Of a stretch of DNA of 64,000 nucleotides, positions 1 to 64,000 are shown one piece after another. The notes below the pieces were generated by a model, which ran no database searches, was not told where the DNA came from, and worked only from the letters and a program-made list of their open reading frames with translations. The stretch spans positions 62,001 through 126,000 of the forward strand of contig JBAMJV010002924.1 of the NCBI GenBank assembly GCA_037951105.1, read 5' to 3'. Source of the DNA: Echinarachnius parma (taxonomy: Eukaryota; Echinodermata; Echinoidea; Clypeasteroida; Echinarachniidae). Positions within the stretch are counted from its first letter, which is position 1; each line of letters begins with the position of its first letter. The position numbers were made by a program, and so were the translations under genes.

Positions 1-1900
1 TGGGTCCAGTTAATAGTTATTATAGCTCTTCGAGTAGACAATTCAGTTGTTGAGCGATCAGTGATCTATTGTCTGTTCTAACAAGTCTCCCTTTCCTGGG
101 ATATTTTAGGACAGACTAGTGAAGATTGTGCTGACATATTTCTGGGAATAAGTTTCTCAGGGGAGATTAAGTCCAGGACCTCAGTTGCCCTTATCAAATT
201 TCTGAATTTTGTCTTTTGACCTATTGTTGGGGTTCAGTCGGTCATTTGAGTTTGTGGTCCAATCAGGATAGTAGAATGAAGAATATTTTTGTGTTTTCGT
301 TTTTTGGTTTAACATAGTGGTCTGACACATAATTTATATAGCGCCTAATATGATTGATGATCATCTCTAAGCGCTTCACAATGATATTATTACCCCCGGT
401 CATAGGATACAATGCAAACCAGCACACATTGTGTGCACCATCTCCACTCCCTGGGAAGCATTCCTTCCAAGCGGCTCATGGGCATTGAGAAGATCCTTCA
501 CATAAAGGGTTCACATGAATCTGGTTGGCATAAACAAAGAAAAACATGAAACATTCTGTTAGTTTGTTTGCCCTTTTCGGGCAAGTAAAAGTTGAATCAA
601 TGCAATGTTGATGGCCAAAACAAATTTCTAGTGGCTCTGGGCTAACGGACCAGTGTTAATTTCAACCCCTGCTTCTTATAGAAACCCCTTGTAGAAATTA
701 CCAAACAATTAACTGGTTCCCTACTAGATGTTGTGATCCCCGTAGAGTTAATACATGAACAGCAGAATCCTGTATTAAGCAATGGGTTAACAGGGCACTG
801 ACCATACCTCTCTGTCTGAACTCAAAATGGTTATATTTCAATTAATTCAACTTCAAGAACATTTATTTAGAATTCACAGTGCTGCATGTTTACACATTGA
901 TATACAAATTTATCGTAACTTTAACATTCAACAAAATAATATAATTGGCAAGTGAATTCAAGGAAAAATGGAAGCATAAAATGCTTTTGTAGTATTTCCT
1001 TATTATATTCTTTCCTGTTGAGGGGGCAGTTAAGCATTATGACAGAAGGGGCAGAATGTTAACTCTCTTTTTGGTCCTCTTTGTAACAGGCTACAACAAT
1101 TACATGTCTGGTCTCAGCGTAATCAAATCCGTCCTCCCTACATCCAGTTAGTCCAATTTTAAAGGGTACCACCACCCAAAAATAATATTCTTTAGTAGTC
1201 CATTCCATCAACAAATTCACAAAAATATGTTTTCAGAAAAGAAAAAATAATTGGAAAACGCATCACCACTCTGTCCAGAGCGAACAAATTGTCTGGGATT
1301 CTATTGTCTCCAAACGTACGCGTGAATAGCATTGGCGCACTCGCAAATGTTTGGCCCGTACGGAACCAGGAAATAATAGTGGTTCCGTAAGTGGTGGTAA
1401 TTAATTGCTTTGTTTATGAATTACACAACCCTTTGCAAAATGTTGGGTATATATTTGATATCACAAAATGGTACCAAAACATATAATTATGTGTTGTTCT
1501 ATGCCTGGTGGTCCCATTTAATTTAAAGATAAGCTTGAGTACTGATTATCTCCCCATTCCCTGCCTTGTTATCCTGTCTCTGGGTTGTAACGAACTACAA
1601 TGTAATAATATAAATCCATTGCACATCCCAAAGCTGTTTTGTGAAATATGTTGGCCTTTGCCTGAAAAATCAAAGGTAATTTCTGTTTATTATTCATCTC
1701 CAATGATTAAGACAAAATAACAGTTTCCCATGTGTTAAAATCAATGTTTGCATGTATGTATAATACTCTTAATAATGCTAAGGGGGTATATGAGGTAGAC
1801 ACAGTAACAGTTGCTACAAATAGCTCATTGTTCTTCTTTAAATAGTTCATTGGCTTGCTGAAGTTTCAGTCTTATTTTTAACCCAGTAAGGACTGTATGG
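1..1900. other. non-coding DNA upstream of first visible hemicentin exon
   Basis: No exon-like reading frame with splice sites and no recognisable domain is seen here. Because the first Ig exon downstream starts in phase 1 with an acceptor site, this stretch is probably part of a very long hemicentin intron (inference). A copy of a dispersed repeat lies at about 325-500 and is listed separately. The only sizeable open frame (1508-1720) shows no known motif. Confidence 0.5.
325..500 (+). repeat. dispersed non-autonomous repeat, 'tataGCGCCtaat' family
   Basis: This segment starts with a tatagcgcctaat motif, continues with agcgcttcac and a TATTATTACCC block, and ends near a gcaccatctccactccctgg motif. 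Related copies are found at about 33285-33420 (opposite orientation), 41690-41890 and 45058-45440. The family resembles non-autonomous retroposon tails that end in short AT repeats, but I cannot name it. Confidence 0.55.
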
Positions 1901-2118
1901 TTAAGGAAATACACAGGCTGTAGTCTATAGGATATAACGACATGTGCATAAGTATGCAAAAATAGTCTTGAATGAGTTAAAATAGTTCATTTTTTGGTTG
2001 ATTCCATTGTCTGTATTTATTGTCATTGAACTTATGAATGATTTCCTGATTCTGTTTGAGAGCTATGTTTAGAAGTACATGTATTACACCTCCCTGCAAA
2101 GGCTTCATGGTTCAGAAG

Positions 2119-2346
2119 CTACTCATTCAGTAATCTATTTAGACATTTAATTTTACCAAAATAGTCCTGAACAAGTTGAAATAGTTCATGGTCTGGTTGA
2201 TTCCTTTTTGTGTTATTGAACTCATTAATGATTTCCTGATCAAATGTCAGCGAGCTATGTTTGGAAGTATTACCCCTCTCTGCGAAGGCTTCATGGTTCA
2301 GAAAATTCTCATGAATACAGTTATCATCTATAGGATATAAAGACAT
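2119..2346 (-). CDS. small ORF in tandem unit, uncertain coding status
   Basis: A 75-codon frame shares segments such as FLNHEAFAERGNTSKHS and HELFQLVQDYFGKIKCL with the 72-codon frame of the next unit. No signal peptide, membrane segment or known domain is seen. The two other units have lost the frame through stops or truncation. The likeness can be explained by DNA-level tandem duplication alone, so coding is only a possibility. Confidence 0.15.
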   Translation of the reverse strand: MSLYPIDDNCIHENFLNHEAFAERGNTSKHSSLTFDQEIINEFNNTKRNQPDHELFQLVQDYFGKIKCLNRLLNE

Positions 2347-2546
2347 TTAATTTTACCAAAATAGTCCTGAACAAGTTGAAATAGTTCATGTTCTGGTTGA
2401 TTCCTTTGTCTGTATTGTGTTATATCATTCATGATTTCCTGAATGGAGAGGCTATGTTTAGAAGTATTGCCCCTCTCTGCAAATGCTTCATGGTTCAGAA
2501 AATACTCATACAGTAATCTATATCTAGGACTAGGATATAAAGACAT
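2328..2546 (-). CDS. small ORF in tandem unit, paralogous to the neighbouring ORF
   Basis: A 72-codon frame begins MSLYP and matches the 75-codon frame of the adjacent repeat unit over most of its length. The two frames overlap by 19 bases in different reading frames, so they cannot be a simple fusion. No family is recognised and no promoter or splice context supports expression. Confidence 0.15.
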   Translation of the reverse strand: MSLYPSPRYRLLYEYFLNHEAFAERGNTSKHSLSIQEIMNDITQYRQRNQPEHELFQLVQDYFGKIKCLYIL

Positions 2547-2892
2547 TTAATTTGTACCAAAATAGTTCATATTCTGGTTGATTCCTTTGTCTGTATTATG
2601 TTATTGAACTCATGAATGATTTCCTGATCAAATGTCAGCGAGCTATGTTTAGAAGTATTATCCCTCTTTGTAGTCGGAAATCAGACAATCATTTTGTGTA
2701 TACTATAAATAAGTTACTGCGGGGGTATCTTCATCAAAATATCATTATTACAGAAAACATATAGCTTCAAAGGCATGATTGTAATTAAATTGAATCATTA
2801 TGACTAGCAATGTTGTTGCATGCAGCAGAACATTACTAGAAAAAAACTACAAAATCTGAAACTATATCAGAGTCATCCTAGATAGAGACAGT

Positions 2893-3170
2893 TAATGCTA
2901 CGTTTACACCATGTCCCCGCCGGCCACGGCAGCCCCGTTTGCCCAAAACGTAGTGCGCCGTGAGATTTTGGCAAATTTTTCCTCTGTATTCAAGTTTTGT
3001 TAGGTCTTGCCAAGTTTTCTCACGGTGTATCACGGTATCCGTGACGGGCCGTGGGGGAAAGGGGCTGCTGATGCTGCGTTAACACCATGTTTCTGGCAGC
3101 CACGGCAGCCCCGTTTCAGGCCACCGTGGACAAAACGGGATGGACGTGGGACAACGCGGGGGGACGGAAT
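2893..3170. mobile_element. left part of a GC-rich foldback element interrupted by a retrotransposon
   Basis: The segment contains two related blocks (taca/acaccatgtccccgcc and gttaacaccatgtttctgg) and ends gcggggggacGGAAT. The reverse complement of this sequence occurs at 6750-6905, ending ggacatggtgtaaacgcagcat. The element is a long inverted-repeat (foldback) transposon. Its left arm is cut at 3170 by the retrotransposon and resumes at 6621. Confidence 0.75.
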
Positions 3171-3200
3171 AATAATAATAATAATAAATTAGACTTTTAG

Positions 3201-3236
3201 AGCGCCAAATCCACTCTGAAGAGTGCTCAAGGCGCT
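3201..3236 (-). other. 3' UTR stem-loop of the retrotransposon
   Basis: AGCGCC and GGCGCT arms enclose a second CACTC/GAGTG pairing just before the (TTA)n tail. In CR1/L2-type elements a 3' hairpin plus short tail repeat is thought to be the site where the reverse transcriptase recognises its own RNA; that role is inferred here from position only. Confidence 0.6.
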
Positions 3237-3248
3237 TTTTGAAGAAAA

Positions 3249-6200
3249 TTAAGAATCAAACAGAAAGGTTTTAAGGTGAGACTTAAAAGATTCAGAAGTG
3301 AGGCATAACTTTATATGTTCAGGAAGCCTGTTCCATAAATTCGGAGATGAATAAACAAACGATCTTTCCCCCCAGGTTTTTGAGACTTTGAGAGGAACTA
3401 GAGAACTGGAGGTGGATGAACGTAATGATCTTGCAGGGGTGTACCTCTGAATTAATGAAATTAAATATTGGGGAGAGGAGCCATGGACACAATGAAAAGT
3501 CAATAATAAGATCTTAAAAATAATACGTTGCTTTACAGGTAACCAGTGTAATGATCTCAAAATGGGAGTGATGTGAGTGCGCTTGGGGGATAAAGAAACT
3601 ATGCGAGCTGCAGCGTTTTGAAGCTTTTGAAGTTTGAGCAGCTGGTTCTGTGGAAGGTTGAATAATAAAGCGTTACCAAAGTCGAGACGGGAAGAAATTA
3701 AAGCGTGAACTAATTTTTCTGTAGCTGTCCGGGACAAGTACTTCCTAATGAACCCAATGTTTCGCAGTTGATAGCGAACTGATCGGCAAACAAGAGAGAT
3801 GTGGTTAGACATAGTCATATTACTATCAAAAATAATGCCAAGATTGCGACAAGAATTTGAGAGATTGACGGTGAGATCGGAGAATGAAACAGAATCAATA
3901 TGAATTTTACTAAGTTGAATTTTGGAACCGAAAAGAAGAAATTCACACTTGGCTGAATTCAGCTTGAGAGAATGTGAAGTCAGCCAGTTGTGAACATCAA
4001 CCATGCAACATTCAAGGCGGTGAATAGCACTTTCTGCTGCCAATTGATTTGAATTAAAGGAGATCATGAATTGGATGTCGTCAGCATAAATATGGTACTT
4101 TATGCCATGCTTTAACAATACTTGTCGCAATCCGGTCAAATATATCGAGAAGAGGATTGGCCCACCCACAGAGCCTTGCGGAACTCCGCAGATTAGCGGC
4201 AGAGCTTCCGACTTGCTACCATTGATGCAGACCATTTGTGAATGGAACGAGAGATAAGACTCGAACCAATGGAATGCATTACCCTTAACACCTAGAGAAC
4301 TAAGTGTGTTTAGGAGAATTGTATGGTTGACCGTGTCGAAGGCGGAGGAGAGGTCGATCATCAAAAGGGCCGTCGATTTGCCGTTGTCCATTCCTTGGAG
4401 AATATAGCTGGAAACATCAACAAGGAGTGTTTCGACACTGTGATTCGGTTTATAACCCGATTGGAAAGGGTCGAGCAAATCATTAGCCAAAAGGTATTCT
4501 GACAAACGAGAAAACACAATCCTTTCAAGGATCTTAAACAAAAAGGGCAAGTTTGAGACCGGTCGGTAATTTTGGAGGGAATTGTGATCGAGAGATGGTT
4601 TCTTTAACAGTGGGGTGATATAAGCAACTTTCAGAGAAGGAGGAACGTATGCCTGTTCAATACTCAAATTTATCAAATGGGATAGAACAGGAGCAATTAA
4701 AGTGGAGCATTCTTTTAACAATTTTGTGGGAATCGGATCTAATTGACAGGACTTAGGGGGCAGTTTACGCAAGAGTGACATGATCTCGACGGGCGAAGTA
4801 AGTTGGATTGAATCGAATGATGAAGAAGTGAGCGGGCGGTGTGGTGACTCGTCCGGGGCTAAACTGTCGCAGATCATCTTGACTTTAGTCTGGAAGAAGT
4901 TAAGAAATGATGACGCCATTTGTGAACTGTCGGAGTGAGACGGAAGAGGTGACGACTGTCGACGATTTAGTAATCGATTGGCCAATGAAAACAGTTTCTT
5001 GGAGTCATCATGGCAGTCCTCAACCAGTCCCACATAGTGAGAGCGCTTAGCCTTCGTCACAAGGTGATTAACGAGGTCGCGTTGGGCATTAAAGAGTTCC
5101 CTGTCGGTGTGGAGTTTAGATTGCCGCCATTGCCTCTCAAGCCTTCGTCGTTCTTTCTTCTGAGCGCGAATGTCACTGTTGTACCACGGAGAATCGGCAC
5201 GAGTTCGGACCTTCCTTTCTTGCGGAGGTGCATGCCTGTCGAGAATCCTTCCCAGTTCAGAGTTATATCGCTGTACAGCAGGCTCTACACTCTCTGTCCT
5301 GGGGGTAATGATCTCTGCTTCGGTAATGTCGTCCGCAAATGTCCTCATGTCGATGTCCTTGATGTTACGACATACAACCGTTGACTGGGATCGACTAGGC
5401 TTGGGAAATCTGAGCTTCCACAAGATGGCAGAGTGGTCCGAGATACCAGGTGTGACTCTAGGTTTCGTCAAGTGGATACGATCTCCAGAGTTCCGAACCA
5501 TGACTACATCAAGGATGTGGCCTCTGTCGTGAGTTGGAGAATCAACTAGTTGAGTGATGGCATGACTGCTGATAAGATCATTAAACTTTTGTGTGTGAGG
5601 TGAAGATGTATTGTCTACATGAATGTTCAGGTCACCAGTAATGATAAAAGGTGGAGTTCGATACAATCTTCCATCCAGAAAATCAGAGAATTCCTCCAGG
5701 AAATTGGAGAAACTATGACCACTAGGTGGCCTGTAGATTACAGAGATGTCCATGCAGGTGACATCGTTGGAGATAGTTGCTGACAAGCATTCAAAACTGT
5801 CATATTTATCAAGCGGCCTGGTGACGACTTGCAGACTGCTTCTGTGAAGAAAAGCCACACCACCGCCACGCCCATGGACCCTAGGACAATTCTTGAAAGT
5901 GTAAGAGTTAGGGCACAAATCGGCCACAACTGCATCATCATCCGAGGTCAACCAAGTCTCGCTAACACAGACAAAATCCAACTTGTGATCTATAACAAAA
6001 TCCTGAAATATGGTTGATTTATTACGTAGAGAGCGACAATTAATACTCCCGAACTTAAGATATTCTTTAAAGCGATCCTCCTTTCTCTTACCCCGATGTG
6101 TTTTCCGCCCTCGACACGATCTACCAATCCCGAGAGACAGCAGCCGGTCCCAAACAACATGATTTTCTTCCCGCCAACATCTGGTGGAGCAACCATCCCT

Positions 6201-6548
6201 AACAGCAACGTTAAGGGAATGAAGTGTCAGACTATCGTAGGTGTAATGTGAAGTCAGAGAATCAACGGAAAGGTTCGATCCACCAGAGGAAGGGCCAGGA
6301 TTGGGGCTGATGTCTCCCGAGATAAGCAATAAAATGCGAAATCTAGATACAGAATTGGCATACCGCTGAATGGGCAAACCAATGTACTTTCCCTTAGGTT
6401 CATGATTGACCAAATTGCATGAACAAGCAGTATAGGGAACAAGATAAGCACATGAAGAATCAGATGTGCAAGTCACAATACAGATGAATACAATAGGTAC
6501 AAAGGCTAGCAGGCTGGCACCCTTCATTGTGTTGGTGCGCACAACCAT
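3249..6548 (-). CDS. retrotransposon polyprotein: signal-like/2A-like leader, APE endonuclease, reverse transcriptase
   Basis: This 1,099-residue single ORF carries the whole machinery of a CR1/L2-like element, which copies its RNA into a nicked genomic site. Residues ~11-26 form a hydrophobic signal-like stretch. Residues 78-86 read GDISPNPGP, a match to the 2A ribosome-skipping motif ending NPGP. The apurinic-type endonuclease spans ~165-380 with SETWL, GGGVAFL, YRPP, GDLNIH and SDHSAI motifs. The reverse transcriptase spans ~575-845 with FDTVNH, GVPQGS and catalytic YADD at ~820-823. A C-terminal region typical of the clade follows (RSLHWLPV, WNRLPEHI, FKSHLKTFLF). There is no stop or frameshift. 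No separate ORF1 is seen. The N-terminal leader resembles that described for sea urchin CR1-like elements, where the 2A decides between secretion and separation of the leader; that function is inferred here. Confidence 0.92.
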   Translation of the reverse strand: MVVRTNTMKGASLLAFVPIVFICIVTCTSDSSCAYLVPYTACSCNLVNHEPKGKYIGLPIQRYANSVSRFRILLLISGDISPNPGPSSGGSNLSVDSLTSHYTYDSLTLHSLNVAVRDGCSTRCWREENHVVWDRLLSLGIGRSCRGRKTHRGKRKEDRFKEYLKFGSINCRSLRNKSTIFQDFVIDHKLDFVCVSETWLTSDDDAVVADLCPNSYTFKNCPRVHGRGGGVAFLHRSSLQVVTRPLDKYDSFECLSATISNDVTCMDISVIYRPPSGHSFSNFLEEFSDFLDGRLYRTPPFIITGDLNIHVDNTSSPHTQKFNDLISSHAITQLVDSPTHDRGHILDVVMVRNSGDRIHLTKPRVTPGISDHSAILWKLRFPKPSRSQSTVVCRNIKDIDMRTFADDITEAEIITPRTESVEPAVQRYNSELGRILDRHAPPQERKVRTRADSPWYNSDIRAQKKERRRLERQWRQSKLHTDRELFNAQRDLVNHLVTKAKRSHYVGLVEDCHDDSKKLFSLANRLLNRRQSSPLPSHSDSSQMASSFLNFFQTKVKMICDSLAPDESPHRPLTSSSFDSIQLTSPVEIMSLLRKLPPKSCQLDPIPTKLLKECSTLIAPVLSHLINLSIEQAYVPPSLKVAYITPLLKKPSLDHNSLQNYRPVSNLPFLFKILERIVFSRLSEYLLANDLLDPFQSGYKPNHSVETLLVDVSSYILQGMDNGKSTALLMIDLSSAFDTVNHTILLNTLSSLGVKGNAFHWFESYLSFHSQMVCINGSKSEALPLICGVPQGSVGGPILFSIYLTGLRQVLLKHGIKYHIYADDIQFMISFNSNQLAAESAIHRLECCMVDVHNWLTSHSLKLNSAKCEFLLFGSKIQLSKIHIDSVSFSDLTVNLSNSCRNLGIIFDSNMTMSNHISLVCRSVRYQLRNIGFIRKYLSRTATEKLVHALISSRLDFGNALLFNLPQNQLLKLQKLQNAAARIVSLSPKRTHITPILRSLHWLPVKQRIIFKILLLTFHCVHGSSPQYLISLIQRYTPARSLRSSTSSSLVPLKVSKTWGERSFVYSSPNLWNRLPEHIKLCLTSESFKSHLKTFLFDS

Positions 6549-6620
6549 GCACTCTGTGCACCAACATGTAAAGCATACACTAGTAACATGTAAAGCATAT
6601 ACTAGTACATGTGAACATGT

Positions 6621-6905
6621 GAATGGGCAAACGTGCCAGGCCGCGATTGCCGTGGATGCCGGGCCAGATTTTTAAACTGTCAAAAAATTTGCCACGGCAG
6701 TCACGGTGCGGATGAGAAATCTAGCAGGTTTCTTATCAAAAATGTTGACAGTTTAAAAATCTTGCCCTGCATCCACGGCAATCGCAGCAGTGTCACGTTT
6801 GCCTATTCCGTCCCCCCGCATTGCCTCACCTCCATCCCGTATTGTCCACGGTAGCCTGAAACGGGGCTGCCGTGGCCGCCGGGGACATGGTGTAAACGCA
6901 GCATA
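6621..6905. mobile_element. remainder of the GC-rich foldback element
   Basis: The arm resumes with gaatgggcaaacgtgcc and contains two inverted blocks around a central loop: ccgtggatgccgggcc at ~6650 against its complement near 6770-6785, and tttttaaactgtca at ~6670 against tgacagtttaaaaat at ~6745. It then runs through the complement of the left arm to gtgtaaacgcagcat at 6905. Confidence 0.75.
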
Positions 6906-6984
6906 ACCCGTTCTATTCGAGTTTCTAAAACCCCGATAGACTTTGTACATAAACCCACCCGGTTTCCGTTGTCAATGGGTCAAC
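6904..6984. repeat. ~80-bp TTAACCC..GGGTTAA repeat, copy 1 (diverged)
   Basis: The core matches the family consensus: a pyrimidine-rich start, a 'gactttgtacataaaccca' block and ggtttccgt near the end. The flanking TTAA ends are partly lost. Other copies lie at 9824, 12744, 13243, 45268 and ~59508. Confidence 0.7.
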
Positions 6985-8001
6985 AGTGGTACGGAGGTAG
7001 TCTTTCAATTATTAAAGTGATAGGGATGTATGTTCAGGGGCCATTAAGATGAAGATAAACCATTAATCTTATAATTAATGGTTGTACAATTTTCAATAGA
7101 TACATGTTGGCTACATGTATATAGTACTTCATTGTATGATCAATTAATTGGCAATACAATTAATCACAAATCATTGTTACACTTACAGGGCCAAGTTTAC
7201 TTCGCACTATCATCCAGGATTGATGTAGCATACCATTCTAGGCTACTGTTTGCAAAGCATATTTCCTGTACAATCTTAAATACAAAATAGTTGTGGTCGT
7301 GTATGTGACATTGTGACATATAAAACTATTCTGTTGAATATGACAAGCCGCAGGAAGCTGATCGGAAGTGATCCGGAGCCAATGATCTTACAAGTGAATC
7401 CTTCCATCTCTTGTCTGGCTATCCTCGGTTTCCTTTTGTACTTGAAAACAGGAAAAGAATAAGAGCAATATTTATTTTCACTGAGAGATCATGCTCGGAG
7501 CTATGAGATTGTTAACACGTGTGACTTGTACTTTTCATAGCCTTTCAGTTTGGTAAAAGATTGATAGCTTTAAGCTGATATCGAATTGATGACATCTGTG
7601 CTTTATATTTGTTGGCTCAAAATTATGAACATTTGGCATACTGGTAGATGGTTTGAATTTGTGTAAAATCAAATGTTTGTTTGGTAAAGATTTTTCATTG
7701 AATTTCAAATAGAATATTTGAATATTTGTTTGTAGAGCCATTTATAATTTAAACTGATTTTATTATTTGTTTTCAAGCTGTATTATAGGAATGTGTAATG
7801 ATGTATTTGCTGGAATAACTTGGCATAACAGTGCTAAGTAAACAAATTGTGTTATTAATGTGGGATATTGTTTAAATTGAATCAAGAATGTCTCAAAAAC
7901 AAGGAAAAGACTGAAAACAAACAAACATGGTTCCATACTTCCAAGAGAAAGTGGAAAGCAGCAAAGCATGATAGAACCACCAGAGATGCAAGTGAGAGCC
8001 C
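6985..8001. other. intronic or intergenic AT-rich DNA
   Basis: Several short open frames on both strands show no domain, no splice structure and no likeness to each other. I see nothing definable here. Confidence 0.4.
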
Positions 8002-8055
8002 TTTCACACACAAGCCAACTCGTGATTGCAATCACGATTTGGCTTGTGTGTGAAA
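8002..8055. repeat. short palindrome, ~27-bp arms
   Basis: The arms TTTCACACACAAGCC and GGCTTGTGTGTGAAA surround cgtgattgcaatcacg, giving a nearly complete hairpin. It is probably a small foldback element; it is not followed by a T-run and there is no gene next to it. Confidence 0.75.
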
Positions 8056-8089
8056 CCCCTCTAGAGTTTGATTGATTCAGACAAAGTTA

Positions 8090-9070
8090 CTACGTGTGCA
8101 GACCCATATTAGCGCATCCCTGAGTTATGTCCTTGGTATGATACAGTCATTGGCCATGAAGCTCACAATTTATTGTTTGAAATTAACATGACAGAAAGAG
8201 TGCTCTTCTTCCTACCGTGACCCTCGAACTCCCTTCCCCCTGCCAGGGTGACCATCTCCATGCCGGTGACCATTTCCTCAGATGGATACCGATTGAAGCA
8301 ATAGGATAGTTGTATGAGTGTAGACCCATATTAGTGCATCCCTGAGTCATGACCTTGATTTGATACAGTAATTGGCCTTAAAGCTCACAATTAATGTGAG
8401 GACTGATAGTGACAGAGGGAGTGTGCATCTTCCTGGCATGTCTCTGAAACCTTCTACTGCCAAGAGGAAGGGTCTCTCCATGCTGATGGTCGTTTCCCCT
8501 AGGCACTAGCTAGTGGATTATACATGTAGCTGTAGAGGGAGGGTAGGCAAGGGGAACAAATGACCCCGATATAATTTGAAAAGTAAACAAAACAACAGGG
8601 AAATTAACAATAAATGTGAGGATGATAGTGGCACAAGGAGTGTCCTTCAAACCCCCATCCCTCTGCCAGGGTGACCATCTCCATGCCGGTGACCATTTCC
8701 TCAGATGGATACCGATAGAAGCAATAGGATAGTGGTATGAGTGTAGACCCATATTAGTGCATCCCTGAGTCATGACCTTGATTTGATACAGTAATTGGCC
8801 TTAAAGCTCTCAATTAATGTGAGGACTGATAGTGACAGAGGGAGTGCGCATCTTCCTGGCGTGTCTCTGAAACCTTCTACAGCCAAGGGGAAGGGTCTCC
8901 ATGCTGATGGCCATTTCCCCTTGACACTAGCCAGTGGCTTAACCATTAAGCTCTGGGGGAGGGGGGAAGGGAAGAGGGGGGGGGGGGGGGGCTCATGACC
9001 CCAATCATTGGAAAACAAAACAATATGGGAAATCAAAATCAATCTTTGGAAAGATAGTGACAGAAGGAGT
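8090..9070. repeat. tandem blocks, ~420-bp unit, two to three copies
   Basis: The motif gacccatattag.gcatccctgag starts units at ~8100, ~8322 and ~8745, each followed by tgatacag.aattggcc. The block gaccatctccatgccggtgaccatttcctcagatgg (in two pieces) occurs at ~8250 and ~8677. A G-run near 8980 interrupts the last unit. This is a local duplication without coding features. Confidence 0.75.
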
Positions 9071-9611
9071 GTGCGTCAAAACAATTTCTTGTTATCTGGA
9101 TATAAATTACTCTGCCTGTTCAGGCAGGTGGCTTCAAATGGCATTTCTCCACAAACTGATTTTCCCAAGCCCTGGGCAAGCATGCAATTGCAAGTTGATG
9201 CATTTTTGAGTTGCTGTGAAAATATTACACATGGAATTTAGTAGGGAAAGAACCACCAACCTCCTGATTACAGACCACTAAACCACTGAGGTCTCCTGAT
9301 GAGTAGGGCTTTGGTATTAGGTTCCTGATCACGCTTTATGTAATATACCAAATGAGAAGAAAACAAACCTTCAACAAGGCTAGCTACCTTTGGTAAACCA
9401 GCTTTGCAAAGCTAAATTCATTTTGATTTAAACAAACATGACATCAATTATTTGGGTCAGGTCATCTAAGCTCAAACACATTTCCCCCATTATGAATATT
9501 TCATGGTTAGTTTCTGATATTATTCACCATCTTGTCTTGACAATAGTTGACAGTTTGATGCCCATGGTCATGTCCCCCCATCTCACAGGAATTCCTGTAG
9601 CAGTGGGATAC

Positions 9612-9805
9612 CATGGCGACTTGCCAGTAATGTGAGATGGCTCTGTTATTGATGATATTTGTACAACTATAATTATGGGTGTAGTTTGTTGGTTTGCCAG
9701 TGATGTGGGTTTGCGCTGTTGTTGATGACATTGTTTGTACAATTCTATGGTTGTAGTATGAGTTTGCCAGTAATGTTGGGTTGTTATGTTGTTGATGAAA
9801 CTGTT
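9612..9805. repeat. minisatellite, ~72-bp unit, three copies
   Basis: The motif ttgccagt(a/g)atgt recurs at about 9621, 9693 and 9763, each followed by a ctgttgttgatga-like block and gtacaa. The small open frames across it are by-products of the repeat. Confidence 0.7.
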
Positions 9806-9823
9806 GGCTATGGCATGAATTAC

Positions 9824-9914
9824 TTAACCCTAATCCTTCCAGATTCTGAAATTCCCAAAGTCGGGCCAAAGACTTTGTACAGAGCCCACCAGGTTCCTGT
9901 CGGCACGGGCTTAA
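9824..9914. repeat. ~80-bp TTAACCC..GGGTTAA repeat, copy 2
   Basis: It starts TTAACCC at 9824 and ends GGGCTTAA at 9914, with the family core 'gactttgtacagagcccacc' and ggttcctgtcggca between. TTAA at both ends is the typical target site of piggyBac-like non-autonomous elements. Confidence 0.75.
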
Positions 9915-10071
9915 GGATTTACCTGCACAGATCTATGTTTTGACTTTGGCATGAATATCTAGGGGTGCACTCAATTCAAATCGGACACCTTTATTTAACA
10001 AGAAATGAAATTGTTCAGGATAATAAATTTTTATTTTATTTAATCAGTACAAAATGTTCCTCTTCTTTCAG

Positions 10072-10617
10072 CTTCACCAACTATTTTGCAACCACCACCC
10101 AAGGATCTTGGTATTGACTATGCTGTGAATGTCTCTGTGACGTGTCTAGTCATTGGACACCCCCTTCTACACTACAAATTATACCCTCTATTTAAGAGAA
10201 ACAAAAAAATAACAAATATAATCAGTACAAATGGTTCCTTTCTTTTATTTTCAGCTGCACCAACTATTTTGCAACCACCACCTAAGGATCTTGGTATTGA
10301 CTATGCCGTGAATGTCTCTGTGACGTGTCTAGTCATCGGACACCCCCTTCTACACTACAAATTATACCCTCTTTTTAAAGGGAAACAAACAAAATATAAT
10401 TAGTACAAATTGTTCTTTTCCTTTTTTTTCAGCTGCACCAACCATTTTGCAACCACCGCCCAAGGATCTTGGTATTGACTATGGCATGAATGTCTCTGTG
10501 ACGTGTCAGGTCATCGGACACATCCCCTTCTACACTACAAATTATACCCTCTATTTAAGAGAAACATACAAATAACAAATATAATCAGTACAAATGGTTA
10601 TTTTCCTTTTATTTCAG
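10072..10617 (+). pseudogene. three partial copies of the Ig1 first exon (acceptor side)
   Basis: Acceptor sites followed by the sequence for (A)[15 protein letters not shown] occur at 10072, 10255 and 10433, before the complete exon at 10618 (spacing 183, 178, 185 bp). Each copy keeps the pyrimidine tract, AG and the first Cys region, then breaks off after GHP into duplicated intron sequence. None has a donor at the proper place. Copies 1 and 2 share one open frame, so accidental inclusion would not always stop translation. Confidence 0.85.
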
Positions 10618-10803
10618 CTGCACCAACCATTTTGCAACCACCGCCCAAGGATCTTGGTATTGACTATGGCATGAATGTCTCTGTGACGTGTCTGGCCATT
10701 GGACACCCGCCCCCAAGGGTGACCTGGAGGAAGGAGGGAACCAGACAGCTCTCGCTCAATCCAAGGATCACAGTGTCTGACGGTGGAAATCTCTTCATCA
10801 GGG
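10618..10803 (+). CDS. HMCN1: hemicentin Ig1, first exon
   Basis: The acceptor ttatttcag and donor ggtaagt bound a 186-bp phase 1-1 exon. It encodes the A to D strands, with Cys in VTCLAIG and Trp in VTWRKEG, ending GGNLFIRG. The second Cys is in the exon at 16882, so this domain is split by a 6-kb intron. Partial copies flank it on both sides. Confidence 0.88.
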
Positions 10804-13800
10804 GTAAGTTACAACAAAGCATGAAGGCTGCATCAAAACAACATCATTGATATTCAATAGTAGACAAATGCGATTGTATTATCTAGAGACAAGACTCCCT
10901 GCCAGGACTTGGAGAAAGGACAGAACCAGACATCTCTCGCTCAAACCAAGTGTAACTGTTCCTAATGATGGAAATCTCTTCATTAGTGGTTAGTTACAAC
11001 AACAAATAAATTATTAGGCCACAACGAAATGTTATGCGCAAAATGTGTCTGTGAAATGGATAGTAGCCAAAATATATTGACTAGAAACAAGCCACCCCTG
11101 CTAGGGTGGCTTGGATGAAAGAAGGGACAAGGTAGGTCTCACCGGGGGTAAATCACATGCACAATTCTATATTCTTCTAAACTGAAAATATGTCATTAAT
11201 ATTGGATATTATACAAGAAGAATACTATCTAGAGAAAAGGCACAACTTTGAAGCTTTCATTTGTAATTTGTCATTGATGGAGTTTGAAGAAAGCAAAGAA
11301 AGCTGATTCTATAAATGAATTGGCAATTTACATGTAAGGCTTGGAGTTTAAAGCAAATCATTATAAATGAAAACAGTGGCAGTGGTTTTCCATTTGAATA
11401 CAAGGACATTAAGTAATTTTCGCCATCATTTTGCTGAATTGCAGATGTAAAATACTTATAAATAAATAAAATGGTAGGTTGTTCACCTTTCTTGCCCTCC
11501 AAACTGCAGATGATTACTCATCAGGTATTCTGCTTTTAATTACAAGGCCACCTGGACAGAATTATGCTATTTGGTGTGACTATCCCATAAGAGGGGACTA
11601 CTAGATATGCTGCAACATACACAACCTGACAAAGGGTTAATACAATGGATATTAAGTGTAATATCATATGCCCACTGAGTGATGTGTGATAGATACATGA
11701 TAAATGAATGACATTATATGACACACTACTCATGGAGTTTCCCAAATGTTCAGCCAAAACAAAGACAACTTTTAATAGGAGGTTGTGCATTTGTTTGTGG
11801 AATAGCTTACCATTATATTTGAGAAAAGTTGAATCTGTTTGATACATTTAAGTCCATGTTAAAAACACATTTGTTCATGCAAGCCTTTTCATAAGTTTGT
11901 TTGTTTACATGTCTTGGTCTTGTTGGTTATTGTTCATTTAAGAGGAGCTCTTTATAAGCGCAGTATTTATTTATTTATTTATTTATTTATTCTCCACTCA
12001 TGGGATGGATTGCCCTTGTCAGCTACATGCTGTTTTTCAAAGGGGTCCAATAGAGTATATGTTTATATATTAGTAGCTGCGCTATGCAAATGTTCATATA
12101 AAATTTGATGAAGTAATGGGCAAAAAAATTTTTCCTACAAGTTCTATTTGGCATCTTTTCAATTTCAGATATGTATTTATTATGAAATATATATTCATAG
12201 CCCCCTTTTCTTGTTAGACAATGGATTCCTAATCCAACTTCAGTTTTGAGCTATCTTTATTGTTCATACCTTCTAATTTTGGACACATATAATGAAACAC
12301 GTATGACATACTTAACAGTTGTGATCCTGTTAACCTATCACTGTCTGATAATGTTAGTAATTTTATATTGTCAGTGACTTCTTGCATCCAACAATTACAA
12401 CCATGTGGACATTTTGTCATTGATTAGTCATTTCTCACCACAATCACTCATAACAGAATACGATTTGGAAACTTTTTCCCTCCTGCCCTCATACCTAACA
12501 ACTGCGCTTGATCGTGATATTGTTCAAACATGTGTCTTTTTAACCACAATCGTTCAAATATAACAAGCATAACCACTACTTTAATTGTCTGCTGCTGTTG
12601 ATCAGTATAATTGTACAACCTTCCTCACTCGATATACTCAATTACACTTGGGGAATTATGTCATTAATTAGGCTCTTCTAACCACAAGTTTATAGTATGT
12701 AGTACATGAATTCATTCTTATTCAAAATGATCCTCATATTCCCTTAACCCATTCCCTTTGAGTTTCTGAAATATCAACAGATTTATACATAACCCACTAG
12801 GTTCCCATAGGCAAAGGGTTAACCCATTTATGATTGGTCCTGAAACTGGGGTTTCCGTAGTTTTTTTATAACTTGTAATGATTGTTTTTTTGGAAACATG
12901 AATAAACTGAAAACTTAATCAGACAGTTGTGAACAACCACTTATAATAGAATACAATTTAGAAACTGTTCCCCTCATGCCCTCATATCTAACAATTATAT
13001 TTGATTGTACTATTATTGATATGTCTCCTTTAACCGCAATCAATCAAACAACAGTCATACGAACTGCTTTAATTGTCTGCTGCTGTTGAGCAGGATTGTA
13101 GAACCTTCCTCACTCGATACACTTAATTACACTCGGAGATTATGTCATTAATTAGGCTCTTCTAACCACAAGCCTTGGAAGATGTAAATGTACAAGTATG
13201 GTTTTAGATCTTATTTAGTGAAGGATTCCCTTACTACCTACCTTAAACCCGTTCCCTTTAAAGATTCTGAAATCCCCATTGACTTTGTACATAAACCAAC
13301 ATGTCCCTGTAGGCAAGGGGTTAACCCATCCAGGGGGGTGTTTCACAAAGATCCTAAGTTGAACTGAACTCTAAGTTGGACTTAAAAAGTATGGAAAGCC
13401 ATTAGTTTCTCTGAAAAATTGTTGTAAAAGTCCTTTTTCAGAGGCATCAAATGTTGATTCAAACCATTAATACTTTCTATTATCTAGGAGACTTCATGTT
13501 CTTGATGCAACCGTTATGAAAAGTAAAAAAATTCTTGCTTTTTTGCTTTTGAATATATTGCATTCCAAGGCTACAAATGGCTTACCATACTTTTTAAGTC
13601 CAACTTAGAGTTAAGTTCAACTTAGGATCTTTGTGAAACACCCCCCAGGACTGGTCCTGAAAAAATCCTACCTGTCAGTGGGTTAACAGAGATGAACCCT
13701 GACCCAAAAAATCAGACAACTTTGAACGGGTTTACAAAGCTGATTAGGACATTGTGTCATTAATTAGTCTCTACTAACCACAGCCAACCATTGCAGGGGT

Positions 13801-16800
13801 GAATCACTCTATTGTGCAGTGATATTGGCCTTTGTTCCATATGTTTTTATCTCTTCACAGTGACTCATACCTGGACTTGGTCATCTGATGGCTGCACATG
13901 TGGTCAATTGTTCTGAGAGGTCACTCACGGTCATTCCACTCGTTCATTTCACTTATGGGCAATTCCAAGCAAACATTGACATAAGCACCCATTTTTCAAA
14001 TTCGTCGAATCAACATATTTGGTATCAAATTAAAGCTTAAAGATCAAACTATTCAGAAATGCATTTTGTTCAAAAAAAAATTTGCCGTAAACTATTATTT
14101 CATAGGAATTAATTAGCATATATTAATTTTCAATTATTTTCACAAAATATACTTGTAAATATTAAGCTTAAAAGAGCTGCAAAAATAGGTTTTCATAACA
14201 TTTTCTTTCAGTGTTGGTAAGAACATTACTTCAATTTACCAGATAAATATCTATTTCTGCATTTTCGCTCTTTGTTCTGCTTCAGTGACTGTTTCATTTA
14301 TAGTCATCTATATGTCACGCTGTTACCCTAAAAACAGGTATTTTTAATATTTCTGGAAAAATATGAATGGGAATGAAATTATTTTTTGTTTCTTCTTCAT
14401 TCACCCATAGAGCTATATTATGGATGCTAAATAGCAGCATTATCTTTTACCACTAATAAATCTAAGCAATATCAATTTGGTCACGCTGTTACTTTTTGGG
14501 TAACAGCGTGACGCAACCTAGTTTTTTTTTGCAATATCTCAAGAATCGTTGGATGGATTCTGTTCAAACTTTGTACAAGACATGTATTCAGAGGTATGGA
14601 TTATCTGATACATTTTGGGGCCATGAGGTCAAAGGTCAAAGGTCACAGCTAATTAATATGCAACAAATATATTATTCTCAAGATATTTCAAGAATCCTTG
14701 AAGGATGACATGATAATTAATACTGGTATGCGTTCAGTGAAGTAGATGACCTGATTATAGAATTTGGTCATGGGGTCAAAGGTCAACAGGTCAAATTATT
14801 GTAGTTTATTTTTTATCTCACAAAAAAATGCCAGAATTAATGTTAGAAAGAGTACTGAGAAAATTCGATGAAAATGTTTGGAGCACAGGTCAAAGGTCAC
14901 TCGGATAATTACCAATTCAAACACAAAAACTTACTGACATTGAACTCATGTTACATGTAACAAATCACTTGTAGATATGCACTGTGCCGACATAAAATTA
15001 AACATTTGTATGCTAATTTGAGAAATAAGGTCAAAGGTCAGATGTCAAAGGTCTAATATTTCATTGTTGCAAATAAGTTTGTATTTTGGGTTTGATATTT
15101 GATGGTTCCTCAAACTAAATTCTGAAAAAGATAAGAATTTCAGTTTTGTCCAAAAACATTTTTGATCAATAGAGGGCGCTAGGCTGCAAATTTGTGTCAT
15201 GCGAACCATCATTTAAGAGCATCTGGGTTATATTACCCATTCATCTAGTTCTGTATAGATTCTGGATGACTACATCAAAATTATATAATCTTATTCATCT
15301 CATCAATATCTCCCATATATATAACATGTACAATTCAGTGGTCACGCTGTTACCGTCACGCTGTTACTGTGCACATATACGTTTATGATATCATATTTAC
15401 TATGAACATTGGATTTTTTCTACATTTTTATTTGGATGTTCTAGCTTGATGTCTAGTACAAAGAATCAATGTGACAAAATTGCAAAATGTTCCTGTAGTT
15501 CACAGAGTTTGCTTAGTTTCTTACCATGTAAGAAACCCATGTCTTTTTGCCGTCACGCTGTTACCGCAGATATTGATATTCATAATTCATAATTTAGTGG
15601 AAATTTTGATTTTCTTTCCTATTGTAAATAATTGGTAGGATAGTGGGAACAGATGCATATCAAAATTTGGTTCTGGACATTTTTATTTTGTGAGTTATTT
15701 AGACTTTCATCGTGAGAAACACCCTCCTACCGTCACGCTGTTACCTTGGAATTGCCCTTATGTTTACATGACGCAACTTTATTGTCTCAGATGTTCATGT
15801 TTATTTTGTGTTTTTTAAAATGGTAGCACCATCAGTGATTTGGCTCGGGTTTCAATGGGGAGTATATTTACAATACAATGATGTACAAATACAATAATGG
15901 CAAAACTTGACATTTACAATAGAGCTGAACGCTGATCTGAAATCATTCTGAATAACCCAATGTCTGACTTTAATCTTTTTCAATTACATTGAATCCATTC
16001 AAATCTTTGTAATCGGAAATGTTTAATTTGATCTAATCCGTTTAAATTGCATTTCATCCTTGACTTCTTTGGCATACAGGGCCCACATTCATGAAAGCCT
16101 GCTAGCTTAGTTCATTGCTAAGTCTATTTTGGATGGCGTGGCTACGAATCAAACACAAACAAAATTTAGTTGCTAACTAGGGTTAACTTAATAGTGGGTA
16201 CCTACAGTTTACCCTGCTAACCCTAGTTGGGGGCTAGGAAAACTGTTTGTTGCTCAATAAACTGCACATTATAATTACATTTAGCAATGAACTAAGCTAG
16301 CAAGCTGCTATGAATATGGGCCCAGATCGCCAAGTACAGTAGATTACAATTATACTTCTGGTTGGACAGTCGGGATACAGCTCGATAGAGAACTCTACTC
16401 GACCCTAAAGACTGATCAAACTATCTCTCTTTAATTGCCTTTAATCCATATCATCTGCTTGTAATCTGATTAAATCTTATTTAATCCCATTCAATTGCAT
16501 TAATCTCTTCTTTGTCACATGCATACCTCTAGTAGAAGACAGTGGACCATTCTTCGATATTGCAGAGCCTAAAGACAAATGGATAGAGAACTACATGTAC
16601 ATCTTTAATTGTCTTTTATCTTTTTCATCTGTATCTGGTTAAGTGTTATTAAATCCTCTTCAATTGTATTTAATCTCGACTTGATCACTTCCTCTTTAAC
16701 ATGCAGACCTCCAAAATGATTCCTTGAAATGCTTGATGTGCATTATCAGGGCAGATTGGCTAAAGCCAGGGTAATAATACTGTATATGCATTTGGCATTC

Positions 16801-19800
16801 ACAGTAGGGTCTATTAATATAGTATCTGCACAACATATTGAGTGAGAATTAATTGTACTATTATTATTTTCTCTGTCACAGACCTTCAGGTAGAAGACAG
16901 TGGGACATATTTCTGTGTTGCTCAGAATGAACATGGCTCGACGGAAAACTCTGCACAGATCAGGATCACAAATCTAAGTGAGTCAAAATCCTCCTCAGGA
17001 ATTGTGTCAAGTTAAATGTACAATATAAATTCTGACTATCGCAAGTGTTGACAAGGATTTCTGGAAAGTACCTTCATTAAAGTGATCCATTATTAAACAT
17101 TTTTTTTCCAAAAGAGATGTTTGAGTCATCAATCAATACCAATATCATTCATTGTATTCTTCTGACTAATGTGATTGATATGAGAGTTGTTTATTGATGC
17201 TTTACATTCAATCATAAATATCCCCATAATTAGGGAGATATTTGTAAAATCAAAACAAATTTCATTCTTCTGTTACCATAAGCCAAACAACAAGGTACAT
17301 GTACATATATGTACATGTTCCAGGAAAATGTGAAAGCTCCAAGTAGGTTTGGTTGAATTTGGAATTGGTTTGAAGTTAATGGAACACTTTAAGAGCCCTT
17401 GTAAGAGCACCGTTCTACATATAATTTGGAGGTTAGAAGTTGTAATCCAGGTAAATTCCAATTTTCTTAAATGCTTGTTTTTTATTCAAAATCTGCTACA
17501 TCAACAGCCATTTGGCACGTATTCAACAAACTTGGCCCCCAAATGCGAATAACCACTGTGATTGAGTCATCATGTTCAATGCCAACTAATTGTCAACACA
17601 AGATAACAAATTCTGGCAAATGGTAAAGGAAATCTGTGTGTAAATTATGATCAGAAAAACATACCCTTTTCAATTTAATTTTATACCATTCAGCTTCTTA
17701 AAATACAATAAAATGGCCATCTCTATTATCATCGGTGATAGTGATGAGAGGTAATCAATTTAAATTAAAATGATACTATGCACCAGAAATGTATACAGAA
17801 ATTGTGTTTTGATGAACCCAATATAAAGACCGATCCAATTAAATATATCTATATGAAATGACTACAAATTTTGGTTGTATCGGCTTAGGAGAAAAATCCC
17901 AATGAAATACAAAGTGATATTGAGGTTCGACACTCGCACTGGCCCGCTGGCCCGGGGCCAGTGAAATTGCACTTTGGGCCAGCAAAAATGTATAAAAGTC
18001 AAGCAGATTTTAAACCCGACATTGACAAATTAGAAAATCTTGTTTTCTTCCATATCATGCTTCATTTATAATCACTGGTTTTATCTGGTAAGAGTGATAT
18101 TTTGAATAGTAACTAACCCTAGTAAAAAGTTTATTCATGAAATTCAATTTTCGGGCCAGTAAATTTTTCTTTCGGGCCACCAGAAAAGGGGAAGAAATTA
18201 TTTTCCTGGCCCTACCGGGCCACTGACAAAAAATGTAAGTGTGGAGCCCTGATTTAGGACTGCTGTTCATAATTTGTTTGAAAACGTATTTTACTTACGC
18301 AGTAATTATAGTGAAGGTGATTGGTCGGCACAGTGTGTCTTGCAGCAGACAGAAATTATTATCTTTCAAAATTTGTATCATCTCTCTTCCAGTCCAGCCA
18401 CAGATCAGCGCGACCGACCAAGAGAGAGTGACCGTTGTCGGCAGTGATTTTGCCGTGCGTTGCACCGTTGTCGCTGGCAACCCGCCACCCTCCGTCACCT
18501 GGTATCATGGAACAAACAGACTGTACCCTGAGTTCAGTCCTCGACTGGAGTTGCTACCAGACGGGAGTCTGGGGATCAGAGATGTGGGGTTGTCAGATGC
18601 TGGCAACTATACGTGTGTGGTAGAGAACGTTGTAGGGAACGATACCAGGCTGACACATCTTAGAGTGCATGGTAAGTGGTATTTTGTTGTATGCAATTTG
18701 TTGTTGTTGTCATCAAGTGAGAGATGAAGGTTTAGAGAAACATGCAACTCCCGAGTCTGTGGTATATAATGATACCCAGCTGGAACATCTCAGAGTGCAT
18801 GGTATGTGGTGCTTTATAGTTTTGTATTGTCATTGATATATTGATATAATTTAGAAATATCAATTTTGTTTCGAAGAATGTAATGGTCAGCATTGTTGTT
18901 AGCAACTTTACCTATCTCATGGAGGATATTAGAGGCAACAAGACGTTAACATATCATAATGTTTATACAGTAGTCATATTATGTGTTTTGTTGATAACTC
19001 ATTTTGTAGGAAACATGGCAGATTGTCTATGTATTTGTAAAATTTTAGTACGATTTTGCAAAGCATTAGTTGTAAGAAAAATAATTTTGTATTTAAAATA
19101 TCATTTGTCATGGATGGGCACTGTTAAAGGGATAGTTGAGTTTTGGTATAGAGGGCGCTACACAAAATATTTTGTTTGTGAGATAATGAAAAACTGAGTG
19201 TCAAATTTGAAAGAGCATACAATTTTAATGACAGAACAAACTTCATTTGATCAAAATCGGTTCAGAAATGGCTGAAATATCCATAAACATTAAAACCATT
19301 TGTAATAATTGTGGGGCAATGAATGATTACAAGCAATATTTAACAGGCTTTTTACTTAGTCATTTGTAATTTTGTTTTCTTTTCGAGCATGGTGGAGTTA
19401 TAAATGTTAGTTTGTAATGTAATGGTGCAGGTTGTGGTTACTAAAATTCAGTTTGACCAAAACTGTACTCTCTTGACCAAAACTCAACTATCCCTTTAAA
19501 ATAGCACACAAATCAGTCACATGCATTTTCTGTGTAGTACACATGTGACAATATTTGATAATGTTCTTCTATTATACAGAATCAGCCAGTATCTCTGCCA
19601 CAGAAACCAGCTACACGGTTGTCCAGCGGGAATCCATCACCCTGTTCTGCCCTGCCGAGGGCTACCCACCACCAACCATCGAATGGATCAAGAACGGGCA
19701 GCTGATTCCAAACATCGGTCTTTATCAGAGCGCCCTCACTCTGAGCTACGTGGGGGAGGAGGATGCGGGGACGTACACATGTCGCGTGCGGAACGTTGCC

Positions 19801-22800
19801 GGCTTCTCCGAGATTGAGATCACTCTCTTTGTCATGGGTGAGATGCAGTAGAAGCATTAATCTTTGAAATAGCTTGTTTAGATAATCAAGGTGCCTTCAG
19901 CAATGAAATTAATATCTTAATGAATCAGAGTATACCATGCACATTAATATCATACAGATTGCATTGGAAAGTTACTTATTTTGTTGGGAAATGTATTCAA
20001 TATCTTACGATTGTGATTGTTCGCATTAAAACAAAATAATCACAATTTATGATGTACTCGTTATATTTTGTAGTATACATGTACATACTTGATATAGAAC
20101 AAAAAAGACAAATCTTCTAAGAGCTTTAATAATTCAGTGAAATATTTAGTCAACAAAATTTGTCGCTGTGTTACTGAATGTTTAATCCCTCATTATTTCC
20201 CTAGTCCCACCTGTGCATGTTGGTGTCGACACAGTTGGTGCAATCAGCGTTACGCAGGGAGATAGCATTACACTGCCATGCGACGTCAGTGGAAATCCCC
20301 TTCCCACCATCTCATGGTACAAGGATGGTCTACCCCTCGTATTACACATAATAAACATCAGAGTTGTTTAATGAGTTTTAACATCTCCTTTCTCTTTCTA
20401 TTCCCTAGTCCCACCTGTGCATGTTGGTGTCGATACTGTTGGTGCAATCAGCGTTACACAGGGTGATAGCATAACACTGCCATGCGACGTCAGAGGAAAT
20501 CCCCTTCCCACCATCTCATGGTACAAGGATGGCCAACCCCTCCCCGTGACCGGACGGAACTTCTACATCAACACAGAGGGCGGGCTTGTTATTCAGCAGA
20601 TGACGCTGAGTGACGAGGCCCAGTACACCTGCATCGCATCAAATATCGCTGGCAACAACTCCTTGGATGTCAGGATAACCATACTTGGTAAGCAACAAAT
20701 AAAATGATGATGGCTTCAAATTGTCTCGTATTCTTCAACAACTATGTATTTCAATGGAAATTGAATTATAAATAAATGTGAAAGACTGCTGAAAACTGCT
20801 TATCCGCTATATAAAGGCAAGGGTTATCAAATGAGTCAAATTGAGTTATCTATAACTTTGTTTTCATATAAAGCAATCAATAATTTCAGATACAAACTGC
20901 AGTGATTTTTCATTATGTACGACACACTCACTCTAAAACATACCTCGTTACATTGAATAAATTGATAAGTTAAATTACTGATTCATGATTGCAGTGCCCT
21001 CTACAATCGACCCGGGCAACACTGAATACACAGTCGTAGCTGGCAAATCAGTTTTGCTGTCCTGCGAAGCATCAAGTATCCCACCCCCTGAAGTAGCCGG
21101 GCAGAAGGATGGGTATTGCTGAGAGCAACATAATTGTCTACCTATTGTACGATAGCCCTCTCCAAAAAGATAATTAACTATGATCTTCTCTTATTACAGT
21201 GCCTCCAACAATCGACCCGGGCAACACTGAATACACAGTCGTAGCTGGCAAATCAGTTTTGCTGTCCTGCGAAGCATCTGGCATCCCAGCCCCTGAGGTT
21301 GCGTGGCAGAAGGATGGTGTCCTGATCGCAGGAAGCAGCGAAAACGTCCGGCTGTTGGGCGAGGGCTCCCTTCAGATCGACATAACAGGAGAGGAGCACA
21401 CAGGGACGTACACCTGTGTGGTGACCAACGAGGCTGGGTCTGAGAGCAGGATTATTTTGCTGGAAGTTCACAGTAAGTTACTCCATTTTAGACATATGTT
21501 TTATGAAATAAGGAAACACTTTTGAGGGTTGCAAATTGGCCATGCACTCTGGCAATTTTATGGAAAATTCAAAAATGTTTTATGGAAAATTCAAAAATGT
21601 TTTATGCACAAAGTTTCACATTTTCTAAATTTTCCCCAAATTTATGTCTCCCCTTGTGTTTGAGCTCGACAAAGTTATGTTTTGTAGAATATATTTCTAT
21701 GCAACATCTGCATATAATGAATTTGGCAGATTGAAAAAGTGTGTTGCAATGAATAATATTGAAAATTTAAATGGATCTTACATTTGTTTTCAGTCCCTCC
21801 ATTGATACTGGACCGACAGACCCAATACACAGTGATAGAGGGGCGAGCTGTGACCCTCCACTGCCCGGCCACCGGTACCCCGCCCCCAACCATCTCCTGG
21901 TCAAAGAACAGTCAGTCCATCCCCCTCAATGACCCTCACTATGATGTTGATGAGGTCGCAGGAACGCTGACCATCTTTGGGGTTCTGCCGACGGACTATG
22001 GTACATACGAGTGTTATGTCAGCAATGCAGGGGGATCAGTGTCAAAGGAGATCTCTGTAGCTGTGTATGGTAAGAAATGTTTAGTTCAACCTACTCTAAA
22101 AACCACTAACCACTTGCACATGTCAACAAAGTTACTAGATCCTTTTATTCAGGAGCACCCCTTTGTATGTTTCCCCTTTTGCCGTTTTCCTGTTAATCAG
22201 AGACCACTGTATTAAGTTTGTCTACTACAAATGCTAACCACTTTGATAACACCTGTCCAGATTTGGATGTAGTTAAGGTGTCATTTGAGTAAGCAAATGA
22301 GCTCACTAAAGTGAGAAATTCTAGAGTTATAAGTGAGTTTTGTTGAGTTTGACAACGTAAATTGCCTTATTTATTGTAATGGATGTGAATAAAAGGCCCT
22401 TGACAGGCCCCTAAAAAAAAGAAGCATTTCTGATGTTTCTTAAGAATATTGTCTCTACCCTATCGGCTACACATGTCAAAGGGGCAAAATAAAACTAAGC
22501 AGAGACTAACATAAATATATATTCTAGTAAATACATTTTAGTTTCATCTCCTCTCCCCAGTGCCTCCGAGGCTGACTGATGAGCAGCAGCTCCTGTCCCA
22601 CAGCGTGCAGGTTGGGGGCAGCATATCCCTCCCCTGCGAGGTCAGTGGTACACCCCCTCCCGTCGTCACCTGGTACAAGGCCGGCAGGGCACTGTCCGTC
22701 AGTAACTCCATGGTGATTCTGCCGGAGTCCCTTGAGATATATCGGGCAAGGCCGATCGACGGCGGCATCTATCAGTGCGTGGCATCCAATGTCGCAGGCA

Positions 22801-25800
22801 ACGTCACCAAGAACTTCAGACTCCTTGTTATGAGTAAGTTAACATTTTAAATATTTGAATCTTTGTGTATGAAATTGTAGATGTTAAGTGGAATGGAGCA
22901 TTTATTCTGATCAATACTTTACATTTTGTTGAAAGCAGCCATTATACATGGATGTGACAAAACCCGGCATTTTAAGTTCACACAATGTGTGTAAAAGACC
23001 TTTGATTGTAAAATTTAAACAATCATATCTTCGCCAATTATTTACCAATTAGTTAGAACAAAGCATCAAATGAAAGCTTGTGATGAGGCCTTTATAATGG
23101 TATGAAAATCTTCATTTAGATTTTTTATCGACAAGTGCCGGGTTTTGCTATAGCCGGTCACATATTGTCAGAATTTTTGCTGAATTAAGTTCTGCACACC
23201 ATCATGTACATCAGCACCTTCTCTATTTAATGCCCGCTTTATACAAATGTTGTATAACAACATGCAGTTTCATAGAGAGTAGCCCAAGTATTTTGGCACC
23301 TTTCCTGAATGGATTAACATTATGTTTTTGGTGCGCTGTTGTCTTTTTCCAGTCCCTCCCAGCATCCAGCGAGGCCCTGTTACCAGGATAACGGAGGCGG
23401 GTAATCAGATAGAGTTGGAGTGCCGAGCGGATGGCATCCCTCTACCAGAGATTGTGTGGTACAAGAATGACGAGCCCATAGATGTCTTCAACAATCCAAG
23501 GATGCGGCAGAGCGCTCTGGGCACGCTTCAGATCGTGAACGTGGATCAGGACGACTCGGGAGAGTATGCCTGCTTTGCCTCCAACGATGCGGGAAAGGCC
23601 TCTAAATATGTCACCCTGACTGTCAATGGTAAATAAACACTCAGAATATTGTGCTTTTGTTTTATCAATCAATATATTTTGTACAGTTTTATAAACACAC
23701 TTTCACATTTGAAAAACAGTATGTCTTTATGATATGTATGATATTGTGCCTATGTTGACAGCATTCCTTTGAGAACTCTTGTTGCAAGTTATGATGTATT
23801 CTTTGTGAAATTTAAAACTTTGTGTGTTTTTATCACTTTGCCTTTAAGGAAAAAAAGACCCAGTGGCACTGTAATACACTGATAAGAACCTGCTTGTAAC
23901 CCTGTAGAGATGTAGGCATATTTCAGTGTCCATTTCAGAAGTCACATGTTTTTACCACAAGCAACATAAGGAATCATAGATTCCCAAGAGTCGCATGGTA
24001 CAATAATGGTGTGTCCATGTACCCAAATGATACATTTTTGTCGGAAATATTAATATACTACCACAAAGATATGACAACCATTTTTCCTCCTCCTTCTTCT
24101 CTTCCAGTGCAACCTATTTTGTTGGACAGTCCTGATACCTACACAGCCCTCATGAGGAACCCAGTCACACAGCAATATCTGATAATAGCCCACTTTCTTT
24201 CATGCATTGCTGTTTCAATATTCAGATATTTGTCACATTTCCCGTGAAGCATTAACTAACTGTAACCTTCATTTTCTCCATATTCTTTTTGCAGTGCAAC
24301 CTATCCTGTTGGACAGCCCTGATACATACACAGCCCTGATGAGGAACCCAGTCACACTGCAGTGTCTGTCTACAGGTTTCCCGCCTCCAAGAGTCACATG
24401 GTTCAAGAACGGTGTGCCCTTGAACCCACGTGATGTCAGGTATGGCTTATGTTTACCCAGCAATTAAATGTACACCTAATTTGTAAACAAAATTTGTATA
24501 AATTGGATCAATTTGTCAATCCAATTCTAGTTAATGAGATGTATGTAATTGTCAATATCTCTTTTTGTTATTTTATCCAGGTATGATGTGAAGCCATCTA
24601 ACTCACTCCTGATACACAATGTATTTGCATGATTTTTAAAGGTATAAATGATATTGTATTCTCAATGAAATCTAGTAATTGTCTTATACTTATTGAAATA
24701 TACCTAATTTTAACTTTCTGTTTGATTTTTCCAGGTACTATGTGAACCCATCTAACTCGCTCCTGATTGCTTCTACCATGCGGGAGGATACAGGCAGGTA
24801 CACGTGCAATGTCACCAACGATGCAGGCTACTCACTCAAGCACATTGATCTCACAGTCTATGGTAAGATAATTATATGCATCATTGATTCAGTTGAATTA
24901 ATGCTTATACATTCTAAATATACCCAGACCAAGTATTTGGGGGACTAGTTCTGAATGTGTTAACTAAATTAGATTTCCTTTTTTGTAACACATATGTCTA
25001 TTGATTCAAAGTCATCTGAACCTCATTTGTAGAATGATGGGTGATAAAGGGCGGATACGTACTCTGTATGCAATGCTGTTATGGGACATACCCTTGTCAT
25101 AAGGGAGAGACTTAGAAGGGCAATAAATGTAGCAATGTGTGTGTTACTCTTATATTAACCTTCTATTACATATGTGACCGGCTATATCAAAACCCTGCTC
25201 TTGTCGGTAAGTCTTGTTTTGAAGACGAAATGGGCATTTTAAGTTCACATAATGTGTGTAAAAGACTTATGATTGTAAAATTGAAACAATTATATCTTCG
25301 CCAATTATTGACCAATTTGTTAGAACAAAGCATGAAATGACAGCCTGTGGTGAGGCCTTTCTAATGGTATGACAATCTACATTTTGATTTTTTACCGACA
25401 AGTGCAGGGTTTTGCTATAGCCGGTCACATATATGTATGATAACTCCACTGATTCACAGTCATCTGAACCTTATTGGTAGAATGATGGGAGATAACGGGC
25501 GGATACATACACTGTATGCTGTTGTATTATGGGACATACCCTTGTCATATGGGAGGGACTTAGATGGGCAATAAATGTAACACTGTGTTTGTTACTCATA
25601 ATCTTTCTATTATATATAGATGTTAAATTGACAATGTATTATGTATGCAATGCTGTTGTATTATGGGACATACCCTTCTCATAAGGGAGGGACTTAGAAG
25701 GGCAATAAATGTAACACTGTTTGTTACTCATATATGAACTTTCTATTAGGTATAGATGTTAAATTAACAATGTATTATGTATGCAATGATGTTGTATTAT

Positions 25801-28800
25801 GGGACATACCCTTGACATAAGGGAGATACTTGTGAGGGTAATATATTAAACGATGTGTTTTGTTATACATTTATGAACTTTGTAATAAAATATAGATTTT
25901 AAATTTAGAATGTATTATATGAAGCATGTTTGATGAAGAAGTAATTACTACATACAAGTATAAATACCCTTGCCATAATGGAGGCACTGGTGAGGATGAG
26001 CACAGATTTTAAAGACTACATTTTATGTTCCAACCCTCCCACATCCATCACAAGCCTCCACATACACTAATTTCTTTCTGTACTTGCCAATTTGGGCAAG
26101 TAAAATCATACATTTTGAACTTTTACTTGCCCTAAAATGAAATTGACTTGCCCTTTTTACCTAGTGATGAGACTAACATATATGCAATAACGTTGTTCTC
26201 TGGTAGTTGAACAATTATTTAGTTGCCCCAGCGGGTAAGCAAACTAGACAGTTTATACAATTTTACTTGCCTGACTACAATTTGTATTTGCCCTGGGCAA
26301 GTGGGCAAGTGCTATGTCTTAAATGTGTTTTTGTTGTTATATTTCTATTAATCCATATTGAATTCATTTTTATAATCTCCCTTGAATATGTGTTTTGTCT
26401 TTATCCAGTGCCACCAACAACCCTCACTAATGGAGACACCAGTTACGACGTCATTCTCAACAATCCAGTGTCCCTGGCTTGCGAGGTGGACAGTTACCCT
26501 CCTCCGATAATCACCTGGCTCAAAGACGGGGCTGTGATCCCCTACTCCAACTCTCACTATGTCATCTTACCAACTTCACTGGATATCCCCAGAGCGATAG
26601 TCAGGGATTCAGGTGTCTACACATGTATTGCAAGCAACATCGTTGGCAACGTATCAAGGAGTTACAGCATCCAAGTTCAAGGTATTCTTATTATTATTTT
26701 GTCAGATGCTTTTTCAAACAAGTTGGTTTTTATTTTGTTCAACTCTCACCATGCTTTGCTACCGACCTTCATGGATATTCTCTAGAGCGGTAGTCAGGGA
26801 TTTGGGTGTCTATACTTGTATTGCTAGCAGCATTGTATCGAGGAGTTGCAGCATCCAAGTACAAGGTATATTTATATTGCTAGATCATTTTAGAACAAGT
26901 GATTTTGTTGTCTTTGGATATCTCTAGAGCAGTAGTGAGAGATTTATGTGTCTATACCTGTATTGTTAGCCATATTAAAGAACACAAGTACAGGGTATGT
27001 TTAGATGAGATGTTTGGGATTATTTGTAATTACTTGTCACATGTTGTTCATAGCTGGTTTATTTGTACTGCTATTTTTTTAATAGTATTAGTAGTATTAT
27101 AAGAACTGTTCAAATCTTGTGAATGACTTTGTAGATGAGGTTGCACATGATTATGTACAGTATATACACTGATGGTAGTAAGTTTAGGTGGTTAGGTTCC
27201 CAGGGTATTTTTAGAATGTCTGTACAATGGAAAAGTTAGCATATTATAGTGAAATATGCGTGGTTATATCATGTCTTTGGCTGCTGTTTACATCATTTCC
27301 CAGTTCCACCTGTGATCAGCATTGGTCCAGAGTCAGTCACATCTTACATTGGTCAGAACATCACTCTACCATGTGACTCCATTGGCGTGCCCCCGCCCAT
27401 GGTGATGTGGGACAAAGGAGGGAGACAGATCACCTTCAGCGAGACTGGCAGGTTAGTATGATGGTGATGATGATGATGATGATGGTGATGACGATAATGA
27501 TGACAAGGATTACGATGACCATGATGACCACAACGACAACAACGTACTGATTATATACGATGGCTGGTAGAGAGTGTCGGTGATCATGATGGTTTTAATA
27601 ATTGTAGTGGTGATAAGGACAATGATGAATTGATGATGATGAAGATGATGACGACAATGATGACGATGAATGTTGAAGATGTTGATGATGGCAACGATGA
27701 TAGATATGTATCAAATGTACTGATAAATTGTAATTTCAATGTTTTATCCACTAGTCATAATTATATGAGGTAACAGAGTGGATTCTCTTTTCCTTCGTGT
27801 CAGTCATTATGTCTTACAAAACAGAGCATGACTTGATGGAATATGACATATTTATATAATATTGACTGGCCTTGAGTGGTATATCAGAAATATTGCATTC
27901 CCTAGGATCATATTGCACGAGTCGAAGACGAGTGCAATATGATCCTAGCGAATGCAATATTTCTGATATAATCATGAAAGAACAAGCCAGTCAATATTAT
28001 TATTATTATAAATACTATCCAGAGCAAAACATAAATAAACAAAAACATACATCTTACTCCGTCTTGTTCAGTGAAGAAGACCAATGCATTGAATCTCAAA
28101 TTACTGATTAAACATTTTCAACCCATGAAGGGCCATTTGCGCGTACTGTAGCAGAGGTGCGTAAACGTATTCATACGTCACAATTAGATACGCGCAAAGC
28201 CATTCATGCGTCAAACGCGCGTATGAATTTGCGCACTTCCACGCTGGATTGAATATCAGCTCCATGGAGGGGTAATATCGTCTGATATTGCACTCGCAAA
28301 TACACATTTGTAGAGCTACATAATACACGTTACGATGGTAATATCATAACAATAATGAATGCTATGACTGACAAACCCGAGACGGAAACAAAACACATGA
28401 TTTATTGAATCGGAAAACTAGCCTGTATGTGTAATAATAGTTTGTATTACACTACTACTTTCTTTTGAAAATTGGAAACTTGTTTGAAACTTGGTATTTC
28501 ATGCTCCCATTACAATTAATATACCCACCGTAACCTTTATATTAATTTAAACAAGCATTTTTTACATTCTAGGTACCATAAATTGCCCGAGGGTTCTCTG
28601 ATAATCACAGATGTGACTGAATATGATGCAGGGGTGTATTTCTGTGTTGCTGTTAACCATGCTGGCTCAGATTCTCAGAGGATTGACCTTATTGTCAATG
28701 GTAAGTGAAAAATTATGATGAGTGATGTCTGTATTCTCGGGTATAGAAATTACATTTTATATGATCTAAACATTCGCAATATGAAAAGTTGATCATGATT

Positions 28801-31800
28801 GTTTAATCTCTTTTATAACAGTTCTTACTGAATGAAATATGATAGTAAAGATTCATTTTCAATCAAATTGAAAAATGATGGGGCAAATCAAAGTTTGGTG
28901 AATTATGTCTGTCAAGGAATGAAGTTCATTATCATTTTATAGAATGATAATATTATAAACCTATCTAACTTGTGCCTGTACCACCACGTTTTTTGTTTGT
29001 ACATGTAGTTTAGTGAGCATTCATTTTATAAAGCACTTTTTTAAGCAGCATTTTATTATTATTGATATATGTCACAGATATCCCACGTATCGTCAATGAG
29101 CTGCCTGAGATAATGGAGCAGATGATGCACACGGAGCTGCGTCTTCCCTGCCAGGCGACTGGCAGCCCCCGACCCCATATCCAGTGGTTCAAGGATGGAA
29201 CACCCGTAGAGCAACTCCATGGCTACACGGTGCTCGGTGATGATACCCTTCTCATATCCAGTCTCCAGCCGTATGACAATGGGTTCTACGAATGCCAGGC
29301 TGTCAGCGACAGTGGCACCGATTCTATTCAAATCTTTGTCGACACTCAGGGTGAGAAGGATTAGGAGGAGGATACAGATAAAGAGGAAGAAGATGATGAT
29401 GATGGTGATGATGGATGATGGATGATGATGAGGATGAGGATGAGGATGAGGACGATGATGAGGATGATGATGACGATGATGAGGATGATGAGGATGAGGA
29501 GGATGAGGATGAGGATGAGGATGAGGATGAGGATGAGGATGATGATGATGATGATGATGATGATGGTGGTTGATTTAGTTTGTATTATTTTTTCTTTTGT
29601 TAAACAAAATCCTACTCATTCCTGTTTAAAAAGAACTGTCATTATCTCTTCTTGCAGTTGTGCCCCACATCGCTGGAGAGAACACCCCAGACAACCCTGT
29701 TGTCATCACAGTCGAGGAAGGAGATGGAGCCACACTGGAATGCAACGTCACTGACTCTCACCCTCCAGCCGTTGTCACATGGTACAAGAACAGTCTACCG
29801 ATAGAGTCCAGATCTGACATCAATGCTCTACTAGAGTCTGGGGACACCAGTCTAACGGTCCCCTACATCAGGGCTGTAGATGCAGGACACTACTACTGCA
29901 TGGCCATTAATGACCAGGGAACGAGCGAAAGGCATTTTGCTCTCTTAGTCTCTGGTACGACTCGGGAAGTGGTTTTACTTTAATTTGTGCATAGATTATA
30001 TTCCACTCATGGATTTACGTACTGATATTAGGGTACCCTACTTTAGAACAGTCAAGCCGGCCATTACTTCTACATGACCATCATATACCAAACTATTGTT
30101 ACCATTTGAACGTACAATTACTTGTTGACCATGGGTAATAATAATAATTATGCGCCTCGGAATAGGTTACCTAGATAGATGGCGCTTTATAAATGCTTGA
30201 TATTATTATTTTATTATTAATTTTTACAAATATTTGAAATGCAATCTTGGTTTCCTTTTCAATATCTAGATTATCCCTGGAGGTAGATTGTGAAGTTAGA
30301 TCTCATATACTAGTATGTTCTAACATGTTTGATATAAGTAACTAGAAATGCAACTTTAATCACATTTTCCGGTCTTCCCTGTTTTCCCCTTGAGATCCTT
30401 GGCCACAGAGAGCAGATGGTCACAGTTTAAGTATCTATAAGCGTCACCTTGACTAGTTACATTGACATAAATACCATCTGGAAGTTTGAAAACATACTAT
30501 CTGTCAGTTGCCCATGTGATCCGAGGCCCCAGGGGGCAAATCATTACAGTATCACATTGGACTGTTAGGCCAGTGGGGTGCCAGATGCAAGAGTCATCTG
30601 TAAGTTTGGAAGCAAACCAGTGAGATTTCTAGATTTTAAATGTCAAGAATTATCATTCTTTTCTTTCCAATCCTTCAGTTGCTCCTCAGATCCGAGGCCC
30701 AAGGTAGCAAACTATTTCTGTACATGTATTTTGCAGTATCACCTTGGACTGTGAAGCCAATGGGATGCCAACATAAGAATCATTTGGAAGTGCGGAAGCA
30801 TACCAATCAGATTTCTAGAAAAATCAAATTTCAAGAATTATAATCCTTTTCTTTCCAATCTTTCTTCAGTTTCTCCTCAGATCCGAGGCCCCAGGGAGCA
30901 AACTGTTACAGTGCAAGTGTCTGGTAGCATAACTCTAGACTGTGAAGCTAGCGGGGTGCCAGATGCAAGGGTCATCTGGAAGTTTGGCGACATCCCCATC
31001 TCCAGTATGAACAGCCGATACCACATCGCCACCAACGGCTCCCTGCACGTCCGCCAAGTGCAAGTTATCGACTCTGGGACGTTTATGTGCATCGCCAAGA
31101 ACTCTGCTGGGAATGACTCCAGGACGATCACCATCAGTGTCGTAGGTAAGTTGATCCTACATTAAATCAGCAACATTTTGAATTAACACTTCCAATGTAA
31201 GAGCAATCTGTACCACATTGATGGCAATGGCTTGCTGCATGTCAATGCAGTTTGAGTTATTGATTTTTGACTAGGACATTCACTGTTTCTGTTTTTGTTT
31301 CAGCAGGACTAAAGCGGTGGTCACAACCCGCCGTACTTGCAAGTGCGTGCCCCGTGCGTGCTGTCTACTTGCAAAAACGTGGGCAAAATTTGGGTATCCG
31401 TACGTGGTGAGTACCGACTCAGTACCGACTCAGTACGGATTTGGGAGCACGCAGACACGACGTAGCACTTTTAGTGCACGAGGAACTTTCGCTGCGTTCG
31501 CTGCGTTTTCGCTGCGTTCTACAGCCAATGAGCGCACGTGCGTGCTGCGCACGTGATAAGTGCGTGGTCCGTGCTTACTCGGCACTTCCCCAGTTCAACT
31601 GTCCAATGAGCACGCAGAACTCACGTGGACCGTACCGAGTAAGCACGTGCTCCGCACTTACAACGCACGTTGTGCGCACTGATTTCTGCAGTATAATATG
31701 AGCAGAAAAGGTTGTTCGCACTTGCACGCACTTAGTGAGTAAGGACACCGTACGTGAGCAGCACGTGTAAGTACGGCCTCCGTACGATAACGTGGCAACC

Positions 31801-34800
31801 GCACGGAGACCGTACGTTGTAAGCACGTTGTAAGCACGTACAACGCACTTACCACGTGCGCAACGTATGATGCACGTAACCGCTCACGGCCAGGCGTGGC
31901 GTGCGGGCCACGCACTTACACCGTGCGTTGACGGTACTCCCTCCCTGCTCTTGCCACTCCCTCCCCACGTTTTCAGAAAAACGTAGCGGCCGTGGCCTCC
32001 CCAAAAAACGTACGGACTAAAAACACGCACGGTGGGTTGTGACCAGGGCTTTAGCTGGAAATCACAATCAGTGCCGATGATACTCAATGTCATACATGTA
32101 GACAGGTTATTCATCAAGTAACCTCAACAATAAACAATGCTTAAAGAAGTGGATTAGTTATACTGATTGTTAGAATGCTATATTTGTGTATTGTACCTTT
32201 TTCCAACTTCCTACAATTTCCTACCCTGTGCTTTTCAGCCATTTCTGAACCGATTTTGATCAAATAAAGTCTATTCTGTCATTAAAGGGATCTAGTAACT
32301 TTGTTGACATGTGCAAAAAGTGCTGAATGGTTGATACAATGTATAGTGTTGTTATATTATATGTCCACAGGGTATTGTGTGAAAATTTCAAGTCAAACGG
32401 ACATTGCATGGCCAAGTAATGAGCGAAAATACAAAGTGATATTGGGTGATATTCACTAACTCACTGCATTCACTTTGTACAGGGATGAAAAACTCGCCCG
32501 GAGTTTTTCTTATCTGAATACTTTGATCGTACATATCTTTGTAACGAAAGGGAAATTTGAAAAACCAAAACCTGTCCCGTGATTTTATTATTAATACGAA
32601 TACAACAAGGTATGAGGGAACCGCTAGAATTAAAATTTTATTTTGAGGATTTGGACAATGTTACTAAGTCCCTTTAAAATTGTATGCTCTTTCAAATTTG
32701 ACACTCAGTTTTTCATTATCTCACAAAAAAATTATTTTGTGTAGCGCCCTCTATACCAAAACTCAACTTTCCCTTTAAGTTATATCTAATTTATGATTTC
32801 AATACTCCTTTAACACAAACAGTGCCTACTTCCATCATCGTGGGCCCGTCAGAAGTCCCAGAAGTGACATGGTACAAGAAAAGAATCCTACGAATAATGA
32901 TATTTTATAGTGTTGATACATTCCATACAGCCATGTATGCATACTGTATGCTTTCATTGCTCCAACAGTTCCACCATCCATTGTTGTGGGGCCGAGAGAC
33001 ATCATGCGCACCCTGTACAGCTCTGTCATCCTGCCCTGCGAGACGGCCGGCATACCATTCCCTGATGTGACATGGTACAAGGATGGCGTTCCTCTCAACG
33101 TCTCTCATCCAAACCTGGACCAGCTGTTCTCAGGCTCGCTGAGGATCAGACGGGTGGAGGAGTCTGATTCTGGTCTCTACAGATGTGAGGCCATCAATGA
33201 GGCTGGGATGGATTCCAGGACGGTGTCTCTGTGGATTCACAGTAAGTAGATGTGAATGATATTATCAATGCTCACGGGTTGATTGGAAGGAATGCTCCCC
33301 AGGGAGTGGAGATGGTGCACATAATGTGTGTGCGCTGACATTGGATCTTATGACTATGGTAATTATAGTGTAAATCGCTAAGAGATGATATGGTATTAGG
33401 TCATATATGAATGGAACCTATCATCATTATTATTAGGTGAGTATATTTTCCTATCTAGAATTCCCTTGTGTTTATATTGATCTCTTGTATCCACTAAGGT
33501 AATGTTCTACTGTGATGGACCTAGGAAGTAGAACCATTAGAATTTAGATAAATGATGAAATGATTCAACACTGAGGATCCTATAAACAAAAATCTTTGCT
33601 GTCTTACAGTAGGTACATTGTACATTGTTTTTGTTCAATAGTATTCCAGTTTCGTTTTGATGATTACAACATTGGATATGTTCCTGTAATTATAAAGTGG
33701 ATAATTCACTTAACAGATTTCTTTGTAGCACCACTGTTGCCTGAACCCAACGTATCAACTGGTGTTTCTGAAGACATCATCATCATCCCTTGCAACATCA
33801 GTGGCAGTCCAACACCCCAGTACCGATGGCTCAAGAACAACTGAGAGCTTCTGCTTAACTATAACCCACTAGAACATCATGACTGAAATCAAAATATGTT
33901 AATTATATATTTTCTATGCAGCACCTCCTTTGCCACAACCAAATGTTCCCAAGAACGTATCAACAGGAGTGTCCAAAGACATCATCATCCCTTGCAACAT
34001 CAGCGGCAGTCCAACACCCCAGTACCGATGGCTCAAGAACAACCAAGAGCTTCTGCTGAACTACAACCAACTAGAACCTGTGACTTTCATTATCATTTCT
34101 ATTTTCTATGCAGCACCTCCTTTGCCACAACCCAATGCTCCCAAGAACGTATCAACAGGAGTATCCGAAGACATCGTCATCCCTTGCAACATCAGCGGTA
34201 GTCCAACACCTCAGTACCGCTGGCTCAAGAACAACCGAGAGCTTCGGCTGAACTACGGAAAACTGGAACTGCTGGAGGATGGTGCTCTACTGATCCGGGA
34301 TGTGGAGCCAATGGACAGGGGATCCTACACCTGTGAGGCATCCAACCTTGTGGGTGTACTCAGCAGAGAGGTTAGGCTGGATGTGTCAGGTAAGAAATAA
34401 AAAAAAATATATATATATTTTTCTGGGTTTATCTATAAATCATCATTTCATGGATTATGATATAAATATCATTAGCCCCTGTTAGTGAAGTATCATGAAA
34501 GCTAACCCTACGTATGAAACTTATACATTTGACTGCATCTCTTTGTCTGTGGGGTAAATCATTCATCTTGGGGCTGGAGCAAACACATGCTTGGATAGCA
34601 GTTGGTGTGTATGTTTGTTCATAACCCACACAGTCGCACCAAAGATTCCCGGATCCTCATCGTCCTCCGACTACCCGATTGGGAGGTACAATTCTGTTGA
34701 GCTGCAGTGCATGGTTACGGATGCATTCCACCTCCCTTCATTACCTGATATAACCTCTAGAAGATTTTGTAATCATACTTACCTGCCTAAACCTGCCTAA

Positions 34801-37800
34801 GTAAAATCATATTCATTTTTTCCCTTCAGTTGCACCAAAGATTCCTGGATCCTCATCGTCCACCGACTACCCGATTGGGAGGTACAACTCTGTTGAGCTG
34901 CAGTGCATGGTTACGGATGCATTCCCACCTCCCGTCATTACCTGATATAACCTCTAGAAGATTTTGTAATCATACTTACCTGCCTAAACCTGCCTAAGTA
35001 AAATCATATTCATTTTTTCCCTTCAGTCGCACCAAAGATTCCCGGATCCTCATCGTCCACCGACTACCCGATTGGGAGGTACAACTCTGTTGAGCTGCAG
35101 TGCATGGTAACAGATGCCTTCCCTCCTCCCATCATCACCTGGTACAAAGGCAATGAGATCCTGACCGGGGAGGAGACTGAAGTCAGCATCATTGATGGAG
35201 GAGTTACCCTGGAGATTGGCTCCATCAATGTGGACAATGCAGGGGAGTACTTCTGCATAGCGGCCAATGAGGCAGGGAGTGACACGCGCCAGTGGAACAT
35301 TGATGTACAAGGTAATGTCTTAAACAGTTTTTATGAAATGTAACAATTAACAGTCTGTCATCTACTGTTGGAAATGGATGTTGAAGTTTTCATGACATTG
35401 TAGTTTAAATCATTTCTAGCTACATGCATTCAAACCTCACTGTACATGTATGAGGATACATCTTATTTAATGAATCAAATGTAAAGGATTTAATTCAGTA
35501 TTCTAATGCAGAAATAAACAGATTGTCTACTGGAATATGACAATCGACTGTAATTTCCTTTGTCTTATAGTGTGTCCTGTTTTCATCCATTACAGTGTCT
35601 CCTCTTATTCTGAAAGGCCAAAGTGGGTACAAAACAACCACCGAGAACATTAGAATCACAATATATTCTTAAGGCAGGAAAAGACAATGATTTTTTTATA
35701 AAGACATTAGTAATTTTTTTCTTTTTTCTTTTACAATTAATCAGTTGCTCCACGCATCTTGAACGGCCACGCCGAGTACCTAACGACCACCAAGAACATT
35801 GACATCACGTTACCCTGTGAAGCAGAGGGAAACCCTACACCCACCATCGTTTGGGAGAGGGATGGCAAGAGACTGGACATCCATGACAAGCAGTATGAGA
35901 TGCTGAGGGACGGGGCTCTAGTGATCTCGGCTCCTCAGAATACAGACAGCGGGGGCTACGTGTGCGTGGCAACCAACATCATGGGTTTTGCGAGGAAGAG
36001 TGTGCATCTTGTTGTTCATAGTAAGTCATTGGTGTGTTCCCAAGTGGAGTTGGTTTAATTTCTTGGGAGTGTGGACGGTTTTGCTCTATGCTGAAATATG
36101 TCTTGCTAATAGAGAGTTCAAGAAGACGAGTGGAGACTGGTAGTCCATCAGATTAAAAGAGTCTTCATGTCTCTGCAACTAAACAGTTTTAAAAATTGAA
36201 CTTGAATGAACGTAGTATTTTACACCATAGACATGTGTATCCTTTGCAAGGACTGAATCTGTACATCACAATGATTTGATTTGATTTGATTCTATCAGGG
36301 GAAATGTTTCATACCGTAATAGTAATTTACAGTTCTACCTTACCGTTGTCTTTGCCAATCGATCACATTGAGCTGCCAGGCTAATTTAATAAGTATAAAT
36401 TATGACATATGGGAATAATAGTATCTTTGAGGCAACAGATTATTACAATTGTAATACATCCACCATTATTCCCACAGGTCCACCAGAGGTAACAACCCAG
36501 CAGGACATCCTGACCATTGGTCTAGGCCAGTCCATCACCCTGAGCTGCCAGGCGTCTGGTCTCCGAGCACTGACCACGATATGAGACAAGCACTACTAGT
36601 CGAACACCATGAATATGCTATCAATGTACAACACAGTTACTGTCACCCAGTTAAAAATAAGGTTACTAACTTGTAACTTATCTCTAATACAGGTCCACCA
36701 GAAGTAACAACCCAGCAGGACATACTGACCATTGGTCTAGGCCAGTCCATCACCCTGAGCTGCCAGGCGTCTGGTCTCCCAGCTCCGACCATGACTTGGG
36801 ACAAGGATTACGTGGCTATTCCACCCAACAGCAGGGCGTACAGCATCAGCAGCAGCGGAGGGATTCTGACCATCAATAGTACCAGGGAGGCAGACTCGGG
36901 AATCTACTCCTGTGTGGCTGTCAACAGCGTTGGCGTTCAATCAAAGGACATTCTGCTCAAGGTAAAAGATTTTCTTTTGTATTAACAGACAATTGTAGTT
37001 GTTTTTGTCTCCAAACGTATGGCTAAACAGACTAGTATTATTTGATCATCAAGCTATACGTTACTATGAAATTGATAGAAAAGGGTGTGTTAGAAGCAGT
37101 CAAGTGAGTCTGACTATCAATAGTACCAGAGAGTGACTCAGGTATCTAGTATCTGCTCCTGCATGGCCATCAATAGTGTTGGTGTTCAGGTCTAAGGTCA
37201 TTCTTCTGAAGGTGAGTGGGGAGATTTGTTGTCCTTTTGACATTTATTAACATGCTATACTGCTTGGGTTGAATTTGATCTGAAATCATATCGTTACAAT
37301 TAAAGGTATCACTGATGCAGAAAACTTAACCTTGAAAGACAAAGAAAAAAGGTTTTTGAACTGCATGGAAGGAATGTATCATTACAATGAAACTTTAAAG
37401 GGATGGGAGAGCTATAGGCTATATTCACAAAGGAGGTTTGTACAAACCATGGTTCAAACCGTGGTTTACATCTATGGAATGCCAATTGTAAACTGATCGA
37501 GAGAGAATGTGTACCATCAACATTGTTAACAAGTAAGGAATTTACATTCTCTCTCCATCAGTTTACAATTGGCATTCCATAGATGTAAACCATGGTTTAA
37601 ACCATGGTTTGTACAAACCTCCTTTGTGAATACGGGCCTTTGTGTACAACTATTGTAATCATAACTATTCCAAACTTTACAGGTTCAAGAGCGACCAACC
37701 ATCCTGGTCAAGCAGCCCCTAACCAACGATGCAAACTACCCCCAGCATGTGGAAGGTGAGGACATCTACCTGGACTGTCCAGCCACCGGTCATCCCAGGC

Positions 37801-40800
37801 CTGAGATCATCTGGTTCAAGGATGACCACATCCTGAACCCACCGTTTGCTGATATCGATGAGGATGGCACCCTACATGTACCCTTTGCCAGTCCGGATGA
37901 CTCGGGCTTGTACACATGTCTCGCTATGAACGAAGCTGGCAACGCAAGCTTGTCCGTAGACGTATCCGTTCATGGTGAGTTATATATTTCTGGTCAATAC
38001 AAGGTAAACTGTACAGTAATAAGTTTCTGATGTTAACCGCATCCTTACTCCAAACGGATGCTGATATCAATGCCGATGGCACCCTACATGTACCCTTTGC
38101 CAGTCCGGATGACTCGGGCTTGCACACATGTCTCGCTATGAACGAAGCTGGCAACGCAAGCTTGTCTGTAGAAGTGTCCGTTCATAGTGAGTTATCATCT
38201 ATTCTGTATCTACAGGTGTTGTACACTTAATAACATTATCTATTTCTTCACAGCAGTGGGCTTAGCATACAATAACATGTTATGAGCATCCTGATTCCTG
38301 TGGATGTTGATATCAATGAAGCAATGAAGAACATATTATTGCCAGTCCACAGGACTCTGTTGAATACATGTACCTTACTATGAACAAAGCTGGGAAAGGC
38401 AAGTTTTAAAAAACAAATAATCACCATTTGGAATGCTTTCAATCGTATAATGTTGATGTCCTTTCTGTTTTCTTGCTACAACTTAACATTTTCATGTGCT
38501 CATTCACTGCATTTTAATATAAAAAAACATTGAAAATAAAATGGTCTTTATGCTCTTGGTCACACAATTTCACAACCACAATATTTATCTTCTGCTTGTC
38601 AGTTGCTCCTGTTATCAGCGATGCGGGAGTTCCCATCGAGATCTTTGTCATCCTCAACAACGCCCTCTCCCTGCACTGCACGGTGGAAGTGTCCATCCCA
38701 CCTGCTGGGATACAATGGCTCAAGGACGGGATAATGGTCAGAGATGATGCCAACGTCCACATCAGCTCTGATGGTCAGCTCCTGCAGATTGACCAGGTGC
38801 AGGGAAGCAATGAGGGACGCTACACGTGCATAGCCACCAACCCGGCTGGCAACGCTACCAAGTTCTTTGGCGTCACGGTTCAAGGTAAGATAATTAAAAT
38901 TGTAATGGTGTTGTATTAGAAGATGAATTATGAATTTGGCCTTGATATGTCCTCGAGATTTAGGAGAAGAGAAGTAAATGTACATAAAGAGAGGTGAGTT
39001 GATCGTCCAGTTTAGGAATAGTGTATTTTAGGTGCAGGAAAGCAATGAGGAACGCTACACATGTATAGCCACCAACCCCACCGGCAATTCTACCAAGTTC
39101 TTTGGCGTCACGGTTCAAGGTGAGATAAATTATGAATAAATGATGAATAAATGATGCTTAGATAAGATGTTTAAAATTACTTTTGCAAGTCATCATGGTG
39201 TTGTATTACGAGTGGAATAAAGAATGTGGCATTGATATGAGAGATTTAGGGGAAGAGGTGTAAAAGAAGATGGAAGATTTTGATGTCGTGGTTGAAGAAA
39301 AGGGAGTAGAAGTGGTTGAATTACAACCACAACAGCTGCAACAGCAACTATAAACATTTTATTTTGTAATGGGACATATCAGCTACATGTATGTCGATAG
39401 AAGTGGTGCTAGTGAAGAGAACGAAGAGATTAAGAGAGATGTATCCACCTCTTTGTCTCATGTTATGCCTCTAACGAATGCATTATCAAACCAATAAGGG
39501 TTTTTGCCATTTCATTTGCCTCTTTAGTGCCACCATTATTCCCTGATGGCAACTTCATTGAGCCATCCATATTCAACATTGACGAGGACCAATCGCTGCG
39601 TCTGACCTGCCATGCCAGCGGCAACCCCGCCCCCACCATCCAGTGGTACAAAGATGGCCGCCTGGTCACTCACAACGAGCCTGGAGTCAGGGTCTCACCC
39701 AATTCAGAGGTTTTGACCATTCAACGGGTCAACAGGATCCATGCGGGAGAATTCTCTTGCGCTGCCAGGAATATTGTGGGCAACGTCACCAAGAGCTATA
39801 TTCTGAACGTCAGAGGTAAGTTACATCTCTTACTCCATGAATCCATTATGACATGTTCGTTGAAATAAACCTGGTCCAAGTGTTTTGGTCAATGGAGAGG
39901 TTCTGACCATTCAACGGATCAATAGGATCCACACTCTTGCGCTGTGAGGAATATTGTGGGCAACGTCACCAAGAGCTTTATCCTCGTTAGAGGTGAGTTG
40001 AATCAATTACTCCTTGATTGAAACAATTATGTTATGCTCGTTGAAATACACATAGAGTCGCCAAATGGAGAGGTTTTGACCATTCAACAAGGAATTTTGT
40101 GGGCAAAGTTATCAAGAGTGGTACCACCTACCATCAAGTTGTATAAGGATGAGTGTAGAGAATGCACCCCTATGATTTACTCAATCTTCCACCAACTGAG
40201 AATATATTTCGATTAAAAATGAGCAAAGAAAATGGGAATTCCAACGGGATTCGAACCCGAGTCCTCCGGATTGCTAGACCGGTGCTCTTCCCGACTGAGC
40301 TATAGAAAACCCTATATATTTTCATATATATTTCCTTACATTTTTACATAATCATTCTCTTGCAGTTTCTCCTGAGATTGACGGAGCAGAGAACCCACAG
40401 AACGTGTCGGTGGTCAACAACATGGGTATTGACCTGTACTGCCCCACCGTGGCCATCCCCCCTCCTACCATCAAGTGGTACAAGGATGGGCGTAGACTGC
40501 ACCCCTACCACAGTAGCGTCATCATCTCACACGATGGCACCATGCTGCGTATCTCCAACGCACAGCTCCACGACGAGGGAGTGTATCAGTGCATAGCAAC
40601 CAACGTCGCCGGGGAGCAGATGAAACTGTTCTACCTCCAGATTGATGGTACGTAAGCTTTGTAAAAGTTTAGTTTATATCTCTACATAATATGCTATGAA
40701 TTATCAAGGTGGTATTAATCCCCCAAGATATTGTTTTTTTTATTAACATTATGTTTTCTTTGGCATAAGTCCATGAGTGATATTAGAAATATGTATTTAA

Positions 40801-43800
40801 AACAAATCTTTCATTTCAATTTGCATTTGCCTACCCTTTCATTATCAAGTTTACGATAAGTCGGACAGTATAAGAAAATAGAAAATATGGTTTTCATGTA
40901 AAGTAAATTTCATCAAATAAGAAGATCCATTCAGACTTTGTGGTCTTCGTGTTCTCCCAATCTCCTTCCCTTAGTCCCACCTGTGATAGTTTCCAGGGAG
41001 CCACCCCAGATAGCAGTGACCATAGGCAACTCAGCGGCCCTAGACTGTGAGACCTATGGCGTGCCCAAACCAACTGTCACCTGGACCAAGAATGGCATCT
41101 TCGTTTCGCCAGCAAGTGCAAGGTAAATGAACCTTCTATTTCGGTGGCAATTGTTGGTGGTATTGAGTAATTAAGAGCTTCTTTAAGTATCATTTTCATG
41201 CATCTTTTAAGATTAATATTTGAATAGACATTTTCATCTTGTCATGAATATTAAATACATTATCTAACTTTGATTGTCTGGGTTATTGGATGATATGATT
41301 GATATACGAAATCATATATCTCCAATTTTGTTTGCCCCCTTAAAGTATGATATTGACACTATTGGCACCTTCAGTTGCCATCTGAGATGGTGGTGTATGA
41401 TGAAGTTAAAGAAAGAAGATTTCCATGGTAGATGTATATCAGTCTTTAGTACAACTGTACATATTTCCTTGTTTGCTCCTGTAGGTATGAGATTGACCCG
41501 GTGGGCATCCTCCGGATCGCATCAGTGACCATCTCAGATGAAGGTGTCTTTGAGTGCTTTGTCTCCAACACGGCTGGTAACCTGACCAGGAGGATTGATC
41601 TGCAGGTGCAAGGTGAGATGCAAGCAAATGTTTACCCAATTAGGACCAGTCCTTAAAATATTAGGAGTGAGGTATATATTTGGTATAATACTAATAAAAA
41701 ATAAAAACAAATGCATTTATAAAGCACCTAATACTGGAGCATTATAATTACCCTTGGTCATCAAGTACAGTTCTAACCCATACAATAAGCTTGTGCACAA
41801 TTTCTACTCTCTGAGGAGCACACTAGCCTAGGCTGCTCAGAGCGCTACAAGCTAATTAACACCAACCCAACCAAGTATATTGTACAATCAATATATCATC
41901 AAGAGTTGGTTAATCTTTACATCCATGTGGATGGATTTGTGTTGATTTTGGGATTTAAACTTCACAATTCAGTTTAACTTTCAGAATTTGACCAAAACTG
42001 TATTTGACCAAAACTCAACTATCCCTTTAAAATTAGAAGGGCATATCATCAGTATTCTCAATGAATTTTATAATCATAAGACAACAAGACACTGACACAA
42101 TTTATGTTTGATTTTTTCCAAACAGTGCCACCCAGGATCAACCCTGGTCCCCCTAAGGTCACCACAAGGATCAGCCAATCGGTACGTCTCTTCTGCGATG
42201 CCGACGGTGTCCCTGCTCCCGAGATCTTGTGGCAGAAGGACGGACGCCGAGTCGAGGCGACGGAGGGCTTTGTGATCATCGAGGATGGGATGCTGCAGAT
42301 CATGGAGGCTCAGCCGTCTGACTCTGGCCGATATGTCTGCATCGCCAAGAACGGTGCTGGCACAGACGTCCTCAAGGTCACGCTGGAAGTACAAGGTAAC
42401 CTGAATGTCATGCTTTTCAACTCTTTACAATTCTAATTAAAATTCAAACTTTATTTTGCAGTATAAATACAGCAATAAATACAATGGATATAAGGTTATA
42501 CGTGTTATACAAATGTTAGTGTTTGGAATCAAAAGGCAAGCCTTGTACAAGTGGTTTCTATATGAAATACAAGTACAAATACATGTACGTACAAATTTTC
42601 TCATGCTATCAATTCTTTTTTTAACGTAGAGGGTTAGATTATCACTCTAGGCAAAGTCTATAGAACTAAAATGTATTTTCACGAAACATAAATCCTGTTA
42701 AAATCAGTAAAAAAAAAAAGAAGCCATGTTTAGATCATTGTTAAGAAATGTGAAAGTATAACATCTCAAAGAATGATTTCATCTCACATTTATTTCAGCT
42801 CTTTCAATAATGTTATGACTAGTGCACACAATGTAAGTAATGTTTGATTCTATTTATTTGTTGAACAGACGTGCCGACAATCGCAGTTGCAACTCAGTCA
42901 TATGAGATTGTTGTGGACACTTCAGTTGAACTTGAATGCCGCGCCAGCGGGATTCCACAGCCAACGGTTCGCTGGCTGCACAACGGACGTGATCTGTCGC
43001 CCTCTGGAGTCCAATATATACGATTAGCCAATGGCAACCTCAGGATCCCCGTAGTAAGAGCAGAGGACAGTGGGCTGTACACATGTATCGCTCAAAACGA
43101 TGCTGGATTTAGCCAGGCTGAAAGACTGCTTGTTGTCCTAGGTAAACTTTTGTTTTATATTAAATCATTATAATTCTTGCTTCATGAATAAGTAAATGTA
43201 TGATTGATAAAGGTGTATATGATCGGCTGAAGGCAACCTTTCATGTCTTGGTCTGTGAATGAATCGTTAATTTACTCAATAAATCATCAGTACTGTAGTA
43301 AATCAAACAAACATTCAATTAATCTAATAACGTTCTAATAATATCTTTTAGATTTGCTCCAGATTCAAGGGTGACACCACAACTGTCACACCACAACTGT
43401 CACATATTGCAGTGAGGTTTAATCCTCAGGCCATAATGATCAAGGGATGAATAGATCCAGGAGACAAATATAACCCACAATCATTTTTTCATTAATCAAC
43501 TAATAGTTAGTCAAAATAAACCAAAACTTCTGCCATTGTGCTTCAGATGTGCCACAAATTCCTAGACTGACCCCCGAACAGTCCCAGATGACAGTCAGTG
43601 TGAACCGCCAGGCCATCTTGACCTGTCCAGCAGACGGCTACCCCCCACCGACGGTCAGATGGAGGAAGGATGGACTGCTTATCAACCCTACTGGCAGAAT
43701 AACCATCACAGACAACCATGAGCTGATTATAGACAGAGTTCAGGTGAGTTAACTCTGAGTCACACATACTGTACAGACAGACATACAGACATGAAAACAC

Positions 43801-46800
43801 ACTGATAAACACATAAAGACACACAAACAGTCTCACCAGGCTGGAATCCTTGTCAACCCTACTGGCAGGATAACCATCGCTGACAACCATGAGCTGATTA
43901 TAGACAGAGTTCAGGTGAGTTAACTCTGAGTCACACATACAGACAAACAGACATACAGACGTGAAAACACACTGATAAACACAAACAGTCTCACCAGGCT
44001 GGAATCTGTATCAACCCTACGGGCAGGATAACCATCACAGACAACCATGAGCTGATCATAGACAAGAGTTTCAGATAATATATAATAGCTTCTGACCACA
44101 CGAGCAATGAAAATTAAGGGGTTTCAGGGACGAACGCCGTACTAGGGTTTTCTATAGCTCGGTCAGTAAGAGCACCGATCTAGCAATCCGGAGATCTCGG
44201 GTTCGAATCCAGTTGGAATCCCATTTTCTTTGCTCTTTTTCAATCACATTATATATTTCTGGTCAGTTGCTTTATATGTTTGAATTAATTACAAATATAA
44301 AGACAGACATACATACATACAGACATGCAAACACAATAATAAAAACAGAAGAGGCACAAATATACCTGTGCATGCAATCGCACAAGAATAATATTCTTAT
44401 CAACCGCACGGGCAGGATAACCCATCACTGACAACCACGAGCTGATTATTGACAGGGTGCAGGTTAACAACTGTATAATGCAGCCTTTTAGTGACCACCC
44501 TCTTTAAAAAAAGTTACATGGTAGTCCAACAATTTCTACTATATCTTTCCTCTGTTGAAAGTTAATGAGCTATCAAGAATGTAAATACATTTTCAAATTG
44601 CTCTTGTAAGTCATTTAAAAAGTAAGCTGTTTGACTTCTATTGGTACCACAGTCTTGTAGAGTGTGTAGAAGCATTCAGCAAACAATATGTGACCGGCTA
44701 AAGCAAAACCAGGCACTTGTCTTAATTCATGTTTGGAAGAAATTGGCATTTTAAGTTTGCACAATGAGTGTAAAATTTAAACAATCTTATCTTCGCAAAT
44801 TATTGACCAATTAGTTAAAACAAAGCATCAAATGAAAGCTTGTGTGAAAATCTACATTTTGATTTTTACCGACAAGTGCCGGGTTTTGCTATAGCGGGTC
44901 ACATATCTTTCAGATGGAGTATGTCTCAGTCAAATTATGAAATCTTTTGCCGCTGTCTTTTCTTCTTCTTCTCAGGATAGTGATTCTGGCACCTACACCT
45001 GCGTTGCAACCAACTCTGTGGGAAGTAATGAGCTTGTCTTCTACCTCACCGTGCACGGTAATAATAATAATAATAATAATTACTTAATTAATACTTAAGT
45101 ATTATTACCCATTAGTCATCAGGTACAGTTCAAACCCACACAATGATTTGCATACTCTCTCGTTAGGAAGCATACTAGCCATAATGCTGCCAATGGCGCG
45201 ACGGCTAATTAACACCCGACCATGGTTCCCATTTATACACCTGGGTAGAGAATAGCAATGATGTGGATTAACCTGTTCCCTTCCAGATTCTGAAATCTCC
45301 ATAGACTTTGATCACAACCCACCTGGTTCCCGTAGTCAAGGGGTTAAATGTCTTGCCGAAGGACAAGCGGAGTGGGCTGGGTTGGAACTGGGGACCTCAT
45401 GATCAGGAAGCACGCCCACTACCAATCTTGCCACACCAAGTCCAAGTTGCAGATGTTATTTTCTTGAAGAATATTGATTCAATTCTTGATATCTCAAATA
45501 AAACATTATCCCCAATTGCGCTAGGATGGATTGGAGATGGCTTGGTTTTTCATTAACCTTTTAGGGATAACTAAGGCCCAGTATAAACTTTGTCATCAGT
45601 AGATTATGGTCCTGTAAATAAGGAGCAATAGTCTTGATGATAACTCTTGTTTTGCCCGTTTCTCCAATAACAAGGTACAAGAGAAATGTGAAAGCTCCAA
45701 GTGATTTTGATTGAATTGACATTGACAAAGTCAATGGATCACGTTAATGTTTTTGTGAAATATTCTCTTCCCCCCCCCATAGTTGCTCCTGTGTTTACCC
45801 TGTTCCCCAACGATGTTGAGCTAGCGTCAGGGGCCAGGCTGGAGATGATATGTCAGGCAACCGGCGTACCCACCCCAGAAATCACGTGGCTCGTCAACGG
45901 AACCGAGATCATTCCGAGTAAGTACATAGAGGAATTGCATGAGACCTTATTACAGTCGGCCCTATTTAATCTTGTCCAGTATCCTCAACCTGACTACAAT
46001 CCCCTGCCTTGCCAACAGAAACAGAACTGATAGTGCACCTAGTATTAAGTACCAGCAGGGATTTAGCAAATGATTTTACCATCGACAGTACTGTTTTGAT
46101 TCCAACGACAATTTGAGAATCCAAAGATCTATTTGATTTCTTCATGTGAACTATCACAATCAAATATATTTCAAGTTACAGAAGAAAAAAATGGTCATAT
46201 TAATTTAGTGAGATAAGTTCAAGTCTACTGTACATTGATTTTTACTTAGGTATCTTGTTAAAAAACCCATTTGTATTTGTTTCTACAGACCCACCCACTC
46301 TAAATGGGCGTAGTATTCTGGCCATTGAGAATGTACTTGAGTCAGACAGTTAGAACTACATTTGCCATGATTAGAGCATCAAATTATCACTAATTGACTT
46401 TGTGGTAACTGTATGTAGGTTAATTTTCACAATTAAAAACAAATATAATCACTCTTTTGTTTCTACATTTTCTCCCCAGACCCACCAACTCTAAATGGGC
46501 GAAGTGTTCTGGCCATTGAGAATGTACGCAAGTCAGACAGTGGGACCTACATGTGCCGGGCTGAGAACATCATTGGTACCAGGACCTCTGTGACGGCTGT
46601 TAGAGTCAGAGGTTAGTGCCATTTAAGTTGATTGATTGATTGAATTAATTATTTAATGATTGGTAGATTGATTGATTGATTATTTCATTGATTGATTGAG
46701 TGGTTAATTTAATTATTGTTTGTGTGACTGAATGATTGATCAATACATTTTTATATTAGCTAGAAAAGTAATTGATAGAAACGTGAAAAGATTGATTAAT

Positions 46801-49800
46801 CGATTGAGAGATTGATTGATTGAATGACTGACTGACTGACTGACTGACTGACCGACCGACCGACCGACAGACAGACCGACCGACCGACCGACCGACCGAC
46901 CGACCGACCGACCGACCGACCGACCGACCGACCGACCGACCGACCGACCGACCGACCGACCGACCGACCGACCGACCGACCGACCGACCGACCGACTGAC
47001 TGGTCAGTCGGTCAGTCACTTGGTCGATTGAACTGGAGTTCGATTGATAATAGTGGTGATGGAATGCAATAGCTAATTTCAACTCAATCAAGAATCAAGC
47101 AATTAGATAACTGAAATATTGTCCTTACGCTTGCAAGGGAATTTAATGTTATTACTATTAAAAACAAGGATCAACATTTTGTTCCTCTTGCCAATAGTTC
47201 CTCCACGTATCCACCGGATCCCGACAGAGACGACACTGACCCTGGGAGAGAGCGCCATTCTAAACTGTGCGGTAGACGGAGACCCTAAACCTGAGGTCAC
47301 ATGGTTGAAGGACAACCGCCCCGTAGCAACCAGCAGCGCAATGAGCAAGGCATCTAACGGATCGCTGATAATATCGCCAACTTCAGTAAGATATCCACCA
47401 TTTTGTTTATTCAGTTTGTTTATTATTGCAAAATTTGTATATATGTAATAAATGATACATTGGCAATGGGAAGATTCTCTGTTAGATGCCAATTGGTTGA
47501 AGGATAACAGCACTTTAGCAACCAGTAATGCCATGAGCAAGGCGTCTAATGGATCGCTGATAATATTGCCAACATCAGTAAGATATATGTATTGATAAAA
47601 AGTATTGATATGCAACAATTCATTATACATTGGCAATGGGAAGATTCTCTATTAGATGCCAATTGGTTGAAGGATAACAGCACTTTAGCAACCAGTAATG
47701 CCATGGGCAAGGCGTCTAACGGATCGCTGATAATTTCACCAACATCAGTAAGATATCCACAATTCGTTAAATCTATCAATTTTGATTACCATTGCTTGTT
47801 CTAAATATGAATATGCAACAATTTATAACAAATTGGCAATGGGGAGATTCTCTATTAGATGCAACTCTATTAGAAGAAGTTCTGTCCTATCAAGTTCTGT
47901 ACTTCTTTCTTTGCAGATATCTGATGCTGGTTATTACAAGTGCCAGGCTCTGAACCAGTATGGACAGGCAGAGGTGGGATACCATCTAGAAATACAGAGT
48001 AAGTTCATTTTGTTATCTGAAATTATTTAACTATAAAATTATATCTCTTTTGTTCTACCATCAAGTTTTGTTTCAGTGGAATCAACCTACCATTGTCTAA
48101 AAAACACACTATTTAATGTATCAACAATGTTTTGGATAAGACCTTCTATTGCTGAAAATAAAAAAAAAATTGTTTCATTTTGTAATGAAAATACATCTGA
48201 TTTTCCATCATTTCATTTATTCCATGACTTCTTTTTTGTGTTCTCATTTTTGAAGATTTCCTTTAATAAGTACCGTAAATGTAACCCTCTCTGCATGCCA
48301 AAGTACATTGCCATTATCCATTTAACCCAGGTCGTCAGGCAAGTTTGCATTAATAGAATAATAACCCCGTTCATCTACAATGAATAATAACATGTTAATA
48401 AATTATTATAAAGTGCCTGTACCATTAATCAGCTCCTGTCTAAATCAAAACGTCATATTATATGTGTATTGTGACTAGAGTCAAGGATAGCAATTTTAGG
48501 GTCTAAAAGAAATTTTCAAGATTTGACTTGCCTTTCCATCCACCACAGGCCAGCCCACATTCACAGTGGAACCTCACAATGTGACCGTCTCCCATGGTGA
48601 CACGGTCCTTGTCGACTGCACAGCGACCGGCGAGCCAGAGCCGATCATTCGATGGCAGAAGGACGGGTTCCGCATCCTGCCCGGAGGACGCCTCGCCATC
48701 CTGCCGAACAACACGCTCAAGATCGTTTCTGCTCAGCTCACGGACAGCGGAGAGTATCTGTGCCTGGCCAAGAACATCATGGGCAGGGAATCGCTGTCTG
48801 TTGTTCTTACAATTATGGGTGAGTGGATCATATCGCCCTCTTTTATTTTTCTCAATTGCATGACTGTTTGATGCTGGAATGAACTGCATGATTCATTGTA
48901 GTTTTGTTTCTGATGATGATCTTTTCTTTGGCCATGAACATTGTCTGTTTATCTCACAATTATGAGTGAATGGGTCACATTGCATGTTTGCGCTTGAATG
49001 AACCGCATGATATGCTGCTGAAGATGATGATTTTCTGATAAGAACATAGAATTTGAATAGTTTGTCTGGATATCTTGCCATTATGGGTGAGTAATGAAAT
49101 ATCTGTTATCACTTTTTCTGTACCACTTGCATGTTTGTTGCTGGATGAATCAACAATAGTTATGTTGCTGATGATGATGTACATGTACATGTAGTCTGAT
49201 ATTGTGTAATGCTAAGGTTGACATTAATATAAAAGATAAGACATTGTGTCTTTGTTAAGTAGTTTGGCTAATTTAGCATGGACAAAATACAAGATGCAAT
49301 AAATACAGAGAAGCAATGATTAGATATGTATGTCCTGAATATAGCAGTTAATATTTATATTCGCCTTTCTCTTTACTGATGACTAGTAATTGGAACCCAG
49401 GCATGTGTAGACAAGGTAAATTTGATAGCTGTTTTAATAGTGTGTTTGTGTTTTATTGTCTTTCATATTCCAGTTTGCTTTTTTTTAAATTGGTGTTATG
49501 AAAATCATTTATTCTAGTAGCAGTTGGCTATTTTATTTTTAAAGAAAGATACCCTAATTCCCGAACACCTTCAAATGCAATCTGTGTTGTGTGTTTGCAC
49601 TGGTGGATTTGATCATGTAAACTAGACAATTTCGATAATTGTGCCTCAGTCTTTCAGTTTGGGTATAAAGTCGCAATGGGGGTTTAGTACATAGAGCACC
49701 AAAATCATAACAAATTGTCTTTGGCTGAAAATTTCAACTTTACGGAATTTGATACCTACATGTGTCATCTACATTCTCTGAAAATTTCATGTCCTAATTC

Positions 49801-52800
49801 GATTGTTTTATACCGAAAATAATGATTTTTCTGAGCAACCTTCAATTCGGTTTCGGCCTGAAACTCGGTTTATCATCGCTGGCTGTTCATGATCGATCGT
49901 TTGTGCATTGATTGAGCGGCACCCAACCGCTGTGTGCGAGCTAGCTGAGCCGGAGCGGAAAGCGCTGTGATTGGTCAGACTGACCTGAATAGAGTTGTAC
50001 TGGGTATGTACGTTGTGTTCATTTCCTACTGTATAATACCGCATTGAATCGCGCCTTGTTATGTAAATTCTGTAGCTAGCTTTTCCTCGCATTATCAAAG
50101 CGCATCGTGTGCAGCCTACCGCATCCTACTGTATTGAATCGCGCTGTGCGGCTTACCGGTACCGGTACCTACCATATTGAATGACATGGTACTGCGTGCA
50201 TGCAAAATACGCCTCCCCGGTGCGAAGTTCATTGTGTATAGTTCAATGTTGCGGTAACGATCGGGCAGGATGAATGAGCAGGTGGGTCGATATCGCCCGA
50301 CCAGCGAGGACTGAAGTTACCGCTCTATTGTACCATTCATTGTGATCGAGGGGGTCATGCCAGCTAGCCCGCCGGGTTAACTTGCATGCAATTGTACGAA
50401 ACTGGAGCGGCTTTGTACAAATTTTACTGTATGTTAACAGTAAACTGCGCATGCGTTATATTGTTTGTTGATAACGCTATTTTCACGATCGATTGTGAAA
50501 ACGAACGGTCAAACCGAGAATTTGTTCAACCGCTCGCTCGCTCTGTGAGGATGCTTTTCTGAATGGATGCGAAACTTTAGAAGCGATTTTCTCTGTTGTT
50601 TGACAAATAGCTGAGCTCTGGTCCGCGTTATTAAATTGCGTTTTTCTTTCCTTCATGACAATTATATGTAGCAAGTTATATATCATTTTAAAGCTGAAAT
50701 CCGAGAGAATTCAAAACACTAAAAATCTCAATTTTGATATTGCCGATGAATTACCCGAAGTGACAGAGGGGGACACAATTGTGTGATTGTACAGATGTTA
50801 TTGACTCCCTTTAGAAATTAAATTAAAGTTCACATTCTTATATTATTCTTTGTTCGGTAAAGGTTGGTTGTTTATTTTGATGTACACCATGGTTTGTTGT
50901 ATTTGTTGCTGCACTTTTGTTTACACTAACAAAATGTTAGCACTAGTGATTTACATCTGGTGAATTTGATCATGGAAGCACTGTACACTTTCTTTTTCTT
51001 ATAGTTTGATATTTAATGGAGTGGTACACTGTACATTATTTAACACATAGATGTATGGACAGATTTTGGTTTGAGAGTTCATTAAAATTGTCTCATTTAA
51101 TAGCACAAGTTCATAACTATGGTCAGATTACGAATGATAAGGGGTACACATTTTCATCAATTTGTTATTTGTTGTTGTTTGTATGGAAAACAATAAGTTT
51201 ATTTTGTTTGTTTAGAGTATGATGTTGTTATGCCCAAGCTGAGTTTGGTAGTGTCTTTTGTGTGATAAGTTTATCCATTGCTTGCATGTTTCATGATGGC
51301 TAAATATTTTCCATATTTTTGTTTTTATGTTCTGCTAAATTTCTGTATGAAGTGTCCTTTTGATTATTGTTTCCAAAATCGCGTTTTCGTTTATTTGACA
51401 TATCTGCTTCAATTTCTGTTTTACAATTTTGCTTTATTTCCACTTAAAGTTTATGATTCATTTTGTCAAAAGAATCTGTTTGATTTAGATTTTGCTCTTT
51501 TTTAAATATTTTATTTTTTACATTTCTGCTCATCTCAATTCATTATTTGCTCCATGTTTTTGTTTGGCCACCCCATATGATTTCTTTGTTCATTCTTGCA
51601 TGTGCATGCCCCTGTCACACGGTGGTGTAGTGCATGGTGCCTGGTCAGACTGGACCGACTGGAGTCAGTGCAGTAAGACCTGCGGGCATGGCATACAGAA
51701 GCGTGTGCGAAACTGCGACAGCCCGTCGCCGGCCAATAACGGTCTGCAGTGCAACGGGTCCAAGATGGAGATGAAGATTTGCCAGATGGATAACTGCCCC
51801 AGTAAGTCTGGTACCTCTATCAGTGCAGTCCCTATACTCCCAGGTCCTGCTATAGCCCAATACTCTGGTCCTATACGGGCATGTCAGATGGATAACTGTC
51901 CCAGTAAGTCTGGTACCTCTATCAGTGCAGTCCCTATACTCCCAGGTCCTAAGATATAGCCCAATACTCTGGTCCTATACGGGCATGTCATCCTGAAACG
52001 TGTGCTTTACTGCGATGGTCCACTGCAGCCAATTAAGGTCTGCCGTGTAACAGGTTGAAGACGGATGAAGATTCGTCCGATGGATAAACTGCCCCAGTAA
52101 GTCTGGGCACTTTAACATGAAGACTTACGATTAACCGTACAATCAATTGATCGATTGTATACGTTGTCAGGTGATTGTCTGATCAAACGATATGCCAGAT
52201 TAATTATTTTTACAATAAATTAAGTAATCGTACATTCAATCAATTGATTGCACGGCTTCATCATAAATAATTACGTTATGGTTCCCTGGTCTCCAGTGGT
52301 AAAATAATCCCTTGGCGCACACATAGGCCCCGTTGCAGAAAGAGTTACAATTTCTGGTCTTCTCTACATAGCATAACCCTTTTGTTCCTTTTCCATTAGA
52401 TTTGTTTCACTTTGCATTTTATGATTTGTATTTTGTTGCCTATTTGCATGCTTTTTATTTATATATTTTTTGGCATGACATGGAACGAAATAGACGAATG
52501 ATTTGCAGAAAACTAGCAAAATGTGTATGAGATTTTATTATGTTTTTATGAATCAGTCATTTTGCACATAATCAAACTTCCTTTGATCAGTTGCTGTGAA
52601 AAGTAAGCATATTTTAAAGAGTTGGAAACACAAGTTATTACATTCAATGTAGATGTATTGCATATTATTGCCAATTAATTGATGAATATGAGAGGGTTTT
52701 GTTATATCACAGCTCTTTATAACGCCGTTCCACAGGATTACCTCGTTTTGTTTGAGAGCTTTGAAAATTACTGCCCATATTGTAAGTATGTGGCATAATG

Positions 52801-53814
52801 TTTCCAATTTGAATCGCTTTTAGTGATTAATCTTATAATGTGATATATCTCCTCCTCAGTCCATGGCCGTTGGGGTGAGTGGCAGCCGTGGGAGGAGTGT
52901 TCGGTGACGTGCGGTTACGGCGTGAGGGTCAGGAGACGTTACTGCGACAGTCCAAGAGCGCAGTACGGTGGCCGTGATTGTCAGGGGCTACCCATACAAC
53001 ATGACGAGTGCTATAGTGGGGATTGCCCAGGTATGTAAGATACATGTTCATCCAAATGAGTACACAGACAGATAAACATACATACAGACAGACAGACAGA
53101 CATGCATACAGATGGATAGAGAGACAGACCGGCTGACATAAAGACAGACAGACAAGTATACATGTACATGTACATATATAAACATACAGAGAGACAGACA
53201 AACAAACATACATACAGAGAGACATGGAGTCAGATTAGATAAAGATTAAGCTAATACAGGTAGGCAGACTTAATGTGTAGAGATAGATAGAGATACAAGA
53301 TTTTAAAAAGTTTGTCTGTAGGTATGCATGTTCATACAATAACCAATCTTTCTTCTTGTGTATTCTTCATCCAACTTCAGTTGATGGCAACTGGGGGGCG
53401 TGGTCAGCATGGTTGCCGTGCGACAGGTCATGTGGAACAGGGAACACCATCAGGGAGAGACTGTGTAACAACCCTGCACCCAGGAACAATGGACGGGACT
53501 GTGTCGGGTTGTCTAGGGAACCAAAGAGGTGCAATCTACAACCCTGCCCAGGTAGGAACAAGAGAGATCATGATGATTATGATGCTGGTGGTGGTGATGA
53601 TGATGTTCATTATCATGTAGATGATTGTAGTGTAAACAAAGATCATGATGGTTGTGATGGTGATGGTGTCTATAATGATGATTTGTATCATGTAGTTAAT
53701 GGGGATTATGCGAGGAGGAGGATGATAGAGACGATGATGAGGACGATGATGATGAGGATGATGAGGATGAGGATGAGGACGATGATGATGATGATGAGGA
53801 TGATGAGGATGATG

Positions 53815-53852
<38 letters not shown>

Positions 53853-56800
53853 GATGATAATGATTTTGATGATGATAATGATAATGATAATGATGATGAT
53901 GATGACAATGAAGATGATGACAATGATGATAATGATGATGATAATGATGACGATGATGACAATGAAGATGATGACAATGATGATTATGAGGAAGATGAGG
54001 AAGACTGTTATGATGGTGTTGATGAGGAGGATGCACAGAAGGAGCAGGTGGATCATAAGATGAAGATAGTGATGATAATGATGATGATGATACAGGTTAT
54101 ATTGTTGATGATGATGATGATTTTTGTATATTGCATCCAACTTTCTCTCTTATGATATAGTTCATGGCAAGTTTGGATCCTGGAGTAGCTGGTCCACCTG
54201 TACAGTATCATGTGGAGTAGGCCAGAAGGCCAGGACCAGGACTTGCTCTGAGCCTCTGCATGGAGGTAGAATGTGTGAGGGCAAGACCACAGAGATAGGT
54301 CGCTGTAACATTGATGCTTGCCCAGGTATGTTAGTACAAGAAGTCATTCATTCAATTCTATTACATTTCAGCATTGTACTGCTAAAATCCTCTTATATAC
54401 TCTAAAATTATCTGTGTAATAAAGTTAGAGTCAATCAGGAGCCAACATTTTTTATCCTAGTAGGAGCTTGATCAGAGACTAGCTAAAATTGTAAGCCTCT
54501 AAAGAAGCTTCTGCTGGAATCTTAAACTACGGCCCTTGGACTCACCCACTTTTCATTACTAAGCATTACTTGTTATCTGGCCTATGAATAAATTCAGGAA
54601 ACAAAGTATTCAGAACTGGTCTAAACAAAATGCTCCAGAATGGGGTATATTATGGACAATTCATGCTTTACCATTTCCAATAATCTTCAATTGGTCAACA
54701 ATATGTAGTGGAACAACAAATTATGAGCGTATATTCATTCTGCTAGACTTTTTGATTTTGCAGTTTAATATTCCCTTTCAATTTTATTTTCATACCAATG
54801 TGAAGCGCTTAGAGATTATAATCAAATGTTTACGGTTCGCTTCTTCGTTTGTTTGTTCATATCTCCTCTAGATTAATGTCTATAAATGATGTCATCCCAT
54901 TGTTGGATTATATAAGATGCAATATAAGTTGAAATTATTGTGATTATTGATTTTTTTCCCTCCATAGTAACTGGTCATATTGGGGGTGTTTAGAGAGAGA
55001 ATTCAGCAGTTTGCAATGGGGGCGCCAGACAGAGATTAGGATCCTGTACCAGGCCAGCCCCCTCCCCCACTGATAGACCATGTGTTGTACTCACACGTTC
55101 TGTCCATCCTACCATACAAAATCTTAAAGGACAATGAAACTATGGCTTTCGGCTACTATTATCATTTAGAGGGTGAACAGACATTTAATTTGATACATGA
55201 CTTGGCAATTTTTGCCTACTGGATCCCATGAAATCCTTCTGTTAACATACCCAAATTTTACTAATTGTTACGGCGACAAAAGATGATGGGAGCGGCCATG
55301 TTCGTGTAACTACCGACATGCTTCGCAAATTATGACGTCTGTGCGTATGGCCGAACAAAAAGATTTGCAGACCTATCAAAGCGTCTACAAGTATTCAAAC
55401 AATGGTTTGGTTGGGTGAATGCAGGAATCGATCTCAGTAGTCCGCACAGACCTAATAATGGTGGCCTCCAGCGTTTGCGAGAATAGTGGTGTAGCCGATA
55501 GTGTAATGTTATGCGAAATAAACAAGCATATTACGATGTATAAAGTAGGATAAAATCTATTCTAGAGTTGCATTGGCCTTTAAACGGTATTAGAGTGCAA
55601 TACCTCACAGGTCTCTCCATTATGAAAAGGATCTATCTGCCTCATTTAATTTTTTGCTTACCTATCTATTATGAATATATGTTTATGTTCTCATGAGCGA
55701 TATCCATATGTAATGTACTATATAAATCAACATTATTATTACTTTTTCTTTTATCAGTCCACGGTAACTGGTCAGAGTGGGGTGTTTGGAGTGACTGTTC
55801 AGCAATGTGCAACGGTGGGACCAGGCAGAGATTCAGGTCGTGTACCAAACCAGCCCCCTCCCCCACCGGTAGACCATGCGTGGGAGAGAGCAGAGATGTG
55901 CAGACTTGTAACCAACAACCATGTAGAGGTATTGAATACAGTTGTCTTGAAATATTTTTATCACAAAAGCTGAAACCCTTCATTGTTTCTGAAACTCTAA
56001 ATGATAATAACGAATAATAGATCGACTACTTCTTTAGCTTTAAACTTTAACTAACATTTTTCCAAAATCGATATTTGAAACTTCATTTGTGTACCAATAT
56101 CATTGTAAGGTGTTTCTTAGAAAAAGAACTCTGTTAACCAAGTGGGAAAAAAAGGTGAAAAAGTGAACTTTGATATCAAATTTTATTAGCTAGGGATACA
56201 TTTGGAAAATCAAAATGTGGAGTGAGTGTTGACAGATGTGCGGTGAAAGCCAGTGAAGAAAGAGCAGGGATGTTAACAGTCCTAGCACATAGTTATTATC
56301 TTTCATCATTATCAGAAGAGTTAGAAGAATATCTTGATATTTCATGTGCTAACAAGTCAGCCATTTTGTTTTTGTTTCAGTGGATGGTAAATGGAGTCGA
56401 TGGTCAGCATGGAGTGAGTGTTCTCAGACCTGTGGTGAGAGCCAGCGAAGAAAGACCAGGGACTGTAACAACCCAGCCCCGGCCCACGGAGGTCGGCCGT
56501 GTGTAGGACAGTCAGAACTCATACAGCCTTGCCATGTACCACCATGTATAGGTGAGCTATGAATGATGGACCAGATTTTAATTTGATACACATGAATGAT
56601 GTTGTAGTGAAACATGAATGAATTTGTTTTTAATTGTGGAACTCGTGATTGGTAACTTGAGTTCATTCTTCAAAAGGGGAAATTAAGTTATGTGTTCACA
56701 TATGTCTGAGAATAGGTGCCTTGCGCCGATTTTTGTTCCACCATTTAAATGGCATGGAAGCACTTGGCAAAATAATGTAGATACAAACTTATATATTTAA

Positions 56801-59800
56801 TACATTAGAGCCCTTACAAATAGACAATGATTAAATGATGCCTGGGTTTGCCCCACCTATTTACAACCTGCCTATACAATGAGTACTGTGTTGGCCAGGA
56901 ACATAGCAATAAATGTATATATTTTATTCTCCAATATTAATTCACATTGTCACAGGGCGGTAGTGGGTGTAGTATCAGGGTTATTCCCAGCCTAGCAACA
57001 GCCGATGCACTATACAGTGGTTATTTGTTGGCCAGGAACACATATCCATGATTTTTTTCCTCCAATATTATTGCAGTTGGTCCCAGAACTGCTGTGGGCA
57101 TAGTGACAGGAATCATCAATGGAGAGACCTTGAGGGATGGACGGCTGTATGCAAACATCAGTGTGGACAATGCAGGCTATACACAGGTCAACGCAAACCT
57201 GGAAAATATACCAGACAACATTGGTAAGTAAAGTTGATCTCATTTTATATCACATTTTAATTGCAAGGTTTGTTATTGACCATAGGAAAACATAGTTTTC
57301 AGGTATTTTTTTAGCAAAGAAATATGATCTGGCTGTTTTATTTCTCAAAGCTGGACAGGTCAGTGCAGGTCAGTGGAAGCCTAAAAATGTACATGAATGT
57401 CTCTGAATAGAAGTTTTCTGATTGATATTCAGTAGATGATGATTTTGTGTGAATATTAAGTTGAACAGAGTGTACATAATGTAAGCATTCAACTATTTTA
57501 CCTTTTAACTGTTTACTAAATTAATTTGATTATCAATTATTCAACAAAATAGATTAACCGTACATACTTCCTTATTGCACAAGAGACAAATAACTATGCT
57601 TCAACATGTTCATGGAACCTTTCCTTTTTTAAATTTCAGGTAATGTGATGCGGATGTTGATCTCTCTGATCTCCCCCATCTATTGGACCAGTGCCTACGA
57701 GAGAGAGAACACTGCCAATGGCTTCTCAGTCACACAGGGCAACTTTGAGAGGACAACACAGGTCCAGTTCTGGTCAGGTGAGTGATCATGTGACATAGCA
57801 TGTGATGTATCATGTGATTTATTGTGTGATACATTATAAACCGTGGGTCAGATTATAATTGGTCAAATCTATTGAAATCGATAGCTCCGTTGTTTCAGAC
57901 TCTCGTGGCAAAGTTGCTCTGATTTACAATCATCTTTCTCTATTACGTATCATAAATTAGTAATTTACTTTCATTCACAATCACCTGTTTCATTATGTAA
58001 CATGCATTATTATTTTAGATAGTCGACTTAAAGGGGAATTAACCCTTATCCTTTTGATCATAGCATAACTACTATCATTGCTAGTCACTTATTTCCTCAT
58101 GAATATTCCAGATTACAAAAATAATCAATATTTTATGGACCACTGTCGTCTGCTTTCAATGCCAACAGGAGGCGGCCATTTCTTCAACTTCTCGCGGTGA
58201 AATGACATGTCAGGCGGAGAACACAATAGCGGGTTACGATAATGCTATTGTGTTCTCCGCCTGCCACGTCATTTCACCGCGAGTAGTTGAAGAAATGGCT
58301 GCCTCCTATGGGCATTGAAAGCAGATGACAGTGGTCCATAAAATATTGATTATTTTTGTAATCGGGAATATTCATGAGGAAATAAGTGACTAGCAATGAT
58401 AGTAGTTATGCTATGATCACATCCAGTAAGTCAAAAGGATAAGGGTTAATTCCCCTTTAACAGGAAAGGCCTTGCAAAATCATTGTATTTGTCTAATGTT
58501 GATGCTGAATGATGATAAATCATTGAAATGTATCCCATATCTCCCTGTGCATTAGAGACGGCTATTGGTCCAGAGTGAAATACCACACGAGTTGCTCCAT
58601 TATGACAAGGATCGATTCTGAAAACATTTCTTGCATAGGGTACTACTATTACTAATATTCTGTAACGTTCTCATGACTTATATAGGTGAGCAGCTCACTA
58701 TGGGCATGCGTTCCATGGGGGTCGATGAGAATGGCATGCTTCGGCTAACGATCTTGCTGTCTGGCGACACGCCCGATGAGATCTACCCGGAGGACCAGAT
58801 CGTGACGTCTGGTTACCGGGAGACCTACATCCAGACGGGTCCGGGAGAGATCTTCGGCAAGTCATCTCGCTTCATCACCATCAACGGGGCGCGTCTGCCG
58901 TTCGCCTGGAATCACACCATCACGTATGATGACGCTAGCAACAAGATGCCATTCCTTGTGCAGTCGCTGAACACAGAGGGCGCTGTGGTGGCCTATAATC
59001 CCCAGGATGGATCACTGACCTACACCATCAGGGTGTTCTTCACCAGAGGTAGGAGGGTTGTTATCCTTCAAATCCTTTCCTTTACTGTTATATTATTGCC
59101 CATTTGTGTTTCTTTTCTTAATTGTATCATTTCTGTATGTACTGTACTTTCTTTTGTATCGTTTTATTATTTGTGTTGTTTAGTGTTATTATTTGTTGTT
59201 TCGTGTTGGTATATATTCTGTTGTCTCTATGTAGTTACTGTCATTTGCCCTGACGAAGATCCTGCTAGGATTGAAAGCTAGGCTGTATACGACTCTCGTG
59301 TTATTATTCATTAAGTGGAAGACAAATGGCCTCATTTTCTTTAAAAAAAATGAATGTTTGATATTGTTCTGCTTTCATTGCATTTTTAAATTAAAAAATA
59401 TATATGTTCAATATTGTATTGTTTTGCAGGAGAGCCCAGGAACCAATGTCCCCCAGGATTTGATCTGGACCCAACAGGGCCATACTGCAGGGGTAAGTTA
59501 GATTGAATTCAACCTGTTACCTTCAAGATTCTGAAATCAGCATAGACATTGTACATAACCAACCAAGTTCCTGCAGGCAAGGGATTTATTTTAGAGCATA
59601 TTGCTCATCAAATTTCCTCTTTATTATCATAATTTCATTTTGATTCACTCATATTCTCACATTTTTAAAGCAGTCTTTCCAGAAAAAAATTGGTCTTATA
59701 ACACTTTGATTTTGATAATGGTAAGAGCCATTCATAGTTATATGCATTAACCATTAAAGCACATTTTATTACCCTGTTCAGGACTGGACCCGAATTTACT

Positions 59801-62800
59801 AAGGCAAGAGTCTTGGGAGATTATATTTAAGACCAATTTCAAATAGTCTTGAACCGGTTTATGATTGGGTATTTTGGGCACCAAAATCTGTTCATCATTT
59901 TTGTCATTTATTTATGTATATGAATGTCTCTATCTTTGGAAATAGGCACTGTTTCCATGTATTTAAATATGCAACTGTATATAAAATACCCATCTCCTGG
60001 TTTGTCTTCACAGATCAGAATGAGTGTCTGCAGAGGGACACCTGTTCCCACTTCTGTCAGAACTACTACGGAGGCTATGTGTGCACCTGCCCTCAGGGTT
60101 TCAGACTCAACAGGTACAACGATCACACCTGTGAAGGTAAGCCCTCACCCCTCTGTCTTCCCTTTTCAACACCCCCTTTTCCCATCCCCAATGACCCGTC
60201 AGACCCTCCATGTGATTAAAAACCAATCACTCCCTTGTGTCTTCTTTCTATGGAGACCTCATTTGTGTCCCTGCACTCAGGGATTCAGACTCAACAGGTA
60301 CAACGATCACACCTGTGAAGGTAAGCCCTCACATCCCTTCCCCTCTCCTCCGCTTCCCCCAGGCCTGCCGGACACCTTAGCCCATCACAATTTACTCATT
60401 AACCGCCTTCATGTGACAGAAGTCCAATCGCCCACTGATGACGGACGTCTACAGAGGATAAGGGCCTGCCCCCAATGTCAATAGGTTTATTGAACACACT
60501 TGTGAAATAAACCTTTCGTTCTCTTTCAATCGCACCCATTCCCTTGAAGTACTGTACCAATACCTTTTTCTAAGACACTTTTGCTCTCTACAAGATAACC
60601 ATTTTGTAAATCAAGCATTTTGAAGCAATAATCAGAATTATCCTAGTATAACAATGTGTTAGTCTAGGAATTATTACATATAATTGTGTATGTTTAAGGG
60701 CAAATTACAATCAACTCCATTGTTTTTAAATTCATAATATAAAGCTTATTGTACGATATCACTTAACACTTTTTTTGTAACATGCAATTATAAAACCGTA
60801 GATGCTTTGGGCTGACTTAACATAGTTTAACTCAGGTATTGTATGCTATATTTTGTTTTGTTTGAACAACAGATATTAATGAGTGTCTGTTCAACAATGG
60901 AGGCTGCCCCTCTGACCAGGAGTGCCAGAACCAGGAGGGATCCAAGCAGTGTGTGTCGCTGTGTGAAGCAGGGATGAGACGCATCCCTGGAACAGCACAG
61001 TGTGGAGGTGAGTGGGGGATGGGTTGCTATAGCAACTAGACGTATTATTATCAACAAGGATTACGATGGAGGATAGAGGATGAAATTTAGATGGACAAAT
61101 TAAAGAGAGTGGGATTTATTGAGGGATCCGTGCAGTGTCTTTCACTGTGTGCAGCCGGAATGAGATGTATCCAAGGAACAGCACAGTGTGGAGGTGAGTG
61201 GTGGATGGGTTGCTATAACAACGTAATTATTGATGAGAATAATGATACGTACTGGTGATAGGTTGGGGATAGGAAGATTAGAGGATTGAAAAATGGGTGG
61301 AGGGATCCATGCAGTGTGTATCACTGTGTGCAGCGGGATGAGATGTATCCAAGGAACAGCACAGTGTGGAGGTGAGTGCTGGATGGGTTGCTATAGCAAC
61401 ATACTTATTGATGAGAATAATGATACGTACTGGTGATAGGTTGGGGATAGGAAGATTAGAGGATTGAAAAATGGGTGGAGGGATCCATGCAGTGTGTATC
61501 ACTTTGTGCAGCCGGAATGAGATGTATCCAAGGAACAGCACAGTGTGGAGGTGAGTGGGGGGATGGGTTGCTATAGCAACATAATTATTAGATGATAAGA
61601 TACGTACTGGTGATGGGCTGTAGATAGGAAGATGAAAGGATAGAAGGATATGGAGAGAGATCCATGCAGTGTGTGTTACTTTGTGCAGCGGGGAAGAGAC
61701 GCATCCCTGACACTGCACAATGGTGAGGTGAGAGGGGGATGGTTTGCTAAAGCAACCAAAGTATTTTTGTGCTCGAATGCTGATGTGAGAGAGTTGAATG
61801 GTAGGATAAATTGACGGAATCCTTCCAGTGGGTAAAATTGATTGGTTGGTGAGTTGTCAAAATAACAAATGTAAATAATGAATATAGGTGATTATACTGT
61901 TTGGAGATTTGGTCACTATATCAAAGCGAAAAATATCAACTTTGAAATTATGTAAATGATGATGATCAATGTCATATTAACAGGGATGATGATAAATACA
62001 GTGACAGCCATGAAAGTGATCATAATGTGTATTTTTTGGTAATCATATTTCATGTCACAAGACATCGCACAAATTAATATGATTTGTATCTTTGATCTGC
62101 TTCAGATATCAATGAGTGCCAAGAAACACCCAACATCTGTTCCCACTACTGCAGCAACACACCAGGCAGCTACCAGTGCTCTTGTAGGGAGGGATTCAGG
62201 TTGATAGGCACCAGCAGGTGTATTGGTGAGTTTCTTAGATAGACTTTATGAAGATAACTTTGACAATGAAGATATTGGTGATGGTATCAATGATGATGAC
62301 TATGATGATGATGATGATGAGCTTGACAATGACAGCTACCTTGATGTTGTTGACGATGATGATGATGATGATGAGGATGATGACGACGACGATGAGGATG
62401 ATGATGATGATGACCTTAACAATGACAACTACCATGATGAAGTTGGCATTTTCCATGACAACTAGGAGAAGAATAAGAATGATTATTATTATACATGTAA
62501 CATGTATGAAGTACTTTTTATCATGAATTATTCTGATTTGTCATATTTCGCCATAAATTCCAATTTCCTTATGGTCTAATTTATTTCTGTACATCCTCTT
62601 GAAAAACGAAAGTTTATTTCTTTATTTTTCTCTGCTCTTTTCATTAATTCAATTTATTTATGTTCAGTTTCCTTAAAGTTTGAATTGACAAGTTTACGTC
62701 CATTCCTCCACCCTTGCTAGATGTAAATGAATGTGAGGAGCGCAGCCCCTGCCTCGCCAACCAGCAGTGTATCAATGAGGAGGGACGCTACCGCTGCATC

Positions 62801-63973: not shown

Positions 63974-64000
63974 GTAAATATATTGAGCTACCAAGGGCAG

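What the first reader, a model, noticed from the sequence alone, without database searches (positions are those of the whole stretch)
10072..63364. Dozens of partial exon copies at a near-constant 170-215 bp spacing in one gene
About 26 of 52 hemicentin exons, in the Ig, TSP1, G2F and EGF parts alike, are flanked by one to five broken copies that keep one splice site. Hand-counted offsets include 183/178/185, 185, 182/176, 204, 205, 187, 183, 171/191, 193/192, 196/197, 215, 177, 191, 192/170, 192, 184, 185/178/179/178 and 174/172/168 bp, with a minority at 100-154 or about 250. The array at 1940-2680 has the same ~200-bp step. Unit borders ignore exon borders, so exon shuffling is not the cause. 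A step close to one nucleosome repeat suggests a replication- or chromatin-linked duplication process (inference). If general, it would be a little-described source of pseudo-exons and new splice sites.
Basis: partly seen in the sequence, partly recalled or inferred. Interest (0 to 1): 0.8.

Follow-up and report, generated by a model that had tools for sequence, protein, structure and literature searches.

The report
Half-exon tandem duplications in hemicentin gene
About half the exons of a large extracellular-matrix gene have extra copies of roughly half the exon beside them, made by tandem duplication mostly in blocks near 190 DNA letters; such "mirage" copies are known from amphioxus genes, but the regular block size and the mid-exon break points look new and may show how they form.

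Summary
The gene is an intact hemicentin-like gene: 52 exon models, all AG/GT, one 3,550-codon frame without a stop. 25 of 52 exons have a local partial copy; 48 matches lie on the same strand, 0 on the other. Of 24 arrays used, all 11 upstream ones carry the exon's 5' part, all 13 downstream ones its 3' part, as expected of duplications across one splice site; three weak matches do not fit. Unit length is held: median 189 bp, 19 of 24 within 165-215, tighter than random pairing of exon and intron parts (SD p 0.0016; downstream arrays alone 0.15). Copies keep a codon signature (dN/dS 0.29; simulated dead copies 0.585-0.643), so many were not dead from birth. Closest known: amphioxus "mirages" (PMC3087553, PMC3902484, passages); the species here was not established. 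A unit of one Okazaki fragment or nucleosome repeat fits, with precedent in yeast, but is inference.

The parts
10618..63973 (+). hemicentin-like gene part: 52 exons (37 Ig, 6 TSP1, 3 G2F-region, 6 EGF-type)
   Evidence: Exon models from open frames, a local Ig HMM and AG/GT; Pfam Ig, TSP_1, G2F or EGF_CA on 6 of the 7 exons tested; joined frame 3,550 codons, 0 stops
10072..10521 (+). three upstream copies of bases 1-91 of exon 1 (10618-10803), steps 183, 178, 185
10906..10986 (+). downstream copy of bases 104-184 of exon 1, offset 185
18768..18801 (+). downstream copy of last 34 bases of exon 3, offset 130
20205..20338 (+). upstream copy of bases 1-134 of exon 5 (20409-20687), 94 %, offset 204
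20995..21112 (+). upstream copy of bases 1-118 of exon 6 (21200-21472), offset 205
24108..24181 (+). upstream copy of bases 1-74 of exon 10 (24295-24439), offset 187
24586..24613 (+). upstream copy of bases 6-33 of exon 11 (24735-24862), offset 154
26740..26865 (+). downstream copy of bases 140-273 of exon 12 (26409-26681), offset 184-192
30518..30791 (+). two upstream copies of exon 17 (30870-31145) 5' part (to base 114-118), steps 171 and 191
33749..34077 (+). two upstream copies of exon 19 (34114-34389) 5' part, steps 205 and 192
34634..34950 (+). two upstream copies of bases 1-121 of exon 20 (35027-35311), steps 196-197
36478..36596 (+). upstream copy of bases 1-119 of exon 22 (36693-36961), offset 215
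37092..37211 (+). downstream copy of bases 156-269 of exon 22, offset 244-250
38036..38185 (+). downstream copy of bases 143-291 of exon 23 (37683-37974), offset 211
39030..39119 (+). downstream copy of bases 193-282 of exon 24 (38603-38884), offset 235
39890..39984 (+). downstream copy of bases 173-277 of exon 25 (39528-39815), offset about 179-190
43838..44462 (+). three downstream copies of exon 31 (43547-43743) 3' part, steps 171, 158 and 389
46289..46381 (+). upstream copy of bases 1-93 of exon 34 (46480-46611), offset 191
47494..47747 (+). two downstream copies of bases 105-188 of exon 35 (47198-47385), steps 192 and 170
51882..52096 (+). two downstream copies of exon 38 (51631-51801, TSP1) 3' end: offset 102 (95 %, a clean two-unit tandem), then about 193
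54961..55085 (+). upstream copy of bases 1-124 of exon 42 (55758-55928), offset 797; outlier
56218..56278 (+). upstream copy of bases 30-90 of exon 43 (56381-56551), offset 192; match does not reach the splice site
60261..60320 (+). downstream copy of bases 64-123 of exon 48 (60014-60136, EGF), offset 184
61121..61722 (+). four downstream copies of bases about 62-135 of exon 49 (60873-61007, EGF), steps 177-186
62950..63363 (+). three downstream copies of exon 51 (62721-62849, EGF) 3' part, steps 168-174
1924..2670 (-). separate array, step 199-200, with minus-strand open frames; no Pfam family in the two frames scanned

Best explanation
These are germline tandem duplications of short blocks, mostly near 190 bp, each spanning one splice site of an exon. 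A block of intron tail plus 5' exon part leaves a spare part upstream; a block of 3' exon part plus intron head leaves one downstream. One full exon survives, so the gene keeps working; duplications wholly inside an exon would break it and none was seen. Some first duplications were then re-duplicated in register into arrays of 3-5 units (inferred). This is the anatomy of amphioxus 'mirage' minisatellites. The preferred length and the mid-exon break are shown statistically. That they are set by lagging-strand replication or chromatin (a block about one Okazaki fragment or nucleosome repeat long) is my preferred mechanism and is inferred, about 1 in 4. The codon signature of the copies is best read as descent from, or exchange with, other functional alleles before they fell dead (inferred).
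For: Direction: of the 24 arrays used, 11 of 11 upstream carry 5' parts (exon 43's match covers bases 30-90 only) and 13 of 13 downstream carry 3' parts. Strand: 48 plus, 0 minus. The 95 % pair at 51780-51990 is a clean two-unit tandem of exon end plus intron; 11 of 13 inner spacer pairs score 35-120 against cross means of 22-24 (controls few and not independent, rank p 0.09-0.14 for these). Unit length: SD 29.9 against 43.6 when exon and intron parts are re-paired at random, p 0.0016, MAD p 0.0001; upstream arrays alone 15.6 against 39.7, correlation of the two parts -0.90; with the three shortest exon parts left out p 5e-5. Break near mid-exon: 19 of 24, p at most 5e-5; 19 of 21 with floors of 45-60 bp; exon part follows exon length, rho 0.68, p 0.0012. 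Gene intact: 0 stops in 3,550 codons. Precedent, passages only: amphioxus mirages; Okazaki termini around nucleosome dyads; rearrangement break points at nucleosome midpoints and more tandem duplications in yeast lacking Rad27; more alternative duplications when FEN1 and XPF are inhibited together in a human cell line.
Against: Downstream arrays alone do not pass the length SD test (p 0.15; MAD p 0.008). Intron next to outermost copies is often less alike than a plain tandem duplication of that age predicts: for 7+7 chosen pairs summed scores 106 against 371+-58 and 114 against 315+-52. I left out 9 of 23 pairs there, some of which keep intron likeness; over all outermost pairs 2 of 10 upstream and 5 of 13 downstream 60-bp flanks are alike at p<0.05. 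Copies show coding constraint, which plain dead duplicates would not. Published amphioxus mirages have other unit lengths (10-72, 60, 108, 150-160 bp). Other non-exonic repeats in the window have mixed steps (136, 222/423, 493), so a general 190-bp process is not shown.
Confidence: 0.72

Rival explanations
1. Inter-haplotype (unequal) exchange: copy and exon come from two already diverged alleles of a highly polymorphic species joined out of register, or the outermost copy keeps being refreshed from haplotypes without the array. It can be combined with the main reading.
For: Low dN/dS of copies, 0.29 (exon-cluster bootstrap 0.24-0.36; one copy per exon 0.35), against simulated means 0.585-0.643, lowest single run 0.474. 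Copy-private changes 28/22/46 by codon position while mutability is flat, 0.125/0.122/0.126. 22 indel events in 3,529 bp of copies against 77 in 3,135 non-coding columns. Acceptor tracts of the ten outermost upstream copies are as a group stronger than intronic AGs (p 2e-5) and not weaker than real ones (p 0.15), yet no more alike to the real tract than cross pairs (0.47 against 0.40, p 0.08). B. floridae polymorphism 6-7 % with many indels (PMC2632668, passages).
Against: The constrained share needed, a bit over half of dS 0.33 (hand calculation), is more than ordinary allelic divergence. The prediction that outermost copies are the most constrained is mixed: outermost in arrays 0.21, inner 0.34 (Fisher p 0.087), but single copies, also outermost, 0.41. 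Two of the ten copies have weak tracts and one lacks the AG at the expected place.
Confidence: 0.3
2. The copies are used: alternative half-exons or functional decoy splice sites kept by selection.
For: Codon-position bias of differences 106/101/263 and retained splice signals.
Against: Copies bring only one splice site of the exon; 16 of 38 have a stop when read in the exon frame without mending indels. A repeated half domain is hard to fit in the protein. In the passages read, mirages do not disturb normal splicing.
Confidence: 0.07
3. Assembly or haplotype-merging artefact.
For: Highly polymorphic genomes give false duplications (general knowledge).
Against: Copies differ from exons by 4-28 %, 16 of 38 carry stops, they hold one exon part in a fixed direction, and lie on one strand; false haplotype copies would hold whole exons with both flanks.
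Confidence: 0.05
4. Decayed whole-exon duplicates (tandem exon duplication, one half later lost).
For: Would explain a coding phase of the copies.
Against: Upstream copies should then keep 5' and 3' halves equally often; in the 24 arrays used, 11 of 11 upstream keep the 5' and 13 of 13 downstream the 3' part.
Confidence: 0.03

Closest known systems
Amphioxus 'mirage' minisatellites (Adh3, globins BflGb6 and BflGb9, TnC, PGBD5; passages of PMC3087553 and PMC3902484)
   Same: Tandem repeats spanning one exon/intron boundary, at 5' and at 3' boundaries, with extra splice signals; normal exon kept
   Different: Here at 25 of 52 exons of one gene; units mostly near 190 bp against 10-72, 60, 108, 150-160 and 157 bp; mid-exon breaks and codon signature are not in the passages read
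Okazaki-maturation rearrangements (small inverted triplications) in yeast rad27 mutants (passages of PMC13334657)
   Same: [quoted passage not shown] tandem duplications also raised
   Different: Inverted triplications in a mutant yeast and in cancer; here direct tandem duplications in an animal germline, dyads unmapped
Intron creation by internal gene duplication (Gao and Lynch, cited in PMC3087553; not read)
   Same: Duplicated AG/GT boundaries as raw material for new introns and exons
   Different: No new intron is shown here; the copies sit in existing introns
Tandem duplications at paired nicks in plants (recalled; papers holding those phrases listed, none read)
   Same: Block between two nicks duplicated in tandem
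   Different: No evidence for nicks here

Membership tests
Amphioxus mirage minisatellite | tandem repeat unit spans an exon/intron boundary | tested here: met
   24 arrays, 23 of them with matches reaching or nearly reaching the splice site; exon 43 not shown
Amphioxus mirage minisatellite | both 5' and 3' boundaries can be duplicated, normal exon retained | tested here: met
   11 upstream and 13 downstream arrays; 0 stops in the joined frame
Amphioxus mirage minisatellite | normal splicing undisturbed | not testable with these tools
   no RNA data
Amphioxus mirage minisatellite | copy number differs between haplotypes | not testable with these tools
   one sequence only; no genome held
Amphioxus mirage minisatellite | host is a cephalochordate | not testable with these tools
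   no eukaryote genome collection on hand; only a leaning from anatomy, GC 39.6 % and recall
Okazaki-fragment duplication | unit about one Okazaki fragment or nucleosome repeat | tested here: met
   median 189 bp, 19 of 24 in 165-215; this species' nucleosome repeat is unknown
Okazaki-fragment duplication | break points at or near nucleosome dyads | tested here: inconclusive
   mid-exon clustering, but no nucleosome map
Okazaki-fragment duplication | short microhomology at junctions | not tested
   most junctions look too old
Tandem exon duplication (mutually exclusive exons) | each copy a whole exon with both splice sites | tested here: not met

The most novel reading that the evidence does not exclude
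Each duplication copies one lagging-strand replication unit: from near the dyad of an exon-centred nucleosome to the dyad of the next, about 190 bp. Germline Okazaki-fragment errors would then deposit half-exons with one splice site beside exons, at a fixed size and place, and supply raw material for new introns and exons.
Probability: 0.2. Interest if true: 0.82.

Novelty: new variant of a known kind. Interest (0 to 1): 0.55.

Why it matters
How splice-site-bearing tandem repeats arise is called unclear in the amphioxus globin paper (PMC3087553, passage). Two measurable rules, a unit near 190 bp and a break near mid-exon, make that testable: a germline nucleosome map and a genome-wide list of young duplications would decide whether chromatin or replication sets the unit. 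If so, nucleosomes on exons would bias where new splice sites and introns are born.

Tried and rejected
Templated insertion of an exon piece at random intron sites: rejected as main cause, because outermost upstream copies as a group have acceptor tracts as strong as real ones and downstream copies keep donor-side intron likeness (0.56 against 0.27, p 4e-6). Composition as cause of the codon bias: rejected, expected mutability by codon position 0.125/0.122/0.126. Gene conversion alone as cause of low dN/dS: by argument it does not lower the ratio; not simulated. 'Splice site sits in the middle of the unit' (exon part mean 94, intron part mean 93): may follow from length floors, not claimed. 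Naming the species from the LINE's 2A-like motif, the tRNA-Ala SINE or hemicentin papers led nowhere.

That the length and mid-exon rules are new rests on paper searches of an open-licence library and on passages of six papers; the original Adh mirage paper was not held (the first with a DOI recalled wrongly). One search listed 2 papers, neither read.

Rows left out of the 24-array statistics: exon 42 (offset 797), the second exon-38 copy, weak matches at exons 18 and 26, and further pieces at 9930, 23984, 26915, 36339, 38339, 40058, 40090 and 44396. One value per array was typed by hand. Exon 43 was entered with exon part 90 although the match covers bases 30-90; exon 11 with 33 although it covers 6-33. 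The null draws the exon part evenly from 20 bp up to the exon length or the unit less 45 bp (upstream) or 10 bp (downstream); these floors are my choice.

Full report
What is there. The + strand from 10618 on encodes a large part of a hemicentin-like protein. I built 52 exon models from open frames, a local Ig profile and splice signals; all 52 have AG and GT, phases agree, and the joined frame has 3,550 codons without a stop. Pfam finds Ig, TSP_1, G2F or EGF_CA in 6 of 7 exons tested; one G2F-region exon had no hit. Median intron 586 bp, exon GC 54 %, window GC 39.6 %.

The copies. Self-BLAST shows same-strand offsets peaking at 180-199 bp (pairs). Searching each exon against the window, 25 of 52 exons have a partial copy within 1,500 bp that is not another real exon: 48 matches on the plus strand, none on the minus strand; reversed exons give 1. 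Random intron pieces give 4-16 of 52 over 20 draws, counting hits inside the arrays themselves. Of the 24 arrays I used, all 11 upstream ones hold the exon's first part and all 13 downstream ones its last part; nearly all reach the splice site, exon 43 is not shown to. Three weak matches outside this set do not fit. So each event is best read as a block duplication across one splice site. The asymmetry follows from survival: such blocks leave one whole exon.

Two regularities. First, length. Over 24 arrays (one hand-entered value each; rows left out are listed under tried and rejected) the unit has median 189 bp, and 19 lie in 165-215. If length were the sum of independent exon and intron parts its SD would average 43.6; it is 29.9 (p 0.0016; MAD p 0.0001). 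For upstream arrays it is 15.6 against 39.7, with the two parts correlated at -0.90; for downstream arrays 38.4 against 45.4, not significant (p 0.15), though the MAD is (p 0.008). Second, place. The exon-side break sits at 0.38-0.62 of the exon in 19 of 24 arrays, under a null that allows for detection floors and unit length (p at most 5e-5). It moves with exon length: 33-93 bases in six exons of 123-145 bases, 114-156 in 10 of 12 exons of 269-292 bases (values; rho 0.68, p 0.0012).

Age and state of the copies. 38 copies of 23 exons were compared with their exons. Differences fall 106/101/263 on codon positions 1/2/3 of about 1,176 sites each, with 22 indels in 3,529 bp; 16 of 38 copies have a stop in the exon frame. 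Pooled dN/dS is 0.29 (exon-cluster bootstrap 0.24-0.36; one copy per exon 0.35), whereas copies dead from birth beside a constrained exon give simulated means of 0.585-0.643, lowest single run 0.474. Non-coding repeats in the window show flat mutability over the codon-position compositions and 77 gap events in 3,135 columns. So many copies have for part of their history evolved like coding DNA. I read this as descent from, or exchange with, other functional alleles in a highly polymorphic species; it is inference, and one prediction came out mixed (outermost in arrays 0.21, inner 0.34, single 0.41).

Introns around the copies. The 95 % pair at 51780-51990 is a plain two-unit tandem of exon end plus intron, and 11 of 13 inner spacer pairs score well above the cross mean (with few controls). 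Next to outermost copies intron likeness is weaker than expected: for 14 chosen of 23 pairs far below simulation, and over all outermost pairs 2 of 10 upstream and 5 of 13 downstream 60-bp flanks are alike. Yet upstream copies as a group have acceptor tracts as strong as real ones. This suits two long-functional alleles, or faster intron turnover than the simulation allows.

What is known. Amphioxus genes carry 'mirages', minisatellite-like duplications of intron/exon boundaries at 5' and 3' borders, with haplotype differences in copy number, and their mechanism is called unclear (PMC3087553, passages; PMC3902484, passages). The original Adh report (recalled) is not held. The present case fits that anatomy. 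The species could not be established, so membership is by structure only. My guess of amphioxus rests on that anatomy, on a chordate-like hemicentin with six TSP1 exons (recalled) and on base composition.

Mechanism. A block near 190 bp that starts near mid-exon is what would be copied if the unit ran from the dyad of an exon-centred nucleosome to the next dyad; exon-centred nucleosomes are recalled, not tested. Okazaki termini gather around nucleosome dyads in yeast, upstream of them when ligase is only briefly depleted (PMC8496332, passages). Rearrangements in rad27 yeast break at nucleosome midpoints with blocks of about 148-160 bp, and tandem duplications rise too (PMC13334657, passages). 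Inhibiting FEN1 and XPF together raised alternative duplications in a human cell line (PMC12633238, a preprint, passages). Against it: published mirages have other lengths, and of the other non-exonic repeats here only the 1924-2670 array has a step near 190-200 bp among those of any length. I hold tandem duplication across splice sites as well supported and its replication origin as a testable guess.

Noticed in passing
3252-6671 (minus): Long open non-LTR retrotransposon frame (1,140 codons; Pfam endonuclease/exonuclease and reverse transcriptase) with a 2A-like ...NPGP motif (motif recalled).
   Followed up: partly
40233-40309 (minus) and 44147-44222 (plus): Two tRNA-Ala(AGC)-like copies, 88 % alike over 113 bp in opposite orientation, inside the gene: look like a tRNA-derived SINE.
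   Followed up: partly
1924-2670 (minus): Array of 199-200 bp step whose minus strand keeps open frames with shared peptides; no Pfam hit in two frames scanned. May be a mirage in a neighbouring gene.
   Followed up: partly
58028-58460, 37422-37632, 27856-28000, 6621-6808: Palindromes (75-90 % self-complementary), perhaps foldback or MITE-type elements.
   Followed up: no
8096-9080: Tandem array upstream of the first exon found, steps of about 222 and 423 bp.
   Followed up: no
53721-54033, 62290-62413, 29392-29565, 27458-27690: GAT/ATG trinucleotide arrays in four introns of the same gene.
   Followed up: no
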